Shown piece by piece: positions 1 to 64,000 of a DNA stretch of 64,000 nt. The DNA lies in NCBI RefSeq assembly GCF_041261445.1, contig NZ_JBGCCU010000004.1, positions 62,001 through 126,000 on the forward strand, written 5' to 3'. The notes beneath the pieces are model-generated. The model was not told where the DNA came from and ran no database searches. It saw only the letters and a list, made by a program, of their open reading frames with translations. The position numbers and the translations under genes were made by a program. Origin of the DNA: Catenulispora sp. EB89 (GTDB lineage: Bacteria > Actinomycetota > Actinomycetes > Streptomycetales > Catenulisporaceae). Position 1 is the first letter of the stretch; each line of letters begins with the position of its first letter.

Positions 1-563
1 CGGTCCAGCACGAAGAACGGCACCCCGTTCGCGCCCAGCGCCTGCGCCTCCTGCTCGTCGGCGCGGACGTCGGCGGCGAAGGCGGTCGCGTCGGCCAGCA
101 CCGCGCGGACCTCGGTCTCATCCAGGCCGGCCTGGACGGCCAGCTCGACGACCCGCTCGTCGTCGAAGACCGAGCGCTCCTCGGCGAAGTTGGCGGCGTA
201 GGCCAGGTCCAGGAGTTCGTTCTGCTTGCCGCGGGTCTTGGCGAAGTGCAGGACGCGGTGGATGTCGAAGGTGTTGCCGTGGTCGCGGCCCTCGGCCAAG
301 TAGCCCAGGCCGGCGTCGGCGGCGTTCGCCGCGACGCGTGCCTCGGCCTGCTTGGCCTGCTCCAGGCTCATCCCGTACTTGCTCGCCAGCATCGGGAGGA
401 CCTGGACCGTGTCGCCCTTGGCGCGCTGCGGGTCCAGTTCGAAGGAGCGGAAGACCACCTCGACGTCGTCCTTGTGGTCGAAGGCCTGCAGGCCCTGCTC
501 GAAACGCGCCTTGCCGATGTAGCACCAGGGGCAGGCGACGTCACTCCAGATCTCGACGCGCAC
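1..563 (-). CDS. FrnE-like DsbA-family thiol oxidoreductase (3' end cut by window edge)
   Basis: A thioredoxin-fold oxidoreductase of the DsbA/FrnE family, expected to catalyse cytoplasmic dithiol-disulfide exchange. The N-terminus reads RVEIWSDVACPWCYIGK, so the CPWC redox motif falls at residues 11-14, and FrnE-like helical-insert sequence follows. The GTG start at 563 is preceded by a good AAGGAAG ribosome site. About 187 codons are visible and the C-terminus runs off the left edge. There is no signal peptide, in line with cytoplasmic FrnE members. The family is clear; the physiological partner is not. Confidence 0.88.
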   Translation of the reverse strand, partial: MRVEIWSDVACPWCYIGKARFEQGLQAFDHKDDVEVVFRSFELDPQRAKGDTVQVLPMLASKYGMSLEQAKQAEARVAANAADAGLGYLAEGRDHGNTFDIHRVLHFAKTRGKQNELLDLAYAANFAEERSVFDDERVVELAVQAGLDETEVRAVLADATAFAADVRADEQEAQALGANGVPFFVLD

Positions 564-620
564 GGCGGTTCACTTCCTTATTGCTAGGGGCGGTCACTAC
601 TGGCGGTTCAAAGTTGAGAT

Positions 621-732
621 GCGGGCCCGGAGGGGGTTGGGGCCCGCACGCTTTGTTCAACGGTGAACTACCTCGTGGAATTCCGCGCCGCCACGTGACC
701 CGAGCCACGTGACTCGGGCCACATAACCCGAG
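621..732. repeat. Hairpin and short direct repeats between divergence point and regulator end
   Basis: An 8-bp perfect stem (gcgggccc at 621-628, gggcccgc at 640-647) is followed at 691-732 by three diverged copies of a 14-base unit resembling ccacgtgacccgag. Adjacent copies can also pair (cccgag at 699-704 with ctcggg at 713-718, around a CACGTG core). The block lies between the start of the upstream oxidoreductase gene and the 3' end of the LuxR-type regulator gene. It could be a terminator for the regulator or a binding site for the oxidoreductase promoter. No T-run follows either stem. Confidence 0.4.
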
Positions 733-750
733 CGCGCTTCAGCCGCTCCG

Positions 751-3699
751 TCAGACGTGCTCCACCCGCGCCACGGGTTCGGCGCCGGCCAGTTCGGCGC
801 GGCTGCTGACGCCGAAGCGGCGGAACAGGCGGGTCAGGTTGCCCTCGACCGCCTTTACCGAGACCTGGAGTGCGGCCGCTATTTGGCGGTTCGTCGCGCC
901 GGAGCGGACCAGTTCGACGATCTGGCGCTCGGTTGCGCTCAGGGGTTCGGCCGGGGTGTCCAGGCGGGCCAGGCGGCCTTGGACGAAGCGGAGCCAGGGG
1001 CCGCAGCCGGCTGCGGCGTAGGCCGTCGCCGCCGATTCCCAGGCGGTGCGGGCGGCGGCGCGGCGGCGGGCGCGGCGTTCCAGTTCGCCGAGGGTGACCT
1101 CGGCGCGGGCTATCTCCAGGGGGTAGGGATGCTCGGCGGGGATCGCGGCGCGGAGGCGGTCGGCTGCTTCGCGGGCGTCGGCGGCCAGGCCGTGGCGGAG
1201 CAGGCGGGCGCGGGTCAGGCCGAGCTTCACCACGTCGCGTTCCAGGCGGCGCGCTGCTTCTTGTGCCTCGTCGAGAATGCGGTCGGCGGCGGAGAAGGAG
1301 CCGCAGCGGGCCAGGGTCTCGGCGAGGTCGGCGTCGACGAGGAACGTCGCCGGGTCGACCATCCCCACGTTGCGCATCAGGGTCCTGCCGCGCGCGAGGT
1401 GGTGCGCGGCCTGGGACGAGCGGTCCAGCAGGAGTTCGGCGCGGCCCAGGAAGGCGTGCGCGTAGCCGGTGAACTCCGAGTCGCCGGACGCCGTGCCCGC
1501 TTCTATCGCGCGCTGGGCCACGTCGACGGCGGCCTCGGCGCTGCCGTTGGACAGCTCCGCCGCAGCGGCCAGGATCAGCGCCTGCACGCTGGAGGACCCG
1601 GTCTCGGCCCGCAGCCGGCTGCCCAGGAGCGCCGCCTCGTGCGCCTGGCGGCACTGGCCGGCGCGCTCGTTGACCGACGCCACCAGGTGCAGCACGTCGC
1701 CGAGGTCGCGCAGCCGCCCGGCGCGCTCGACGTCGGCACGCAGCCGGGCCGCGGTGGCGAGGGCGTCCGCGACGTCGCCGCGGCGCAGGAACCAGATGAT
1801 CAGGGACTTGCGGACCGCGATGGACGGCAGGGTCAGGTCGCCGCCCAAGCCCAGGGCCTCCGCCTCCTCCAGCGACTCGATGGCCCGCTCGGGGTCGGTC
1901 TGGATCTCGGTCGGCACGCGCATCGCGATCGACTCCGCGCGCAGATTGCGGTCGCCGGTGGCCAGGGCGTACTCCTCAGCACGCGCCAGAGCCGTCAGCG
2001 CGGCTTCGACGGAGCCGGAGCGGAAGGCGTGGTCGGCACGCTGGAGACTGACGCGCGCCTGGAGGTCGGGACGCCCGGCGGCGTCCGCCTCGGCGGCTTC
2101 GAGCAGGGCGGCCTGCGCCGATATGTCGTCGTCGAGCTCGACCAGGAGCAGCCGCGCGCCGACGCGGCATGCCGGGTCCGGGCCCGCCGCGACGGCCTCG
2201 GCGGCTTCCCGGGCCTGGCGCGGCAGCCCGGCGTCGAAGGCGGCGCGGGCGGCTTCCAGGAAGCGGTGCGCGGCTTGGACCGCGGCGGCCGGGCCGGTGT
2301 CGCCGCTTGTGTCGGCGCCGGTGTCGCCGCTTGTGTCGGCACCCGTTTCAGAGCCCGAGTCAGCCTCCGCCGATGCCGCGCTGCCATTCGCCAGCGCTTC
2401 GCCGACTTCCGTGGTCGCCGACGACGGTTCGGTGGACACCGCGTTTGCCGAGGACGCCGACAAGCTGTCGGTACCATTCGCCGCCGTCTGCTCGGCAGGC
2501 GTCCGCTCGGCAGGCGTCCGCTCGGCCGCCATCCGGTACAGCTCCGCCGCCGTCCCCGGCGCCCCGCGGTGCACCGCGATCCGCGCCGCCCCCTCCAGCT
2601 CCGCGGCCAGTTCCTCGGTCGCCTCCGACGTCGCCAGCGCGTGGTGCCGGGCCCGCTCCAGCGGGTCGTCGTGCGCCTGCGCGAGCTTCGCGTGGCACTC
2701 CTGGCGGGCCTCGATGTCAGCGTCCGCATACACGATCTCGCGCAACAACGGATGAGCGAACCGCGGCTCCAGGTCCCGTCCCGACACGATGATGCCCGAG
2801 GCCAGCGCCTGCGACAGGCCCCACTCGTGGCCGGCCAGCAGCTCGCGCGGCGGTCGCGCGGCCGTCGAGATCAGCAGCAGCGCGTCGCGGGCGGCCTGCG
2901 GCAGCGCGTGCAGGCGGTCGGCGAGCAGGCCGCGCAGCCGCTCGGGCACCAGCAGCGGGTCGCCCTGCTGCACCACGACCCCCGATCGCAGTGCGGCACG
3001 GCCCAACTCCAGCGCGTAGAACGGGTTGCCGCCGCTCGCGTCCCGGATCCGCTGCGACAGCTTGTCCGTCGGGCGCAGCCCCAGCCGGGTCCGCAGCAGC
3101 TCGGAGACCACCGGACCGGGCAGGTTGCCCAGCGCGATCTCGACGGCGTCCTCCGGCAGGAGTCCCCACCACGTGGGCTCCTGCCCCTCCGACAGGCGTT
3201 CGGCGGCCAGCACCCGCACCCGGCTGCCCTGGCGCCGCCGCACCGCGAAGGCCAGCACCTCGGCGGTGGCCGAGTCCAGGCAGTTCACGTCGTCGAGGAT
3301 CAACAGGACCGGACGCTCGGCGGACAGCGCCCGCAGCGCCTCGACCACCGCCACGCGGATCGCGAGCTGGTCGGTGGCCGCGCCGTCCGGCACCGAGCGC
3401 ATCAGCACGCCGTCGAAGGCGGGGCGCAGGTGGTACGGGACGACTTCGGGCTGGGTGGCGACGGCGTCGGAGAACAGGTCGTACAGGCCCAGATACGGCA
3501 GCCACGACTCGGCCGCCGCCGAGGCGCTGCGCAGCACCAGCTGCCCGGCGGCCGCGCACGCCGAGCCGATCGCGTCCAGCAACGCCGATTTGCCGATCCC
3601 GGCCGGGCCGCTGACCAGGACCCCGCCGCCGGCGGCCAACGCCGCCATGCATTTCTCGAGCGTCTGCTGCCGGCCGAGTATCGCTGGTGCGTCCTTCAC
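751..3699 (-). CDS. Large ATP-binding LuxR-family (LAL) transcriptional regulator
   Basis: A 982-residue regulator of the LAL/MalT-like class. The AAA/NACHT-type ATPase has Walker A GPAGIGKS at residues 31-38 and a Walker B-like LLILDDVN near 131-138. A long helical, TPR-like middle follows, then a C-terminal LuxR HTH of roughly 60 residues (LSATERQIVELVRSGATNRQ...VEGNLTRLFRRFGVSS). Residues about 395-470 are low complexity and repeat-built (RTPAERTPAE, DTSGDTGADTSGD) and look like a linker insertion. The GTG start at 3699 has only a weak ribosome site. Such proteins usually activate nearby secondary-metabolite or catabolic genes when they bind a ligand. The immediate neighbours suggest no particular target. 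Confidence 0.9.
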   Translation of the reverse strand: MKDAPAILGRQQTLEKCMAALAAGGGVLVSGPAGIGKSALLDAIGSACAAAGQLVLRSASAAAESWLPYLGLYDLFSDAVATQPEVVPYHLRPAFDGVLMRSVPDGAATDQLAIRVAVVEALRALSAERPVLLILDDVNCLDSATAEVLAFAVRRRQGSRVRVLAAERLSEGQEPTWWGLLPEDAVEIALGNLPGPVVSELLRTRLGLRPTDKLSQRIRDASGGNPFYALELGRAALRSGVVVQQGDPLLVPERLRGLLADRLHALPQAARDALLLISTAARPPRELLAGHEWGLSQALASGIIVSGRDLEPRFAHPLLREIVYADADIEARQECHAKLAQAHDDPLERARHHALATSEATEELAAELEGAARIAVHRGAPGTAAELYRMAAERTPAERTPAEQTAANGTDSLSASSANAVSTEPSSATTEVGEALANGSAASAEADSGSETGADTSGDTGADTSGDTGPAAAVQAAHRFLEAARAAFDAGLPRQAREAAEAVAAGPDPACRVGARLLLVELDDDISAQAALLEAAEADAAGRPDLQARVSLQRADHAFRSGSVEAALTALARAEEYALATGDRNLRAESIAMRVPTEIQTDPERAIESLEEAEALGLGGDLTLPSIAVRKSLIIWFLRRGDVADALATAARLRADVERAGRLRDLGDVLHLVASVNERAGQCRQAHEAALLGSRLRAETGSSSVQALILAAAAELSNGSAEAAVDVAQRAIEAGTASGDSEFTGYAHAFLGRAELLLDRSSQAAHHLARGRTLMRNVGMVDPATFLVDADLAETLARCGSFSAADRILDEAQEAARRLERDVVKLGLTRARLLRHGLAADAREAADRLRAAIPAEHPYPLEIARAEVTLGELERRARRRAAARTAWESAATAYAAAGCGPWLRFVQGRLARLDTPAEPLSATERQIVELVRSGATNRQIAAALQVSVKAVEGNLTRLFRRFGVSSRAELAGAEPVARVEHV

Positions 3700-3949
3700 G
3701 CAAGGAAGTGTCCTCCCGTGCGCGGCCTATTGGCGAGTCCGAAGTACCGGATCGTGCACGGAGCGTCTCTGACGTGCGGCGAAATACCTTATGTCCGATT
3801 CCTCCGGCTATCCCCCCGGCAAATCAATCACTGGATATAGAAGATGCAGCTACCTAGCGCGTTGTTATCTTTTCGTGACCATCTCAGCGTGCTTTTCCCG
3901 GGGTCCGCCCGCTACGGTCGCAGACCAGGCACGCCGGTCCTAGACCCGG

Positions 3950-4108
3950 AAAACGGGACACCGGCGCCTACGCCGAATCCCAAAAGCGCGCAAAGCGCCG
4001 GACGGGAACCGGGGACCCACGTCCCAATGGGGTGAATCCGCTTCCGAAGTGGTAGGGCAGCCTCTTTCGCCCGAACCCGTCAGCTAACCCGGTAGGCGGT
4101 CAAAGAGG
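3950..4108 (+). ncRNA. ydaO/yuaA-type cyclic di-AMP riboswitch
   Basis: The leader carries the conserved blocks of actinobacterial ydaO/yuaA elements: gacgggaaccggggaccca, then ggggtgaatccgc, and the typical 3' block cccgaacccgtcagctaac followed by ccggtaggcgg. The element ends about 15 bases before the ATG of a LysM/transglycosylase gene. In actinomycetes this RNA class sits in front of resuscitation-promoting and other cell-wall hydrolase genes. There c-di-AMP binding normally lowers expression. The boundaries are approximate because the outer stem was judged by eye. Confidence 0.9.
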
Positions 4109-4123
4109 AAGAACACAACGTAC

Positions 4124-5107
4124 ATGCGCACTCCCCTGGTGCTCGGCCGCCGTTCCCGCGGCCTGACCCTGACCGCCGCCGCCCTCGGCGCGGTCGCCGT
4201 CCCGTCCCTCGCCTCGGCGGCCCCCGCCATGGCCGCGGCCCCCCACGCCGCTCCCGTCGCCGCTCCGGCGCTGGTCCCGGCGCTGGTCCCGGCTCCGGCC
4301 TCGGCCGTGGCCGCCGCGGTCGCCGCCGCCGCTCCGGCTCCGGCGCACGCCGCCCCGGTCGCCGCCGCCGCTCCGAAGGCCGCGGTCGCTCCGAAGGCCG
4401 CGGTGGCCCCCAAGGCCGACGCCCCGCAGGCCGCGACCTACACCGTGCGCGCCGGCGACACGCTGTCCGGTATAGCCCAGGCCAAGCTCGGCGACGGCAG
4501 CAAGTACCCGGAGATCTTCAAGCTCAACACCGGTAAGGCTCAGGCCAACGGCGGGCGCCTGCAGGACCCGAACCTGATCCTGATCGGCTGGGTCCTGAAC
4601 CTGCCGAGCGCGAACGGCGCCGCGGCCCCGGCCGCGACCACCTCGAACCAACCGGTCATCGAGTCCGCCCCGGTGAAGGCGACGCAGTCGAGCCAGTCGA
4701 CGCAGAGCACGCAGACCCAGACCCAGAGCTACCAGAGCTCCTCGGCGTCCACCGGCTCCTACGCCAACAACCTGGACGGCTGGATCAAGCAGGCCATCTC
4801 GATCCTGAACTCCAACGGTTACTACGTCTCGTACAACGCGATCTACCAGACCGTGATGCACGAGTCGGCGGGCAACCCGAGCGCCACCAACGGCTGGGAC
4901 TCCAACGCCGCCGCCGGCCACCCGTCGATCGGCCTGATGCAGACCATCTCCCCGACGTTCAACGCCTACGCGCTGCCGGGCCACGGCAACATCTACAACC
5001 CGGTGGACAACATCATCGCCGGCGTCCGCTACGCGGCGGCCACCTACGGCTCGCTGGACTCCGTCGTCGCCGCGCGCTGCGGCGGCTCGTGCTGGTACGG
5101 CTACTAA
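4124..5107 (+). CDS. Secreted LysM / lytic transglycosylase-like cell-wall enzyme
   Basis: A 327-residue exported peptidoglycan enzyme. A signal peptide with a basic start (RTPLVLGRRSRG) and a hydrophobic core covers about the first 37 residues. An Ala/Pro-rich linker, a LysM domain (YTVRAGDTLSGIAQAKLGDG, about residues 106-160) and a Gln/Ser/Thr-rich spacer follow. The C-terminal SLT-type domain contains the catalytic-glutamate motif HESAGNP and the IGLMQTI and YAAATYGS blocks. It should bind and cleave cell-wall glycan outside the membrane. The c-di-AMP riboswitch directly upstream and the strong terminator directly downstream make it a single-gene unit. Confidence 0.92.
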   Translation: MRTPLVLGRRSRGLTLTAAALGAVAVPSLASAAPAMAAAPHAAPVAAPALVPALVPAPASAVAAAVAAAAPAPAHAAPVAAAAPKAAVAPKAAVAPKADAPQAATYTVRAGDTLSGIAQAKLGDGSKYPEIFKLNTGKAQANGGRLQDPNLILIGWVLNLPSANGAAAPAATTSNQPVIESAPVKATQSSQSTQSTQTQTQSYQSSSASTGSYANNLDGWIKQAISILNSNGYYVSYNAIYQTVMHESAGNPSATNGWDSNAAAGHPSIGLMQTISPTFNAYALPGHGNIYNPVDNIIAGVRYAAATYGSLDSVVAARCGGSCWYGY

Positions 5108-5136
5108 GCCGTAGTAGTTCTCCCTGGGTGAGAACC

Positions 5137-5171
5137 AAAAGCCCCCGAGCGGTGATCCGCTCGGGGGCTTT
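5137..5171 (+). terminator. Rho-independent terminator
   Basis: A perfect 12-bp stem, gcccccgagcgg (5141-5152) and ccgctcgggggc (5157-5168), encloses a tgat loop. It is flanked by aaaa on the left and ttt on the right, so it can work for both converging genes: the transglycosylase gene on the plus strand and the PemK-like gene on the minus strand. Confidence 0.9.
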
Positions 5172-5196
5172 CCCCTGGTAGCCCTCTGGTAGCCCT

Positions 5197-5667
5197 CTAG
5201 TAGCCCTCGCCGGTCCAGCCGTAGCGCTTGTGCAGGTGGCCGACGACGTTGTCGAAGTCGCCGCGGTCCAGCGCGTGCCCCTCGCGGCGGATGCCCTCGG
5301 GGTGCACCCGCACCACGCGGTCGATCACGGCCCAGGACTCGCGGGCGTCGCGGTCCCACTCGCCGGTGCCGACGCTCACCCAGTTCTCGGCGTCCGGGTG
5401 CCACTTGCTGGTCAGCTTGACCGCCAGGAAGTTCCCGGTCGCCTTGCCGCGGGCCACCAGGAGCACCGGGCGGTCCTTGCCGCGGCCGTCGTGCTCCTCG
5501 TAGGGGACCCAGGTCCAGACGATCTCGCCCGGGTCCGGGTGGTGGTCCTCCTCGGGGGTCCACTCGGTGTGGACGACGCCGATCTTGTGCGGGTCGATCT
5601 CGATCGTGTCAAAGGGCGGGAACCGGCCGGGCGAGTTCCCCCACTGGTCGTGCTCATGCTCTGCCAT
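5197..5667 (-). CDS. PemK/MazF-like protein, no antitoxin beside it
   Basis: A 156-residue acidic protein. Its middle section, PGEIVWTWVPYEEHDGRGKD followed by RPVLLVAR, has the layout of the PemK/MazF SH3-like barrel (an opening GDIVW-type strand, then the KxRPVLV-type strand). MazF toxins are ribosome-independent or ribosome-dependent mRNA endonucleases, but many actinobacterial homologues of this longer form have no partner and unknown activity. No short antitoxin ORF is visible on either side: the neighbours are the transglycosylase gene terminator and a divergent antiporter gene. The N-terminal extension of about 40 residues (HEHDQWGNSPGRF...) is unusual for classic MazF. Confidence 0.65.
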   Translation of the reverse strand: MAEHEHDQWGNSPGRFPPFDTIEIDPHKIGVVHTEWTPEEDHHPDPGEIVWTWVPYEEHDGRGKDRPVLLVARGKATGNFLAVKLTSKWHPDAENWVSVGTGEWDRDARESWAVIDRVVRVHPEGIRREGHALDRGDFDNVVGHLHKRYGWTGEGY

Positions 5668-5756
5668 GGCGCCGAACTATGCCAAAAGAGTGAGCGGGGC
5701 CGCCAACCGCCTTGAGCTCCGTCCCCCCGCACCGCAGGGCCCGGACAATCCCCTGT

Positions 5757-6965
5757 GTGACGACGCACTCCCTGGGGACCCTGGTCCTGGTCGCGATCAT
5801 CGCGGTCCTGTCGCCGCCGCTGGCCGATCTGGCCGGCCGCCGGGCGCCGGTGCCGCTGGTGGTCTTCGAGATCGTGCTCGGCATCCTGGTCGGCCCGGAC
5901 GTGCTGGGCTGGGCCCACGACGACGACTACGTGCACGCGCTGTCGCAGTTCGGCCTGGCGATGCTGTTCTTCATGGCCGGCTACGAGATCGACTTCGCGC
6001 GGCTGCGCGGCGGTCCGCTGAACCGCGCGCTGGCCGGCTGGGCGGTGTCGGTGGCGCTCGGCGTCGGGCTCGGCGTGCTGGTGGCGCCGACGGCGAAGAG
6101 CGGGGTGATCGTCGGCATCGCGTTGAGCACCACCGCGCTCGGCACGATCCTGCCGGTGCTGCGCGACGCCGGCGAGGTCGGCACGCCGCTGGGGAACGTG
6201 GTGATGGCGGTCGGCGCGGTCGGGGAGTTCGCGCCGATCATCGCCATGACCCTGTTCCTGGACGGCCGCAAGCCCGGCGAGGCGATGGTCTACCTGACGG
6301 CGTTCGCACTGATCGCCGGGGTGGGCATCGTGGTGGCGGTGCGCGGCGAGCACGCGGCCGTGAACCGGCTGGCCGACCTGACCATGGAGACCTCCGGGCA
6401 GTTCGCGGTCCGGCTGGTCATCGCGCTGCTGATGCTGATGATCGGCGCGACCGTGGCGCTCGGCGTGGACATGCTGCTCGGCGCGTTCGCGGCCGGCGTG
6501 ATCATGCGGATCCTGTTCCACAGTGGCGACCCGGAGCGGACCGAGCGGGTCACCGCGAAGCTGGAGGCGGTCGGGTTCGGGTTCCTGATCCCGGTGTTCT
6601 TCATCGAGACCGGGATCGGCTACGACCTCAAGGCGCTGACCTCGAACTGGGCCACGCTCGGACTGGTGCCGCTGTTCCTGGGGCTGTTCCTGGTCACGCG
6701 CGGTGTACCGAGCTTCCTGACCGCGCCGGACGGGGTGAGCGCGCGGGGGCGGTGCGCGATCGCGCTCTACGCGGCCACCGGCCTGCCGCTGATCGTGGCC
6801 ATCACCGCGATCGGGGTGGACCGCGGGACGCTGAAGGCCTCGACCGCGGCGGCGATGGTCGGGGCGGGGATGCTGTCGGTGCTGCTCTATCCGTTCCTGG
6901 CACTGAAGACGAGCGGGGACACGCGGGCTCCGCAGGGGCGGCAGGAGGCAGCCGAGAGCTGGTGA
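5757..6965 (+). CDS. Cation:proton antiporter (CPA2 / Na+/H+ exchanger family)
   Basis: A 402-residue polytopic membrane protein with about 12 hydrophobic segments. Family features include the early LVVFEIVLGILVGPDVLGWA segment and FGLAMLFFMAGYEIDF, which match KefB/NhaS3-like exchangers of the CPA2 family. It should exchange Na+ or K+ for H+ across the cytoplasmic membrane. The GTG at 5757 is preferred, since the segment TTHSLGTLVLVAIIAVLSPP then begins the first helix. An in-frame TTG at 5712 would add 15 basic residues. There is no TrkA-N or TrkA-C regulatory domain at the C-terminus. It is divergent from the PemK-like gene. Confidence 0.88.
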   Translation: MTTHSLGTLVLVAIIAVLSPPLADLAGRRAPVPLVVFEIVLGILVGPDVLGWAHDDDYVHALSQFGLAMLFFMAGYEIDFARLRGGPLNRALAGWAVSVALGVGLGVLVAPTAKSGVIVGIALSTTALGTILPVLRDAGEVGTPLGNVVMAVGAVGEFAPIIAMTLFLDGRKPGEAMVYLTAFALIAGVGIVVAVRGEHAAVNRLADLTMETSGQFAVRLVIALLMLMIGATVALGVDMLLGAFAAGVIMRILFHSGDPERTERVTAKLEAVGFGFLIPVFFIETGIGYDLKALTSNWATLGLVPLFLGLFLVTRGVPSFLTAPDGVSARGRCAIALYAATGLPLIVAITAIGVDRGTLKASTAAAMVGAGMLSVLLYPFLALKTSGDTRAPQGRQEAAESW

Positions 6966-7152
6966 CAGTTGCTGGTAACGGCGCTGGTGACGGCTCCGAT
7001 ACGGCGACGATACGACTGCGGTCTGTACACCCGTGGTCTGATACCGGCGGTGCGAGAACCCGCCCTTAGTCCGATGCGCGCCCGGCGCCCGGCACGCCAG
7101 GATAGTTACGATGATCCAGACCTGGAGAAGTGAACCGACCTAGGAGGTGCGC

Positions 7153-9738
7153 ATGCCGAAGGTAGTGCTGGCCGGGCTGCGCGCCGACGCGGTGCGCCTG
7201 GCCCTGACCTGTCTGTCGATCGTGCTGGGCATCGCGTTCGTGACCGGGACGTTCCTGCTCTCGGGGTCGATCAACCAGGCCTTCAACTACGGGTACGCGC
7301 GCGCCGCGCAGAACGTGGACGTGGCCGTGCAGCAGACCGGCTCGGCCGTGTACGCCAACACCACGGCGCCGCCGACGCCGCCGTCGCTGCTCACGCCGTC
7401 GGTCGTGGACCGGATCCAGGCCCAGGTCGGCTCCGGCGCGGTGGTCAGCGGCCAGGTCAAGGGCCCGGCGCCGCTGCTGGACGCGAACGGCCAGGCGATG
7501 CGCACCGACGGGCTGACCGGCAACGCCGTCGCCTTCCCGGCGGATCCGGCGCTGTACCCGGGCAACATCATCGCCGGCACCGGGCCGAAGGGCCCGGACG
7601 ACGCGGTCGTCGACAAGGACACCGCCGCCGAGCACAAGCTCCAGGTCGGGCAGACGATCCGGGTCGTGGACCACGACTCGACGGTGCGCAGCTTCCGGCT
7701 GGCCGGGATCGCCGAGTACGGCGTCGACAACCGCGCCAACGGCTGGACGCTGGTCGGGCTGCTGCCGCAGGTGGTGCTCCAGGTCACCGGCAAGGCCAGC
7801 TACGACGAGATCGACCTGCACGCCCGCGGCGGCGTCTCGCAGCAGCATCTGGCCTCGCAGGTGAGCTCGGCGCTCGGCGGCCAGCCGCAGTTCACGGTGC
7901 TGACCGGCACCCAGTACACCAAGGCGGTGCTGGACCACCGCGCGTCGATCGCCGGGAACGTGCCGCAGATCCTGGAGGTCTTCGGGGCGGTGGCGCTGCT
8001 GGTCGCGGCGTTCGTCATCTACAACACGTTCACGATCCTGGTGGCCCAGCGGATCCGGCAGGTGGCGCTGCTGCGCTGCATCGGCGCCGGCAAGGGGCAG
8101 GTGTTCGGCGCGACGGTGGCCGAGGCGGCGCTGGTCGGGCTGGTCGGCTCGGCGCTGGGGGTGCTGGCCGGGATCGGCGTGGCGCAGGGGCTGCACGCGG
8201 TGGTCGCGGCGGTGAGCTCGACCAAGCTGCCGCCGGGCGGGATCGTGGTGTCCGGCGGGGTGATCGCGCTGGGGATGGCGGTCGGGTTCGTGGTGACCAT
8301 CGTCTCGGCGGTGCTGCCGGCGCGCGCGGCGACGAACGTCCCGCCGATCGAGGCGCTGCGCACGCAGCAGGAGGTGAAGACCACCTCCGGCCGGATCGGG
8401 CGGACCCGGGTGCTGGTGGCGGTGGCGCTCGGGGCGGTCGGGATCGTGCTGACGGTGCTCGGCACCGGGCAGGGCGACCTGCTCGGCGGGGTGAAGCTGA
8501 TCGGAGGCGGCGGCGGCCTGGTGTTCGCGGCGCTGATCGTGGCCGGGCCGCTGATCGTCGGGCCGATGATCTGGGCCCTGGGCTGGCTGCCGGGGCGGTT
8601 CTTCGGCACCCCGACGAAGCTGGCCGGCTCCAACGCGCGCCGCAACCCGGGCCGGGTCGCGGCCACCACCGCCGCGCTGACCATCGGCGTGACGCTGATG
8701 TCGCTGTTCACGGTGACGCAGGACTCGGTGACGGTGACGCAGTCGCAGTGGATCGACTCGCACAATCCGTACGACTATTCCGTGGACCCGCCGGGCTCCG
8801 GGCAGACGGTGCCGTTCCAGGTCGCCGACCAGCTGCGCGCCAAGCCGCAGCTGGGGCACGTGGCGGCGCTGGACGGGACCAAGGCCTCGCTGAACGGCAC
8901 CTCGGTGGACGTCGGCGCGGTGGAGTCCTCGGCGTACGGGACGCTGTTCAAGCCGGTGGTGAAGTCCGGCTCGCTGGCCGACTTCGGGCCCGGCACGATC
9001 GCGCTGTCGAACGAGACGGCCGCCGCGCAGCACGTGAAGGTCGGCGACACGATCACGGTGCAGTCGCCGCAGTCCGGCCCGGTGACCGGCCGCGTGGCCG
9101 TGATCTACCAGGTGTTCACCGGGCACGGCATCGACTGGTACGACGTCCTGCTGCCGCGCGCGCAGTTCCTGGAGACGTTCAAGCCGCTGGGCGACACGCA
9201 GGTCCGCATCCTGGCGGCGCCGGGTGTGTCGACGGTCGATTCGAGGGCGGCGGTGGACTCCGTGGTGTCGCAGTACCCGTTCCTGCACACCGGGAGCCTG
9301 GCGGAGAAGAAGAACTCGCTGACCGGCAGCGCGGACGCGACGCTTCAGCTGTTCACCGCCATGCTGGGCCTGGCGGTGGTGATCGCGGTGCTCGGCATCG
9401 CCAACACGCTGTCGCTGTCGGTCGTGGAGCGCACGCGCGAGTCGGCGCTGCTGCGGGCGCTGGGACTCTCGCGCGGGCAGCTGCGGCGGATGCTGTCGGT
9501 GGAGGCGGTGCTGATGTCGGCGGTCGGCGCGCTGATGGGAGTGGCGCTGGGAGTCGGGATCGCCGGCGCGCTGGAGTCGCTGATCGGGCGGGTCGAGGGC
9601 GGCGCGGTGCTGTCGGTGCCGGTGTTCACGCTGGTCGGCTACGTGGCGCTGGCCGCGGTGGCGGGGCTGGCGGCCTCGGTGCTGCCGGGGCGGCGGGCGG
9701 CTTCGGTGTCGATCGTCGCGGCGATCGCGGATTCGTGA
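7153..9738 (+). CDS. FtsX/MacB-type ABC transporter permease, large two-module form
   Basis: An 861-residue permease with two FtsX-type membrane modules separated by large extracytoplasmic loops. One N-terminal helix (LTCLSIVLGIAFVTGTFLLS) is followed by a periplasmic-type domain, then three helices around residues 275-410. The second half repeats this plan and ends in three helices. The start is ATG 7153, because AGGAGG at 7142-7147 sits five bases before it and an earlier GTG lies inside that site. The usual substrates of this class are lipids, peptides or antibiotics. No ATP-binding partner is adjacent, so the ATPase must be encoded elsewhere. Confidence 0.9.
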   Translation: MPKVVLAGLRADAVRLALTCLSIVLGIAFVTGTFLLSGSINQAFNYGYARAAQNVDVAVQQTGSAVYANTTAPPTPPSLLTPSVVDRIQAQVGSGAVVSGQVKGPAPLLDANGQAMRTDGLTGNAVAFPADPALYPGNIIAGTGPKGPDDAVVDKDTAAEHKLQVGQTIRVVDHDSTVRSFRLAGIAEYGVDNRANGWTLVGLLPQVVLQVTGKASYDEIDLHARGGVSQQHLASQVSSALGGQPQFTVLTGTQYTKAVLDHRASIAGNVPQILEVFGAVALLVAAFVIYNTFTILVAQRIRQVALLRCIGAGKGQVFGATVAEAALVGLVGSALGVLAGIGVAQGLHAVVAAVSSTKLPPGGIVVSGGVIALGMAVGFVVTIVSAVLPARAATNVPPIEALRTQQEVKTTSGRIGRTRVLVAVALGAVGIVLTVLGTGQGDLLGGVKLIGGGGGLVFAALIVAGPLIVGPMIWALGWLPGRFFGTPTKLAGSNARRNPGRVAATTAALTIGVTLMSLFTVTQDSVTVTQSQWIDSHNPYDYSVDPPGSGQTVPFQVADQLRAKPQLGHVAALDGTKASLNGTSVDVGAVESSAYGTLFKPVVKSGSLADFGPGTIALSNETAAAQHVKVGDTITVQSPQSGPVTGRVAVIYQVFTGHGIDWYDVLLPRAQFLETFKPLGDTQVRILAAPGVSTVDSRAAVDSVVSQYPFLHTGSLAEKKNSLTGSADATLQLFTAMLGLAVVIAVLGIANTLSLSVVERTRESALLRALGLSRGQLRRMLSVEAVLMSAVGALMGVALGVGIAGALESLIGRVEGGAVLSVPVFTLVGYVALAAVAGLAASVLPGRRAASVSIVAAIADS

Positions 9739-9744
9739 GAGCTG

Positions 9745-9996
9745 AGAGTGCGGGGCGTGGCTCGCATGCAGGACGCGGCACGCGCGCGGGGCACGGTGCG
9801 CACGCGGAGCGCGGTGCGCGCGTTGGGCGCGGCACGCACGCCGAGCACGGCACGCACGCCGAGCACGGTGCGCACGCCGAGCACGGTGCGCACGTTGGGC
9901 GCGACACGCGCACCGAGCGTGGCACGCATGCGGGACGCGGTGCGCACACCGGGCGCGGCACGCACGCGGAGCACGATGCGCACACCGGGCGCGGCT
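9745..9996. repeat. Degenerate 18-bp tandem repeat array, about 14 units
   Basis: Directly after the permease stop codon an 18-base unit (consensus cgcacgcSgagcacggtg, S = c or g) repeats without interruption, with unit starts at 9763, 9781, 9799 and so on to 9979. Units at 9853 and 9871 are identical. The period is a multiple of three, so every frame reads as hexapeptide repeats (for example RTPSTV on plus, VRTVLG on minus). A plus-strand frame from GTG 9748 stays open through the array to a TGA at 10060-10062. Its product, about 104 residues of Arg/Thr/Ala repeats, shows no sign of being a real protein. Confidence 0.85.
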
Positions 9997-10065
9997 GCTC
10001 GGATTCTTCAGGCACACGGCGGCGCGGACAGGCGCTACGAGCTGACATCCCGGGGGTGGTGAGTG

Positions 10066-10692
10066 ATGCGGGCTGAACCCATCTCACCGGAGCGCCTGGC
10101 CGAGCGGATCGCCGACCTGGTGACCGCACACGCGCCGGATCCGTGGACGCGGCTGGCGATCGATGGCGCCCCGGGTTCCGGCACCGCCGAGGTGGCGGCG
10201 GCGGTCGGTGAGCTGCTGACCGATGCGGGGCGTCCCGTGCTGCGGGTGTCGGCGGGCGACTTCCTGCGTCCGCGGTCACTGCGGTTGGAGCACGGGCGCG
10301 AGGATCCCGATGTGTTCTATGCCGAGTGGCTGGATCTGAAGGGGCTGCGCCGCGAGGTCTTCGATCCGCTGGGGCCCGGGGGTTCGGGGCGGGTGCTCCC
10401 CACGCTGTGGAACGCCGAGCGCGATCGCGCCAGCCGTGCCGAGTACGTCGAGCTGCCGCCGGGTGCGGTGCTGATCGTCGAGGGCACGTTCCTGATGGGC
10501 ATCGGGTTGCCGTTCGACGTGGAGGTGCACCTGTGGCTCTCCGCCGGCGCGCTCAGGCGGCGGACGCCCGAGGCCATGGCCTGGACGTTGCCCGCCTACA
10601 AACGGTACGAGGCCGAGGCCGATCCATCGCGCGCCGCGTCCCTGACGGCGCGGATGGACGACCCTCGGCATCCCGCTCTGCTGTACTTCTGA
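10066..10692 (+). CDS. Uridine-kinase-like P-loop protein with degenerate Walker A
   Basis: A 208-residue protein with the layout of actinobacterial uridine/cytidine kinase-like proteins: an N-terminal P-loop strand (RLAIDGAPGSGTAEVAAAV), DFLRPRSLRLEHGREDPDVFY as the substrate region, LIVEGTFLM as the Walker B-like strand, and a C-terminal lid (TLPAYKRYEAEADPSRAA). In the P-loop the invariant lysine of GxxGxGK[ST] is absent and the motif reads GAPGSGTA. It may therefore bind nucleotide weakly or not at all. ATG 10066 is taken as the start, with an in-frame GTG just before it. The 18-bp array lies directly upstream. Confidence 0.75.
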   Translation: MRAEPISPERLAERIADLVTAHAPDPWTRLAIDGAPGSGTAEVAAAVGELLTDAGRPVLRVSAGDFLRPRSLRLEHGREDPDVFYAEWLDLKGLRREVFDPLGPGGSGRVLPTLWNAERDRASRAEYVELPPGAVLIVEGTFLMGIGLPFDVEVHLWLSAGALRRRTPEAMAWTLPAYKRYEAEADPSRAASLTARMDDPRHPALLYF

Positions 10693-10724
10693 TCCAGCTG
10701 TCCTGCTGACTCCGTCCTTCTCTT

Positions 10725-11138
10725 CTAACCCGGCCGTTGTTCCGTCGGCGGATCCGGAAGCGTCGGTGGTTCCGGAGGTGGGGGTGGAGCCGGCGGCTCG
10801 GCTTGCCCCGCCATCGGCTGGTCCCCACGCAGCACCCCGAGCCTGGCTCGGTACTCGTGCTCGTCGATCTGCCCGTGGGCGAACCGTTCAGCCAGGATCT
10901 GCTCGGCCGGGACCGTCCCCGTCCCGCCTTCGCGCCACGGCGGCGAACCGCCGTGAACCCTCATCGCGCCCTGCGTCGTCACCGATCCGCGGTGCGTGAA
11001 GCTGCGCACCAACCACACGACCGCCATGATGACCAACGCCCAGAGCGCGACCATGAACAGCACCCAGAGCAACCAACCACCCCAACCGAGGCCCTCATGA
11101 ACATGGCGTCCGGGACCGTACCAAGGTCCGCGATACAT
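10725..11138 (-). CDS. Small SHOCT-domain membrane protein
   Basis: A 137-residue protein. A Trp/Gly-rich N-terminus precedes one strong transmembrane helix (WLLWVLFMVALWALVIMAVV, about residues 22-44). The cytoplasmic part contains a SHOCT motif (AEQILAERFAHGQIDEHEY) and a Pro-rich tail. SHOCT is a short oligomerisation motif found at the ends of many actinobacterial membrane proteins. The start at 11138 is chosen over an upstream in-frame ATG because a strong AAGGAGGTGGAGG ribosome site precedes it. The exact role is unknown. Confidence 0.82.
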   Translation of the reverse strand: MYRGPWYGPGRHVHEGLGWGGWLLWVLFMVALWALVIMAVVWLVRSFTHRGSVTTQGAMRVHGGSPPWREGGTGTVPAEQILAERFAHGQIDEHEYRARLGVLRGDQPMAGQAEPPAPPPPPEPPTLPDPPTEQRPG

Positions 11139-11215
11139 GGGCCTCCACCTCCTTCTGCTTTCCGCATACGCTCTGTGTCCCACCTCCAAGGTGCGCTCGG
11201 ATCCTTAGACCGGGC

Positions 11216-12382
11216 TTAAAGGGGCTTAGGAATAGAGACACCTGTTTCCGCAGCCCAGCGGCGTGCGTGCGCGATGCGTTCAGGGATCGGCGGGTGCGTG
11301 TAGCGCATCAGGACCTCCCAGCGGCGGGGGTCCAGGTCGGCGATGTTCTGGACGGCGAGCGCGCGCTCCATGCGCACGATGGTGTCGGGGTCGCGGAACA
11401 GGTCGAGCGCGTAGCCGTCCGCGCGGGCCTCGACGTAGCGGCTGTACGCCAGCCCCCACGGCTCCCCGACCAGCCCGATCACCACCAGCACCGCCCGCAG
11501 CAGGGCCTGCGAGCGCGGATCGGCGGCGCGGTGCACCCCGGCCGCGTCCAGCAGCGGCGACCAGTGCAGCGCCGCCGCCAGGACCGCGACGCCCAGCGCC
11601 GCGCCGACCGCGCCGAAGACCGTGCCGGCCGGGACGTCGCGCCGGGCGGCGTGCCCGAGCTCGTGCGCGGCGATCGCGGCGACCTCGTCGTTCTCCAGGC
11701 TGTCGGTGGTGGTGTCCCACACGACCAGGCGGCGGGTCTTGCCGAAGCCGGAGACGTACGCGTTGGCGGCCGTGGTCCGCCGGGAGCTGTCGCTGACCAG
11801 GATCTCCTTGACCTGCACGCCGGACTGCGCGACCAGCGCCATCAGCCGATCCCGCAGCGCGCCCTCGGGCAGCGGCTTGAACTTGTTGAACAGCGGCTCG
11901 ATCAGCACCGGCATCACGAACGAGCCGAGGACCGCGAACGCGGCGGCGGCCAGCGCGGCCCAGACCCACCAGGCGCCGCCGGCGTGGCGCATCAGGAAGT
12001 AGAAGGCGCCGACCGCCGCGGCGGTGAGGACCGCGCCGATCACGAAGCCCTTGGCGGTGTCGGCCGCGAACAGGCCCCAGCCCCGCTTGGACAGGCCCCA
12101 GCGCCGGCTGACCGTCTCGCTCCACATGCTCAGCGGGACGCGGAGCACCAGCCCGAGCAGCGACAGCGCGACGCTGCCGAGCAGCGCCCTGGCCACCCAG
12201 CCGCCGCCACCGAGGTCCCCGGCCGCCCGGACCAGCCCCGCGCCGGCCGGCGTCAGGCCGAGGACCAGCGGGACGGCCAGGCCGAGGACGGTAGAGACGA
12301 GGCGCAGAGGACGGACCTCGCGCTTGTAGGCGCGCGAGCGCTCGATCTGCTCCGGCGTGAAGTCCTGGGCGACGTTTTCCAC
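11216..12382 (-). CDS. M48-family (Ste24/CAAX-protease-like) zinc metallopeptidase
   Basis: A 388-residue membrane protease. Several transmembrane helices fill the first 200 residues. The zinc site HELGH lies in AAIAAHELGHAARRDVPAG, and the third ligand region YSRYVEARADGYALDL has the EARAD motif of M48 peptidases. The C-terminal THPPIPERIAHA block is also typical. The catalytic side faces the cytoplasm in the Ste24/HtpX group. The GTG start at 12382 gives a normal family length. Longer readings upstream run into the antisense of the next gene. It is divergent from the ADP-ribosylglycohydrolase locus. Confidence 0.9.
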   Translation of the reverse strand: MENVAQDFTPEQIERSRAYKREVRPLRLVSTVLGLAVPLVLGLTPAGAGLVRAAGDLGGGGWVARALLGSVALSLLGLVLRVPLSMWSETVSRRWGLSKRGWGLFAADTAKGFVIGAVLTAAAVGAFYFLMRHAGGAWWVWAALAAAAFAVLGSFVMPVLIEPLFNKFKPLPEGALRDRLMALVAQSGVQVKEILVSDSSRRTTAANAYVSGFGKTRRLVVWDTTTDSLENDEVAAIAAHELGHAARRDVPAGTVFGAVGAALGVAVLAAALHWSPLLDAAGVHRAADPRSQALLRAVLVVIGLVGEPWGLAYSRYVEARADGYALDLFRDPDTIVRMERALAVQNIADLDPRRWEVLMRYTHPPIPERIAHARRWAAETGVSIPKPL

Positions 12383-12417
12383 GTGTCCAGTCTGCTCCGT
12401 ACCAGTACGTTGAGCGC

Positions 12418-13352
12418 ATGTCCGACGCTCACGAAACAGGGGATGCCGCGGCCGCTTTCGCCAGCCTGCGGGGCTTGGCGCTCGGCGACGGGTTCGGGAA
12501 CGCTGGTTCTTCCACCAGCGGCAGGAGGCGGAGGAGATGATCCGCCACCGAACCACGCCCGGCGACAAGCCGTGGAACTGGACCGACGACACCGCCATGG
12601 CGCTGGCGCTGGTGCGGGTGCTGACCGAACTCGGGCAGGTGGAGCAGCAGGAGCTGGCGACGTCGTTCGCGGAGATGTACGCCGCCGACCCGCACCGGAG
12701 GTTCGGGCGCGGGATGCGCCAGCTCCTGCCGAAGCTCGGCGAGGATCCGGGGAACTGGGCGACGTACGCGCGGACGCTGTTCAACGGCGAAGGGAGCCTG
12801 GGGAACGGCGCGGCGATGCGCGCGGCGCCGCTGGGAGCATGGTTCCGGCGCGATCCGGAAGCGGCGGTCGCGCAGGCGGCACTGGCTGCGGAAGTCACGC
12901 ACGCGCATCCGGAGGGGATCGCGGGTGGGGTGGCGGTCGCTGCGGCGGCGGCTTTGGCGGCGGGGGCTTCTGACGCGCCGGGGTCCACTCCGGCGCCGAC
13001 GCCGCATGTCTTCCTGACGGCGACCGCGGAGCTGACCCCGGCCGGCGTGATCCGCGACGGCTTGCTGCACGCCGCCGAGCTGCCGCCGGACACGCCGGTG
13101 TCGGAGGCCGCGCGGGTCCTCGGCAGCGGCGAGCGGATCCGGGCCAGCGACACGGTGCCGTTCGCCGTCTGGACCGCGGCGCATCATCTCGACAGCCTGA
13201 CCGACGCGTTGTGGACCACGGCCGACGGCTTCGGCGACGTGGACACGACGTGCGCCATCACCGGCGGGATCGTCGCGGCGCGGACCGAGTTGCGCGGGGT
13301 GTCGGCGCGCTGGCTGGAGTTGGTCGAGGCGCTGCCGGAATGGGTCGGGTAG
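12418..13352 (+). pseudogene. ADP-ribosylglycohydrolase-family gene with apparent 1-base deletion
   Basis: The family N-terminus is present from ATG 12418 (SDAHETGDAAAAFASLRGLA, then LGDGFGN), but the reading frame changes at about 12502. Downstream the expected continuation WFFHQRQEAEEMI and WTDDTAMALALVRVL is in another frame. Adding one base after the N codon (aac at 12499-12501) would give GDGFGNRWFF and restore a protein of about 311 residues. Metal-binding signatures are intact (TDDT near the N-terminus, DVDTTCAITGGIVAA near the C-terminus). Such enzymes remove ADP-ribose from proteins or small molecules. Either the gene is broken in this strain or the base is a sequencing error. Translation could restart at ATG 12537 but would lose the first motif. 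Confidence 0.75.
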
Positions 13353-13502
13353 CGGCCGGCGAACAGCGCGATCAGAACGCGCGCCGCGTGTCTACCATCC
13401 CCCGGGCGGATGAGGCACCTCCGTCCCGAGGATGACAGGGTTCGAAGATTACCGTCCGCAGGCTGATTCGGGCGGCGGCGCCGCCGATCTAGCGTCGAAG
13501 GC

Positions 13503-14684
13503 ATGGCATTTCATCGTCGTACCAGCATCACCGCCGTCCTGGCCCTCGCGGCGTCGGTCGCCACGACCGGCGCCGCCGTGGCCGCGACCGCCACGCCGTT
13601 TCCGGCCTCCGCGCGGGCCAGCGTGCTCGCCTCGGTGACCCCCGCCGCGGCCTTCCAGGGCTCGCTGCCAGCCCCGACCGGGCGCTTCGCCGCCGGTGAG
13701 GACGTCATCCACCTCACCGACTGGGGCCGGCCCGATCCGTGGGTCCCGGCGGCCGGGCCCCGGCAGCTCACCGTGTCCATGTTCTATCCCGCCGTCGCCG
13801 GGACTGGGACTCAGGCCCCTTATATGACGCTCGCCGAGGCGGCCGGCTTCATCCAGTACCGGGTGCCGGCCGGGACCGGCGTCACGGCCCAGGAGCTCTC
13901 CGATGTCACCACGCACGCCTACGACGGCGCGCGGGCCGTGCACGGCAAGTACCCGCTCGTCGTGCTCTCGCCCGGGTTCGAGAACCCGCGCACGACACTT
14001 ACCTCGCTGGCCACCGAGCTGGCCAGCCACGGGTACGTCGTGGCGCTCGTCGGGCACACCTACGAGGACAGCGGGGAGACGCTGGCGAACGGCCAGACGC
14101 CGCCGTGCGCGATCTGCGACGGCAGCAGCCCGACCGCGCCGTCGCCGGACCAGATCACCGCCAGCCGCGCGAAGGACGTGTCCTTCGTCATCGACCAGCT
14201 GACGCACGGCGACTGCGCCTGGCGTCTCAGTGAACTGATCGACAAGCGCAGCATCGGCATGGCCGGGCACTCGATCGGCGGGGCGGCGACCGTGGACACC
14301 ATGCTCAGCGATCCGCGGGTGCTGGCCGGCGTCAACCTGGACGGCACCTTCTTCCCGGTCCCGGCGGCCGGGAAGATCACCCGTCCGTACCTCATGATGA
14401 GCCACGGGCTCCAGGACCCGACCTGGATCCAGACCTACGCGAACCTCGGCGGCTACAAGCGCTGGCTCTACGTCGACGGCTCCGACCACGCGACCTTCAC
14501 CGACATCCCGATCCTGGCGCAGGAGGCCGGACTGCCCGGGCAGCCGCCGATCGACCCGCTGCGCGGCGCGACGATCACGCGGGAGTACGTGACGGCGTTC
14601 TTCGACCAGTCGCTGAAGGGGATCCACCAGCCCCTGCTCGACGGCCCGACGCCGGGCAACCCGGACGTGCAGTTCGAGGGCTAG
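13503..14684 (+). CDS. Secreted alpha/beta hydrolase (PAF-acetylhydrolase/lipase-like)
   Basis: A 393-residue exported hydrolase. The first roughly 28 residues form a signal peptide ending near AVAATA. The nucleophile elbow GHSIGG places the catalytic serine at about residue 257. The acid is probably the Asp of GVNLDGTF and the histidine lies in GSDHATFTD. An oxyanion-type block, VVLSPGFENPRTT, precedes the elbow. The sequence resembles bacterial homologues of platelet-activating-factor acetylhydrolase, which cleave short acyl esters. The true substrate is unknown. It stands alone, with a DUF1707 gene following on the same strand. Confidence 0.85.
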   Translation: MAFHRRTSITAVLALAASVATTGAAVAATATPFPASARASVLASVTPAAAFQGSLPAPTGRFAAGEDVIHLTDWGRPDPWVPAAGPRQLTVSMFYPAVAGTGTQAPYMTLAEAAGFIQYRVPAGTGVTAQELSDVTTHAYDGARAVHGKYPLVVLSPGFENPRTTLTSLATELASHGYVVALVGHTYEDSGETLANGQTPPCAICDGSSPTAPSPDQITASRAKDVSFVIDQLTHGDCAWRLSELIDKRSIGMAGHSIGGAATVDTMLSDPRVLAGVNLDGTFFPVPAAGKITRPYLMMSHGLQDPTWIQTYANLGGYKRWLYVDGSDHATFTDIPILAQEAGLPGQPPIDPLRGATITREYVTAFFDQSLKGIHQPLLDGPTPGNPDVQFEG

Positions 14685-14744
14685 GCTCTGTCCCAGGAAA
14701 GGTTGCGGGGGCCTCGCTGGGGCCGGACCGGTTGGGGGAAGTGC

Positions 14745-15317
14745 ATGAGTGACGACCGCGATGTCCGCGCGGACGGTGACAAACGGCAACGCCTGCGCGC
14801 CTCCGACTCCGAACGGCAGGCGGTCGTCGAGGTGCTGAAGCAGGCCCTCGACGACGGCCGGCTGAAGATGGACGAGTACGTCGAGCGGATGGAGAAGGCC
14901 TACGAGGCCGTCACCATCGCGGATCTGGAGCTCCTGCACGACGACCTGCCGGTCGGCGTTCCCGCGCCGACACGCGCGCCGGCAGCTCCGCCGCCGGCAG
15001 CGGCCCCGCAACCGGTGTACATCGTGAACACGCCGCCGCCGGCCCCGCCGCCGACTCCGCACCCGGGCGTCCGCGGCGCGTACGTCGACCTGCCGGGCGG
15101 CCTGAAGGTGTTGTGGACGCTCTGGTTCGCCGCGGTGGCGATCAACATCGTGGTGTGGGTGCTGGTCGGGCTGACGACGGTGTCGTTCCCGTATCCGTGG
15201 CCGCTGTGGGTGGCCGGGCCGGCCGGGGCGGCGCTGTTCGGGATCTCGGCGCCGGTGGTGCAGTCGCGGCGGGCGCGGTGGGAGCGGCAGCGGCGGCAGC
15301 TGCCGCCCAACGGCTGA
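14745..15317 (+). CDS. DUF1707 domain membrane protein
   Basis: A 190-residue protein. The N-terminal DUF1707 domain (RLRASDSERQAVVEVLKQAL, then DDGRLKMDEYVERMEKAYEA, about residues 15-65) is followed by a Pro/Ala-rich linker and two transmembrane helices at about residues 130-175. DUF1707 is a short helical domain frequent in actinobacterial membrane proteins, with no settled function. ATG 14745 is used; an upstream TTG frame has no ribosome site. The gene ends 6 bases from the stop of the converging mocA-like gene. Confidence 0.85.
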   Translation: MSDDRDVRADGDKRQRLRASDSERQAVVEVLKQALDDGRLKMDEYVERMEKAYEAVTIADLELLHDDLPVGVPAPTRAPAAPPPAAAPQPVYIVNTPPPAPPPTPHPGVRGAYVDLPGGLKVLWTLWFAAVAINIVVWVLVGLTTVSFPYPWPLWVAGPAGAALFGISAPVVQSRRARWERQRRQLPPNG

Positions 15318-15323
15318 GGCGGG

Positions 15324-15965
15324 TCACGGACTGAGACGGCGTAGCGCTTCGACGGTATCGACGTCGTCAGGACGGCCGGTGTCGGTACAGTCCACGGTGA
15401 CGACGTCCGAGCGCGAGGCGAGGAAGTCGCGGGCTCCGGCGTCGCCGGTCAGCGTCGGAAGCAGGTCGGCGACGGCCTCGCGGCCGAACAGGACCGGATG
15501 CGCACGACGGCCTTCGTAGGCGGCGACGGCGATCGGCGCGCCGTCGCGCCAGGCCTCGGCGAGGCGCTGCACGGCCTCCGCGCCGATGAGCGGCTGGTCG
15601 ACGAGCGTCACGACGACCGCCTCGGCGTCGCGCGCGGCGGACAGGCCGGCGCGGAGCGAGCTGCCCATGCCGGTCTGCCAGTCGGGGTTCAGGACGAGGA
15701 TCGCGTGATGTACGGCGCCGACGTCGAGGGCGCCGACCACGACGAGGACGCGGTCACAGCCGCCGGCGACGAGCGTGGCCACGGCGCGGTCGACGAGGCG
15801 CTCGCCCTGGAAGCGCGCGACGGCCTTGCCGCCGCCGAAGCGGGTGGCGGCGCCGGCGGCCAGGACGATGCCGGTGATGCGGGAAGGTCCGTGGTGGCCG
15901 GGTAGGCGTCTGCGGGACGTGGCGGTCACCGGCGAATCAATGCTCATCGAAAAATCGTCGTTCAT
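15324..15965 (-). CDS. mocA: MocA-type molybdenum cofactor nucleotidyltransferase
   Basis: A 213-residue NTP-transferase of the MobA/MocA group. The nucleotide-binding start ITGIVLAAGAATRFGGGKAV, the DQPLI metal site (VVVTLVDQPLIGAEAV) and the C-terminal GDAGARDFL block are all present. MocA adds cytidylate to molybdopterin to make the dinucleotide cofactor used by hydroxylases of the CoxL type. The ATG at 15965 overlaps the xdhC stop as ATGA, so the two are translationally coupled. It is the last gene of the catabolic minus-strand run, which fits a cofactor-maturation role for the Mo hydroxylase encoded upstream. Confidence 0.87.
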   Translation of the reverse strand: MNDDFSMSIDSPVTATSRRRLPGHHGPSRITGIVLAAGAATRFGGGKAVARFQGERLVDRAVATLVAGGCDRVLVVVGALDVGAVHHAILVLNPDWQTGMGSSLRAGLSAARDAEAVVVTLVDQPLIGAEAVQRLAEAWRDGAPIAVAAYEGRRAHPVLFGREAVADLLPTLTGDAGARDFLASRSDVVTVDCTDTGRPDDVDTVEALRRLSP

Positions 15966-17080
15966 CGGTGAATCCGTCCCCTCGTCCGCCGCAGCGGCTC
16001 CCCACTCCCCCGCCGCCGCGCCGCGACCAGCTCCGCCGCGATCGACACCGCGGTCTCCGCCGGGGTCGAGGCGCCGAGGTCGAGCCCGATCGGCGCGGCG
16101 AGACGGGCGAGTTCGTGCTCTGTGACGCCCGCGTCGCGCAGCCGCCGCTCGCGGTCCTCGCACGTGCGCCGCGAGCCCATCGCGCCGACGTAGAGCGCCG
16201 GCGAGCGCAGCGCGATCTGGAGCGCCGGCACGTCGAATTTCGGGTCGTGGGTCAGCACGCAGATCGCCGTCCGGGCGTCGATCGACGTCACGGCCAGGTA
16301 CTTGTGCGGCCAGGCGACCACGACCTCGTGCGCGTTCGGGAAGCGCTCGTTCGTGGCGAACACCGGCCGCGCGTCGCAGACCGTCACCCAGTAGCCGAGG
16401 AAGCGGCCGACGGTCGCCAGTGACGCCGCGTAGTCCAGGGCGCCGAGGATGATCATCCGTGGCGGTGCGGCCATCACGTTGAAGAACACTGTCACGCTGT
16501 CCGGCTCGTCCCACGCCGCGACCCCAGCCGCCGGTGCCGGACACCCGTCCAGCCGGTACCGCCGCAGCGCCGGCTCCCCCACGTCCACCAGCGCGTCGGC
16601 GTCCCGCGCGACCGCGTCGGCCAGCGCCTCGTAACCGTTGGCGCGCAGGACGTCGCCGTGGTGCAGCCCCACCAGCTCCGGCGGGCCGGCGGTGACCGTG
16701 ACCACCGCGGCGCCGGCGCCCTGCTCGACCGCGTCGTGCACGCGGTCCAGGTGCGCGGTGGCGGCCGTTCCCGGCTCGACGAACACCGACAGGGTGCCGC
16801 CGCAGGTCAGGCCGACCGCGTCGGAGTCCTCCAGGCCGTATGTGTGCAGCCGGGGCCGGCCGTCGGCGAGGACTTCCGCCGCGGCCTCGATCACCGCCGC
16901 CTCGACGCAGCCCCCGGACACGCTGCCGACCACCTCGCCCGGCACGCCGCCGGTCATCCGCACCGCCATCGCCGCGCCGAGTTCGCGCGGCCCGCCGCCG
17001 TCCGCGGCCACCACGGTGGCCAGGACGAACGGCTCCCCGGCGGCACGCCAGGCGAGCAGGGTGGGCAGCAGGTCACGCAC
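15962..17080 (-). CDS. xdhC: XdhC/CoxI-family Mo-hydroxylase maturation factor
   Basis: A 372-residue protein with both XdhC domains: the N-terminal XdhC/CoxI domain (FVLATVVAADGG, then GSVSGGCVEAAVI) and a C-terminal Rossmann domain (RMIILGALDYAASLATVGRF, then YVGAMGSRRT). XdhC proteins bind molybdenum cofactor, deliver it in sulfurated form and insert it into xanthine-dehydrogenase-like enzymes. The GTG start at 17080 lies 2 bases after the stop of the barbiturase-family gene. Its place among the Mo hydroxylase and mocA genes supports a dedicated maturation role. Confidence 0.9.
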   Translation of the reverse strand: MRDLLPTLLAWRAAGEPFVLATVVAADGGGPRELGAAMAVRMTGGVPGEVVGSVSGGCVEAAVIEAAAEVLADGRPRLHTYGLEDSDAVGLTCGGTLSVFVEPGTAATAHLDRVHDAVEQGAGAAVVTVTAGPPELVGLHHGDVLRANGYEALADAVARDADALVDVGEPALRRYRLDGCPAPAAGVAAWDEPDSVTVFFNVMAAPPRMIILGALDYAASLATVGRFLGYWVTVCDARPVFATNERFPNAHEVVVAWPHKYLAVTSIDARTAICVLTHDPKFDVPALQIALRSPALYVGAMGSRRTCEDRERRLRDAGVTEHELARLAAPIGLDLGASTPAETAVSIAAELVAARRRGSGEPLRRTRGRIHR

Positions 17081-17082
17081 GA

Positions 17083-18189
17083 TCAAGCACCCGGGCCCAC
17101 GTCCACGATCGCCGCGACCGGCCCGCCGCCGTCCGGGCCCTGATGCGCGGCCGAGACCGAGACGAAGACCGCCGGGTCGCCGGTCACCGAGGCCGCGACG
17201 CCGCCGACGCAGGCCTTGATCTGCCGGTGCCAGTGCACGTCGGAGTCGTCGAGCATGGCGTTGCGCCGGCCGCGCACCATCCCGTCGGTGCTGGCCTCGC
17301 ACTTGAGGAACACGTTCACCAGCCGGCCGTCCAGGTCCGACGAGCGCGGCCGCTCCGGCAGGTCCAGCCCGGCCGCGCGGATCGCGTCCCAGATGCCGTC
17401 GGCGTCCAGGGCGTCGGTCATCACCGAGTGCCCGATGCGGTAGCGGCCGCCGACGCCGGAGGCGTTGCCGACCACGACGACCTGCGCGCGGTCCAGCTCC
17501 ACGCCCGAGGAGCACGAGGCCACCGACGAATACAGGGCTCTGTCATGCAGCACCGCCTCGTCCGAGGGCATCTCCACCTCGCCGAGCGCGACCGCGATCC
17601 CCAGTGCCGTGCAGCCGTTGGACAGGTCCATCGACTCGTGCGTCTGCTCGGTCCACACCGAGTTCCCACGCGCCTTGGCCTCGCGGATGGTCTGGATCGT
17701 CAGCAGCGGGGTCTTGGTCTGCACGTAGTGCACGTCCGCGGGGTCGTCGATGCCGGCCCGCTTCATCGCCTCGTGGACCGCGTCGGCGACCTTCGTGATC
17801 ATCGCCGACCGGCCGATCTCCTCGGGCAGCAACGGCTCGCTCATCGCGAACCCGACAGTCAGCCGCGGCTCGTCACAGGGCTCTGCGTCGGTCGTGGCGA
17901 AGACGGTCGCGTGCGGCGAGAGCACCCCGTCCGTCCCGCCGGACCACACGATCGGCACCAGCGCGACCTCCGCCTCGCTGCGCGTCCCGAGCCGCACCAG
18001 CGTCTCGCGGAACGCGCGGTCGGCGATGATGCGCGTGTAGTCGTTGACCCCGCCGTTGCCCTCGGTCTTGCCGACGACCGCCACCACCCGGTCGGCCTCG
18101 ACCACCCCGGCGGTGATCAGCTCGGCCAACCCGGACGCATCACTGACGTGCCGCAACGGCACCTTCCGGACCTCGATCGCCTCAGGCAA
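17083..18189 (-). CDS. Ring-opening amidohydrolase, barbiturase / cyanuric acid hydrolase family
   Basis: A 368-residue enzyme, the usual length of the AtzD/barbiturase family. The fold is three repeats, each giving a Ser-Lys pair. Candidate lysines are K41 ([10 protein letters not shown]), K159 (VQTKTP) and K296 (FLKCEAS). Candidate serines are S83 (WSGGTDG), S228 or a neighbour (SCSSGVELD), and S344 or S346 ([10 protein letters not shown]). The C-terminal GPDGGGP loop is kept. Family members open barbiturate to ureidomalonate or cyanuric acid to carboxybiuret. The neighbourhood (NCS2 permease, Mo hydroxylase, carbamate kinase) favours barbiturate and pyrimidine breakdown, but sequence reading alone does not separate the two activities. 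Confidence 0.9.
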
Positions 18190-18193
18190 CTCT

Positions 18194-19132
18194 TTACTCC
18201 TTCTCCACTACAGTTCCGGCTTCCCCAAGAACGGCTTCACGAATACATCCCAACGCGGCGACGACGGCCCGCCGCCCGCCGCCCTCGACGAAGCGGCACG
18301 CCGCCTCCGCCTTCGGCGCCATGCTCCCGCCCCCGAACTCCCCCGCCGCCAGATGCGCACGCAGATCGGCGACGCCGATACGACGCAGGGCCCTGGCATC
18401 GGGCGCGCCGAAGTGCAGGAACATGCTGTCCACGTCGGTGGCGACGACCAGCTGGTCGGCACCGACGGCCCGGGCCAGCAGGACCGCCGAGAGGTCCTTG
18501 TCGATGACGGCCTCGACGCCGACCAGAGCTCCGGTCGACGCCTCACGCGTCATCGGGATCCCGCCGCCACCGCAGGCGACGACGACGTACCCGGCGTCGA
18601 GCAGCGCCGTCGCGGCGGGGGCGTCCAGGATCTCCAGCGGTTCGGGCGAGGCGACCACGCGCCGCCAGCCGCGCTCGCCGCGATCCTCCCAGGTCTGGCC
18701 GTGGGCGATCATCGCAGCAGCCTGATCTTCCGGCAGGTAGCGTCCGACCGGCTTGGTGGGTTTGGTGAATCCGCGGTCGTTCGCATCGACCAGCGTCCGG
18801 GTCACGACCGCCGCGACCGGCTTCGCGATGCTCCGCGCGGCCAGCGCGCCCTCCAGTGCGCTGACGATCACGAACCCGAGCGTCCCCTGCGTCTGCGCGC
18901 CGCACCAGTCGAGCGGCACCGGCGGCACCACGTGCGCGGCCAGCTCGTTCTTCACCAGCAGGTTGCCGACCTGCGGCCCGTTGCCGTGCGTCAGCACCAC
19001 CTCGACGCCGTCCGCGACGAGATCCGCGACCGCCTCCATCGCCACGCCGACCGCCGCGATCTGGTCCTCGGGGCGTGCGCGGCCGTCCGGCGCCGTCATG
19101 GCGTTGCCGCCCAACGCGATCAGGGTCCGCAT
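18194..19132 (-). CDS. Carbamate kinase
   Basis: A 312-residue kinase of the amino-acid kinase fold. Signatures are LIALGGNAM at the start, [24 protein letters not shown] and the C-terminal [18 protein letters not shown] block. It transfers phosphate from carbamoyl phosphate to ADP, giving ATP, CO2 and ammonia. The neighbouring FdrA/YlbE-type proteins are the plausible source of carbamoyl phosphate. The ATG at 19132 lies just after the hyuB stop and the stop lies 4 bases before the barbiturase-family start, so it sits inside a tight operon. No arginine deiminase or ornithine carbamoyltransferase gene is nearby, which argues against an arginine-fermentation role. Confidence 0.9.
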
Positions 19133-19133
19133 G

Positions 19134-21086
19134 TCACAGCCAATCGCAGTAGGCCGACGTCGCGCCGTGCGCCAACCGCGCGAAACCCGGGCCGCGGTCG
19201 AAGAAGGGGAGCGAGCCGCGCGTCGCCCGCATCGTCGCCCGCAGGTCCTCGGTGGCTGCGGTGTCGACGTCGAAGCCCGCGCCGGCGTCGAGAGCGGCGC
19301 CGGATTCGCCGAAAGCCGTGGTCCCGTCCCTGAAACTGTCCGCACGATCCAAGCCGTAGGCGACCTCAAGGGCGTCGGGTCGGGCGCTCGGCGGCACCGA
19401 GGCCATCACCACCCCGTAGTCCCGCAACGCCCCCTCGACCGACACCTTCCCCCATCGCAGATCCCTGACCACGTCCTCGACGGGCCGCTCCAGCGGATCG
19501 CCCCACCCGCCGCCGCCGGTCGTCCGGATCCGGATGACCTCCCCGGCGCCCACCGGCTCGGCGTCCGCCAGCGCGTCGACCACCCGCTCGTCGGGCCCGC
19601 CGGGATCGATCACCACCTCGAACGGCCGGCCGGCCCGGCCGCCCTTCACGCCCCAGCAGGCCAGGATCGAGCGGTCGGCGATGCTCATGAAGTCCGCGTC
19701 CCGCAGCATCCTGATCTGCTTCTCGTAGCCGAGTCCGCCGCGGAAGCGCCCGGGACCGCCGGAGTCCACCGCGAGGCCCAGCTTCTCCACCCGGAACGGC
19801 CAGCGTGCCTCGGCGAACTCCACCGGGATGTTGCGCGAGTCCGGGACCACGTGGATCGTGTCCTCGCCGTCGGCGTAGTAGCGCCCGCCGGAGCCGCCGC
19901 CGAGGACTTCGCGCATGAGATACGGCAGGCCCTCGGCGTCCAGGCCGTAGACGCCGGTGTAGCGGATCGTCTCCTGGTCGGCGGGCATGCGGCCGTCCAC
20001 GGCCTTGGCCAGCGCCCCGGAGAGCACGCCGAGCAGCCGCAGGATCACGAACGTGCGCGCGTTCGTCGGCGCCGGGAACACCGGCGTCAGCAACGTCCCC
20101 GGCGGCGGGAAGCGCATCTCGATCAGCGGCACCACGCCCTCGTTGACGTCCAGCTCGGCCATCCGCTCCGGGCTGTCGGCGAGGTTGCGCAGCACCGGCG
20201 CGAGCCACTTCTTCAGGAAGTTGCCGTCCGCGTAGTCGCCGCAGTGGTTGATCGGCCCCTTCGCCTGCGGCCCGGTGCCGTCGAAGTCGATGACCAGCCG
20301 GCCGCCGTCCTCCGGCAGCTTCGTCACGGTGATCCGCTGCCGGTGCAGCCGCGGCGCGTCGACGCCGTCGTGCTCGGCGTAGTCCTCCCAGGTGTAGGAG
20401 CCGTCGGGGATCTTCGCCAGCACCTCGCGGCGGAAGGTCTCGGTGGTCAGGTCGATGATGGCGTCGAAGCACTCTTCGACGGCCGGGCGTCCGTAGCGCG
20501 CGAACACCTCGCCGAGCCGCCGCGCGCCCATCAGGCAGGCCGAGCACTCCGCGTCCAGGTCGGCGGCCAGCGAGTCCGGCATCCGGGAGTTGCGGGTCAT
20601 GATCTTCAGTGCGGCCTCGTTCGGCACCCCGGCGTCCCACAGCCGGATCGGCGGCACCATCAGGCCCTCTTCGAAGACGCTGCGCGCGCCGGAGGGCATC
20701 GATCCCGGGCACGCGCCGCCGATGTCGTCGTGGTGGCCGAAGGCCTGGACGAAGGCGGCGACGGCGCCGTCGTGGAAGACCGGCACGGTGACGCACAGAT
20801 CCGGCAGGTGGCCGATGCCGCCTTCGGAGAGGTAGACGTCGTTGTGGAAGAAGACGTCGCCGGGGCGCATCGTGTCCATCGGGTAGTCGCGGACCACCGG
20901 ATGCACCAGGGCCGAGTAGGAGCGGCCGGTGAGCTTGCGCAGGCGCGCGTCGTGGATGCCGACGCGGAAGTCGTGGGCGTCGCGGATCATCGGGGAGCGC
21001 GAGGTGCGGGCGATCGCGGTCTCGACCTCGCGCTCGACGGAGGCCAGGGTGCCCTCGACGATCTCCAGCAGGACGGGGTTCAGCAT
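19134..21086 (-). CDS. hyuB: Hydantoinase B / oxoprolinase-family subunit (HyuB)
   Basis: A 650-residue HyuB-family protein. Signatures include IARTSRSPMIRDAHDF at the N-terminus, DTMRPGDVFFHNDVYLSEGG, FGHHDDIGG, GPINHCGDYA, and the late VDSGGPGRFRGGLGYEK and RTTGGGGWGDP motifs. With HyuA these enzymes hydrolyse lactam or hydantoin rings, usually using ATP, or carboxylate ketones in the acetone-carboxylase branch. The pairing with barbiturase and carbamate kinase genes suggests an N-heterocycle substrate. The ATG overlaps the hyuA stop by 7 bases (21080-21086). The last 60 or so residues beyond the GGGGWGDP core are an extra tail. Confidence 0.9.
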   Translation of the reverse strand: MLNPVLLEIVEGTLASVEREVETAIARTSRSPMIRDAHDFRVGIHDARLRKLTGRSYSALVHPVVRDYPMDTMRPGDVFFHNDVYLSEGGIGHLPDLCVTVPVFHDGAVAAFVQAFGHHDDIGGACPGSMPSGARSVFEEGLMVPPIRLWDAGVPNEAALKIMTRNSRMPDSLAADLDAECSACLMGARRLGEVFARYGRPAVEECFDAIIDLTTETFRREVLAKIPDGSYTWEDYAEHDGVDAPRLHRQRITVTKLPEDGGRLVIDFDGTGPQAKGPINHCGDYADGNFLKKWLAPVLRNLADSPERMAELDVNEGVVPLIEMRFPPPGTLLTPVFPAPTNARTFVILRLLGVLSGALAKAVDGRMPADQETIRYTGVYGLDAEGLPYLMREVLGGGSGGRYYADGEDTIHVVPDSRNIPVEFAEARWPFRVEKLGLAVDSGGPGRFRGGLGYEKQIRMLRDADFMSIADRSILACWGVKGGRAGRPFEVVIDPGGPDERVVDALADAEPVGAGEVIRIRTTGGGGWGDPLERPVEDVVRDLRWGKVSVEGALRDYGVVMASVPPSARPDALEVAYGLDRADSFRDGTTAFGESGAALDAGAGFDVDTAATEDLRATMRATRGSLPFFDRGPGFARLAHGATSAYCDWL

Positions 21087-23164
21087 GCGCGGTCCTCCTG
21101 GGTCAGCAGCAGATTGCCCCAGCGGTCCACGTCGCAGACGAATCCGGGATGCACGGGCACGGTCGAGCCGTACTCCTCGATGACGGCGGGGCCCTCGACG
21201 CGGTCGCCGTGTCTCAGGGTTCTCCGGTGGTGGATGGCTGCCGCAACCGGTGCGTCGTCGAACCAGACCTGGCGGACTCCGGCCGGTTCGGGTGATCCGT
21301 CGGTCCGGGCCGGCACCTCGCTGATGTCGGGGCGCCTGATCGGCCCGATTCCGGTGACGCGGAGGTTCACCCATTCCACGACCTGGCGGTCGTCGTCGCG
21401 GAAGGAGTATCCGTACATACCTTCGTGGGCGGCGTGGAAGGCTGCCACCACGCTCTCGGCGGCGAAGTCTCCGTCGGGTACCGGGACGCGGACTTCGTAG
21501 GCCTGTCCGAAGTAGCGGAGGTCGGCGCTGCGCTTGAACACCTGCTCGGGCTCCTCGAAGCCTTCGGCGTGGAGCGCTTGTGCCGCGCTGGCTTGGAGGT
21601 CGCCGAACAGGGTTCTTACTCGCTCCACGTCGATGCGGTCGTGGCGGCGGACGTGGGTCTGCACGTAGTCGTTGCGGACGTCGACCGTGAGCAGCCCGAA
21701 CGCCGAGACGTTGCCGGGGTCCGGCGGTACCAGCACCCCGCGCACGCCGAGGATGTCGACAAGACGACAAGCCAACAATGCACCGGAGCCACCGAAAGCG
21801 GTCAGCTGGAAGTCGCGGACGTCCAGCCCGCGCTTCACCGTCACCTGTCGCAGGGCATTGGCTTGGTTCCACGCTGAGATCTCCAGGATCCCGGCCGCGA
21901 CCGCTTCCTCGGTCATGCCGAGCTTGCCGCCAAGCCCGGCCAGGCCCGCGCGGGCCGCCTCGCGGTCCAGTGGGACCTCGCCGCCGAGCAGCCCGGCGGG
22001 GATGCGGCCCAGGACCAGGTGCGCGTCGGTGACCGTGACCTCCGTGCCGCCGCGGCCGTAGCAGACCGGGCCGGGATCGGCGCCGGCCGAGCGGGGACCG
22101 ACCTTGAGCGTGCCCTCCGGGGACAGCCAGGCGATCGAGCCGCCGCCGGCGCCGACCGTGACGACGTCGATCATCGGGATCTTCGACGGGTAGCCGCCGA
22201 CGCCGCCCTCGGTGGTGACGGCCGGCTCGCCGTGCAGCACGACGGCGACGTCGGTCGAGGTGCCGCCGCCGTCGAGGGTCAGGATGCGGTCGAAGCCGGC
22301 GTGCGCGGAGATGAGGGCCGCGCCGAGGGCTCCGGCGGCCGGTCCGGACAGGACGGTGGTGACCGGTTGGCGGATGACTTCCTCGGCGGACAGGACGCCG
22401 CCGTTGGACTTCATGACGTAGAAGGGGATGCTGCGAGCGTTGTCCGGTAAAGGATTCGGCACGGGATTCAGCGCGTCGAGGCGGGCGCGGATGCGGCCGA
22501 CGTAGCCGGACACGGTCGGTTTCACGGCGGCGTCTACAAGCGTGGTCATCGAGCGCTCGTACTCGCGGTATTCGGGCAGGACGTCGGAGGATATCGACAC
22601 CGCGGCCTCGGGGAACTCCGCTTCGAGGACGTCGCGCATCGCTTGTTCGTGTTCTGCGTTGGCGTAGGAGTGCAGGAAGGACACGCCGATGGAGCGGACA
22701 CCTGCGGCTTTGAGGTGGCGCGCGGCTTCTTTGGCGTCGGCGGTACTGAAGGCGCGGACTTCTTGGCCGTCGGCGTCGAGGCGTCCTCCGACGCCGCGGA
22801 CCAGGTCGGCGGGGACGATGCGGGGCGGCTTGACCCAGAAGTAGCTGTTGCCGTAGCCGTCGGGGACGGACTGGCGGGCGATCTCCAGCAGGTGTTCGAA
22901 CCCTGCGGTGGTGATGAAGCCGAGCCGGTCGACCTTGCCCTGGAGGAGTTGGTTGGTGGCGACGGTGGTGCCGTGGCTGACGACGGCGATGTCCTCGGGG
23001 GCCGCGTCCAGGAGTGTCAGGGCTTTGCGGACCGCAGCGATGAAGCCCTCCGAGGGGTCGGCGGGGGTCGAGGGGACCTTGCCGGCCACTGCCCGGCCGG
23101 TCTGGTCGTCGATCGCCACGACGTCGGTGAACGTCCCGCCGGTGTCGATGCCGATCCGGATCAT
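21080..23164 (-). CDS. hyuA: Hydantoinase A / oxoprolinase-family ATPase subunit (HyuA)
   Basis: A 694-residue protein of the HyuA family with an actin/hexokinase-like ATPase fold. It starts RIGIDTGGTFTDVVAID (phosphate 1), and contains VSHGTTVATNQLL, LSGPAAGALGA, ILTLDGGGTSTDVAVV (phosphate 2) and VGAGGGSIAW. It supplies ATP hydrolysis to the HyuB partner. The ATG at 23164 overlaps the nitrilase-family stop as ATGA. Full length, with all ATPase motifs intact. Whether the pair acts on a hydantoin, an oxoproline-like lactam or an intermediate of the barbiturate route cannot be told from sequence. Confidence 0.92.
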   Translation of the reverse strand: MIRIGIDTGGTFTDVVAIDDQTGRAVAGKVPSTPADPSEGFIAAVRKALTLLDAAPEDIAVVSHGTTVATNQLLQGKVDRLGFITTAGFEHLLEIARQSVPDGYGNSYFWVKPPRIVPADLVRGVGGRLDADGQEVRAFSTADAKEAARHLKAAGVRSIGVSFLHSYANAEHEQAMRDVLEAEFPEAAVSISSDVLPEYREYERSMTTLVDAAVKPTVSGYVGRIRARLDALNPVPNPLPDNARSIPFYVMKSNGGVLSAEEVIRQPVTTVLSGPAAGALGAALISAHAGFDRILTLDGGGTSTDVAVVLHGEPAVTTEGGVGGYPSKIPMIDVVTVGAGGGSIAWLSPEGTLKVGPRSAGADPGPVCYGRGGTEVTVTDAHLVLGRIPAGLLGGEVPLDREAARAGLAGLGGKLGMTEEAVAAGILEISAWNQANALRQVTVKRGLDVRDFQLTAFGGSGALLACRLVDILGVRGVLVPPDPGNVSAFGLLTVDVRNDYVQTHVRRHDRIDVERVRTLFGDLQASAAQALHAEGFEEPEQVFKRSADLRYFGQAYEVRVPVPDGDFAAESVVAAFHAAHEGMYGYSFRDDDRQVVEWVNLRVTGIGPIRRPDISEVPARTDGSPEPAGVRQVWFDDAPVAAAIHHRRTLRHGDRVEGPAVIEEYGSTVPVHPGFVCDVDRWGNLLLTQEDRAC

Positions 23165-24066
23165 GCAGCGCCCCCGGATTCTCCGAGGCGGAACGGTGTC
23201 CGCGCCTCGCTGATCAGGTCCTTCTGGTACTTGTCGAGCAGGTGCAGGTTGCGCTCGGCGAGGTGGTCGAAGGTCTGCGCGCGGTCGGAGCCGGGTGTCA
23301 GGGTCCGCATGGCGTCGGCGGGATCCAGGCGTGCGGCGACCCAGCCCTCGTGCGAGGCGGCGCGGGCCACGACCTCGGCGATCGGCGTGACGATGAGGGA
23401 GTTGCCGAAGTAGTGGACGCCGGCCGGGTCGGTGCCGGTGGCGTTGGCGCCGATGACGTAGACGTGGTTGTCGTAGGCGCGGGCCCGGGTAGTCAGTTCC
23501 CAGATATCGGCCGAGCGGAGAAGGGCCGAAGGCCGGCAGACGATCTCGGCGCCGCGCACCGCCTGGATGCGGAAGAGCTCGGGGAAGTCGCCGTCGAAGC
23601 ACACGGCCAGGCCGATGCGGCCGAGATCGGTGTCGACGACGGTGACGGAGTCCCCGGGCGTGACCCACTTCGTCTCGCCGGGAAAGAGGTGCGTCTTGCG
23701 GTAGACGCCGCGGATGTCGCCGGCGGGGTCGATGAGCAGCGCGGAGTTGTAGACGACGCCGCGCTCCTCGCCGCGCTCGTAGGTGCAGTGCACGACGTGG
23801 ACGCCGAGGCGCCGCGCGGCCTGCTGCACCGGCTCGGTGGTCGGACCGGGGACGGGGCTCATCAGGTCCCAGAGTTCCTCGGCCGGGATGCCCGGTGTGA
23901 AGCCGGTGGTGACGGCCTCGGGCAGGACGAGCAGTTCGGCGCCGGTCGCACCGACGCAGCGCTCGATGAGCTCGACGGCGCGGTTCAGGTTCTCCGCGAC
24001 GCTGTTGGCGGTGAGCGGGCCCGGGTACGGCGCGAGTTGGAGGGCGGCGGCGGTCAGCGGACGCAT
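23161..24066 (-). CDS. Nitrilase-superfamily carbon-nitrogen hydrolase (amidase / carbamoylase type)
   Basis: A 301-residue hydrolase with the complete catalytic triad of the superfamily: Glu50 (LLVLPEAVTTGF), Lys124 (YRKTHLFPGE) and Cys156 (GLAVCFDGDFPELFR). The FPELFR and YDNHVYVIGAN segments match amidases and N-carbamoyl-amino-acid hydrolases rather than true nitrilases. Within this operon it could release ammonia from malonamate or cleave a ureido acid such as ureidomalonate. It is followed by hyuA with an ATGA overlap and preceded by a small coupled ORF. The exact substrate is inferred from position only. Confidence 0.88.
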   Translation of the reverse strand: MRPLTAAALQLAPYPGPLTANSVAENLNRAVELIERCVGATGAELLVLPEAVTTGFTPGIPAEELWDLMSPVPGPTTEPVQQAARRLGVHVVHCTYERGEERGVVYNSALLIDPAGDIRGVYRKTHLFPGETKWVTPGDSVTVVDTDLGRIGLAVCFDGDFPELFRIQAVRGAEIVCRPSALLRSADIWELTTRARAYDNHVYVIGANATGTDPAGVHYFGNSLIVTPIAEVVARAASHEGWVAARLDPADAMRTLTPGSDRAQTFDHLAERNLHLLDKYQKDLISEARTPFRLGESGGAA

Positions 24067-24335
24067 GGGACGGCTCCGGGGGTTCTGGGGCGAAGCGCTT
24101 CAGCGGGAGCCATGGCGCGGTGAGTACCGGTAAGGCCACGTTGGTCGGCTACACCGACGCGGCTGTCGGTCAACGGCATCTGCTTGCGCGCGCCAACACC
24201 GCCGGCGCTGCCTGCCGCCGCACAAATCACTTGGCTGAGCAACGGCGCGGCCGCGAGAACAAGCCCTGCGCCGCCGACGTGAAGCGCTCCAGTCTTGCGG
24301 CGGCGCGGGCCCGAGTCCGCGCCGCGCGCCGTCAT
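24054..24335 (-). CDS. Small hypothetical ORF translationally coupled on both sides
   Basis: A 93-codon frame. Its ATG (24335-24333) overlaps the coxG stop as ATGA, and its stop at 24054 lies 12 bases inside the start of the nitrilase-family gene. The predicted peptide has one weakly hydrophobic stretch (HVGGAGLVLAAAPLLSQVIC, about residues 19-38) and an Arg/Pro-rich tail. No family is recognised. If it is not translated, the 265 bases between coxG and the amidase gene would be the longest non-coding gap inside this part of the operon. The overlap geometry is the main argument for it; composition alone does not decide. Confidence 0.35.
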   Translation of the reverse strand: MTARGADSGPRRRKTGALHVGGAGLVLAAAPLLSQVICAAAGSAGGVGARKQMPLTDSRVGVADQRGLTGTHRAMAPAEALRPRTPGAVPCVR

Positions 24336-25024
24336 CGTGGCCCCCGGCGGCCGCTCAGGCGGCCCATCAGGTAGCCGAGCGCCACGCCGCTCAGGGCGGC
24401 GGCCGCTCCGACGATTCCCGCCGACAGCGCCACCGCGGCGTTGGAGGAGCCCGGTTGGCCCGGCGGCGCGGCGATCGGGAAGGCCGCGACCGGTCCGGTC
24501 ACCGGCTGCACCACAGTGGTCGCGGCGGCGGTCGGCACCAGCTCGGCCGGCTCGCCGGCCACGGTGCCGGCCACCGCGCCGCGCTCGCGTGCCAGGACGC
24601 CGTCCATCCCGGTGAAGAACTGCCCCGCGAGCTTGCGGGCCACGCCGCCGAGCATCCGCTGCCCGACGCCGCCGACCACGCCGCCGATCACCGCGTCGGC
24701 GTCGTACTCGACCCGGGTTCGGGCCGCGGCCTCGTCGACCAGCAGCATCCGACACTCCGCGGAGACCGTGCCCGGGGCGCCGGCGCCGGAGGCGCGCAGC
24801 GTGAACGAGCGCGGCGCGGCCCGGTCGGCCAGCTCCACGCGGCCCTTGTACGTGCCCTTGATCGAGCCCACGCCGACCGTGACCACCATGTCGTACACGT
24901 CGGGGGCGACCAGCTCCAGGCGCTCGCAGCCGGGGATCGCCGCGGCCAGCGTCCGTGGATCCGTCAGCGCTTCGTAGACCCGCCCCACGTCGGCGTTGAG
25001 AACCGAGCTCCCGGAGACCTTCAC
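24332..25024 (-). CDS. CoxG/SRPBCC-family protein with C-terminal membrane helix
   Basis: A 230-residue protein. Residues 1-145 form a CoxG-like SRPBCC domain (KVSGSSVLNADVGRVYEALT, IPGCERLELV, GTYKGRVELAD, and the GGVGQRMLGGVARKL helix). A Pro/Ala linker leads to one transmembrane helix at about residues 195-220 and a short basic end. CoxG of carbon monoxide dehydrogenase anchors the enzyme to the cytoplasmic membrane. A similar anchoring role for the adjacent CoxL/M/S-type hydroxylase is likely. Its ATG overlaps the stop of the large-subunit gene by 4 bases. Confidence 0.88.
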   Translation of the reverse strand: MKVSGSSVLNADVGRVYEALTDPRTLAAAIPGCERLELVAPDVYDMVVTVGVGSIKGTYKGRVELADRAAPRSFTLRASGAGAPGTVSAECRMLLVDEAAARTRVEYDADAVIGGVVGGVGQRMLGGVARKLAGQFFTGMDGVLARERGAVAGTVAGEPAELVPTAAATTVVQPVTGPVAAFPIAAPPGQPGSSNAAVALSAGIVGAAAALSGVALGYLMGRLSGRRGPR

Positions 25025-27417
25025 GCGCTCACCTGTTCCTTCCCCGTCTCGCGCGTCGTGCGCGTCTTCCGCAGTTCGTACAGCTCGCTCGGCGAGATCG
25101 GCATCCGCCGCACGCTCAGCCCCTCGGCGTCCTCGATCGCCGAGGCGACGGCCGCCGAGGTCGGGATGACCCCGGCCTCACCGGCGCCCTTCAACCCCAG
25201 GGGGTTCACTCCCGAGGCGGTCACCATGTGCGCCGTCTGGATGTGCGGCACCTCCGTGGCGAACGGGATCAGGAAGTCCATGTAGGAGGCGTTGACCAGC
25301 TGGCCGGCGTCGTCGTAGACGATCCGTTCGTACAGCGCTCCCCCGACGCCCTGCGCGACGCCGCCGTGCACCTGGCCCTCGACGATGCGCGGGTTCACGA
25401 CCACGCCGCAGTCGTGCACGACGCAGTACCTCAGGATGCGGATATCAGCGGTCTCAGGGTCCGTCTCGACCACGACGCCGTGTGCCCCGGCCGCGAACGT
25501 CGAACGCTCCGGCATGTAGTAGCCGGTCGCCTCCAGGCCCGGTTCGTCGCCGGTGCCGACGGCCGCCGCGAACTGCGTGGCCGCCTTCGCCGCCTCGTCG
25601 AAGGCGTAGCGCAGCGGGTTCGACAGCACCGCGACCGTGCGCAGGTCGATCGAAGCCGCGGGATCGTCACGGCGGCGCACGGTCCCGTCGACGAGCTCCA
25701 GGTCCGCCGGATCGGCGCCGCCGCCCAGCGCCGCCGCCGCGATCCGCTTCGCCTTCTCGGCGACCTTGCCGGCGGCGATGGCGACGGCGTTCCCGCTGGT
25801 CACGATGGCGCGCGAGGCGAACGTCCCGACCGCGTACTTGAACCGGCGGGTGTCGCCGGTGATGACCGTGATGTTCGCGACGCCGACCCCCAGCACGTCG
25901 GCGGCGATCTGCGCCAGGGATGTGTAGTGTCCCTGGCCCTGTGTCGTCAGCCCTGTGGAGACAACGATTTCGCCGGTCGTCTCCACCTTCACGTGCGCGC
26001 CTTCGTAGGGACCCATGCCGGTGCCCTCGACGTACGCCCCGATGCCGATCCCGATCCGGCGGCCCTCCGCCGCGGCCGCCGCGCGCTCGGCCTCGAAGCC
26101 GTCCCAGCCGACGAGCTCGCGGATCATCCGCAGCATCGACGGGTAGTCGCCGGAGTCGTAGATCAGCGGACGGCCGTCCTGGAACACCAGACCCTGGTCG
26201 TAGGGCATCTCCTCGGGCTGGATCAGGTTGGCCTCGCGCACCGCGAGCCGGTCCAGGCCCAGGTACTCGGCGATGGCGTCCATCGTCCGCTCCATCGCGA
26301 ACACGCCTTGCGGCCGTCCCGCGCCCCGGTAGGGGGTGACGATGACAGTGTTCGTATACAGCGAGGTGAACTCGACCCGGTACGCGCCGACCTTGTACGG
26401 CCCCAGCAGCTGCGTGGACGTCACGATCGGCACGATGATCCCGTAGGGCACGTACGCGCCGTTGTCGTGCCAGATCTCGACGCTGAGCCCGTGCAGCCGG
26501 CCCGCGTCGTCGAAGCCGACCTCGACGTGCTGCTGCTGGCCGCGCTCGTGCGCGCTGGAGATGAAGTGCTCGCGCCGGTCCTCGACCCACTTCACGTCCC
26601 GGCCCAGCTTCATCGCGGCCCACGGCACCAGGATCTCCTCGGGCCAGGGATGCACGATCTTCACGCCGAAGCCGCCGCCGACGTCGGGGGTGATCACCTC
26701 GACGCGGTCCGGCGGCAGTTCCAGCTTGGCCGCCACGGCCAGGCGGACGCTCGTCGAGGTCTGCGTCGAGGTGTGGACTCGCAGGGTTCTGTCGTCGGCG
26801 TCCCAGTGCGCCAGGACTCCCTTGCCCTCCATGGGCATCGAGGCGCTGCGCTCGATCTGCAGGTCCAGCGACAGGCGGTGCGGGGCGGCGGCGATGGCTT
26901 CGTGGGCATCGCCCTTGCCGTTGGTCTGCACGCTGCGCGCGGCGATGTTGCCCGGCACCTCGTCGTGCACCAGGCGCTGCGCCGCCCTTGCCTGGTCGAT
27001 GCCCACGACCGGCGGCAGGTCCTCGTACGTGACCACGATCCGCTCGGCCGCGTCCTCGGCGACGTAGCGGTCGGTCGCGACCACCATGACCACGGCCTCG
27101 CCGACGTGGTTGACCTCGTCCTTGGCCAGGCAGTACGGAGTGCGGGGGTGGGTGAGGTCGGGGTGCGGGATCAGCAGCGGGAGCGGTTCGGCGACGCGGC
27201 CGGGCAGGTCCTCGTAGGTGTAGACGGCGACGAGGCCTTCGACGTCCAGCGCGTCGGTGACGTCGATGTCTGCGATGCGTGCGTGCGCGTTGGGGCTGCG
27301 GACGAACGCTGCCGCGAGGGCGCCTCGGCCGAGGTCGTCGACGTAGCGGCCGTCGCCTCTCAGGAGCCTGGGATCCTCTTTGCGGACCAGCGGTTGGCCG
27401 ACGAGCTTCTCACTCAT
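25021..27417 (-). CDS. Molybdenum hydroxylase large subunit (CoxL/XdhB-type, form II-like)
   Basis: A 798-residue molybdopterin-binding subunit of the xanthine oxidase family. It has KEDPRLLRGDGRYVDDL at the start, the Mo-site loop GGGFGVK, TPYRGAGRPQG at about residue 361, and the catalytic-glutamate segment KGAGEAGVIPTSAA near residue 745. The PYRGAGR loop is of the form II type. The AYxCSFR loop that defines true CO dehydrogenase is absent, so CO oxidation is unlikely. With a nucleobase permease and a barbiturase-family gene in the same run, a uracil/thymine dehydrogenase role (uracil to barbiturate) is the best guess. The ATG overlaps the small-subunit gene by 8 bases. Confidence 0.92.
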   Translation of the reverse strand: MSEKLVGQPLVRKEDPRLLRGDGRYVDDLGRGALAAAFVRSPNAHARIADIDVTDALDVEGLVAVYTYEDLPGRVAEPLPLLIPHPDLTHPRTPYCLAKDEVNHVGEAVVMVVATDRYVAEDAAERIVVTYEDLPPVVGIDQARAAQRLVHDEVPGNIAARSVQTNGKGDAHEAIAAAPHRLSLDLQIERSASMPMEGKGVLAHWDADDRTLRVHTSTQTSTSVRLAVAAKLELPPDRVEVITPDVGGGFGVKIVHPWPEEILVPWAAMKLGRDVKWVEDRREHFISSAHERGQQQHVEVGFDDAGRLHGLSVEIWHDNGAYVPYGIIVPIVTSTQLLGPYKVGAYRVEFTSLYTNTVIVTPYRGAGRPQGVFAMERTMDAIAEYLGLDRLAVREANLIQPEEMPYDQGLVFQDGRPLIYDSGDYPSMLRMIRELVGWDGFEAERAAAAAEGRRIGIGIGAYVEGTGMGPYEGAHVKVETTGEIVVSTGLTTQGQGHYTSLAQIAADVLGVGVANITVITGDTRRFKYAVGTFASRAIVTSGNAVAIAAGKVAEKAKRIAAAALGGGADPADLELVDGTVRRRDDPAASIDLRTVAVLSNPLRYAFDEAAKAATQFAAAVGTGDEPGLEATGYYMPERSTFAAGAHGVVVETDPETADIRILRYCVVHDCGVVVNPRIVEGQVHGGVAQGVGGALYERIVYDDAGQLVNASYMDFLIPFATEVPHIQTAHMVTASGVNPLGLKGAGEAGVIPTSAAVASAIEDAEGLSVRRMPISPSELYELRKTRTTRETGKEQVSA

Positions 27418-27928
27418 GCGGTGCCTCCCGCTCGCTCTTAATCTGTGTCTCATTCAGAATCTCCGCCGCGCGAAGGACCGCGGCGACGATGTTCTGGTAG
27501 CCGGTGCAGCGGCACAGGTTCCCGCCGATCGCCTCGCGCGCCTCCTCCTCGGTCGGCTTGGGGTTCTCCTCCAGGTAGGCGGTGATCGTGGTGATGAAGC
27601 CGGGGGTGCAGAATCCGCACTGCAGGCCGTGGCATTCCTGGAAGGCCTGCTGCACCGGGCCGAGCTCGCCGCCGGGATCGCAGCATCCTTCGACGGTGGT
27701 GATCGCGTGGCCGTCGACCGAGACCGCGAAGACGAGGCAGGACCGGACCGGGACGTCGTCCAGCAGGACGGTGCAGGCGCCGCAGACGCCGTGTTCGCAG
27801 CCGAGGTGCGTGCCGGTGAGGCCGAGGTCCATGCGCAGGAAGTCGGCGAGCAGGCGCCGGGCCGGGGTCTCGCCGCGCCGGGTGACGCCGTTGACCGTGA
27901 CAGTGATCTGATGCAGTTGCTCGGTCAC
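27410..27928 (-). CDS. Molybdenum hydroxylase [2Fe-2S] small subunit (CoxS-type)
   Basis: A 172-residue iron-sulfur subunit. The plant-ferredoxin-type cluster ligands are C44, C49, C52 and C64 (GCEHGVCGACTVLL ... RSC). The second cluster ligands are C104, C107, C139 and C141 (QCGFCTPG ... NLCRCTGY). It passes electrons from the Mo site to the FAD subunit. The GTG start at 27928 overlaps the FAD-subunit stop as GTGA. All eight cysteines are present, so the electron path looks intact. Confidence 0.93.
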   Translation of the reverse strand: MTEQLHQITVTVNGVTRRGETPARRLLADFLRMDLGLTGTHLGCEHGVCGACTVLLDDVPVRSCLVFAVSVDGHAITTVEGCCDPGGELGPVQQAFQECHGLQCGFCTPGFITTITAYLEENPKPTEEEAREAIGGNLCRCTGYQNIVAAVLRAAEILNETQIKSEREAPHE

Positions 27929-28773
27929 GGGGCCACCGCCTCGTACGCCGCCTTCAGCGAGCGCGCGGTCAGGACGCGTGCCAGATGCCTGCGATACTCG
28001 GCGGTCGCGTGGATGTCGTCCTCGGGGTCGAGCTGGTCGGCCGCGTGTTCGGCGGCGGCGTCCCAGTCGGCGCCCGCGGCGGTCACGTCCACCAGCTGCG
28101 GCACCGGCCCCACCCCGATGTACACCGCCTTCGCGGAGGTCACGGCGCCGGACTCGTCGACGCGGACCGAGGTTCCGACCCCGCACATCGCGTAGTCGCC
28201 GTTGCGCCGTGACAGTTCGCGCCAGTCGGTTCCGGTACGGCCTTTGGGTTTCGGGAAGTAGGCCTCGATGGCCAGCTCGTCTTCTTCGCAGGCTGATTCC
28301 ATCGGGCCGACGAAGAAGTCGGCCGCCTTGACGACCCTCTCCCCGGCGCGCTCCGAGCGCAGAAGCACATCGCCGTCGAGGAGCAGCAGCACCGCGGGCA
28401 TCTCAGCACACGGATCCGCGTGCACGAGGCTGCCGACGGTCGTTCCGCGGTTGCGGATGGTCGGGTGTGCGACGGTGCGGACGGCCTGGCGTAAGAGGGG
28501 GACGGCTTCGAAGGCGTGGGTGGCGCGTTCGACGTCCGCGTGCCGGGCCAGCGCGCCGACCCGGACGCCTTCCAGGTCCGTGCGCACATAGGCGAGCTCG
28601 TCCAGGCGGTTCACGTCGATCAGCCGCGCGGGCGCCGTCAGCCGCATGTTCAGCATCGGCACCAGGCTCTGGCCACCGGCCAGGACCTTCGCGTGTCCGC
28701 CGTGTTCCGCCAACAACCGCACGGCCTCGTCGACCGTGTCCGGGTCGTGATACACCACCGGCGGGGGCTTCAT
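27925..28773 (-). CDS. Molybdenum hydroxylase FAD subunit (CoxM-type)
   Basis: A 282-residue FAD-binding subunit. FAD contacts are visible as AKVLAGGQSLVPMLNMR near residues 28-44 and TIRNRGTTVGSLVHADPCAE near 105-124. It takes electrons from the iron-sulfur subunit and passes them to a quinone or NAD acceptor. The ATG at 28773 has a modest GAGG ribosome site. It opens the M-S-L gene order, which is that of CO-dehydrogenase-like enzymes. A 136-base gap separates it from the upstream permease gene, so a separate promoter is possible there. Confidence 0.92.
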   Translation of the reverse strand: MKPPPVVYHDPDTVDEAVRLLAEHGGHAKVLAGGQSLVPMLNMRLTAPARLIDVNRLDELAYVRTDLEGVRVGALARHADVERATHAFEAVPLLRQAVRTVAHPTIRNRGTTVGSLVHADPCAEMPAVLLLLDGDVLLRSERAGERVVKAADFFVGPMESACEEDELAIEAYFPKPKGRTGTDWRELSRRNGDYAMCGVGTSVRVDESGAVTSAKAVYIGVGPVPQLVDVTAAGADWDAAAEHAADQLDPEDDIHATAEYRRHLARVLTARSLKAAYEAVAP

Positions 28774-28909
28774 GGAGGCATCCTCTTCTCGCCGAAAGGG
28801 TCGCGGCGACGTCGACTTCTGCCGAACACCGCCGCGATCGCTGGCTGAACTTGCCCAAGGAAGGTGCACGAGGGGCATGTCGCCGCGTTTCCTGCCTGCC
28901 TGTCGCTGT

Positions 28910-30358
28910 TTACTCCTGGGGTTTTACCCCGCTCGGGGGGCCCGATGCTTCGGTTGGGCCGTCCGCGCCGGACGCTGTGGCTGTCTCGGCCAGTGCGGGG
29001 GTCTTCAGGTGCGGCGGGGCGATGAGGCGGGCGGCGTGGTAGCAGACGATGGTCACGATGGTGCCGAGCGCGATCCCGGACAGCGAGAAGTTGTCGGTGA
29101 ACTTCAGGCTCGTGTTGCCGATGCCGATGATGACGCCGGCCGCGATCGGCACCAGGTTCAGCGGATTGCCGAAGTCCACCCGGTTCTCGGTCCAGATCTT
29201 GACACCGAGCAGGCCGATCATGCCGTACAGGACCACGGTGATGCCGCCGAGGACACCGCCGGGAGTGGCCGCGACCAGGGCACCGAACTTGGGTGAGAGG
29301 CCGAACAGGATGGCCACGAGGGCGGCGACGTAGTAGGCGGCCGTGGAGTAGACGCGGGTGGCGGCCATGACGCCGATGTTCTCGGCGTAGGTGGTGGTCG
29401 GCGAGCCGCCGAAGGTGCTGGCCACGACGGTGCCGAAGCCGTCGGCGGCGATGGCGCGGCCCATGTACGGGTCGAGGTCGTCGCCGGTCATCTCGGCGAC
29501 CGCCTTGACGTGCCCGGTGTTCTCGGCGACCAGCGCGATCACGGCCGGGAGCACGAGCAGGATGAAGGCCCACTTGAACTCCGGGAAGTGCCAGCCGGCG
29601 ATCTGGTGCACGCCGATGCCGTTGGTCTTGTTCGGGAATCCGATCCACTTGGCTGATTTGACGGCGTCGAAGTTGACGCGCCAGTGCGTGGTGTCGTGGC
29701 CGGCGCCGGAGTCGTAGGACGTGATCCTGCCGAAGATCCGGTCGACGATCCAGGACAGCACGTAGCCGAACACCAGCGCGACGAAGATCGCTATCCGGCC
29801 GAGGAAGCCCCGGACGCCCACCATGATGCCGATCGCGACCAGCATGGTGACCAGCGCGATCCACTGGTCCTGCGGCCAGTAGACGTTCGCCACGACCGGC
29901 GCCAGGTTGAAGCCGATCAGGAGCACCACCGCGCCGGTGACGACCGGGGGCAGGACGGCGTGGATGATCTGCGCGCCGAGGAAGTGGATCAGGACCCCGA
30001 CCACCAGCAGGACGCCGCCGGCGATCAGGATGGCGCCGGTGACGTGCTGGTCGTCGCCGCCCTGCGCGCGAATCGCCGCGACGCCGCCGACGAAGCTCGC
30101 GGAGGTGCCGAGGTAGCTGGGCACCTTGTTCTTGACGATCAGCAGGAAGCAGATCGTGGCGATCCCGCTCATCATGATCGCCAGCTGCGGATTCAGGCCC
30201 ATGACCAGGGGGAAGACGAACGTGGCGCCGAACATCGCGACGACGTGCTGCGCGCCGAGGCCGACGGTGCGCGGCCAGGACAGGCGCTCGTCGGGGCGGA
30301 CGACGGAGCCCGGTGGTGGAGTCTTGCCTTCGTATGCGACCCGCCAGCCCAATGTCAT
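28910..30358 (-). CDS. NCS2-family uracil/xanthine permease
   Basis: A 482-residue nucleobase transporter with about 14 hydrophobic segments. Family signatures are GLGAQHVVAMFGATFVFPLV, GFNLAPVV, VALVAENTGH on the helix carrying the substrate Glu, and the NCS2 motif FGGSPTTTYAENIGVMAATR. The N-terminal stretch (TLGWRVAYEGKTPPPGSVVR, then PDERLSWP) is common in uracil permeases of actinomycetes, so ATG 30358 is preferred over a GTG at 30376. It should import uracil, xanthine or a related base with protons. It is the first transport gene of the catabolic run, downstream of the PucR regulator. Confidence 0.92.
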   Translation of the reverse strand: MTLGWRVAYEGKTPPPGSVVRPDERLSWPRTVGLGAQHVVAMFGATFVFPLVMGLNPQLAIMMSGIATICFLLIVKNKVPSYLGTSASFVGGVAAIRAQGGDDQHVTGAILIAGGVLLVVGVLIHFLGAQIIHAVLPPVVTGAVVLLIGFNLAPVVANVYWPQDQWIALVTMLVAIGIMVGVRGFLGRIAIFVALVFGYVLSWIVDRIFGRITSYDSGAGHDTTHWRVNFDAVKSAKWIGFPNKTNGIGVHQIAGWHFPEFKWAFILLVLPAVIALVAENTGHVKAVAEMTGDDLDPYMGRAIAADGFGTVVASTFGGSPTTTYAENIGVMAATRVYSTAAYYVAALVAILFGLSPKFGALVAATPGGVLGGITVVLYGMIGLLGVKIWTENRVDFGNPLNLVPIAAGVIIGIGNTSLKFTDNFSLSGIALGTIVTIVCYHAARLIAPPHLKTPALAETATASGADGPTEASGPPSGVKPQE

Positions 30359-30439
30359 GGAGCGGACTGTAGCCACGGTGTGACCGGGGTCACAAGTACC
30401 CTCTGGTTACCTCTTTCGCAGGTCGTACGGCTGTGAGGT

Positions 30440-32572
30440 TCACAGGCCTCGCATGTGGAGGATACGGAGAGCGACCGAAAGGTCGAGACGGAGATCGGGG
30501 CGCTCCATGAAGGGGCCGACGAGGCGCTCGATCTTGCCGATGCGGTAACGCAGGGTGTTGTAGTGGAAGTGCAGGCGGCGAGCGGCCTCGGCGACGTTCA
30601 GGTTGGTGTCGAGGAGGACTTCGAGGGTGGTGCGCAGGTCCTCGGCGTCGGGATCGCCGTCGGCGGCCAGGCCTTTGAGCGTCTGGCGCGCGAAGTCGCG
30701 GAGCTCCGCCGGGTCCGGGACCAGGGAGAGCAGGCGGTAGACGCCGAGGGCGTCGAAGTGCGCGACCGAGCCGGGACCGTTGAGGCGGCGGCCTATGCGG
30801 ACCGCGCGGCGCGCTTCCTCGTAGGCGGCGGGGAGGTCGGCGACGGTGGCGACGCGGCGGGAGACACCGGTGGAGAAGGTGCGGCGACCGCCTCCGCCAG
30901 TGCCGGAGACCTCGGCGATGAGGCTTTTGACCAGGGGGTCGGGGTCGTCGCCGGTTTTGAGGACGACGACGACTTCCTGGTTGAAGCCGGCCACGGGGTT
31001 GGTGCGGTCGCGGGCGGCGACGACGGTCTGCCAGGCGGCGGCGAAGCGTTCGCGGGCGGGGCGGAGGGCGTGTTGGGAGGCGGGGAGGACGGATTGGCCG
31101 GGGTCCAGTTCGGCGACCAGGACCATGAGGTGGGGGGTGGGGCGGGGGGCTTGGGCTGCGGCGGCGGGGCTTTGGGGCGCGGCACTGACGGTGCCGGAGG
31201 CTGCGGCTGCGGCTGCGGCTGCGGCCGGCGTGGCGGCGTCGGCGGGGGTCGGGGCGGCGGTGTCGCCCGCAGGGGCCTGAGCGGCAGCGGCGCCGGATCC
31301 GCCGCCGTTGGTGGTCGCGCCGTATTGCCCGGTCTGGTGCCCGGCCTGTTGCCCCGTCTGGTGCCCGGCCTGTTGCCCCGTCTGGTGCCCGGCCTGTTGC
31401 CCCGTCTGGTGCCCGGCCTGTTGCCCCGTCTGGCGCCCTGTCTGGTGCCCCGCGTACTGTCCTGGTCCCCTGGTGCCGTTCTGGGGACGGCCGGCCGGTG
31501 CGCGTCCCGGGCTGATGTCCCAGCCGAGCGTCGCGGCGTGCGCGGCGGCCGACTGCAGGTCCTCCAGGCGCCCGGTCAGCAGGTCTCTGAGGAAGTCGGC
31601 GCGGTACTTGTCCTCGACCGCGGCCACCGCCAGCTGCTTGACCACGGACAGCGCGGCGACCGTGGCGGCCCGTTCGAGCGCCGCGACGTCGGCGGCGTCG
31701 AAGGCGCGGCGTCCGGCGAAGGCGACCAGGCGGCCGTGGTCGACGCGTCCGGCGACGATCGGGACCAGCGCGTGCTGCGTGCCGTGGTGCGCGGTCAGGC
31801 CGGGCTGCTCGGCCTCGGTGCGCAGGCGGTGGTCCGCGTCCGGGCCGGGGGCGGCGTCGAAGCAGGGCAGGTGGCGGACGGCGTCGGCGCCGTGCTCGGC
31901 CAGCACCCGGCCGTCCGGCGTGGTGACCAGGACCGGGCCGCCGAGGATGTTCGCCAGCTCGGCGGCGAGCTCGGCCAGGCCGCCGCCCTCCAGCGCGATC
32001 TGCGCGAGCGTGCGGTGGACGTGGTCGGCGCGGGCCAGGACGGCGGACTGGCGGTCGAGGACGTCGGACAGGACGTCGGTGAGGATGTCGTCGAAGGCCA
32101 CACCCTCGGGCAGCTCGATCACCGGGAAGCCGAGCGCGTCGGCGGCGGCGAGGAGCTCGGGCGGGAGGTCGCCGAGGTAGCGGTGCGGCTTGATCGCGAT
32201 GGCGGACAGGCCGGCACGGTCGAGGTCGCCGATGAGGTCGGTGAGCGGCGAGGGCGAGTGGCGCAGCGGGTAGCCGGTGGTGAGGAGGAGTTCCTTGGGC
32301 TTGACCCAGGGGAGGATGTCGGGGACCTCCATCACGTTGACGCGTTCGACGACGCGGTCGTGCCCGGCGTGGCCGGCGACGATGCGGGCACCGGCGAGGG
32401 CGGGGAGGGCCAGGGCCTGGGTGACGGTGAGGCCTATGGGGGCGGGGGTGCGGGTGGCTGGGGTGCTCACCTCTGGACTTTCCGACCGTAGGCGCACGCC
32501 CGGGCTCGGCTCCGTCGGTTCGGTCAGTTCCGTCGTCTCCGTCCGCCGTGCCGACTCTGCCGGCTGTGTCAT
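30440..32572 (-). CDS. PucR-family transcriptional regulator with repeat-built insertion
   Basis: A regulator of about 710 residues. An N-terminal PucR sensor domain (LTVTQALALPALAGARIVAG ... LLTTGYPLR) is followed by a GAF-like region, a CdaR/GGDEF-like region and a C-terminal HTH_30 domain (LNVAEAARRLHFHYNTLRYR). Between the GAF-like and CdaR-like parts lie 120-150 unusual residues, including octapeptide repeats GQQAGHQT and a poly-Ala/Pro stretch. PucR proteins control purine and pyrimidine use. The nearest targets are the permease gene downstream and divergent fdrA. ATG 32572 has a GGGGGAC site; an alternative ATG at 32659 would add 29 residues. Confidence 0.88.
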   Translation of the reverse strand: MTQPAESARRTETTELTEPTEPSPGVRLRSESPEVSTPATRTPAPIGLTVTQALALPALAGARIVAGHAGHDRVVERVNVMEVPDILPWVKPKELLLTTGYPLRHSPSPLTDLIGDLDRAGLSAIAIKPHRYLGDLPPELLAAADALGFPVIELPEGVAFDDILTDVLSDVLDRQSAVLARADHVHRTLAQIALEGGGLAELAAELANILGGPVLVTTPDGRVLAEHGADAVRHLPCFDAAPGPDADHRLRTEAEQPGLTAHHGTQHALVPIVAGRVDHGRLVAFAGRRAFDAADVAALERAATVAALSVVKQLAVAAVEDKYRADFLRDLLTGRLEDLQSAAAHAATLGWDISPGRAPAGRPQNGTRGPGQYAGHQTGRQTGQQAGHQTGQQAGHQTGQQAGHQTGQQAGHQTGQYGATTNGGGSGAAAAQAPAGDTAAPTPADAATPAAAAAAAAASGTVSAAPQSPAAAAQAPRPTPHLMVLVAELDPGQSVLPASQHALRPARERFAAAWQTVVAARDRTNPVAGFNQEVVVVLKTGDDPDPLVKSLIAEVSGTGGGGRRTFSTGVSRRVATVADLPAAYEEARRAVRIGRRLNGPGSVAHFDALGVYRLLSLVPDPAELRDFARQTLKGLAADGDPDAEDLRTTLEVLLDTNLNVAEAARRLHFHYNTLRYRIGKIERLVGPFMERPDLRLDLSVALRILHMRGL
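31333..31452. repeat. 24-bp tandem repeats inside the PucR gene
   Basis: Four identical 24-base units and one diverged unit run from 31333 to 31452. On the coding strand each unit gives the octapeptide GQQAGHQT. Because the period is a multiple of three, copy number can change without breaking the frame. Confidence 0.9.
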
Positions 32573-32715
32573 GCGCTGTCCCCCGTTCGCCTCCGCCGCC
32601 TCGCTTGACGATGTGGATATCTGCGAAGCTCTGGCGCTGTCCTTGTCAGGATTGCCCATGCCCGGACAGTAGCCCCGAGGTCTAGCGTCGCGACAGGCCC
32701 TCGCGGAAAGGATCG
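32573..32715. promoter_or_regulatory. Divergent control region between pucR-type regulator and fdrA
   Basis: The regulator gene (minus) and fdrA (plus) start within 143 bases of each other, or 56 bases if the earlier regulator ATG is used. Promoters for both directions and the likely PucR operator should lie here. No convincing -10/-35 pair or palindrome could be picked by eye. The fdrA ribosome site AAAGGA is at about 32707-32712. Confidence 0.5.
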
Positions 32716-34818
32716 ATGCCGGTGTCGGTGCCAGTGGGAGGCGGAGCGGTCGACGACGTGGCGGTCGAGGCGGCTGAAGCGGCCGGAGGCGCGGCGGCCG
32801 AGGCGGCCGGAGGCGCGGCGGCCGAGGCGGCCGGAGGCGCGGCGGTCGAGGGCGTGGCGGTCGAGCACGTCGAAGTGCGGCGCGGGGAGTACCACGACTC
32901 GGTGACGCTGATGCTCGCCGGCCGCGCGGTCGCCGGGGTGGCGGGCGCGGAGCGCGTGCTGGTGGCGATGGCGACGGAGCTGAACGTCGCACTGCTGGCG
33001 GAGCTGGGGTACTCGGCGCAGGGGCACTCAACGCTGGCGGACATCGGGCCGGCCGACCTCATCGTGGCCTTCACCTGCCCTTCCGCACCCTCGGAATCGG
33101 CGGCGCTGGAGGCACTGACCACCTCGCTCACGCCCACCGCCGCATCCACATCACCGCCCGGTGGCCCCATCACAGCCCCCGGACATCCGCACCCTGACCA
33201 GGCCGGCAACCCCGCCCCCCGCACCACAGCCACCGCACTAGGCCGAACGGGTGCACCCATCACCCTGATTTCCACCCCGGGCCTTGCCTCCGTCACAGAG
33301 GCCATGGAATCATTGGAATACGGCGCATCACCAATCATTTTCAGCGATAACATCCCTATTGAGTACGAAGTACGACTCAAGGATGAAGCACGACGACGCG
33401 GCCTGCTGGTCATGGGCCCCGACTGCGGCACCGTCGTCCTCCACGGAACCGGCCTGGGCTTTGCGAACGTGACCCGCCCGGGCCCCATCAGCCTCGTAGC
33501 AGCCTCCGGCACCGGAGCCCAGCAGCTGATGGCCCTCCTCGACGCAGCAGGCGCCGGCATCCGCCACTGCCTCGGCGTAGGCGGCCGCGACCTGACCGAG
33601 CAGGTGGCGGGCCGCTCCACCCTGGCAGCGCTGACAGCACTCGCAGAAGACCCGGAAACAGACCTCATCACGGTGGTCTCCAAACCACCGCACCCCACCA
33701 TCGCCGCCCGCATCAAAGCCCACGCAGCAACGCTCCCCAAACCCGTCCACTTCGCCTTCGTAGGCCCCGACCACCCCACCCTGACCGAGTCCGCGGAACG
33801 GATCCTCACCGCCCTCGGCCACGCAGCACCCCCGCACTGGCCGCACTGGCCCCCACCCACGACACCCCGCGAGGAGGACACGACCACCGGCAGGGCGCCG
33901 GCCCGCGCCCGCGCCACCACGATCCGCGGCCTGTTCAGCGGCGGCACGCTGCGCGCCGAGGCTGAAGCGGCGCTGCTGCGCGCTGGCGCGCGGAAGATCG
34001 ACAGGCAGGCATCGGGTGGGTGGGGGGAGGGGGAAAGCAAAAGACTGCCAACGCCCGACGCCGACGACGACGCCGGTGCGCTCGACGCGGCCGCCGCGCG
34101 CACGCCCGCCGCTGTGGCCGAAGCTGGACGAGCGCACGCCGGAAACGCTGGCACTGCGGCCGCCGCCGCCGACCAAGCAGAGGCCGCGCACACGCACGCC
34201 GGAAACGCTGGGACCGCACTCGCCACCGCCGACGTCAGCCGCGCCGGAACCGCACGCACGCTCACCACAAGTACGGGCACTGCACTCGGCGCTACTGATG
34301 CTGACCAAGCAGAGGCTGCGCACACCCACTCCGCGGACGCCGGCAGCCCCGCCGACATGGCCGCCGCACTCCCGGCTGCCGCAAACTCGGGGCTAAGCCA
34401 TGCCCCCACCGCCGCCGCCGTCGCGTTCGACCTCACCGACTTCGGCGATGACGCCTACACCCGCGGTCGGCCGCATCCGATGATCGACAACACCCTGCGG
34501 TTGCGGGCTGTGGCGGATGCGGGTGGCGATGCGGGGGTTGGGGTGCTGCTGCTCGACGTGGTGTTGGGGCGGGGTGCGCATGCGGATCCGGCCGGGGAGG
34601 TTGCTGCGGCGATCGCCGGGGTGCGGCGGGTGCGGCCGGAGGTGGCGGTGGTTGTTTCGTTGTGCGGGACGGGTGGGGATCCGCAGGGGTTGGTGCGGCA
34701 GGCGGAGGCCCTGGCGGGTGCTGGAGCTTGGGTCTTCTTGTCGAATGCCGAGGCTGCGGAGGCGGCTGCGGTGTTGGCACGGGGTGGGGTGCCGCGTGGG
34801 GCTGTTGACCGTCACTGA
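32716..34818 (+). CDS. fdrA: FdrA-like protein (acyl-CoA-synthetase fold; oxamate carbamoyltransferase-type subunit)
   Basis: A 700-residue FdrA-family protein. The conserved N-terminal part reads VEVRRGEYHDSVTLMLAGRA, with MGPDCGTVVLHGTGLGFANV and VGGRDL further on. At about residue 406 comes LFSGGTLRAEAEAALL, and the C-terminal part begins YTRGRPHPMIDNTLRLRAVA. FdrA (AllF) is known as a component of oxamate carbamoyltransferase in enterobacteria, which splits oxalurate with phosphate into oxamate and carbamoyl phosphate. Two regions are foreign to the family: three 24-bp repeats near the N-terminus (residues 21-44) and a low-complexity Ala/Thr-rich stretch at about residues 425-560. The start has an AAAGGA site. 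It is followed by ylbE. Confidence 0.85.
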   Translation: MPVSVPVGGGAVDDVAVEAAEAAGGAAAEAAGGAAAEAAGGAAVEGVAVEHVEVRRGEYHDSVTLMLAGRAVAGVAGAERVLVAMATELNVALLAELGYSAQGHSTLADIGPADLIVAFTCPSAPSESAALEALTTSLTPTAASTSPPGGPITAPGHPHPDQAGNPAPRTTATALGRTGAPITLISTPGLASVTEAMESLEYGASPIIFSDNIPIEYEVRLKDEARRRGLLVMGPDCGTVVLHGTGLGFANVTRPGPISLVAASGTGAQQLMALLDAAGAGIRHCLGVGGRDLTEQVAGRSTLAALTALAEDPETDLITVVSKPPHPTIAARIKAHAATLPKPVHFAFVGPDHPTLTESAERILTALGHAAPPHWPHWPPPTTPREEDTTTGRAPARARATTIRGLFSGGTLRAEAEAALLRAGARKIDRQASGGWGEGESKRLPTPDADDDAGALDAAAARTPAAVAEAGRAHAGNAGTAAAAADQAEAAHTHAGNAGTALATADVSRAGTARTLTTSTGTALGATDADQAEAAHTHSADAGSPADMAAALPAAANSGLSHAPTAAAVAFDLTDFGDDAYTRGRPHPMIDNTLRLRAVADAGGDAGVGVLLLDVVLGRGAHADPAGEVAAAIAGVRRVRPEVAVVVSLCGTGGDPQGLVRQAEALAGAGAWVFLSNAEAAEAAAVLARGGVPRGAVDRH
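32776..32847. repeat. Three 24-bp tandem repeats at the 5' end of fdrA
   Basis: Units start at 32776, 32800 and 32824 and differ by one or two bases (gaggcggccggaggcgcggc as the core). They encode EAAGGAAA-type repeats ahead of the conserved FdrA domain. Confidence 0.85.
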
Positions 34819-34841
34819 TCGCTACGACTGGCAGGACGTCG

Positions 34842-36497
34842 ATGTCATTGCTCGAAGAATCTGGTTCCGCGATGTCTGACGCCGGTGTGCATGACGGCGC
34901 CGAGTCTGCTCCCCCGGTCGCTCGGCTTGCTCCTACGCATGTCGTCGCGGCTGGCGTTGCTGGGTTCGCCGACGATCTTGTGGCGCAGGGGGTGGCGGTG
35001 ACGCGGGTTGACTGGCGGCCGCCGCCGGTGGGGGCTGAGGGCGATCTTGCCGATGTGGCGCTGGATCGGCGGCGGGGTGAGGCCAATGCGCTGGCCGTGC
35101 GGCGGATGCAGGCGGCGGGTGCCGAGTTGGTGGATGTGCGGCCGGCTCGGGAGGTGCTCGGGTTGGCGCCAGGACAGTTTCTGCACGCGGGGCCGCCGAT
35201 CGGGTGGGGGCGGGCTTCGGGGCCGTTGCGGGGTGCGCTGATCGGGGCGGCGCTGTTCGAGGGGCTGGTGGGGACGCCGGAAGAGGCCGCGGCCTGGTTC
35301 GCCGGAGACGGAACCGGGGCGAGGGCTGGGGATGGGGCTGGGGCTGGCGACGGCGAGGGCGAAAACGGCAGCCGCGCCACCGCCAGAACCACCGCCCCCA
35401 AACTGGCCCCCTGCCATCACCACGGCGGCGTGGGGCCGATGGCCGGCGTCGTGTCGCCGAGCATGTGGCTCTTCGAGCTGCGCGATCCGGTCTCGGGGGG
35501 TACGGCGTGGTGCAGCTTGAACGAGGGGCTCGGCAAGGTGCTGCGGTACGGCGCGTTCGGGCCGGAGGTCGTTGCTCGGCTGCGGTGGATGTCGTCGGTG
35601 CTCGGGCCGATGCTGCAGCGGGCTGTGCGGCGGCGGGGGCCGGTGGATGTGAAGGCGATCGTTGCGCAGATGCTGCACATGGGCGATGAGGGGCATAACC
35701 GGAATCGGGCCGGGACGCTCATGTTGCTGCGGGAGTTGTTGCCGTCGCTGATTGAGAACGGGGAGGATGCGCGGGATTTGGCTGACGTCGTGCGCTTCGT
35801 CTCCGGGAACGATCACTTCTTCCTCAACCTCGTGATGCCCGCGTGCAAGTTGGCGGCGCAGGCTGCGGCGGGGGTGCCGGGCAGCACGGTGGTGACTGTC
35901 ATGGCGCGGAATGGGACCGACTTCGGGATTCAGACTTCGGGGACCGGGGATCGGTGGTTCACCGCGCCGGCGAATACGCCTGAGGGGCTTTTTCTTGCCG
36001 GGTATGGGGCTGGGGATGCCAATCCGGATATCGGGGATTCCGCGATCACCGAGACGGCGGGGGTCGGGGGGTTCGCCATGGCGGCCGCGCCGGCGATCGC
36101 GCGGTTGGTCGGGGGGACGGCGGCGAGTGCGGTGGCGACGACGCGGCTGATGTACGAGATCACGCTTGGCGAGAACGCCGCGTTCACGGTGCCGGCGCTC
36201 GACTTCCGGGGGACGCCGACCGCGATCGATGTCAGCCGGGTCGTGCGGACCGGGGTGCTGCCGCAGATCAACACCGGGATGGCCGGGCGAGTGGCGGGGA
36301 CCGGGCAGGTCGGGGCCGGGTTGGTGACGCCGCCGATGGAGTGCTTCACACAGGCGCTCGCGGCGCTGGCGGAACTGGCACGGGAGGAAGAGCGATCGGC
36401 ACGGGAGGAAGAGCGATCAGCGCGAGCGGACGCCGGACCGGTGCGGGCGGAAGGGGAACCGACGCGGGCGGATGCGGAACTGGCGCCGGGATGGTGA
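34842..36497 (+). CDS. ylbE: YlbE-like DUF1116 protein (oxamate carbamoyltransferase-type subunit)
   Basis: A 551-residue DUF1116 protein, the usual partner of FdrA (AllG in the enterobacterial oxamate carbamoyltransferase). Conserved blocks are PCHHHGGVGPMAGVVSPSMW, SLNEGLGKVLRYGA, MLHMGDEGHNRNRAGT, FVSGNDHFFLNLVMPA and SVVTVMARNG-like TVVTVMARNGTDFGI. A Gly/Ala/Glu-rich insertion occupies about residues 155-185. The last 40 residues (REEERSAREEERSARADAG and onward) are a 42-bp tandem repeat translated in frame. ATG 34842 is used; ATG 34872 is an alternative. A DUF2877 (AllH) partner gene is not in the window. Confidence 0.85.
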   Translation: MSLLEESGSAMSDAGVHDGAESAPPVARLAPTHVVAAGVAGFADDLVAQGVAVTRVDWRPPPVGAEGDLADVALDRRRGEANALAVRRMQAAGAELVDVRPAREVLGLAPGQFLHAGPPIGWGRASGPLRGALIGAALFEGLVGTPEEAAAWFAGDGTGARAGDGAGAGDGEGENGSRATARTTAPKLAPCHHHGGVGPMAGVVSPSMWLFELRDPVSGGTAWCSLNEGLGKVLRYGAFGPEVVARLRWMSSVLGPMLQRAVRRRGPVDVKAIVAQMLHMGDEGHNRNRAGTLMLLRELLPSLIENGEDARDLADVVRFVSGNDHFFLNLVMPACKLAAQAAAGVPGSTVVTVMARNGTDFGIQTSGTGDRWFTAPANTPEGLFLAGYGAGDANPDIGDSAITETAGVGGFAMAAAPAIARLVGGTAASAVATTRLMYEITLGENAAFTVPALDFRGTPTAIDVSRVVRTGVLPQINTGMAGRVAGTGQVGAGLVTPPMECFTQALAALAELAREEERSAREEERSARADAGPVRAEGEPTRADAELAPGW

Positions 36498-36696
36498 GGC
36501 GGCGGATGCGGAAGCACGCGTAGACCCGGAAGGTGAACCGGCGCGGACGGATGCCGAGCTAGTGCGGGCGGAGGGCGAACCGGCTCGGACCGATGCCGAG
36601 CTAGTGCGGGCGGAAAGCAAACAGGCTCGGACCGATGCCGAGCTGGTGCGAGCGGAAGGCGATACAACGCGCGCGGATGCGGAACTGGCGCCCGGA
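36408..36696. repeat. 42-bp tandem repeat array across the ylbE stop codon
   Basis: Two 42-base units end the ylbE coding sequence (36408-36449, 36450-36491). After a 37-base interruption carrying the stop, four more units follow (36529, 36571, 36613 and 36655), encoding EGEPARTDAELVRA-type peptides in another frame. The last unit of each block ends in the same way (gcggatgcggaactggcgcc), so the second block looks like a duplicate of the gene's 3' end. Confidence 0.85.
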
Positions 36697-36912
36697 CGGT
36701 GAGGCACCGCCGAGATGGCGAAGGAACGGATTCAGGTGCGCGGAACCGCTCGTAGATGCGGAAGGGAAGCCGGCCCACGCCGATCGGCCGTCGAAGCGAC
36801 CCCGAACCATCACCCGCCGCCAAATCACCCGAAACCGTAGCACCCACACCGCGCCCGCGCTCCCTACCGCACCCGCCGCAGCTGCGTGCGGTCGCCCCGG
36901 TACGGTGGCGCC

Positions 36913-37881
36913 GTGCTCAACGCGTTCATACCCATCTGGTTGCTGACCGCTCTCGGCTACCTCACCGCTCGGTTCGATCTGGTGGGGGCGGTGTCCGCTG
37001 ATGTGGAGGCGGTGCTGGGGCGTTTCGTTTTCCGGGTGGCGATGCCGGCGTCGTTGTTCGGGATGTTGGCGAAGGCTGATCTGCACGCGTTGGCGAACAC
37101 TTCGATCGTGGCGTTCGGGGTCAGTTCGCTGGTGGCGTGCGGGATCGGGTTGGTGATGGGGACGCGGTTGTTCGGGCGTGATGTGCCGAACGGGGCGGTG
37201 GTCGCGATGGCTTCCGGGTACGTCAACTCCGCCAATCTGGGCATCCCGGTGGCGGTGCAGGTGCTGGGCAACGCCGTCTTCTTGTCGACTGTGATCCTGT
37301 TCAACACCGTGCTCGTGACGCCGATCGTGTTGACGCTCATGGGCCTCAGTGACGGTCCCGCGCCAGGGCTGCGGCAGCGGTTGCGGGGCATAGCCATGCT
37401 GCCGGTACACAATCCGATCATCATCGCGTCGGCGTTCGGGGCGTTGGTGTCGGCGACGCACTTCCACGTTCCGGTGGACGTGAGCAGCGCGCTCAGCCTG
37501 CTCGGCGGTGCTGCTGTACCGGTGGCTCTGATCACGCTGGGGATGTCTCTGCACGGTGGCAAAAGGGCAGCGCCAGAGGCCACGAATCAGGCTAAGTTCG
37601 CAAGAACTAGAAAATCGGTTGTTACTGAGACTATCGCATCGATCACCCTGAAGACGGCCTTCCAACCAGTCCTCGCATACGTCCTCGCGCACTACGTCCT
37701 CAACCTCCCCGCGCACGACGTCCTCGCCGTCACCCTCTGCGCCGCCCTCCCCACGGCCCAGAACGTGTTCATCTACGCCAGCGAATACGCCCTCGACACC
37801 ACCTTCGCCCGCAACTCCGTGATCTTCTCCACGGTCGCGTCCATGGCAGGGCTCTGGACGGTTGCCGCGCTCTTGAAGTGA
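36913..37881 (+). CDS. AEC-family (auxin efflux carrier / MdcF-like) transporter
   Basis: A 322-residue membrane protein with ten or so hydrophobic segments in the 5+5 arrangement of the AEC family. It starts LNAFIPIWLLTALGYLTARF, with ASGYVNSANLGIPVAVQVLG as the family's conserved NxxNxGxP-type helix break and LPTAQNVFIYASEY as its counterpart in the second half. AEC members carry malonate (MdcF), auxin or dicarboxylates. Beside a putative ureidomalonate route, malonate is a plausible substrate. A GTG at 36913 is preferred because it begins the first helix. A spacer of about 400 bases filled with repeats separates it from ylbE. Confidence 0.87.
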   Translation: MLNAFIPIWLLTALGYLTARFDLVGAVSADVEAVLGRFVFRVAMPASLFGMLAKADLHALANTSIVAFGVSSLVACGIGLVMGTRLFGRDVPNGAVVAMASGYVNSANLGIPVAVQVLGNAVFLSTVILFNTVLVTPIVLTLMGLSDGPAPGLRQRLRGIAMLPVHNPIIIASAFGALVSATHFHVPVDVSSALSLLGGAAVPVALITLGMSLHGGKRAAPEATNQAKFARTRKSVVTETIASITLKTAFQPVLAYVLAHYVLNLPAHDVLAVTLCAALPTAQNVFIYASEYALDTTFARNSVIFSTVASMAGLWTVAALLK

Positions 37882-38564
37882 TCGGCTGAAGTGATCGGCG
37901 GAATAGCCCGCCCGGCCGTCGCGCGAGGCGGCGTGCGTCACCGGTTCGGGTGAATGCCTCACCTCCGACCAAACGTCGTATTTACGCCACCGAACCCTCA
38001 CCACGCCGCCCCCCGAACCCCCGCCGCCCCGGACGCGCCGGACGCGCCGCAGGGCCTTCCGACCCCTCGTCCGGCTGGAAACACTCGGCGGGCGTCTCAG
38101 GCCCCTCAGCGAGGCCCCAGAAGGCGCGGAACGGGGCGTCGTCGGGCGTTCGGGGCGCGGGGTTCCGGTGCGTGACGGGGTCGCGACGCGGGCGACCGGA
38201 ATGCTCGGCTTGCCCCTTTCGCAGGGCTCGGAGGCATTCGCGCGCTTGGCGAGCGCCGCTCGCGGGGCCCGTGTCGTGCGGGCTCGCAACGCCCCAGCGC
38301 GGTTCCGGCTACCCGCCGGGCGTCGGGCGTGTGCCTCGTTCGGGTCAATCGCCGCTGTGCCGCGGATCACCCGTGCGTTGGTCGCCATTGGGACGCTTTC
38401 GCCCGATTCGGGGGGCCCTCGGCCGGCCTCGAACGGCCTCACCTCGGCCGACATGGGGTGGTTCCCCCACCCCTGAGCTGTGATCTGTCGCCGGGATCCG
38501 CCATTATGGGCCACGGCTCCGGCGCCGTCGCGGGCCGTGACCGTACTAGGCAAGGAGAAGTTCC
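37882..38564. other. 683-base gene-free stretch upstream of mihF
   Basis: No frame here on either strand gives a recognisable protein; the open frames are Arg/Pro/Ser-rich and lack ribosome sites. The stretch is rich in C-runs in its first third and in mixed GC sequence after that. The last 30 bases hold the mihF ribosome site (aaggagaag). Promoters for mihF are expected here. No tRNA-like fold was found. Confidence 0.5.
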
Positions 38565-38879
38565 ATGGCTCTTCCGACACTGACCCCCGAGCAGCGCGCG
38601 GCCGCTCTGGCCAAGGCCGGGGAGGTGCGCCGTGCCCGTTCGGAGATGCTGGCCGACGTCAAGGCCGGGAAGCTGTCCCTGAAGGCGGTGCTCGACCGGG
38701 CGGCCAAGGGCGAGGAGATGGTCAAGAAGACGAAGGTGACCGCCCTCATCAAGGCGCTGCCGGGCTACGGCCCGGCCAAGGCGGCCAAGCTGATGGCGGA
38801 CGCCGAGATCGACGAGAACCGCCGTATCGGCGGCCTCGGCGACCGTCAGCGCCAGGCGCTGCTCGCCGCCACCGCCTGA
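38565..38879 (+). CDS. mihF: Actinobacterial integration host factor (mIHF/sIHF)
   Basis: A 104-residue DNA-binding protein. The N-terminal helix (LPTLTPEQRAAALAKAGEVR) is followed by VKAGKLSLKAVLDRA, then the helix-two-turn-helix core KVTALIKALPGYGPAKAAKL and the ending ENRRIGGLGDRQRQALLA. This nucleoid-associated protein bends DNA and affects replication, sporulation and antibiotic production in Streptomyces. The ribosome site aaggagaag is strong. The gene is monocistronic here, with a hairpin terminator 50 bases downstream. The usual gmk neighbour is not on this side. Confidence 0.95.
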   Translation: MALPTLTPEQRAAALAKAGEVRRARSEMLADVKAGKLSLKAVLDRAAKGEEMVKKTKVTALIKALPGYGPAKAAKLMADAEIDENRRIGGLGDRQRQALLAATA

Positions 38880-38928
38880 TCCGCCAGGTCGAACCGGACG
38901 CGAATCCGGGCGATCTCGCCACGGCGCA

Positions 38929-38959
38929 GCCGGCCGTCCCCGGGCAGGGGACGGCCGGC
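38929..38959 (+). terminator. Strong hairpin after mihF
   Basis: A perfect 13-bp stem, gccggccgtcccc (38929-38941) and ggggacggccggc (38947-38959), around a five-base loop. No T-run follows, which is common for terminators in high-GC actinomycetes. Confidence 0.7.
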
Positions 38960-39063
38960 AATGCCGAGGCCGGGTGAGCCGTCCGGAGGACTCCGTATGG
39001 ATTCACCAGCCCACACGGCCCCGATGAGGCGCCGCACGGCCCTTCTGGGCTAGCGTGGGACGC

Positions 39064-39678
39064 ATGACTGACCAGCCCGACCTGCGAGCCTCGCACGCGG
39101 ACCGGGACCGGGTCGTGGAGACGCTGCGGATCGCCGCCGGGGACGGCCGGCTCTCCGCCGAGGAGCTCGACGCCCGGCTGGAGGCCGCGCTCACCTCGCG
39201 CACCCTCGGGGAGTTGGCGGAGCTCACCTCCGACCTGCCCGGCACCCCGGACAGCGGTGCCGGCTACGGGCCCGCTCACGGTGCCGCCGCACCGCCGTCG
39301 AAGGACGTGCTCGTCATCGAGCAGAAGGGCGGGCAGTTCGTCCGCACCGGGGCGTGGGTGGTCCCCGGGCGCATCGAGCTGCGGCCCAAGATGTGCGACG
39401 TCATCCTGGACTTCAGCGACGCCGTCATCAGCCGCGACACCCTGCGGATCGACGCGGACATGCGGCTCGGCAAGCTGATCATCATCGCGGGAGCCGGGGT
39501 CGAGCTCGACATCGACGGCCTGACGCTGGCGTTCTCCAAGTTCCGGCTGCGCGGGGACCGGCGGCGACGCTACGGGGTCGACCGGGACGCGCGGCCGCTG
39601 CGGATCGAGATCGTCGGCACCCTGAAATACGGCAAGCTGGTCGAGCGGCGGGCCCGGCGGCGACGCCCGGCGCGCTGA
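39064..39678 (+). CDS. DUF1707 / LiaF-like C-terminal domain protein
   Basis: A 204-residue protein. DUF1707 (LRASHADRDRVVETLRIAAG, then DGRLSAEELDARLEAAL, about residues 6-55) is joined by a short linker to a beta-rich domain (DVLVIEQKGGQFVRTGAWVV ... ELRPKMCDVILDFSDAVI) like the cell-wall-active antibiotic response domain of LiaF-type proteins. There is no membrane helix. Such proteins are common in actinomycetes and have no settled role. The ATG at 39064 gives the domain-aligned start. Confidence 0.82.
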   Translation: MTDQPDLRASHADRDRVVETLRIAAGDGRLSAEELDARLEAALTSRTLGELAELTSDLPGTPDSGAGYGPAHGAAAPPSKDVLVIEQKGGQFVRTGAWVVPGRIELRPKMCDVILDFSDAVISRDTLRIDADMRLGKLIIIAGAGVELDIDGLTLAFSKFRLRGDRRRRYGVDRDARPLRIEIVGTLKYGKLVERRARRRRPAR

Positions 39679-39858
39679 CGCCGACCGCAGGCAGATCGCA
39701 CGCCGATCGCACGCCGGCGGGACGCTGACGCACGGCACTGCGACACCGGCACTGCGACACCGCAGCGCCACGGCCGCAACGGCACCGCACCGTCGCAAGA
39801 CCTGCTCAACCCGGCGACAAAGACTTCCCAAGCTCAGAAAACCTCAGCGGACCTCAAG

Positions 39859-39880
39859 TATTAAGGGACAACCCTTAATA
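39859..39880. repeat. AT-rich 9-bp inverted repeat
   Basis: tattaaggg (39859-39867) pairs perfectly with cccttaata (39872-39880) around acaa. It lies 14 bases beyond the stop of the converging EEP-like gene and stands out because the surroundings are so GC-rich. It may be a transcription terminator for the minus-strand gene or a protein site. Confidence 0.5.
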
Positions 39881-39893
39881 CCCGGGCCGGCAC

Positions 39894-41912
39894 TCAGAAC
39901 TTCAGATCCGCCTCGATCGGCCGGTGCGCCTGCTTCGGCCCCACGGCCGGCAGCACGGTGCTGGCGACCGGCGTGAGCCCGCGGGACAGCACGTCGTCCA
40001 GCCGGACCACCGGGAACGTCGCCGGCCACGTGAACCCGAACCCGCTCCCGGCCTTGGCCTGCGCCGACACCAGGCCGGTGCCGGACCCCAGCAGCGGCCC
40101 GATCTCCCGGTCGGTCTGCGCCACGTCCAGGTCGCCGACGACTATCAGGTTCGGCGACTTCTCCTTCTGCACGTCGTCGACCAGCTGCTCCAGCGCATCG
40201 CCGCGGGCCACGCCGAAGCCGTCGTGCGAGAGCGAGGGCTGCGGCAGGTGCACGGCGTAGACGGTGACGCTCCGGCCCTGGCCGGCGTTCACGGTGAACC
40301 GCAGCAGGCCGCTGAACTCGCCGGCGGAGCTGCTGTCGGCCGCGCCGGACTGGCTCGCCCCGGAGGCGCGGCCGCCGGTCAGGTCCACCGGCTGGCTGGA
40401 GTCGATCTTGAAGCGCGACCAGACCACGAACTCGTACATCGCCAGGTGGTAGCCGTAGCGGGCGGGTGCGGCCTGGTCGGCGAGCTCGACGTTCTTCGCC
40501 ATGCCCTGCAGCACCACGATGTCGGCGCCGCGCTGCTGGGCCAGTTGGGCGATGCCGGTCAGGTCGGGGGTGGTGTTGTCGCCGGCGGAGACGTTCTGGC
40601 TGAGGATCCTGATGTCCGCCGGGCCCGAGCCGCCGGTGCGCAGCAGCGTCGGGCCGAAGTCGCCGGCCCAGACCGCGCAGGTCAGCAGGCTGATGCCGAT
40701 CGCCCACTTCTTCATGCTGAGCAGGGCCACCGGCAGGGCCAGCACGAGCGGGGCGACGGTCCAGGGCAGGAAGGTGTCGACCAGCGAGCCGATGCCCATG
40801 AACTCGGGGAGGAAGCGGTGGCCGAGCAGGATCGCGAGCACCAGGACACTGATGATGATGGTCAGCACGGCCAGCTGCCGGCGGGCCCGGCGCCAGTGCG
40901 GCTCGTGCTCCTCGGGGTCCCGGGAGTCCTCGGGGCCGGCGGAGGCCGGGGGCGCGGGCGGCGCCGGTTCGGCGGGCTCGGAGGTGACGATCGGGCCGAT
41001 GACGGTCGGGGTCTCGTCGGGGCCCGTGGAGATTGCGCGGGTCGCCGAGGTCGCCGGCGCAGGGCTCGACGATGCCGGGGCGTCCACGGAAGGCGTCGCG
41101 GAAATGGCGTGACCCGAGGCGGGCGAAGCAATGGTGGGCTGGGCCAGGAAGGCAGCGGGCGAAGCCGCAGCGCTGCTTTGCCCGGCCCGCGCGCGAGACC
41201 CGGCCGCGCTCGCCGCCGCCCAAGCAGGCAGAGCCGCGGCACCGGTCTGCCCGGACAGCGCGGAAGACCCAGCCGTGCTCGGCGCTGCCGAAGCAGGCGA
41301 AGCTGCGGCAGCGTCGGTCGGTGCAGAAGCACCTGACGCAGGATCCGGCTTCGCGAGCGCGGCCGGGGCAGGAAGACCCGCAGTCGGAGCGCCCGGAACA
41401 ACGGGAGCAGCGGGAGTCCCTGGAGTACCCGGCGCACTCGGAGTCGCGACCCCCCGGAACGGCGTCGCAGGGCTCTCTCGCCGCTGCGTCGGCACCGCCG
41501 CGGACTTCCACGTGGCCGAAGCCTGATCGGCCGCGGAACGGATGATGTCACTGATCGCGAACACCGGCGCCGCGACGGCCACCGCAGTGTTCTGCGGAGC
41601 CGGGGCACTCGTGCCGCTGGCCGGCGGTATCTGCTCGCCGGAGGTGGATATCGCGGAGTCGTCCGCGGCGGCCGCGCCGTCGGCGCCCGAGGTCCCGTCG
41701 GCCGCGTGCTCCGCGCCGCCGTCCTCAGAAGCCCCCACAGCCGCCCCCTGGCCTATCGGCCCCTCGCCGTCCGGGCCGCCCGCGCGCACGCCGGATCCGG
41801 CCGAACCAGCCTGAAGTTGATCGAAACGCAAGTCTTCTCGTCCACTCGCCGTGACCAGACCCGACCGTTCCGCGCGCGCCGAGCAGCGTGCACGCGCAAA
41901 GGCTACTACCAA
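39894..41912 (-). CDS. Membrane protein with degenerate endonuclease/exonuclease/phosphatase (EEP) domain
   Basis: Up to 672 residues. The first 320 or so are Ala/Pro/Ser-rich and disordered. Three transmembrane helices follow (LAVLTIIISVLVLAILL, the segment around TVAPLVLALPVALLS, and IGISLLTCAVWAG), then an EEP fold (IRILSQNVSAGDNTTPDLTG ... VVLQG, YAVHLPQPS, LIVVGDLDVAQTD, QAHRPIEADLKF). Typical catalytic positions are altered: the LQE glutamate is LQG, the GDFN motif is GDLD, and the SDH motif is QAH. Many actinomycetes have this membrane-tethered EEP type. The start is uncertain: TTG 41912 opens the frame, but several later starts would only shorten the disordered part. Confidence 0.65.
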   Translation of the reverse strand: MVVAFARARCSARAERSGLVTASGREDLRFDQLQAGSAGSGVRAGGPDGEGPIGQGAAVGASEDGGAEHAADGTSGADGAAAADDSAISTSGEQIPPASGTSAPAPQNTAVAVAAPVFAISDIIRSAADQASATWKSAAVPTQRRESPATPFRGVATPSAPGTPGTPAAPVVPGAPTAGLPAPAALAKPDPASGASAPTDAAAASPASAAPSTAGSSALSGQTGAAALPAWAAASAAGSRARAGQSSAAASPAAFLAQPTIASPASGHAISATPSVDAPASSSPAPATSATRAISTGPDETPTVIGPIVTSEPAEPAPPAPPASAGPEDSRDPEEHEPHWRRARRQLAVLTIIISVLVLAILLGHRFLPEFMGIGSLVDTFLPWTVAPLVLALPVALLSMKKWAIGISLLTCAVWAGDFGPTLLRTGGSGPADIRILSQNVSAGDNTTPDLTGIAQLAQQRGADIVVLQGMAKNVELADQAAPARYGYHLAMYEFVVWSRFKIDSSQPVDLTGGRASGASQSGAADSSSAGEFSGLLRFTVNAGQGRSVTVYAVHLPQPSLSHDGFGVARGDALEQLVDDVQKEKSPNLIVVGDLDVAQTDREIGPLLGSGTGLVSAQAKAGSGFGFTWPATFPVVRLDDVLSRGLTPVASTVLPAVGPKQAHRPIEADLKF

Positions 41913-41927
41913 CGAACGAGTCGTTCG
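41913..41927. promoter_or_regulatory. Perfect 7-bp palindrome upstream of the EEP-like gene
   Basis: CGAACGA-G-TCGTTCG lies at the 5' edge of the EEP-like gene, between it and the psp operon end. Its size and symmetry suit a dimeric repressor site. The inner spacing is GAAC-N5-GTTC, one base more than a LexA box, so SOS control is not claimed. Confidence 0.3.
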
Positions 41928-41993
41928 GTCACGGTCCGGTGACTAGAGCAACAACCGTGTCACAACTTCCTGAGACGGCCAACCCGGTTTCGC

Positions 41994-42563
41994 TCAGAGG
42001 CCGGGGGCACCCCAGACCGGGAACCAGCGGCTCAGGTCCGACTCCAGGCGCAGGTCGTTTCCCAGCATGGCCTTGATCTGCAGTTCCAGCGCACCGTCGC
42101 GCTGTTCGCCGGCCTGCGGGGCGAAGGGGTAGAACGTGCCGCGCTTGTAGAGGTACACCAGGGCCAGGCGGCGGTCCCGGTCGTCGGTGAAAGACACCAG
42201 GGAGCACAGCAGCTGCGGTCCGAATCCGGTGTCCTGCAGCGAGCTGTTCACCGCGTGCAGGTCGGTCACCAGACCGGCGGTGTCGTCCGGTTCGTGGTGC
42301 GAGACCAGCCAGGTGTAGCCGTAGGAGTCGTCGCGCGCCTCGACCTTGGGGCCGTTGCCGGCCGCCAGGAGCGTGGTGATGTCCGACTCGACGTCGTCGA
42401 AGGCCCGCCCCTCGGCGCGCTTGAAGCACACCGAGCCCAGGCCCGTGGGACGGAAGTTGGTCGCCGCCTGCAGGGTCAGGGCCGCCGACGGCAGGCCGAA
42501 GAGCTGGTCGAGGTCCGGCTTGACCGGCTTGGTCCGACCGAGCAGCGTGTCCAGGAATCCCAT
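41994..42563 (-). CDS. pspAB: PspA-associated protein PspAB
   Basis: A 189-residue soluble protein matching the actinobacterial PspAB family. It starts GFLDTLLGRTKPVKPDLDQL and contains the segments FRPTGLGSVCFKRAEGRAFD and SYGYTWLVSHHEPDDTAGLV. It closes the pspA-pspAA-htpX-pspAB run. Its biochemical role is unknown; its context is envelope stress handled by PspA and HtpX. A 227-base gap separates it from htpX, with no gene seen in it. Confidence 0.88.
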   Translation of the reverse strand: MGFLDTLLGRTKPVKPDLDQLFGLPSAALTLQAATNFRPTGLGSVCFKRAEGRAFDDVESDITTLLAAGNGPKVEARDDSYGYTWLVSHHEPDDTAGLVTDLHAVNSSLQDTGFGPQLLCSLVSFTDDRDRRLALVYLYKRGTFYPFAPQAGEQRDGALELQIKAMLGNDLRLESDLSRWFPVWGAPGL

Positions 42564-42790
42564 GGCTACCAGCTTGCCCTATCTGACGAGGGTCGCCGCG
42601 GGAGGTCCCGCGGTCCGTTCGCTTATCGTGATCGTCTTGTGCAGATCCCCGTGACTAATCCGGATCCTTCCCGGCACGGGGAGGCGCGACGCCTGTCGGA
42701 CGCATACGGCTCGCATGGTGGAAAGCTCGGGTCCGACAGGCGCGGGGGGCGGTGCGGGTCGTTCGGGGTCGTACGGGTCCTGACGACGGC

Positions 42791-43723
42791 TCAGCCGCGG
42801 CCGATCTCGACCGCCAGCTTCGCCAGCTTCTCCTGGCGGACCTGCAGGGTCGGGTGCGTGGCGAACAGGTTCGAGACGCTGGCGCCCTTGATCGCCGGGG
42901 TGAAGAAGAAGGCGTTGAAGGCCTGCTGCTTGCGCAGGTCCTGGGTCGGGATCATGGCCATGTCCCCGGTGATCCGGCCCAGCGCGTTGCTCATCGCCGA
43001 CGGGTTGCCGGTGAGCAGCGCCCCGGAGCGGTCGGCGGCCAGTTCGCGGTAGCGGGACAGGCCGCGGATCAGCAGGAAGGACAGCAGATAGGTCAGGCCC
43101 GAGACGATCATCACGAAGAACAGCACCACCGCCGGGCTGTCCTCGTCGTCGCGGCCGCGGTCGGAGAAGCCGCCCCACAGCCCCATCTCGAAGGTGATGC
43201 GGGTGATCAGGCCGGACAGGATGCCCAGGAACGAGGCGATGGTCATCACCGCGACGTCCTTGTGCGCCACGTGCGAGAGCTCGTGCGCGAGCACGGCCTC
43301 CAGCTCGCGGTCGTCCGGGAGCTTGCGCATCAGGCCGGTGGTCGCGCAGACCACGGTGTTCTTCTGGCTGCGGCCGGCGGCGAAGGCGTTGGGGACGTCG
43401 GTGTCCACCAGGCCGACCCGGGGCTTGGGCATGTCGGCCAGCGCGCACAGCCGGTCCAGCACGGCGTGCAGCCGGTGCGCCTCGGCGGAGTCGTTGGGCT
43501 GGACGAGCTTGGCGTTCATCGAGAACAGCGCGATCTTGTCGGACAAGAACCACTGCGCGAAGAAGAAACCGCCGATGACGATGATGAGGATCGGCAGCAG
43601 GCCCTTGGGCGCGAGGGCCACCGCGACGCCGATGGCGGCGACGTAGACCAGCCCGAGCAGGAACATCACGATGACCATCCGCGATGTCAGCTGCCGGTCC
43701 GGCGCGAAACGGGTCCTTGCCAC
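42791..43723 (-). CDS. htpX: HtpX membrane zinc metalloprotease
   Basis: A 310-residue M48B protease. Two N-terminal helices lead to the zinc motif HELSH (ELEAVLAHELSHVAHKDVAV), followed by two more helices and the third ligand region RYRELAADRSGALLTG. It degrades damaged membrane proteins at the cytoplasmic face. GTG 43723 is taken as the start because the strong GGGAGAG site lies 7 bases before it. A TTG at 43744 would place the ribosome site inside the gene. It lies in the psp operon between pspAA and pspAB. Confidence 0.92.
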   Translation of the reverse strand: MARTRFAPDRQLTSRMVIVMFLLGLVYVAAIGVAVALAPKGLLPILIIVIGGFFFAQWFLSDKIALFSMNAKLVQPNDSAEAHRLHAVLDRLCALADMPKPRVGLVDTDVPNAFAAGRSQKNTVVCATTGLMRKLPDDRELEAVLAHELSHVAHKDVAVMTIASFLGILSGLITRITFEMGLWGGFSDRGRDDEDSPAVVLFFVMIVSGLTYLLSFLLIRGLSRYRELAADRSGALLTGNPSAMSNALGRITGDMAMIPTQDLRKQQAFNAFFFTPAIKGASVSNLFATHPTLQVRQEKLAKLAVEIGRG

Positions 43724-43943
43724 TGGTGGTCTCTCCCTGTTCAACCTGGTTGTTCAACCCGGGCTGGATGTCAACCCGTCAATCGGAGCAACGCCGGGAA
43801 TCCTCCGGAGGTTCCCGGGTGGGACTGTTCGCGCAGCGAAAGAGACTACCGCCACATCGTGACCGGTGTGACCGGTGTGGCGATGCGGCGGCAGTCGGGG
43901 ACCAGCGGGGGTGCGTCCGTACGAGTGGCTCGGGGGTCCGGCC

Positions 43944-44222
43944 TCAGCCGGGGATGAGCCCTTCCTCGGACATCATCGCCTCGACTTCGTCCAGGGTGGA
44001 GTCGGCCATGGGGAGCACGAAGTCGCTCTCCACGAGCCGGTCCAGCGCGATCGGCGTGCCGATCTCGCGCACCCGGTCCAGCAGCGTGTCCAGCGCCAGC
44101 CGGAACGCCGCCTCGTCCTTGGCCTGGCAGGTCTCCAGGACCTTGGTGTCCAGGTCGTTCAGCTCGTCGATCGAGCTGTCCGGGACCTCCAGCTGCCCCT
44201 CGGTGAGAATGCGGACGATCAT
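43944..44222 (-). CDS. pspAA: PspA-associated protein PspAA
   Basis: A 92-residue acidic protein that begins IVRILTEGQLEVPDSSIDEL and continues NDLDTKVLETCQAKDEAAFR, the PspAA family pattern. Its ATG overlaps the pspA stop as ATGA, so both should be made in a fixed ratio. It is thought to work with PspA at the membrane. The mechanism is not established. Confidence 0.92.
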   Translation of the reverse strand: MIVRILTEGQLEVPDSSIDELNDLDTKVLETCQAKDEAAFRLALDTLLDRVREIGTPIALDRLVESDFVLPMADSTLDEVEAMMSEEGLIPG

Positions 44223-45025
44223 CGCGCCTCTCCCTCCTTGCGGACCTCCTCGGCGTCAGCGACGTCCTTGTTGGAGGCGTTGCCGACCGCGTGGCCGGCT
44301 TCCAACTGCTTGGTCGACGGACCGCCGGCCAGCTCCCGCTTCATCGCCTCGAGCTGGTTGTCGACGTCCGAGCCGGTCGACAGGCGCTCCAGCTCGGTGG
44401 TGATGTCGTCCTTGGCCATGCCGGTCGGGTCGTTGAGCGCGCCGGAGGCCAGCAGCTCGTCGATCGCCGAACCGCGGGCCTGCAGCTGGAGGGTCTTGTC
44501 CTCGGCGCGCTGGATCGCCATGCCGACGTCGGACATCTCCTCGGAGATGCCGGAGAAGGCCTCGCCGATCCGGGTGGTCGCCTCGGCGGCGGTGTAGGTG
44601 GCCTTGATCGTCTCCTTCTTGGTGCGGAAGGCGTCGACCTTGGCCTGCAGCGACTGGGAGGCCCGGGTGAGCTTCTCCTCCTCGGTCTGCAGCTGCGCGT
44701 ACTGGGTCTGCAGGTCCGTGATCTGCTGCTGGATGCCGCCGCGGCGGGACAGGGCCTCGCGGGCCAGGTCCTCGCGGCCGACCTCCAGAGCCCGACGGGC
44801 CTGGGTCTCGTGCTTGTCGGCCTGGTCCTGCAGCTGCTTCATCTGCAGCTCCAGGCGCTTGCGCGAGGTGGCCACGTCGGCGACGCCCCGGCGCACCTTC
44901 TGCAGCAGTTCCAGCTGCTTCTGGTACGAAAGGTCGAGCGTCTCGCGCGGGTCCTCGTACTTGTCCAGCGCCTTGTTGGCCTTGGCCTGGAAGATCAACT
45001 TCATGCGCTTCATGACGCCAGCCAT
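44219..45025 (-). CDS. pspA: Phage shock protein A (PspA/IM30 family)
   Basis: A 268-residue coiled-coil protein. The N-terminal amphipathic membrane-binding helix is followed by YEDPRETLDLSYQKQLELLQ, the PspA family core, and long heptad-rich helices to about residue 220. It assembles into ESCRT-III-like rods on damaged membranes. ATG 45025 is used, with ATG 45013 as an alternative. The promoter should lie in the 218 bases between this gene and the divergent DUF3043 gene. No ClgR-type site was identified there by eye. Confidence 0.93.
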   Translation of the reverse strand: MAGVMKRMKLIFQAKANKALDKYEDPRETLDLSYQKQLELLQKVRRGVADVATSRKRLELQMKQLQDQADKHETQARRALEVGREDLAREALSRRGGIQQQITDLQTQYAQLQTEEEKLTRASQSLQAKVDAFRTKKETIKATYTAAEATTRIGEAFSGISEEMSDVGMAIQRAEDKTLQLQARGSAIDELLASGALNDPTGMAKDDITTELERLSTGSDVDNQLEAMKRELAGGPSTKQLEAGHAVGNASNKDVADAEEVRKEGEAR

Positions 45026-45243
45026 GGGCTCTGCCGCGCCCCCTTCACGTCCTCGTGTGGCCGACTCCGGTCCGCGTGCGGATCGTGCTCGATGTCGTCC
45101 AACTTTGTGGTCCTGGTCAGGACTTACCATACGGCCCGCCACCCCTTCACGGCACCTACTGAAGGTCATGGCTTCCCCGTGCTGTTCGTCATGGCCGCCG
45201 ACGTGGCTTCGTGGTCGCGGGGCCGTGGCCTTAGAGTCTTCCC

Positions 45244-45795
45244 GTGTTCCGGAAGCAGAAATCCACCGATGAGGCCGACCAGGCCACGTCCGAGCAGGAG
45301 AACGCCGCCCTGCTGGACGAGGCCCGGGCCGCCAAGGGCCGTCCCACGCCCACCCGCCGCGAGGCCGAGCTGGCCCGCAAGCAGCGGCTGTCCGGCATCA
45401 GCTCCGATCCCAAGAAGGCCAAGCGCCAGAATCGCCAGCGCGACTTCGACGCGGCCACCGAACGGCAGCACGGCGGGCCGGTGAAGGCGTTCGCCCGCGA
45501 CTACGTCGACTCCCGCTTCCGGATCGCCGAGTTCTTCATCATCTTCGCCGTCCTGCTGTTCGTGGTGGCCTCGGTCCCGTCGGTGGCACTGCTGTCGGTG
45601 GTGCTGTGGCTGGTGATGCTGGTGGCCATCGTGTTCGACTCGGTGCTGCTGGTGCGCGGGGTGAAGAAGGAGGCGCGCAAGCGCTTCCCCGACGCCGACC
45701 TGGGCCGTTTGGGCTGGTACTCGCTCATGCGGTCGATGCAGTTCCGCAAGTGGCGGCTGCCCAAGCCCCGCCTGAAGCGCGGCGAGAAGTTCTAG
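45244..45795 (+). CDS. DUF3043 membrane protein
   Basis: A 183-residue protein of the DUF3043 family. A charged N-terminus (GRPTPTRREAELARKQRLSG) is followed by two transmembrane helices around residues 97-140 and a conserved cytoplasmic end (GRLGWYSLMRSMQFRKWRLP). DUF3043 genes commonly sit beside pspA in actinomycetes, as here, where they are divergent. The function is unknown. The 3' end overlaps the converging ABC ATPase gene by about 71 bases. Confidence 0.9.
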   Translation: MFRKQKSTDEADQATSEQENAALLDEARAAKGRPTPTRREAELARKQRLSGISSDPKKAKRQNRQRDFDAATERQHGGPVKAFARDYVDSRFRIAEFFIIFAVLLFVVASVPSVALLSVVLWLVMLVAIVFDSVLLVRGVKKEARKRFPDADLGRLGWYSLMRSMQFRKWRLPKPRLKRGEKF

Positions 45796-46486
45796 GCGGA
45801 CCCTCGGTCAGCTTTCCGTCGGCCATCGTCAGGACCCGGTCGACGCCGTCCAGCAGGGCGGTGTCGTGGGTGACCAGGACGGTGGCCGTCCGGTGTGTGC
45901 CGGTGACGGCGGCCAGCAGCGCCAGGACCGCGGCCCCGCGGTCGTGGTCGAGGGCCGAGGTCGGTTCGTCCACCAGGAGGACGGCCGGGTCGGCGTAGAG
46001 GGCCCGGGCGATGTTGACGCGCTGGCGTTCGCCGCCGGAGAGCTGGTGCGGGCGGCGGCGCCAGGTGGCCGGGTCCAGGCCGACCGCCGCCAACAGGGCG
46101 CACGCCCGTTCGCGGGCCGCCCCGGGCCGGTCGCCGCGCACGTGGCCGACGACTTCCAGCTGCTCGGCGGCGGTGAGCGACGGGATCAGGTTGGCTTGCT
46201 GGAACACGATGCCGATCCGGTCCCGGCGCAGGCGGGCCCGCGCGGCCCGGGACAGCGCCGCGGTGTCCTGACCGGCGACCGAGACGGTTCCGCCGTCCGG
46301 GGTGAGCAGGGTCGCGGCGACCGCCAGGAGCGTGGACTTGCCGGAGCCCGAGGGGCCGACCACCGCGGTGAACTCCGCGGGGGCGACCGTGAGGCTGACG
46401 TGGTCCAGCGCGGTGAGGCGGGACTCGCCGTCGGGGTAGGTGAGGGTGACGTCGGTCAGGGCGAGGGCCGTCGGGCTATGGGTCAT
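45725..46486 (-). CDS. ABC transporter ATP-binding protein (MacB/LolD-like)
   Basis: A 253-residue ATPase. Walker A is GPSGSGKST (near residue 44), followed by Q-loop FQQANLIPSL, signature LSGGERQRVNIARAL, Walker B VLLVDEPTSALD and H-loop VLVTHD. The family powers FtsX-type permeases that move lipoproteins, peptides or drugs. The ATG overlaps the stop of the upstream permease gene as ATGA. The last 25 residues, rich in Arg/Ala, are encoded antisense to the DUF3043 3' end and are probably a non-conserved tail. Confidence 0.92.
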   Translation of the reverse strand: MTHSPTALALTDVTLTYPDGESRLTALDHVSLTVAPAEFTAVVGPSGSGKSTLLAVAATLLTPDGGTVSVAGQDTAALSRAARARLRRDRIGIVFQQANLIPSLTAAEQLEVVGHVRGDRPGAARERACALLAAVGLDPATWRRRPHQLSGGERQRVNIARALYADPAVLLVDEPTSALDHDRGAAVLALLAAVTGTHRTATVLVTHDTALLDGVDRVLTMADGKLTEGPPRTSRRASGGAWAAATCGTASTA

Positions 46487-47538
46487 CGGGCTGCTCCCAG
46501 CGCGGTCAACGGGTCCACGGCCACGATCCGGCGGACCGCGAGCGCCGCGCCGGCCAGACCGAGGACGACGATGGCGGCCAGCGGGACGACCACTGTCGAG
46601 GGTTTGAGGGCGAACGGGGTGCCGGAGCCGCTGAGCAGCACGCCTCCCACCGCGCCGGCGGCCACGCCGAGCGCACCGCCGGCGAAGAGCAGGATGAGCG
46701 CCTGGCCGAGGGCGTCGCGGATCAGGTATGCGCTGCTGGCGCCGATCGCTTTGAGCACGGCGATGTCGGTCTTGCGCTGGACTGTCCAGACCGTGAAGAA
46801 GGCCCCTGTGACCAGGGCACTGATGGCGAACAAGAAGGCTTGGATCATCGTCAGGCTGCCCTGTTCGGCCGAGTAACCGTCGATGCCTGCTTTGGCCGCG
46901 TCGAGGGTGACGGTTCTGGTGTGCTGGGCCGCGTCCAGGGTTCCGGTCGCGGTGGTGTCGGCGGCGCCCACCAAGAGGGCGACGGGCCGTGCGGCGCCGG
47001 AGACCCGCTGCCAGGTGGGTTCGTCGGTCCAGACGGTCGGGGCGTGGCCCCAGGAGCGGTCGGCGATGAGGCCGGAGACCGTGAGCTCGGCCGGGCCGAC
47101 CGTGATCCGCGCCCCGGGGCGCAGGGCGTGGTCGGCCGCGAGCTTGGCACCCACCGCGACCTCGCCCGGACTCGGCGGACGGCCGGCCAGCAGCGGCGGC
47201 ATCAGGGCGGGATCGACGCCGACCGCGCTCACGGCCGCCGCCGCTCCCCCGGGCGCGGCCAGCCGCGTCATCGACACCCCGAACGCCTCCGCACCGGTCG
47301 CCGCCTGCCACACGGCCTGCTGGCCGGGGGTGACGGCGCTGTCGGTGAAGGACACGGCCGGGCCGCCGAACACCACGGCACGGGCCGGCAGGCCGGTCAA
47401 CGCCGAGGTGGAGTCGGACGCCAGGCCGCCGGTGAGGCCGTAGAGGAACAGGACGAGGCCGGCCAGGAGGGCGACGACGGCACCCATCAGGGTGAACCGG
47501 CCCTTGGCGAAGCGGATGTCGCGCAGGGCGACGAACAC
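46483..47538 (-). CDS. FtsX-type ABC transporter permease
   Basis: A 351-residue permease with one N-terminal helix (FTLMGAVVALLAGLVLFLYG), a large extracytoplasmic MacB-like domain (residues about 45-225) and three C-terminal helices ending in the cytoplasmic VDPLTALGAAR. This matches the four-helix FtsX type that pairs with the ATPase gene directly downstream. The GTG start at 47538 is divergent from the two-component genes, which may control it, as is common for such transporter pairs. Confidence 0.9.
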   Translation of the reverse strand: MFVALRDIRFAKGRFTLMGAVVALLAGLVLFLYGLTGGLASDSTSALTGLPARAVVFGGPAVSFTDSAVTPGQQAVWQAATGAEAFGVSMTRLAAPGGAAAAVSAVGVDPALMPPLLAGRPPSPGEVAVGAKLAADHALRPGARITVGPAELTVSGLIADRSWGHAPTVWTDEPTWQRVSGAARPVALLVGAADTTATGTLDAAQHTRTVTLDAAKAGIDGYSAEQGSLTMIQAFLFAISALVTGAFFTVWTVQRKTDIAVLKAIGASSAYLIRDALGQALILLFAGGALGVAAGAVGGVLLSGSGTPFALKPSTVVVPLAAIVVLGLAGAALAVRRIVAVDPLTALGAAR

Positions 47539-47689
47539 GATGCTGCCTTCCGTCGGTGGATCGGGACGTCTTCCAGCTTCGCGAGCGCGGGTCCGCCTGC
47601 CATCACGGAGAAGGCTGGTCGCGGATCAACCGAAGGATGGATGCCCGAGCGGCCGGAACCGGGCGTGACGGACCGTAAACTTGCGGCAT

Positions 47690-49102
47690 ATGAGCAGTTC
47701 GGAAGGCATAGCCGCGGCGGGTCACCGGGCCCGGGTGCCGACGCTGCGCGTGCTGATGTCGGCGCTGCACTGCCTGTTCGCCGCGCTGCTGGTGGTCGGG
47801 CTGCTCGGGGCCGGGACCGGCGCGCGTGGGGTGGCGGCGTGGGTGGTCGGCGCGGTGCTGGGCGGGGTGTACGCGGTCGGCATCGGAGGCGTCGGAGGTG
47901 TCGGAGGCATCGCGAGCGACACGGGCCCGGCCTGGTCGTCGCGGGCTGGGTCGTCGCGGGCCTGGTCGCTGGGCTGGCTGGCGGCCGTGACGGCGACGTG
48001 GGCCGCGCTCGTGGTGATTGCGCCGTCGACGGCGTACGTCGCGTTCCCGCTGTACTTCCTGGTGCTGCACCTGCTGCCCCGGCCCTGGTCGCTCGGGGTG
48101 GTGGCGGCGATCACCGCGACCGTGGTGGCCACCCAGGCCACGACCAGCGGCGGCCTCACCGCGGCCAAGGTCGTCGGGCCGTGCGCGGGGGCGGCGGTGG
48201 CGCTGCTGACGGCGTACGGGTACGCCGGGATGTACCGCGAGAGCCGGCGCCGCCAGCAGCTGCTCGAAGAGCTGGTGCGGGCGCAGGCCGAGCTGGCGGC
48301 CACGCAGCGGGAGGCCGGCCGGCTGGCCGAGCGGCAGCGGCTGGCCCGGGAGATCCACGACACGCTCGCGCAGGGCTTGTCGAGCATCGTGCTGCTGGCG
48401 CGCGGGGCCGAACACGGGCTGTCGGCGGAGTCGGCGGCCCGGGTGCGGGAGATCCGGGAGACCGCGAGCTCGAACCTCGCCGAGGCCCGGCGCTTCGTGG
48501 CCGGGCTGACCCCGCCGGCACTGGACGACTCGACGCTCGGGGAGGCGGTGCACCGGGTCGTCGCGGGATATCCGCGCGTGGCGTTCCGGCTCGACGGGGA
48601 GCCCTACGCGCTGCCCATGGAGACCGAGGTCGCGCTGCTCCGGGCCGCGCAGGAGGCGCTGGCCAACGTCGAGAGGCACGCGGGCGCGGCGCACGCGGCG
48701 GTGACCCTCGCCTACCACGACGACCAGGTGACGCTCGACGTGTTCGACGACGGGATCGGCTTCGACGCCGCCGCGGCGCCGGACGGACGCTTCGGGCTGC
48801 ACGGCATGCGCGAACGGATCTCGCAGCTCGGCGGGGCCCTGACGATCGAGTCGGCGCCCGGCGAGGGGACGGCGGTCGTGGTGGCGCTGCCCGCTCGGCG
48901 CGAGGACGGACGGGGCGGCGGGACCCTGAAGGCCGGCGCCGACCATGTCGGGCTCGGCGAGCTGGTCGAGCTCGTCGGAAGGGTCGAGCTGGTGGAGCTG
49001 GTCGGGCCGGTCGAGCCGGCCGCGAGTGTGCTTCCCCGGCAGGCGGGCCACCGCACGCCCGAGACCGCCGAAACCACCGAGACCGCCGAGGCCGCGTCAT
49101 GA
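47690..49102 (+). CDS. NarL-family sensor histidine kinase
   Basis: A 470-residue membrane kinase. Five or six transmembrane helices lie in residues 20-185, then a coiled-coil linker. A HisKA_3 dimerisation domain has phospho-accepting His at about residue 223 (LAREIHDTLAQGLSSIVLL). The HATPase_c domain has the N-box EALANVERHA and DDGIGFD. A repeat-rich Glu/Val tail (GELVELVGRVELVELVG) follows and is not part of the family. No separate sensor domain is visible, so it may sense through its membrane helices. It is coupled to the response regulator and lies opposite an ABC transporter. Confidence 0.92.
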   Translation: MSSSEGIAAAGHRARVPTLRVLMSALHCLFAALLVVGLLGAGTGARGVAAWVVGAVLGGVYAVGIGGVGGVGGIASDTGPAWSSRAGSSRAWSLGWLAAVTATWAALVVIAPSTAYVAFPLYFLVLHLLPRPWSLGVVAAITATVVATQATTSGGLTAAKVVGPCAGAAVALLTAYGYAGMYRESRRRQQLLEELVRAQAELAATQREAGRLAERQRLAREIHDTLAQGLSSIVLLARGAEHGLSAESAARVREIRETASSNLAEARRFVAGLTPPALDDSTLGEAVHRVVAGYPRVAFRLDGEPYALPMETEVALLRAAQEALANVERHAGAAHAAVTLAYHDDQVTLDVFDDGIGFDAAAAPDGRFGLHGMRERISQLGGALTIESAPGEGTAVVVALPARREDGRGGGTLKAGADHVGLGELVELVGRVELVELVGPVEPAASVLPRQAGHRTPETAETTETAEAAS

Positions 49103-49740
49103 TCCGCGTCCTGCTCGTCGACGACCATCCGGTCGTCCGCCGCGGCCTGCGCGCCGTCCTGGCCGACCTGCCGGAGATCGAACCGGTCGGCGAGGCCGCG
49201 GACGGCGCCGAGGCCCTGCGGCTGCTCGACCACGCCGCCGCGACCGGGGCCCCGCTTCCCGACATCGTCCTGATGGACCTGCAGATGGCGCCGGGCATGC
49301 ACGGCGTCGAGGCCACCCGCCGCATCGCCGCGCGCCCGGACCCGCCCGCGGTGCTGATCCTCACCACCTACAGCACCGACGCCGACATCCTCGCCGCCGT
49401 CGAGGCCGGCGCCACCGGCTACCTGCTGAAGGACGCGCCGCCGGAGGACCTGGCCGCGGCCGTCCGGGCGGCGGCGCGGGGCGAGACCGTGCTGGCGCCG
49501 CCGGTCGCCGCGCGGCTGCTCGGCCGGGTGCGCGCGGACCGGCCGGCGCTGTCCCAGCGGGAGGCCGAGATCCTGGAGCTGGTGGCCGCCGGGCTCGGCA
49601 ACCGGCAGATCTCGCGGCGGCTGTTCATCAGCGAGGCGACCGTGAAGACCCACCTGGTGCACGTCTTCAGCAAGCTCGGGGTGGACAGCCGGACCGCGGC
49701 GGTGGCCGCCGCCGTGCAGGCGGGCCTGATCCGGATGTGA
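49099..49740 (+). CDS. NarL/LuxR-family response regulator
   Basis: A 213-residue regulator. The receiver domain has acidic residues D8-D9, phospho-acceptor D60 (DIVLMDLQM) and K111 (GYLLKDAPP). The LuxR HTH occupies about residues 148-210 (LSQREAEILELVAAGLGNRQ ... ISEATVKTHLVHVFSKLGV). Its ATG overlaps the kinase stop as ATGA. The divergent ABC transporter genes at 45.7-47.5 kb are the obvious candidate targets. Confidence 0.94.
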   Translation: MIRVLLVDDHPVVRRGLRAVLADLPEIEPVGEAADGAEALRLLDHAAATGAPLPDIVLMDLQMAPGMHGVEATRRIAARPDPPAVLILTTYSTDADILAAVEAGATGYLLKDAPPEDLAAAVRAAARGETVLAPPVAARLLGRVRADRPALSQREAEILELVAAGLGNRQISRRLFISEATVKTHLVHVFSKLGVDSRTAAVAAAVQAGLIRM

Positions 49741-49786
49741 CGGCCGGCGCCCGCCGCCCTCACCCCGGAGCCGTAGGCTGACGACC

Positions 49787-50788
49787 ATGGAATTCCGTCA
49801 TCTCGGCCGCTCCGGCCTGATCATCAGCGAGATCGCCTACGGCAACTGGATCACCCACGGCTCGCAGGTGGAGGAGGACGCGGCGCTGGCCTGTGTGCGC
49901 GCCGCCCTCGACGCGGGGATCACCACGTTCGACACCGCCGACGTGTACGCCGGGACCCGGGCCGAGGCCGTGATGGGCCGGGCGCTCAAGGGCGAGCGGC
50001 GCGAAGGGCTGGAGATCTTCACCAAGGTCTTCTGGCCGACCGGCCCGGGCCGCAACGACCGCGGGCTGTCGCGCAAGCACATCATGGAGTCGATCAACGG
50101 CTCGCTGAAGCGGCTGCAGACGGACTACGTCGACCTGTACCAGGCGCACCGGTACGACTACTCGACGCCGCTGGAGGAGACGATGACGGCGTTCGCCGAC
50201 GTCGTGCACTGCGGCAAGGCGCTGTACATCGGCGTGTCGGAGTGGAAGGCCTCGGAGATCCGCGCCGCCAAGGCCCTGGCCGACGAGCTGAAGATCCAGC
50301 TGATCTCCAGCCAGCCGCAGTACTCGATGCTGTGGCGGGTCATCGAGGCCGAGGTGGTCCCGACCTCCGAGGAGCTGGGCCTGGGCCAGATCGTCTGGTC
50401 CCCGATCGCGCAGGGCATCCTGACCGGCAAGTACCTGCCCGGCGGCGAGCTGCCGGCCGGGTCGCGCGCGACCGACGAGAACTCCGGCGCGAACGTCATG
50501 CGCGAGCTGGTCGCGAACCAGGAGCTGCTGGAGTCGGTGCAGCAGCTGCGGCCGATCGCGGAGTCGGTGGACCTGACGATGGCGCAGCTGGCCGTGGCGT
50601 GGGTGCTGCAGAACCCGAACGTCTCGGCGGCGATCATCGGGGCCTCGCGTCCGGAGCAGGTGAGCGAGAACGTCAAGGCGGCCGGGGTGAAGCTGTCGGA
50701 GGACGTGATGAAGCGGATCGACGAGGTCCTCGGGTCGAACGTGGTGCGGGACCCGGCGCGGACGGTGTCGCCGGCGGCCCGGCCGTAG
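49787..50788 (+). CDS. Aldo/keto reductase (YghZ / Kv-beta-like)
   Basis: A 333-residue AKR. The catalytic tetrad is visible as Asp and Tyr in FDTADVYAGTRAE, Lys in EIFTKVFWP and His in DLYQAHRYD. The layout and the LYIGVSEWKASEI strand resemble the voltage-gated potassium channel beta-subunit and YghZ group, which reduce aldehydes with NADPH in the cytoplasm. No operon partner is nearby. Confidence 0.92.
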   Translation: MEFRHLGRSGLIISEIAYGNWITHGSQVEEDAALACVRAALDAGITTFDTADVYAGTRAEAVMGRALKGERREGLEIFTKVFWPTGPGRNDRGLSRKHIMESINGSLKRLQTDYVDLYQAHRYDYSTPLEETMTAFADVVHCGKALYIGVSEWKASEIRAAKALADELKIQLISSQPQYSMLWRVIEAEVVPTSEELGLGQIVWSPIAQGILTGKYLPGGELPAGSRATDENSGANVMRELVANQELLESVQQLRPIAESVDLTMAQLAVAWVLQNPNVSAAIIGASRPEQVSENVKAAGVKLSEDVMKRIDEVLGSNVVRDPARTVSPAARP

Positions 50789-50881
50789 CCCGGCCGCGCG
50801 ACGGCGGCGGAAGTCTGTCAGAAGGCTGACAACAGGGCTATGCTCCGGCGTGACTCGACCGCGATCACGCCAGGAGCGCTC

Positions 50882-52252
50882 ATGAGGAGCAAGCCCATAG
50901 CCGCGCGGTCCGGGGCGCTCGCCGCCGGACTGCTCGCCGCCGCCGTCGCGATACCCGGCGGAGCGCAGGCCGCGTCGGCGGCCTCGCCCGCCTCCGGCGC
51001 CACGACCGCTGCCGCCACCGCCACCACCACCGCGACCTCGACCTCGACCGTTCTCACCGACGCGCAGGTCGCCGCACTCGCCCCCGACGCCCAGGCGGCA
51101 CGGCTGGCACCGCTGCGTGCCGTGGCGAACGCGGTGGGAGCCGTCGGGCGGGGCAGCGCCGCCGATGTCTACGGCAACCTCGCGATCGACGCGGGCCACG
51201 ACGTGGTGACCGTCTACCTCACCGACACGGCGCAGTCGGCGCGGGTACTCGCGGCGGCGCGTGCCGTGGACCCGACGATCGACGGCTCGCTGATCCGCTT
51301 CCAGAAGGCCGCGGCCACGCACGCCGCGCTGGACGCCGCCGCGCAGCGGGTGGTGGCGCTGGCCGATGCCGGGAAGCTGCCGGTGCACGTGGATCTGGTC
51401 GGGCCGGCGGCGGACGCGTCCGGGCTGGAGCTCGACGTGGACGATCCGGCTGCGGCTCCGGCGGCGTTGCAGGCTCCGACGACGTCAACGACGAACCTCG
51501 CGACGTCTCTCGGTGTGCCGCTCGTCTACCGGCAAGGACACGCACTGCAGGCCAAGTCCTGGGCGAACTCGAAGTGGGACGACAGCTCGCCGTTCATCGG
51601 CGGCGACGCGATCACCGGCGGCGGCACCGGCCACGGCTGCACCGCCGGACTGCCTGCGGTCCGCAAGTCCGACAACCACCCGATCATGGTGACCGCGGCG
51701 CACTGCTTCGGCGTCGGCACCAAGATCTACACGCGAGCCGGGACGCCGGGTGACTACGCCAACGGGTTGAAGGGCAACTACGTCGGCACCGTGACGGCCC
51801 GGGTGCAGGAGTGGGACGCGGAGACCATCGACGGCGCGAACAACAACGCCGACGAGTCGGACACCACGACGTGGCTGCGGCTGACGAGCTTCGCGTACTC
51901 CTACAACGGGGACTATGTGTGCCACGACGGCCAGCGTTCGTACTTCATGGGGCACCCGACGCCGTGCGGCATCAAGGTGACCAATCAGGACATGTACTGC
52001 GGGCCGAGCACCGGCTGCCCGGGGCTGTCGTACACGGCGCGCGGCGTGTGGGGCGACGCGGTGAACAACGGCTGGGGCGCGGCCGGCGGGGACAGCGGCG
52101 CCACGATGTTCGCGGTGGAGTCCGGCGGGGTACGGCAGGCGCGCGGGCTGCTTTCGGACGGGACGCCCGGGGACGGGACGCCGGGGGTCTTCTGGACGGA
52201 AGCCACCGACATCTTCAACTACTACGGGTTGACCTTGAATCCGCAGACCTGA
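50882..52252 (+). CDS. Secreted trypsin-like serine protease (S1)
   Basis: A 456-residue exported protein with a signal peptide of about 30 residues and a Thr/Ala-rich segment. An alpha-lytic-type propeptide-like region covers about residues 55-200, before the protease domain. Catalytic residues are His274 (VTAAHCFGVG), an Asp near 312-317 (QEWDAETIDG) and Ser405 (GGDSGATMF). Paired cysteines suit an extracellular enzyme. An AGGAG site precedes the ATG. The propeptide and domain order resemble the streptogrisin group. Confidence 0.9.
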   Translation: MRSKPIAARSGALAAGLLAAAVAIPGGAQAASAASPASGATTAAATATTTATSTSTVLTDAQVAALAPDAQAARLAPLRAVANAVGAVGRGSAADVYGNLAIDAGHDVVTVYLTDTAQSARVLAAARAVDPTIDGSLIRFQKAAATHAALDAAAQRVVALADAGKLPVHVDLVGPAADASGLELDVDDPAAAPAALQAPTTSTTNLATSLGVPLVYRQGHALQAKSWANSKWDDSSPFIGGDAITGGGTGHGCTAGLPAVRKSDNHPIMVTAAHCFGVGTKIYTRAGTPGDYANGLKGNYVGTVTARVQEWDAETIDGANNNADESDTTTWLRLTSFAYSYNGDYVCHDGQRSYFMGHPTPCGIKVTNQDMYCGPSTGCPGLSYTARGVWGDAVNNGWGAAGGDSGATMFAVESGGVRQARGLLSDGTPGDGTPGVFWTEATDIFNYYGLTLNPQT

Positions 52253-52324
52253 TCACCTGGTCGTAGCCGATTCAGCGACGAGGCCGTTCCAGCAGGACGG
52301 CCGTGCAGAACGGAGACGCGCGGC

Positions 52325-53194
52325 ATGCTGTCGAGTCTGCTCCCGCCGGAGGTCCAGGTCGAGGAGTGCTTCGGCGACCCCGAGGACGCGGTGTTGATGC
52401 CCGGCGAGGAGGCGGTGATCGCGCGGGCCGTGGACAAGCGGCGGATGGAGTACATCACCACGCGGCACCTGGCGCGGACGGCTTTGGTCCGGCTCGGTTT
52501 TCCGCCGGTGGCGATCGGGACCGGCGGGAACCGGGAGCCGTTGTGGCCGGCCGGGGTCGTGGGGAGCATGACGCATTGCCGCGGGTACCGGGCGGCGGCG
52601 GTCGCTCGGGTCGGGGCCGGGGAGGGCTCGGGCGGCTTGGCCGGCGGGCCAGGCGGGGCCGGCGGGATCGGCCGGGCTGGCGGGGCTGGCGGCGGCGGTG
52701 CGGGCCTCGGGGGCGCCGGGGGTGTCGTGGGCCTCGGGATCGACGCCGAGCCGCACGGGCCGCTGCCGGAGGGCGTCTTCGACACCATCGCGCGGCCGGA
52801 CGAGATGCCGGCGTTGGCGGAACTGGCGGCGGAGCGTCCGCAGGTGCGGTGGGACCGGTTGGTGTTCAGCGCGAAGGAGTCGGTGTACAAGGCGTGGTTC
52901 CCGGTGGCGCGGCGGTGGCTGGGCTTCGGGGAGGCCTCGGTGGCTTTCGTGCCGGACGAGGCGATGTCCGGGTCTGGGTTCGGGTCCGGGTCGGTGGCGG
53001 GGGCCGGGGCGGTGTCCGGGGCCGGCGGGCTTTCGGGCGTCGGCACGATGCCGGGTCTGACATCGGGGCTGCTGTTGGGGCCGATGTCCGGCACGTTCAC
53101 CGCACGGATCCTGCAGAGCGGTGCACCGATCACGCGGATGACCGGTCGTTGGACGATCGAATCAGGGCTCGTGCTCACCGCCGTCACCCTTTAG
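52325..53194 (+). CDS. 4'-phosphopantetheinyl transferase (EntD/Sfp-like) with Gly-rich insertions
   Basis: A 289-residue transferase. Motifs are MEYITTRHLARTAL, VGSMTHCRGYRAAAVA, GLGIDAEPHGPLP with the magnesium-binding Asp and Glu, and FSAKESVYKAWFPVARRW. It loads the phosphopantetheine arm onto carrier domains of peptide, polyketide or fatty acid synthases. In relatives, the two halves of the GSMTHC...GID segment are nearly continuous. Here about 35 Gly/Ala residues (around 98-133) interrupt them, and a second Gly/Ser-rich stretch lies near 215-250. Both are repeat-built and probably form loops. Confidence 0.9.
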   Translation: MLSSLLPPEVQVEECFGDPEDAVLMPGEEAVIARAVDKRRMEYITTRHLARTALVRLGFPPVAIGTGGNREPLWPAGVVGSMTHCRGYRAAAVARVGAGEGSGGLAGGPGGAGGIGRAGGAGGGGAGLGGAGGVVGLGIDAEPHGPLPEGVFDTIARPDEMPALAELAAERPQVRWDRLVFSAKESVYKAWFPVARRWLGFGEASVAFVPDEAMSGSGFGSGSVAGAGAVSGAGGLSGVGTMPGLTSGLLLGPMSGTFTARILQSGAPITRMTGRWTIESGLVLTAVTL

Positions 53195-53234
53195 GGATCG
53201 TTTGCCGGGCGGGCGGGCCGGGCAGGTTCCGGCC

Positions 53235-53747
53235 GTGGCGCTCTCCGTGGGTTTCGAAGGCACCGACCAACCCTCACCCGTCATCGCCGCCAGCATCGAG
53301 GCGATCGCCGCCGGGACCATGGTCCTGTCGCTGGCCACCGCCGACGCCGCGGGGACCCCGCACGCGAACATGGCGTTCTTCGCGGTGGGGAGTGAATTCG
53401 ACCTCTTCTTCGTCAGCGAGCCAAGCACACGGCATGGGAAGAACTCCTCGGCGCGTGCGGACGCCGCCGCGGCGATCTGGCTGCCGCCGCCGGAGTTCGG
53501 CGAAGGGCTGCGGGGGATGCAGGTGAGCGGGGAGTGCGAGGCGGTGATCGGGACGGACGCCGAGGCGGCTTTCGAGGCGTACCGGGGGCGGTTCCCTTCG
53601 TTCGGGGGCGATCCGGAGGTGCGGACCGCTTATCTCGCGGGGACCGGCGCGGCGCGTTTGTACCGGTTGCGGGTGGCGCGGCTGCGGCTGGTGGACGAGC
53701 CGCACCTCGGACGGCGTAACTATCTGGAGCTCAGGGTGCTGAGGTAA
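53235..53747 (+). CDS. Pyridoxamine 5'-phosphate oxidase-fold protein
   Basis: A 170-residue split-barrel flavin-fold protein. MVLSLATADAAGTPHANMAF is the typical first strands, followed by DLFFVSEPSTRHGKN and a C-terminal RLRLVDEPHLGRRNYLEL. Members reduce diverse substrates with FMN or F420, or bind heme. The substrate is unknown. The GTG at 53235 is used; a TTG 11 codons upstream is possible. Confidence 0.85.
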   Translation: MALSVGFEGTDQPSPVIAASIEAIAAGTMVLSLATADAAGTPHANMAFFAVGSEFDLFFVSEPSTRHGKNSSARADAAAAIWLPPPEFGEGLRGMQVSGECEAVIGTDAEAAFEAYRGRFPSFGGDPEVRTAYLAGTGAARLYRLRVARLRLVDEPHLGRRNYLELRVLR

Positions 53748-53912
53748 GGGGCGGCGCTCGGGGCTTTTCACGCGCTCTCCGGGGCGTTTTCGGGCTCTCG
53801 GGCACGCTCGGCGGAGCTGACGTCACTGTGGGTGGCTCGCGGCCGGGGTCTGTGACGTGCCTCTTCTTTCAGACGTTGTGGTTGCGGCCCGCAATCAGGT
53901 AAACAGGCCTGC

Positions 53913-56663
53913 GTGAGGAACGGGCTGGTCGAGGGCGTGTCGCTGCGCGCGGTGCTGCGGGAGTCAGAAGCGATGACGCCGGAGGCCGCGGCCTCGGTGC
54001 TCGCCGGGATGCTGGTGACGCTGGCCGTGGTGCACGGCGACGTGCGCCCGGAGCACGTGCGGGTGAACGGCTCGGGCGGCATCGCCCTGACCGATTTCGC
54101 CGGCCCGAGCCCCCGGTTCGTCCCGAACGCCCCGACATATCTGGCACCCGAACGTCTTCGAGGCGGGGCGGCGAGCGCGGTCGGCGACGTCTTCAGCGCC
54201 ACCGCGGTGTTCTTCGAGTGCCTGACGAACGAGAGCACCTTCGTCGCCGCGACCCGCGACGACCTCGAGGCACTGTACGAGTACGCGGAGGTCATCGCGG
54301 AGTTCGCGCCGCCGCTGCTCAGCCCCCTGGTACAGCGCGGGCTGGCGATGCACCCGAGCCGGCGGCCGGGGAGCCCGCACGAGTTCCTGGACGAGGTCAC
54401 GACGGCCGTGACGGCGGCGTACGGGCCGGACTGGCAGGCGCGCGGGCAGGCTTTGTTGGCCGAGTGGGCCGCGGCGGCCGCGCGGACCGAGGGCGTGGAG
54501 CTGGCGGTGCCGCCGGCGCGGGCGGACTCGCTGCGGGCAGTGGCGGAGGCGGCTGAGGCGGCGGAAGCCGCGGAGGCTGTCGCGGCGATGGAGGCGGCTG
54601 CGGCTTTTGAGGCGCCGCCGGTCGGTGAGCCGATCGACGAGGCGTTGCTGGGGCTCGGGGGCGAGGACGAGGCGGCTGCGGCTGCTGGCGTCGGCTTCGA
54701 GGCGGAGGAGATGCCGCCGCCGATCGGGGAGCCCATTGACGCGGGGTTGCTGGGGCTGGGGGACGAGTCCGACGGCGACGGTTCCGGCGAGGTCGCTGCG
54801 GAGGAACCGGTCGAACCTGAGACGGTTCCAGTTGCCGAGGTTGTGCCTGAGCCGGAGACCCTGATCGAGGCCGAGAGCGCGACTGAGGCTGAGGTCGGGA
54901 CTGAGGTCGAGGACGCCGAGGACCACGACTGGTTCAGCAAGTCCGGCAAGGCGGGTTCGGCGGCCGACGGCGAGGTGCCGGGTCCTGAGGGCGACGTGCT
55001 GACGTCGTTCGACGGCGCGCGTGCGGGGCGTTCGGCGGAACCGGCGCCGACGGACTTCACGCCTACGGGATTCGACGTGTTCGCCGACCGGTCGGGAGGA
55101 GCGGCGGCGGAGGTCGCGGCCGAGCCGGTGAGCGGGCACTGGGATGAGCCCGCGGCTGAGCTGGATGAGCCGGGCGATGTGCTGGCTGGGGACGGCTCTG
55201 ACGCCGATGGCGATGGCGACTCGGAGTTCGAGCCGCTGATGGAGGACAGCGAGCTTTTCGCGGCATTCGATGCGTTCTCGCCGCCGGCTGCTGCCGAGGA
55301 GCCCGAGGAGGCGAGCGCCGAGCCGTTCGCGGGACTCGACGCTGCCGAGGACACGCCTGTTACCGAGCCACTGCCGAAGCGCGAGCCATTTGCGGGTCTC
55401 GGCATCGAGACGCTTGCCGCTGCATCGTTGTTTCAGGAGGGCTCCGATCCGGCCGGCGTCGAGGCCCCGGCCGAGACGGCGACCGGTTCCGAGCCCGAGG
55501 CCGAGGCCGAGCCGGAACTCGAGGCCGAAGCCGACGCCGACGCCGCATCCGAGCCCGAGGCGCAGTCCGAGCCCGAGGCGCAGTCCGAGGCCGAGCCTGA
55601 GGCCAAGTCCGAGGCCGAGCCCGAGGCCGAGGCTCAGGCCGAGCCCGAGTCCGAGGCCGAGTTCGAGTCCGAGCCCGAGCCCGAGGCTCAGGCCGAGTCC
55701 GAGCCCGAGGCCGAGCCCGAGGCCAAGTCCGAGCCCGAGTCCGCCGAACCCGAGCCCGACTCCTCCTCCGCCGCCGACTTCGAAGACGACTGGGTCTTCC
55801 CCACCAAGCCCAGCCCCAAGGCGCCGCGCTCGCTCTCCGCCTTCGCGGTGAGCCTGCCGAGCCTGCCGCGGCCGGCGGCGGAGACCGAGGAGCCGGCGCC
55901 GCCGGTGCAGACCAGCGCGCCGGACGACTGGTTCCGGCCGGGCGTGGTCGAGGCCGTGGGGGTCGACGCCGATCACACCCGGGTCATCAACCCGGATCGG
56001 GACAACACCATCGAGGCGGAGGCGACGCGGACCCTCGACGAGGTGCCCGCGGAGGTCGCCTCGGCCGCGTCCGCCGCTTCGGCCGCCTCGGCCAAGGCGG
56101 CCGGCGAGAGTGGCACGGCTGACGCGGGCGGCGGCGGCCGGGGCCGTGTCATCGACGACGACGAGTTCGACCAGCCCAGCGCTCCCGGGGGACCTCGGCG
56201 CAAGACGCTCATCGGGGCGGTGACCACGGCCGTGTTGCTCGTCGCCGGTGCGACTGCCGTGGTGTTGGGCGGCGGGTCGGGGAACTCTCCGCAGGGGACG
56301 AGCGGGACGCCCACCGAGTCGTCGTCGGCGAGTGCGCCGTCGCCGACCGACGTGCCGTCCACGCCGGTCGGGACCAGTACCGGCTCCGGCGACACCACGT
56401 CGACGGCCAACTCGCCGAGCCCGCGGCACACGACGTCGCACAGCCGGAGCCACACCTCCTCCCCCACCACGACCACGCACTCGTCCAGCGACGAGACGCC
56501 GACGCACAGCTCCTCCAGCGAGACGCCGACGAACCCCACGACCTCGTCCACGTCCTCGACGCCGACCAGCACTACTCCGACGTCGCCGTCGCCGACCTGC
56601 ACCGTGGGCATCCTCGGGATCTGTGAGCCCACCAGCCCGTCGAAGACGCCGGGCGGCAACTAA
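53913..56663 (+). CDS. Membrane pseudokinase: kinase C-lobe, acidic repeats, TM helix, extracellular Ser/Thr tail
   Basis: A 916-residue protein. It starts within what would be the kinase hinge (GLVEGVSLRAVLRE), and the glycine loop, lysine strand and C-helix of the N-lobe are missing. The catalytic loop reads HGDVRPEH (residues 41-48) and lacks the asparagine of HRDxKxxN. The DFG motif is DFA (residues 61-63). An acidic region of Glu/Ala/Pro/Ser repeats covers about residues 200-630. A transmembrane helix (LIGAVTTAVLLVAGATAVVL, about 764-787) and a Thr/Ser/Pro-rich tail of about 125 residues follow. The order resembles PknB-type receptor kinases without the active N-lobe. No upstream frame supplies the missing part. 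The start is GTG 53913, with a weak ribosome site. Confidence 0.7.
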   Translation: MRNGLVEGVSLRAVLRESEAMTPEAAASVLAGMLVTLAVVHGDVRPEHVRVNGSGGIALTDFAGPSPRFVPNAPTYLAPERLRGGAASAVGDVFSATAVFFECLTNESTFVAATRDDLEALYEYAEVIAEFAPPLLSPLVQRGLAMHPSRRPGSPHEFLDEVTTAVTAAYGPDWQARGQALLAEWAAAAARTEGVELAVPPARADSLRAVAEAAEAAEAAEAVAAMEAAAAFEAPPVGEPIDEALLGLGGEDEAAAAAGVGFEAEEMPPPIGEPIDAGLLGLGDESDGDGSGEVAAEEPVEPETVPVAEVVPEPETLIEAESATEAEVGTEVEDAEDHDWFSKSGKAGSAADGEVPGPEGDVLTSFDGARAGRSAEPAPTDFTPTGFDVFADRSGGAAAEVAAEPVSGHWDEPAAELDEPGDVLAGDGSDADGDGDSEFEPLMEDSELFAAFDAFSPPAAAEEPEEASAEPFAGLDAAEDTPVTEPLPKREPFAGLGIETLAAASLFQEGSDPAGVEAPAETATGSEPEAEAEPELEAEADADAASEPEAQSEPEAQSEAEPEAKSEAEPEAEAQAEPESEAEFESEPEPEAQAESEPEAEPEAKSEPESAEPEPDSSSAADFEDDWVFPTKPSPKAPRSLSAFAVSLPSLPRPAAETEEPAPPVQTSAPDDWFRPGVVEAVGVDADHTRVINPDRDNTIEAEATRTLDEVPAEVASAASAASAASAKAAGESGTADAGGGGRGRVIDDDEFDQPSAPGGPRRKTLIGAVTTAVLLVAGATAVVLGGGSGNSPQGTSGTPTESSSASAPSPTDVPSTPVGTSTGSGDTTSTANSPSPRHTTSHSRSHTSSPTTTTHSSSDETPTHSSSSETPTNPTTSSTSSTPTSTTPTSPSPTCTVGILGICEPTSPSKTPGGN

Positions 56664-57343
56664 CCGATCGGCCGCTCGCCGGACGGCGGCGTCGCCACCA
56701 GCCCCCACCACCGCCACCCCCGCGCCATCGGCGACGCCTGCCCGCGCACGAGCGGGTAGCACCCCAGCCCGACCAGCACGGCCGTGAAGTGCCCCACGTC
56801 CGTGAACGTCCGTCCGCGCACCATCGCCACGCCGTAGAACACCAGTACGCCTCCCGCGTACGCCCACCGCATCCACCCGCGCGGCCACCAGTACGCCAGG
56901 ACCGCGACGACGCCCGCCAGCGCGTAGCTCACGCCGTAGTCGAGCGTGTAGCGCATGCGGCCGGACACCGAGTTGTTGTGGATCGCCCAGGCGAGCACCC
57001 CTTCGCTCACGTACGTCGCCAGCACGTGGCACGTGAACGCGATGCCCAGCCAGCGCCAGGTGCCGAGCCAGCGCTCGGCCTGGGCGTGGAACAGCGTGTA
57101 GAGCGCGAGGTAGAACAGCCAGCTGCCGCCGTCGATGTACAGGGCCGACTGGATGAGGACGCGGACCGGGTCCTCAAGGAGGTAGTGGATGTTGGTGCTG
57201 CGGCGTTCCAGGATCCAGTGCGCGGTGCGCGGGCTGACGTGCTTGAGGATCGCGGTCGTGACCAGCAGGATCAGCAGCCAGGAGTAGGTGCCGGGAGCGC
57301 TGCGGACGTACCTCTCCACGCCCCGCGCCGCCCGGTTCAGCAT
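56660..57343 (-). CDS. Rhomboid-like integral membrane protein
   Basis: A 227-residue protein with six or so transmembrane helices. YGVSYALAGVVAV resembles the rhomboid GxSx serine helix and FTDVGHFTAVLVGL the histidine helix, so intramembrane protease activity is possible. Family members of this actinobacterial branch often lack proof of activity. The stop converges on the pseudokinase stop with a 4-base overlap. Confidence 0.72.
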   Translation of the reverse strand: MLNRAARGVERYVRSAPGTYSWLLILLVTTAILKHVSPRTAHWILERRSTNIHYLLEDPVRVLIQSALYIDGGSWLFYLALYTLFHAQAERWLGTWRWLGIAFTCHVLATYVSEGVLAWAIHNNSVSGRMRYTLDYGVSYALAGVVAVLAYWWPRGWMRWAYAGGVLVFYGVAMVRGRTFTDVGHFTAVLVGLGCYPLVRGQASPMARGWRWWGLVATPPSGERPIG

Positions 57344-57417
57344 GCCCCAAGCGTCACCGGCACGTCACAGCCGTGTCCCGACGGGTACCGCCGAACGGGC
57401 GAATCGTGGGAGGCTGC

Positions 57418-58143
57418 GTGGCCGTGAGCATGAGCATTTCCAACCTGGACGACGTCTGGCACCGCGTGACCGGCACCCAGCCCGATCCGCCGCGCAACCT
57501 GATCCTCGCGGTCGGTGCGGCGGCCCTGGTCGCGGTGCTGTGGCGGCCGGTGTGGCGGATAGCGCGCAACACGGTGACGATCGCGCACGAGGGCGGGCAC
57601 GCCGTGGTGGCGCTGCTGTGCGGGCGGCGGCTGTCCGGCGTGCGGCTGCACCACGACACCTCCGGCGTCACGGTCTCGTACGGCAAGCCACGCGGCCTGG
57701 GCATGATCCTCACGGTCGCGGCCGGCTACACCGCCCCGAGCCTGGTCGGGCTCGGCGGCGCGTGGCTGCTGGCGGCGCAGCACATCACGATGCTGCTGTG
57801 GGTGAGCGTGCTGCTGCTGGCGCTGCTGCTGGTGGAGATCCGGAACTTCTACGGCGTGCTCACGGTGGTCCTCACCGGCGGCGCGGTGTTCGCGGCGTCG
57901 TGGACGAAGAACACGGATGTGCAGGCCGGGTTCGCGTACCTGATGGTGTGGTTCCTGCTGCTGGCCGGGGTGAAGCCGGTGCTGGAGCTGAGCCGGACGC
58001 GGGCACGGTCCGGGGCGCGGGACTCCGATGCCGACCAGTTGCATCGGCTGACCGGGTTTCCGGCCGGGGGGTGGTTGTTCTTCTTCGCGGTGGTGGCGCT
58101 GGGGTGTGCGGTGGCTGGGGGGCGGTGGCTGTTGCACTTGTGA
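57418..58143 (+). CDS. M50-like (site-2-protease-type) membrane metalloprotease
   Basis: A membrane protein of about 241 residues. The zinc motif HEGGH lies in VTIAHEGGHAVVALLCGRRL, followed by four to five further helices. The third ligand is not evident, although EIRNFYGVL sits where the NPDG/LDG-type motif would be. Actinomycetes carry many such M50B-like proteins of unknown substrate. The start is one of GTG 57418, GTG 57424 or ATG 57430. The GGGAGG site at 57408-57413 suits the first two. It converges on the AAE transporter gene with 3 bases between stops. Confidence 0.8.
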   Translation: MAVSMSISNLDDVWHRVTGTQPDPPRNLILAVGAAALVAVLWRPVWRIARNTVTIAHEGGHAVVALLCGRRLSGVRLHHDTSGVTVSYGKPRGLGMILTVAAGYTAPSLVGLGGAWLLAAQHITMLLWVSVLLLALLLVEIRNFYGVLTVVLTGGAVFAASWTKNTDVQAGFAYLMVWFLLLAGVKPVLELSRTRARSGARDSDADQLHRLTGFPAGGWLFFFAVVALGCAVAGGRWLLHL

Positions 58144-58146
58144 GGC

Positions 58147-59853
58147 TCAAGTGTGCAGCCCGATCACGCCCACGAAGATCGGTCCGGTCAGCGGCAGCAG
58201 GAAGTTCGACAGCGTATAGGTGATCGTGTACCCGATCATCGGCACGCTGCTCTGCGCGGTGTTGGTGATCGCGGTGATGGCCGGCGTCGAGCACTGCTGG
58301 CCGGCGATGGCGCCGATCAGGATCGGCTTCTCGATCTTGAGGAACCTGCGGCCGATCCACAGTCCCAGGAAGGCCGGGATCAGCACCATCGCGATCCCGG
58401 ACAGCGGCAGCAGGAGCGGGTACTTCTTCAGCAGCGGGCCGGCGTCCGGGCCCGCGGACAGGCCGGTGACCGCGATGAACACGGCCAGGCCGAGGTCCTT
58501 CATGGTCGCCGCGGCCACTGGCGGGTAGGCGCCGAAAGTCGGCTTCGTGGAGCGGAACCATCCGAAGATCAGGCCGCTGATCAGGCAGCCACCGCCGGTG
58601 CCGAGGGTCAGGTTGGCCGAGCCGAGGTGGATCACGATCTCGCCGAGCAGGACGCCGAGGCAGATGCCCAGGCCGATGTAGATCCAGTCCGCGCTCTCGG
58701 TGCGGACCTTGGCGCCGAAGGCCTTCTGGAAGCGGTCCACCTTCGACTTCATGCCGACCACGTTCAGCGTGTCGCCGACGTGGATCTCGGTGGTGCCGGA
58801 GGCCGGCAGGTCGTTGCCGAGGCGGTTGATGCCCGTCAGATACACGCCCTCGGTGGGGACCGGGAACTCGGCGTTGATGGTGTCGACGGTCTTGCCGTTG
58901 ATCTTCTTGTCGGTGACCACCAGCTCGCGCGTCTGCATCGGGCTGTCCAGGCCCGGAACGGCGTTGGTCTCCGGCCCCAGCTCGTGGCCCGCCGTCATCA
59001 CCGCCTCGCGCTGCCCGACCACCAGCACCCGGTCGCCGAGCAGCAGGCGCAGCGCCGGATCGACCGTGAGGACCTTCTTGCCGCGCTTCACGCCCTCGAT
59101 CGAGGCGTGCTCGCCGACCGAGTCCTCCAGGCTCTGCACGGTGAGGCCGTCGCCCTTGGTGATCTGGTACGTCCGCCCGACCAGCTTGGGCATCGACGCT
59201 TCCTCGTCGGAGTCCAGCGCCGCGTTGCCGCCGCGCATCTTCTCCCACAGCTCGCGGGAGGCCTTGGCCAGGTTGATGCCCAGCAGCCGCGGGAAGATCT
59301 GGCTGGTCAGCAGGACGATCGAGATCAGGCCGAACAGGTAGCAGACCGAGTACGCGGTGGCCACGTGCGCGGAGAGCGTCGTGACCTGGCTCGGCGTGAT
59401 GCCGGGCAGCTTGGTGATGGCGTCCTGCGCGGTGCCGACGACCGCGGACTCGGTCGCCGAGCCGGCCAGGATCCCGGCGCCGGTGCCGGTGTCCAGGTTC
59501 GCGACCTTCGTGATGCCGACCGCGATCACCAGGACGAGGACCATCTCCATCAGCGACAGCACGCCGAAGCGCAGGCCCCTGGGATTCAGGTTCGCGACGA
59601 ATCCGGGCCCGGCGATGTAGCCGAGCGAGAAGATGAACAGGGCGAACATGATGTTCTTCACGTCGCTGTTCACGGCGATGTGCTTGCCGTTGACGGTCTG
59701 CGCCCCCAGCAGCATGGAGACGATCAGCACGCCGCAGATGCCGCCGAGGGTGATCGGCCCGACCCGCAGCTTGCCGACCAGGTAGCCCAGCGCCAGGCAC
59801 GCGAACAGGGCCAGGACCGCGTTCTCCTGCATCAGCTTCAACACAGGGACCAT
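58147..59853 (-). CDS. Aspartate:alanine exchanger (AAE) family transporter with two RCK_C domains
   Basis: A 568-residue transporter. Five N-terminal and five C-terminal helices flank a cytoplasmic part with two RCK_C/TrkA-C-like domains (TYQITKGDGLTVQSLEDSVG and ELVVTDKKINGKTVDTIN). It has the duplicated YidE/YbjL-type motifs GSATESAVVGTAQDAI and GQQCSTPAITAITN. Relatives exchange aspartate for alanine or carry succinate. The regulatory ligand is unknown. ATG 59853 begins the first helix and is preferred to an upstream GTG at 59889. Confidence 0.9.
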   Translation of the reverse strand: MVPVLKLMQENAVLALFACLALGYLVGKLRVGPITLGGICGVLIVSMLLGAQTVNGKHIAVNSDVKNIMFALFIFSLGYIAGPGFVANLNPRGLRFGVLSLMEMVLVLVIAVGITKVANLDTGTGAGILAGSATESAVVGTAQDAITKLPGITPSQVTTLSAHVATAYSVCYLFGLISIVLLTSQIFPRLLGINLAKASRELWEKMRGGNAALDSDEEASMPKLVGRTYQITKGDGLTVQSLEDSVGEHASIEGVKRGKKVLTVDPALRLLLGDRVLVVGQREAVMTAGHELGPETNAVPGLDSPMQTRELVVTDKKINGKTVDTINAEFPVPTEGVYLTGINRLGNDLPASGTTEIHVGDTLNVVGMKSKVDRFQKAFGAKVRTESADWIYIGLGICLGVLLGEIVIHLGSANLTLGTGGGCLISGLIFGWFRSTKPTFGAYPPVAAATMKDLGLAVFIAVTGLSAGPDAGPLLKKYPLLLPLSGIAMVLIPAFLGLWIGRRFLKIEKPILIGAIAGQQCSTPAITAITNTAQSSVPMIGYTITYTLSNFLLPLTGPIFVGVIGLHT

Positions 59854-59991
59854 CAGATCCCGACCATGATCGGCGCGCGCCCGCACCACGCCCGAACGGG
59901 TGAGCCGGGCGTGATCGGCATCGGGTACCGTCGTTGGGATTTTGTGCCCCGCCCAGCGGCGGCCGCGGTGTCATGGAGCGGGAGGAACGCC

Positions 59992-61590
59992 GTGCCCTTC
60001 TTCAAGAAGCGCAAGGATGAGCAGCACGGCGAGGAGGGCCCGGAGGTTCGGAAGGGCCCTGAAAGCGCGGCCGAAAACCTGCCCGCGAACGCGCCCACCA
60101 ACGCGCCCGCGAACGCGCCCGAAAACCGGCCCGAGACGCCTCGCCGGTTCGCCGCCATCCGCCGCGTCCGACCCGGAACGACCTGGGGTGCCGGCCGCGT
60201 CGGCGCGTTCGGCGACGCCCTCGCCGGGCCGATGGGCTCGCTCGACAAGGGCATGGACACCGCGTGGCAGGGCCTGAAGACGGTCGGCGGTATCTTCCGC
60301 GACCGCCGCCGGGTAGGGGTGCGGGCCGAGGACCAGGCGACGGTGCAGTGGCTGCGGCAGCTGGCCGGGCTGCTGAGCACGCTCGGCGCGGAGATCCTGC
60401 GCTCCGGGGCGAACACCCGGGACGTCGAGACCCAGATCGTGGACATCGCGGCCCGGTACGGCGTGGACGCCCGCTGCTTCGCGCTGCCCACCGGGATCTT
60501 CGTGCGCGTCGAGGCGGTGGTCGGGGACGCCGGCAGCGAGCTGGACTTCGCGCCGGTCGGCACCGCCGGGATGCAGCTGAACCAGGTGGAGGCGCTGCAG
60601 AACCTGGTGCAGCGGATGCTCGGCGAGGCACTGCCGTTCGACGAGGTGCGCAAGGCGCTGCGCGAGGAGCAGAGCCTGCCGCGGCGGTTCCAGCCGGCCA
60701 CGGCGATCTCCGGGTACGCGATGCTGACGCTGGCGCTGGGGATGTTGCAGCACCCGACGTGGAACGCGGCGGCCGGCTACGTCACAGCCGGGACGGCGGT
60801 CGGCGTGCTGCAGTACCTGGTGCGCCGCTACGCGCCGAACCTGCTGACGCTGCTCCCGGTGGCCGCGGCGATCATGGTCACGGTGCTGGCGCTGCGCTTC
60901 GCCGGGCCGATCCTGCATCAGGACCCGGGCTTCCTGTACATCCCGCCGCTGATCGGCTTCCTGCCCGGCGCCGCGCTCACCCTCGGGGCGATCGAGCTGT
61001 CGACGAACTCGACGCTGTCCGGGATCACCCGGCTGGCCGGGGCGCTGAACGTGCTGCTGATGCTGGCGCTCGGCATCCTGGTCGCGACCGACACCGTGCG
61101 CCCGCACCCGATCGGCGACCCGGTGCCGGCACAGCTCGGGGCCTGGGTCGGCTGGGCCTCGGTGCTGCTGCTGGCGGTCGGCTTCACGCTCAACCACGAC
61201 GCCCCGCGCCGTTCGCTGGCCTGGCTGACCGTGGCGCTGCTGGCCACGCGCGTGGTCCAAACGGCCGGCACGCTGGTCGGCGGCCAGGCACTCGGCGCAT
61301 TCGTCGCCGGAATGGCATTGGTACCGGTGGCAACCTGGATCGGCAAGCGCGCGACGATCCCAGACCAGGTGATCTTCCTACCGGCGTTCTGGATGGTCGT
61401 ACCCGGTGCCCACGGCCTGTCGGGAGTCCAGCAACTGCTGGTCGCACACAGCTCGGCAGGCTGGCAGACACTACTGAACGTGATGATCACGGTCGGCTCG
61501 ATCGCACTCGGCGTCCTCGCCGGCGCTTCACTGCGGCGCACGACGCGGCTGGAGGTACTGCCAGCGGACGAGGCGGGCGGGACCGGGTAG
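59992..61590 (+). CDS. ThrE-type threonine/serine exporter family protein
   Basis: A 532-residue protein. A charged, Asn/Pro/Ala-rich N-terminus of about 60 residues is followed by the ThrE domain (ILRSGANTRDVETQIVDIAA) and about ten transmembrane helices covering both ThrE halves (segments including YIPPLIGFLPGAALTLGAIE and LPAFWMVVPGAHGLSGVQQL). Members export threonine and serine by proton exchange in corynebacteria. The GTG 59992 has a strong GGGAGG site. It is divergent from the AAE transporter gene. Confidence 0.9.
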   Translation: MPFFKKRKDEQHGEEGPEVRKGPESAAENLPANAPTNAPANAPENRPETPRRFAAIRRVRPGTTWGAGRVGAFGDALAGPMGSLDKGMDTAWQGLKTVGGIFRDRRRVGVRAEDQATVQWLRQLAGLLSTLGAEILRSGANTRDVETQIVDIAARYGVDARCFALPTGIFVRVEAVVGDAGSELDFAPVGTAGMQLNQVEALQNLVQRMLGEALPFDEVRKALREEQSLPRRFQPATAISGYAMLTLALGMLQHPTWNAAAGYVTAGTAVGVLQYLVRRYAPNLLTLLPVAAAIMVTVLALRFAGPILHQDPGFLYIPPLIGFLPGAALTLGAIELSTNSTLSGITRLAGALNVLLMLALGILVATDTVRPHPIGDPVPAQLGAWVGWASVLLLAVGFTLNHDAPRRSLAWLTVALLATRVVQTAGTLVGGQALGAFVAGMALVPVATWIGKRATIPDQVIFLPAFWMVVPGAHGLSGVQQLLVAHSSAGWQTLLNVMITVGSIALGVLAGASLRRTTRLEVLPADEAGGTG

Positions 61591-62292
61591 GTTGCCGGCC
61601 TCGATGTGAATCAGCAACCTCGAAACCCGGCCGGCAGAACTGCCCGGCTGGAGCTGCGACCTCGACGGCGACGGGCCAGGCCCGGCCGCCCACACGCTTC
61701 GTCGAGTCCGACCGGACCATGCGGGGTGTTGGTTCTGGGTCCCTCGCCGCGTCGGCGGGCGAAGCCAACCTGGCCGGTTTGGTGGTGTCAAGCCGGACGA
61801 AACAGCACCACAGCAGCAGCGATCCGGCTTTACTCCACCGGACCGGCCTGGTTCCGTTTACGGCGACGACGCGGCGAGGGACCCAGAACCTCGGCGACCA
61901 CAAGCAACACCGCCACCCAACCACGCAACGCAGGCAACAGCGGATAGGAAGCCGAACAGTCGCGGGCCGCCGCCGAACCGCCGGACGCACGGGTCGCCCC
62001 CTCGCTGTAGAGCGCCCGCCGGAGGCCTCAAGGTGCCCACCACGCCCAACGATTGCCGCCTACGCAACGCGTGCGCAGTGACTCGGACCTGTGCGCGGTC
62101 GTGTCCGCGAAAACCGCCAGCCGCCAGCGAAACCTGCGGGGCACAACCGAACTGCGTCCCCCTGCGAGGCCATCAAACCCTGTGCGAAGCCGTAAAAATC
62201 GCCTGTAAACCCCCAGGCCAATCGCACACCCGGCAGCGCACCGACACCGAGCAGCGCCCGCCCCCCTTCGACCCTCACCAACCCTCGCCCCA
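61591..62292. other. 702-base gene-free stretch with a long inverted repeat
   Basis: No recognisable gene lies here on either strand; open frames are Arg/Pro/Cys-rich and lack ribosome sites. The main structure is a 24-bp inverted repeat at 61731-61890, listed separately. The base composition has more A and more unbroken short AC-rich runs than the flanking genes. Confidence 0.55.
61731..61890. repeat. 24-bp perfect inverted repeat with 112-bp spacer
   Basis: Left arm 61731-61754 begins ggttctgggtccctcgcc and right arm 61867-61890 is its exact complement (ending gggacccagaacc). Inside the spacer a second, imperfect pair can form (aacctggccggtttggtgg with ccaccggaccggcctggtt), which would give a long two-part hairpin. 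No transposase or resolvase gene is adjacent. Size and symmetry suit a MITE-like remnant or a structured RNA. Confidence 0.75.
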
Positions 62293-62982
62293 TCAGCCCT
62301 CCGCGACCGGCCCCCGCCGCTTCCGCCAGAACCCGCGGAACCCCGCATACAGCGCCGCGATCAGCCCCACCCCCAGCAGCCCCGGCTGCCAGTGCTTCGT
62401 CGCGCCGGGGGCGGCGGCGCCGGCGAGGGCGTCGGGGCCGTCCGTCAGTTGCTCGCGGACTGTGCCGCAGGCCAGGGCGGGGCCGGTGGAGGAGCTGCGG
62501 GCGCAGGCTGTGGAGGTGAACTGGTGAGTGACCGTCCCCGGCTTGGCGTCGCGAGTGCGCGGCGTCAGGTGCTCCGACTCCTCGACGGTGCCGGCCATCA
62601 CCTGGTCGGTGAAGACCAGGGTGCGGCCGGCGGGGATGTTCGCGGTCCAGCGCAGGGTGTTGTCCTCCTGCTTGGCCTGGGGGCTGGAGTCCACGAGTTG
62701 GAAGCCTGCCGGGACGAGGTGGTAGACCTCCAGGTCCGGGTAGGGGGTCTGGGATTCGTTGTCGACCCGGACCGTGTAGTCGACGATGTCGCCGGAATGG
62801 GCCGAACGGGTGTCGTCGCTGATGTCGACCCGGACGCCGTTGGCGCTTCCGGTGGCGCTGGCGTCGGTGGGCAGGGTGGGCACGGCGCCTGCCCGGGCGG
62901 CGAGGGTGGACATGGTTCCGACCGTCACCGCCGCGGCGGTGACCACGCCGATGGCCGCCGCGCTCCGCATCATGGTCCGCAT
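62293..62982 (-). CDS. Secreted, C-terminally anchored DUF11-like protein
   Basis: A 229-residue exported protein. A signal peptide occupies about residues 1-33. One DUF11/Ig-like beta domain follows ([20 protein letters not shown] ... [20 protein letters not shown]). A two-cysteine stretch near residues 160-172 leads to a C-terminal membrane helix with a basic end ([11 protein letters not shown]). Such domains build surface or adhesin-like proteins. The function is unknown. It is divergent from ftsH. Confidence 0.75.
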
Positions 62983-63073
62983 TCACTTTGCTTCGGCACA
63001 AACCGGGGTCCGGTTTAACCCATACGGATCTGCCGGCGTTTCGGGACCGCCTCGGCTGACCGACCACTCCCCC

Positions 63074-64000
63074 GTGAGCGATCCCTCGGTGCCGCCGCGC
63101 CAAGACCCCGGCCAGCCCTGGCGCGCGGAGGGCACGCCGCCGGAGAAGCCGGGTCCGCCGAACAAGCCGCAGCGGGGGCCGAACGTGCCCGGCGGCTGGT
63201 GGCGGCTGCTGCTCACCATGCTCCTGGTCTTCCTGGCCACGGATCTGCTGCTCTCGCTGTTCAACTCCGGCGCCTCCTCGACGAAGGTCCCTTACACCGA
63301 GTTCACCAGGCAGGTCGCGGCGAACAACGTCAAGGAGGTCTACTCCAAGGGCGACGCCATCCAGGGCGACCTGAAGGAGAAGGCGCCGGTGCCGGACGAC
63401 GGGGGCGACACCTACGTCAAGTTCGACACGCAGCGGCCGTCGTGGGCCGAGGACCCGTTGTGGCAGCAGCTGTCCACCAACGGGGTGACGATCACCGCCA
63501 AGCCTGTGGTCCAGCAGCAGAGCGTCCTGCTCAACCTGCTGATCTCGCTGGCTCCGGTGGCGCTGCTGCTGGGCCTGTGGCTGCTGGTCGCGCGGCGGAT
63601 GAGCGCCGGGGCGATGGGCGGCCTGGGACGGCGCGGGCCGCCCAAGCCGGTGGCGCCGGAGGAGGGCAAGCGGACGACGTTCTCCGACGTGGCCGGCATC
63701 GACGAGGTCGAGGCGCAGCTGGCCGAGGTCGTCGACTATCTGAGGAATCCGGCGCCGTTCCAGGCGATGGGCGCGCGGATGCCCGGCGGCGTGCTGCTGG
63801 CCGGGCCGCCCGGGACCGGCAAGACGCTGCTGGCGCGGGCCGTGGCCGGCGAGGCGAACGTGCCCTTCTTCTCGGCGTCGGCCTCGGAGTTCATCGAGAT
63901 GATCGTCGGCGTCGGCGCCTCCCGGGTGCGCGAGCTGTTCAACGAGGCCCGCAAGGTCGCGCCCTCGATCGTGTTCATCGACGAGATCGACACCATCGGC
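63074..64000 (+). CDS. ftsH: FtsH AAA+ membrane protease (5' part; runs off the window)
   Basis: The visible 309 codons cover a Pro-rich N-terminus, a first transmembrane helix ([20 protein letters not shown]), the periplasmic FtsH extracellular domain, a second helix ([20 protein letters not shown]) and most of the AAA core. Walker A is GPPGTGKT, the pore loop is [14 protein letters not shown] and Walker B is IVFIDEID. The zinc protease domain lies beyond 64000. It should degrade membrane and soluble proteins in hexamers. The GTG 63074 start is preferred; the region upstream has no closer start. Confidence 0.9.

Follow-up and report, generated by a model that had tools for sequence, protein, structure and literature searches.

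Here, we describe a gene island of Catenulispora sp. EB89 that probably encodes a branch of oxidative pyrimidine degradation in which phosphorolysis allows ATP to be recovered. The gene content of the island, the barbiturase signature, the linkage and co-occurrence of the genes, and the clade formed by their AllG proteins were observed directly; from them, we infer the reactions, and the phosphorolysis above all, beyond what family membership indicates. The island lies in a 64,000-nucleotide stretch of DNA (the window), in which an initial annotation had placed an NCS2 permease, a molybdenum hydroxylase with XdhC and MocA, a barbiturase-family enzyme, an amidase, HyuAB, and carbamate kinase together with divergent genes for FdrA, YlbE, and an AEC carrier. 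Using Pfam and gene models, we found all of these families at their places (Table 1). Twelve genes are tightly packed on the minus strand in the order NCS2 permease; FAD, 2Fe-2S, and molybdenum cofactor-binding (MoCo) large subunits of the molybdenum hydroxylase; CoxG; nitrilase-family protein; HyuA; HyuB; carbamate kinase; barbiturase; XdhC; and MocA. Neighboring genes overlap or are separated by 1-4 bp, except for two gaps of 136 and 265 bp. The gene for a PucR regulator is located upstream of these genes on the same strand, while fdrA, allG (ylbE), and the gene for the AEC-family carrier are divergently oriented. The best solved relative of the large subunit of the molybdenum hydroxylase is quinoline 2-oxidoreductase (1t3q). 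The carbamate kinase scores above the cut-off of NF009007 (302.6 bits; cut-off, 266) and below that of TIGR00746 (319.8 bits; cut-off, 358).

Table 1. Genes of the island (positions are those of the window)
Feature	Position	Strand	Evidence
MocA-like NTP transferase (molybdenum cofactor maturation)	15324..15965	-	PF12804, gene model
XdhC/CoxI family maturation factor	15962..17080	-	PF13478 + PF02625, gene model
Barbiturase (barbiturate to ureidomalonate, predicted)	17083..18189	-	PF09663; 5hwe 642 bits; signature N-H-K-V-S
Carbamate kinase, 4 bp upstream of barbiturase	18194..19132	-	NF009007, gene model
HyuB (hydantoinase B/oxoprolinase family)	19134..21086	-	PF02538, gene model
HyuA (hydantoinase A/oxoprolinase family)	21080..23164	-	PF01968, PF05378, PF19278, gene model
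Nitrilase-superfamily amidase, candidate malonamate amidohydrolase	23161..24066	-	PF00795
CoxG-like protein	24332..25024	-	PF06240
Molybdenum hydroxylase large subunit, candidate uracil/thymine dehydrogenase	25021..27417	-	PF02738, PF20256, PF01315
Molybdenum hydroxylase 2Fe-2S subunit	27410..27928	-	PF01799, PF00111, gene model
Molybdenum hydroxylase FAD subunit	27925..28773	-	PF00941, PF03450, gene model
NCS2-family nucleobase permease	28910..30358	-	PF00860, gene model
PucR-family regulator, start uncertain	30440..32659	-	PF07905, PF13556, PF17853, gene model
FdrA/AllF subunit, start taken from homology	32866..34818	+	PRK06091; 3dmy; tblastn with relatives
AllG (YlbE) subunit of carbamoyltransferase, conserved part to near 36350	34842..36497	+	PF06545 321 bits; 3clq; trees
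AEC-family carrier	36886..37881	+	PF03547

In the route that we propose, the NCS2 permease would import uracil, possibly also thymine; after maturation by XdhC, MocA, and CoxG, the molybdenum hydroxylase would oxidize uracil to barbiturate; and barbiturase would open the barbiturate ring to give ureidomalonate. FdrA-AllG, together with AllH in most relatives, would then cleave ureidomalonate phosphorolytically, yielding malonamate and carbamoyl phosphate. From carbamoyl phosphate and ADP, carbamate kinase would form ATP, ammonia, and CO2, while an amidase, which is of the nitrilase type in the window, would hydrolyze malonamate to malonate and ammonia. In many relatives, a nearby CoA-transferase and carboxyltransferase could convert malonate to acetyl-CoA. 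The island is likely under the control of PucR. In our literature search, we found no report of the phosphorolysis of ureidomalonate and no paper joining barbiturase with FdrA or, in any relevant way, carbamate kinase with barbiturate breakdown.

Judged by its residues, the ring-opening enzyme of the window is a barbiturase (Toblerone group VI) and not a cyanuric acid hydrolase. According to the available text of PMC3758960, barbiturases are characterized by Asn195, His321, Lys325, Val345, and Ser/Ala346 (AtzD numbering); the window enzyme carries all five (N191, H321, K325, V345, and S346). The available text of PMC4051656 reports a glutamine in barbiturases where PMC3758960 has the asparagine at a nearby position; we scored the signature by the positions of the latter. 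The enzyme matches PF09663 over positions 1-358 of 358 (484 bits) and, among solved relatives, scores 642 bits to 5hwe, named "Barbiturase," whereas no chain named cyanuric acid amidohydrolase exceeds 332 bits. The cyanuric acid hydrolases AtzD and TrzD share the PF09663 fold family with the window enzyme; however, their signature is R-T-R-G-G (PMC3758960, available text) rather than N-H-K-V-S. NCBIfam NF052395 names the window enzyme cyanuric acid amidohydrolase (484 bits; cut-off, 360), at odds with the signature. Despite this name, we rejected the cyanuric acid hydrolase reading on the basis of the signature and the closest solved relative. N-H-K-V-[SA] is present in all 80 named loci, the top 80 among more than 570 relatives, and in 36/36 stretches of the window's class, and N-H-K-V-[SAG] is present in 11/11 barbiturase loci outside this class.

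The initial annotation had suggested a search for co-occurrence of barbiturase with FdrA, YlbE, and carbamate kinase; for barbiturase and AllG, co-occurrence is near-complete in two samples. Among 394 genomes of the window's class, AllG is present in 74 of the 76 genomes with barbiturase versus 14 of the 318 without, and the joint occurrence spans 15 families by assigned labels; these counts, as well as the Fisher values below, treat genomes irrespective of kinship. Outside the class, AllG is present in all 11 genomes whose barbiturase is 66-69% identical and shows the N-H-K-V signature, while the three genomes with a 45% homologue not showing this signature are all without AllG. Neighborhoods were examined for 34 of the 74 genomes with both proteins (the window included; 23 of 24 genomes selected among those with both genes on the same contig, i.e., all but G315, and 10 of 15 with separated genes), 14 genomes with AllG only, and two with barbiturase only.

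Within the class, same-contig barbiturase-AllG pairs are on opposite strands without exception (48/48). Outside it, barbiturase, NCS2 permease, carbamate kinase, AllH, FdrA, and AllG are encoded in this order on one strand in five of ten loci (L290, L291, L295, L296, and L299); L296 additionally has genes for a cytidine/cytosine-deaminase-family protein (PF00383) and a cytosine/uracil-type permease (PF02133) between barbiturase and NCS2. Carbamate kinase is directly upstream of barbiturase in 64 of the 80 named loci (best 80 of more than 570 relatives); L197, L201, L211, L223, and L228 have no carbamate kinase in view at the locus, yet their genomes have AllG. Two Catenulispora drafts have barbiturase-carbamate kinase but no AllG. 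In midpoint-rooted trees, from which rows of fewer than 280 residues were left out, the barbiturase-linked AllG proteins of both samples form one clade (98/96) apart from E. coli AllG and YahG. Their separation from E. coli AllG has support of 100/97 and 98/96 in two trees, in which the E. coli branches are long.

A complementary genotype was found in five loci with barbiturase and an adjoining amidase but no carbamate kinase, of which four are from Rhodococcus/Rhodococcoides (including R. erythropolis) and one is from Haloechinothrix halophila. AllG is missing in all five of these genomes versus 2/43 others (Fisher 1.2e-5, kinship ignored); the 48 genomes stem from 50 of the 80 named loci (the top 80 among more than 570 relatives), which were chosen to cover the amidase type and most loci without carbamate kinase in view; L179 and L205 were left out. 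The window order of carbamate kinase-barbiturase-XdhC is unlike this Rhodococcus pattern, in which the amidase follows barbiturase and no carbamate kinase is in view at the locus; in L186, carbamate kinase and an amidase-like match both adjoin barbiturase. Altogether, co-occurrence, the five single-strand loci, the AllG clade, and the complementary genotype lend good comparative support to the idea of the initial annotation that FdrA-AllG may phosphorolyze ureidomalonate and that carbamate kinase may recover ATP.

Alternatively, FdrA-AllG could be an ordinary oxamate carbamoyltransferase that acts on purine-derived oxalurate and is parked in a nucleobase island, with the amidase hydrolyzing ureidomalonate to urea and malonate. 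The only tested family member that we found uses oxalurate (PMC11326118, available part), the island regulator is of the PucR type, and the window genome has urease (one match to the alpha subunit). However, AllD, on which alone we judged the co-occurrence of purine genes, is above its cut-off in none of the 394 genomes of the class; therefore, the known oxalurate source is missing. Weaker, below-cut-off matches to the AllD family occur in 73/394 genomes and, therefore, another oxalurate source is possible; the window genome has no AllD match of any kind. This absence of AllD above the cut-off lowered the purine/oxalurate reading. It is also countered by AllG tracking barbiturase, lying with it on one strand and in a fixed order in five loci from outside the class, forming its own clade, and being missing in the five genomes in which an amidase, without carbamate kinase at the locus, follows barbiturase. 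We consider this explanation improbable. It is equally improbable, in our estimate, that a nitrilase-family or amidase-signature protein hydrolyzes ureidomalonate to urea and malonate, while FdrA-AllG and carbamate kinase serve another ureido compound derived from HyuAB or from thymine (5-methylbarbiturate to ureido-methylmalonate). Urea and malonate are the products of the textbook pathway (PMC3758960, available text), and the Haloechinothrix amidase adjoining barbiturase is nearer to the slot type (about 50%) than to the Rhodococcus type (about 40%), in a genome without AllG and without urease. Moreover, HyuA and HyuB families, which have no role in the main scheme, are in the stretches of 30 of the 50 genomes examined. 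However, the loci outside the class in which barbiturase, carbamate kinase, and AllHFG stay together yielded no HyuAB, while HyuA or HyuAB is present in L183 and L192, whose genomes lack AllG. On both grounds, we rejected a function of HyuAB in phosphorolysis; HyuAB is accessory, without a place in the proposed scheme. Urease also speaks against hydrolysis in that 43 of the 74 genomes with barbiturase and AllG show none.

As a sharp discriminator, urease was nevertheless rejected: it is present in 4/5 amidase-type genomes versus 11/43 others (Fisher 0.028, kinship ignored) and in 31/74 genomes of the class with barbiturase and AllG, the window's included, although some of these matches are borderline. 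Therefore, urea avoidance is not a rule, and the bypass of urea envisaged in the initial annotation is less supported as a general feature. The proposed amidase step from malonamate to malonate is likewise less supported: the slot is filled in 20/27 loci, the L290 and L299 operons showed no amidase, and a recognized amidase is missing from the slot in 5/25 loci outside the amidase type. The type varies from nitrilase in the window to amidase-signature in many Nocardioides loci. In the window amidase, the aligned Glu, Lys, and Cys are visible, which we take to be the usual nitrilase triad. The AEC-family (MdcF-like) protein, suggested in the initial annotation to move malonate, has matches beside AllG only in Catenulispora among the loci searched; because of this restriction, a function as a malonate carrier is not supported.

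In the window, both AllF (FdrA) and AllG are present, and AllH is missing. FdrA scores 333.8 bits against PRK06091/NF004760, below the curated cut-off of 433. No AllH was found in the window with its own HMM or in the window's own genome, and no convincing AllH was recovered within FdrA or at other places in the window, the best match having E 0.004 at 51953-52102, outside the island. AllH is missing from 14/14 genomes of the window's family, own genome included; by contrast, 32 of the 34 stretches with barbiturase-linked AllG have an AllH match (two weak), the misses being the window and G390. The E. coli enzyme has AllH as its third subunit, and with allFG alone, only 7% of oxamate was restored in E. 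coli (PMC11326118, available part). The window carbamoyltransferase, with AllH lost and an insert in FdrA, could have decayed, such that the route works in relatives and not in the window genome. In favor of this reading, AllH is missing throughout the family; FdrA of the window contains a low-complexity insert (about 160 residues, at about 33949-34431); and AllG is missing in seven of the 14 family genomes, three of them of the same genus, counted irrespective of the presence of barbiturase. However, both fdrA and allG have open reading frames, the AllG match to its family covers 214/215 positions (PF06545, 321 bits), and two further Catenulispora genomes (L300 and L301) keep FdrA-AllG in divergent orientation to the same operon. 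We regard decay as unlikely.

The closest known system is E. coli AllFGH, which converts oxalurate to oxamate and carbamoyl phosphate and works with the carbamate kinase AllK (PMC11326118, available part). As in E. coli, homologues of FdrA, AllG, and, in most relatives, AllH are encoded beside or near carbamate kinase; the substrate would likewise be the N-carbamoyl amide of a short diacid, and ATP would derive from carbamoyl phosphate. Unlike in E. coli, the genes are tied to barbiturase and molybdenum hydroxylase rather than allantoin genes, AllG belongs to a separate clade, AllD above the cut-off is absent, AllH is missing in the window's family, and the inferred substrate is one carbon longer than oxalurate. 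The oxidative pyrimidine pathway of Rhodococcus (uracil/thymine dehydrogenase, barbiturase, and ureidomalonase) has a barbiturase of the same group as the window's, and its L183 locus shares matches to the NCS2 permease, molybdenum hydroxylase, CoA-transferase, and carboxyltransferase; however, in Rhodococcus, barbiturase is followed by an amidase, carbamate kinase is not in view there, and the genome lacks AllG, whereas the window has carbamate kinase and FdrA-AllG. Systems of the arginine deiminase type, with catabolic ornithine carbamoyltransferase and carbamate kinase, follow the same logic of phosphorolysis of a carbamoyl compound followed by ATP formation, but AllFGH is described in the available part of PMC11326118 as without similarity to ornithine carbamoyltransferase.

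We lean toward a broader view in which oxidative pyrimidine degradation in Actinomycetota usually takes the phosphorolytic route rather than the textbook route to urea, both in the window's class and beyond it, and in which AllFGH is a larger family of ureido-acid phosphorylases whose substrates differ between lineages, i.e., oxalurate in E. coli, ureidomalonate here, and others for E. coli YahEFG and for AllG clusters that lack barbiturase. Among the literature matches listed, we noticed none naming genes for uracil/thymine dehydrogenase or ureidomalonase; our analysis offers candidates for both, namely the molybdenum hydroxylase for the former and the Rhodococcus amidase adjoining barbiturase for the latter. 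It also suggests a second substrate that can be tested for a family of carbamoyltransferases, the genes of which were not identified until 2024 (PMC11326118, available part). If the proposed route is correct, the final part of a classical degradation pathway would have to be rewritten, with the carbamoyl group banked as ATP instead of being lost as urea.

All genes that the initial annotation named in the island, which lies on contig C4 of an 11.9-Mb actinobacterial genome (G000), were borne out by Pfam. From the NCS2 permease to MocA, neighboring minus-strand genes either overlap or are separated by 1-4 bp, with two wider gaps (136 and 265 bp); PucR is located upstream on the same strand, and FdrA, AllG (YlbE) and the AEC-family carrier have the opposite orientation. 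The ring-opening enzyme is assigned by NCBIfam to cyanuric acid amidohydrolase. Despite this assignment, a cyanuric acid hydrolase identity is made unlikely by its top relative among solved structures (5hwe, labelled barbiturase, 642 bits, compared with at most 332 bits for chains named cyanuric acid amidohydrolase) and by the residues N-H-K-V-S at five discriminating positions, described as R-T-R-G-G in cyanuric acid hydrolases and N-H-K-V-S/A in barbiturases (PMC3758960). Based on this signature and the best solved relative, the substrate is likely barbiturate and the product ureidomalonate. The N-H-K-V core is present in 36/36 stretches from the class Actinomycetes, in 11/11 loci outside the class, and in all 80 named loci (the best 80 of >570 relatives), of which the closest is that of Catenulispora rubra (99% identity). 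Three Toblerone-family proteins (L305, L306 and L309; ∼39% identity) have a mixed signature, N-H-K-G-G, and by signature are neither enzyme. A barbiturase with N-H-K-V-A in a genome without AllG (L156, G206) has a different context, adjoining P450-family and glutamine-synthetase-family genes.

Coordinates of features in the window and in other loci
Sequence	Feature	Position
Window	DUF1707 (SHOCT-like) gene flanking the island	14703-15317
Window	HyuA-HyuB	19134-23164
Window	PucR gene, containing QAGHQTG-type repeats	30440-32659
Window	Low-complexity insert in FdrA	about 33949-34431
Window	DUF1707 (SHOCT-like) gene flanking the island, other side	39055-39678
L134	CoA-transferase family III and carboxyltransferase genes near barbiturase	12962-14140
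L102	CoA-transferase family III and carboxyltransferase genes near barbiturase	9464-10963
L298	ABC-transporter permease and NMT1/THI5-like binding protein genes adjoining barbiturase; no NCS2 match there	6013-9639
L272 (E. coli K-12)	YahE-YahF-YahG-YahI-YahJ: second AllH-FdrA-AllG-carbamate kinase set plus amidohydrolase	2926-9508
L142 (G288)	Barbiturase-less FdrA-AllG-carbamate kinase cluster with isochorismatase-family gene, AllH and a protein with allophanate hydrolase C-terminal domain	6140-13696
L140 (G003)	Barbiturase-less FdrA-AllG-carbamate kinase cluster with isochorismatase-family gene	

The predicted co-occurrence of barbiturase with AllG in actinobacteria holds inside and outside the class. 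Among 394 class genomes, 81 have a match to the ring-opening enzyme family, 76 of them barbiturase-like (>400 bits), and 88 have AllG; counting genomes as they come, irrespective of kinship, 74 have both, 2 barbiturase alone, 14 AllG alone, and 304 neither. AllG is absent from all five class genomes whose only family members are more distant. The 74 genomes span 15 families (counted from database labels); all 48/48 same-contig pairs have the two genes in opposite orientation, 12 kb to 1.7 Mb apart, and in the remaining genomes they are on different contigs. A phylum sample of 296 genomes includes 11 from outside the class that have a barbiturase (66-69% identity), and AllG is present in all 11. 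Three genomes with a 45% homologue lack AllG; one of these homologues carries the signature of cyanuric acid hydrolases, and the remaining two lack N-H-K-V where readable.

Outside the class, the genes are also linked physically. By homology, 5/10 loci fetched there (L290, L291, L295, L296 and L299) have the single-strand order barbiturase, NCS2 permease, carbamate kinase, AllH, FdrA, AllG, with PucR divergent. In L290, L295 and L299, AllG is followed by Mo hydroxylase genes in the same orientation; none is found in the 4.3 kb past AllG in L291, and the L296 sequence stops within AllG. Successive reading frames from carbamate kinase through AllH and FdrA to AllG share 1-4 bp in L290. L298 has barbiturase, AllH, FdrA, AllG and the hydroxylase, but carbamate kinase gave no match there; a contig end truncates L297, and L292, L293 and L294 stop short of AllG. 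The segment of L296 between barbiturase and the NCS2 permease includes a cytidine/cytosine-deaminase-family gene along with a PF02133 permease, which suggests that the pathway is fed with cytosine and uracil. Of the 80 best named loci of >570 relatives, 64 have carbamate kinase as the immediate upstream neighbor of barbiturase and 5 have it at another position in the locus; in 11 it is out of view. In midpoint-rooted trees, the barbiturase-linked AllG sequences group in a single clade (100/97 in the class set; 98/96 with genomes outside the class added), outside which fall E. coli AllG and YahG and AllG of most barbiturase-less actinobacteria. The exact place of the E. coli rows is unsure because the branches to them are long, and two clade members come from genomes without a barbiturase match (G023 and G108), both 80% complete.

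E. coli AllFGH is described as the oxamic transcarbamylase that connects oxalurate plus phosphate to oxamate plus carbamoyl phosphate, AllK being the carbamate kinase of the set and kinetics of purified AllFGH being given for carbamoyl phosphate and oxamate (PMC11326118). An earlier computational study already had the AllFGH/K genes as candidates for this step (PMC3364942), and a 2025 study describes allFGHK adjoining biuret genes in nitrifiers (PMC12625717). Since ureidomalonate is oxalurate with one CH2 more, its phosphorolysis would by analogy be expected to give malonamate and carbamoyl phosphate. AllD, the E. coli oxalurate source, exceeds the cut-off in 0 of 394 class genomes; 73 have AllD-family matches below it, and the window genome has not even a weak match. 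Oxalurate from another source is possible. The E. coli YahE-YahJ set may perform another ureido-acid phosphorolysis, and clusters L142 and L140 likely act on another substrate.

The textbook ureidomalonate route is described as giving urea and malonate (PMC3758960). Five of the 80 best named loci of >570 relatives, four from Rhodococcus/Rhodococcoides (including R. erythropolis NBRC 15567 and R. fascians) and one from Haloechinothrix halophila, have barbiturase followed by an amidase, and carbamate kinase is out of view. R. erythropolis is the organism from which ureidomalonase was described. The Rhodococcus amidases, 76-94% identical among themselves and ∼40% to Nocardioides-type amidases encoded between CoxG and HyuA, are candidate ureidomalonases. 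AllG is found in 0/5 of these genomes and in 41/43 of the other named-locus genomes searched, the two without it being Catenulispora drafts. Five loci (L197, L201, L211, L223 and L228) have neither carbamate kinase in view nor that amidase, yet AllG is in the genome; in L186, barbiturase adjoins carbamate kinase as well as an amidase-like match, and the genome has AllG. The position between CoxG and HyuA is empty in both amidase-type loci where it is visible (L183 and L192); in 25 other loci, with AllG status looked up for part of their genomes, it is filled in 20 (nitrilase 7, amidase 13), and 5 have no nitrilase or amidase match. In loci of either route type, genes for a family III CoA-transferase and for a carboxyltransferase are close to barbiturase; together they are a candidate module for converting malonate to acetyl-CoA, consistent with both routes ending in malonate.

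The phosphorolytic ureidomalonate route initially proposed survives tests able to break it, with weak points in AllH, AllG gaps, urease and HyuAB; phosphorolysis itself we infer. AllH matches at E 1e-5 in 32/34 barbiturase-linked AllG stretches, two of them weakly, the misses being G390 and the window. No AllH was found in the window genome, in the 14 genomes of its family, or in the window with a purpose-built HMM; AllG is present in 7/14 of the family genomes. In E. coli, allFG without AllH reportedly brought back 7% of oxamate (PMC11326118). Catenulispora would have either a two-subunit form or a diverged third subunit. Among class genomes with barbiturase and AllG, 31/74 have urease, including the window genome; the presence of urease in 4/5 amidase-type versus 11/43 other named-locus genomes is a weak trend in the expected direction. 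HyuAB occurs in the stretches of 30/50 genomes examined, in many class clusters between the Mo hydroxylase and carbamate kinase, and in none of the loci fetched outside the class; two loci whose genomes lack AllG carry HyuA or HyuAB. The proposed route assigns HyuAB no step; possibly, it opens the ring of thymine-derived 5-methylbarbiturate at the expense of ATP.

The AllFGH and carbamate kinase chemistry and the oxidative pyrimidine degradation pathway are each known. Their combination was not found described among the papers listed in the literature searched.
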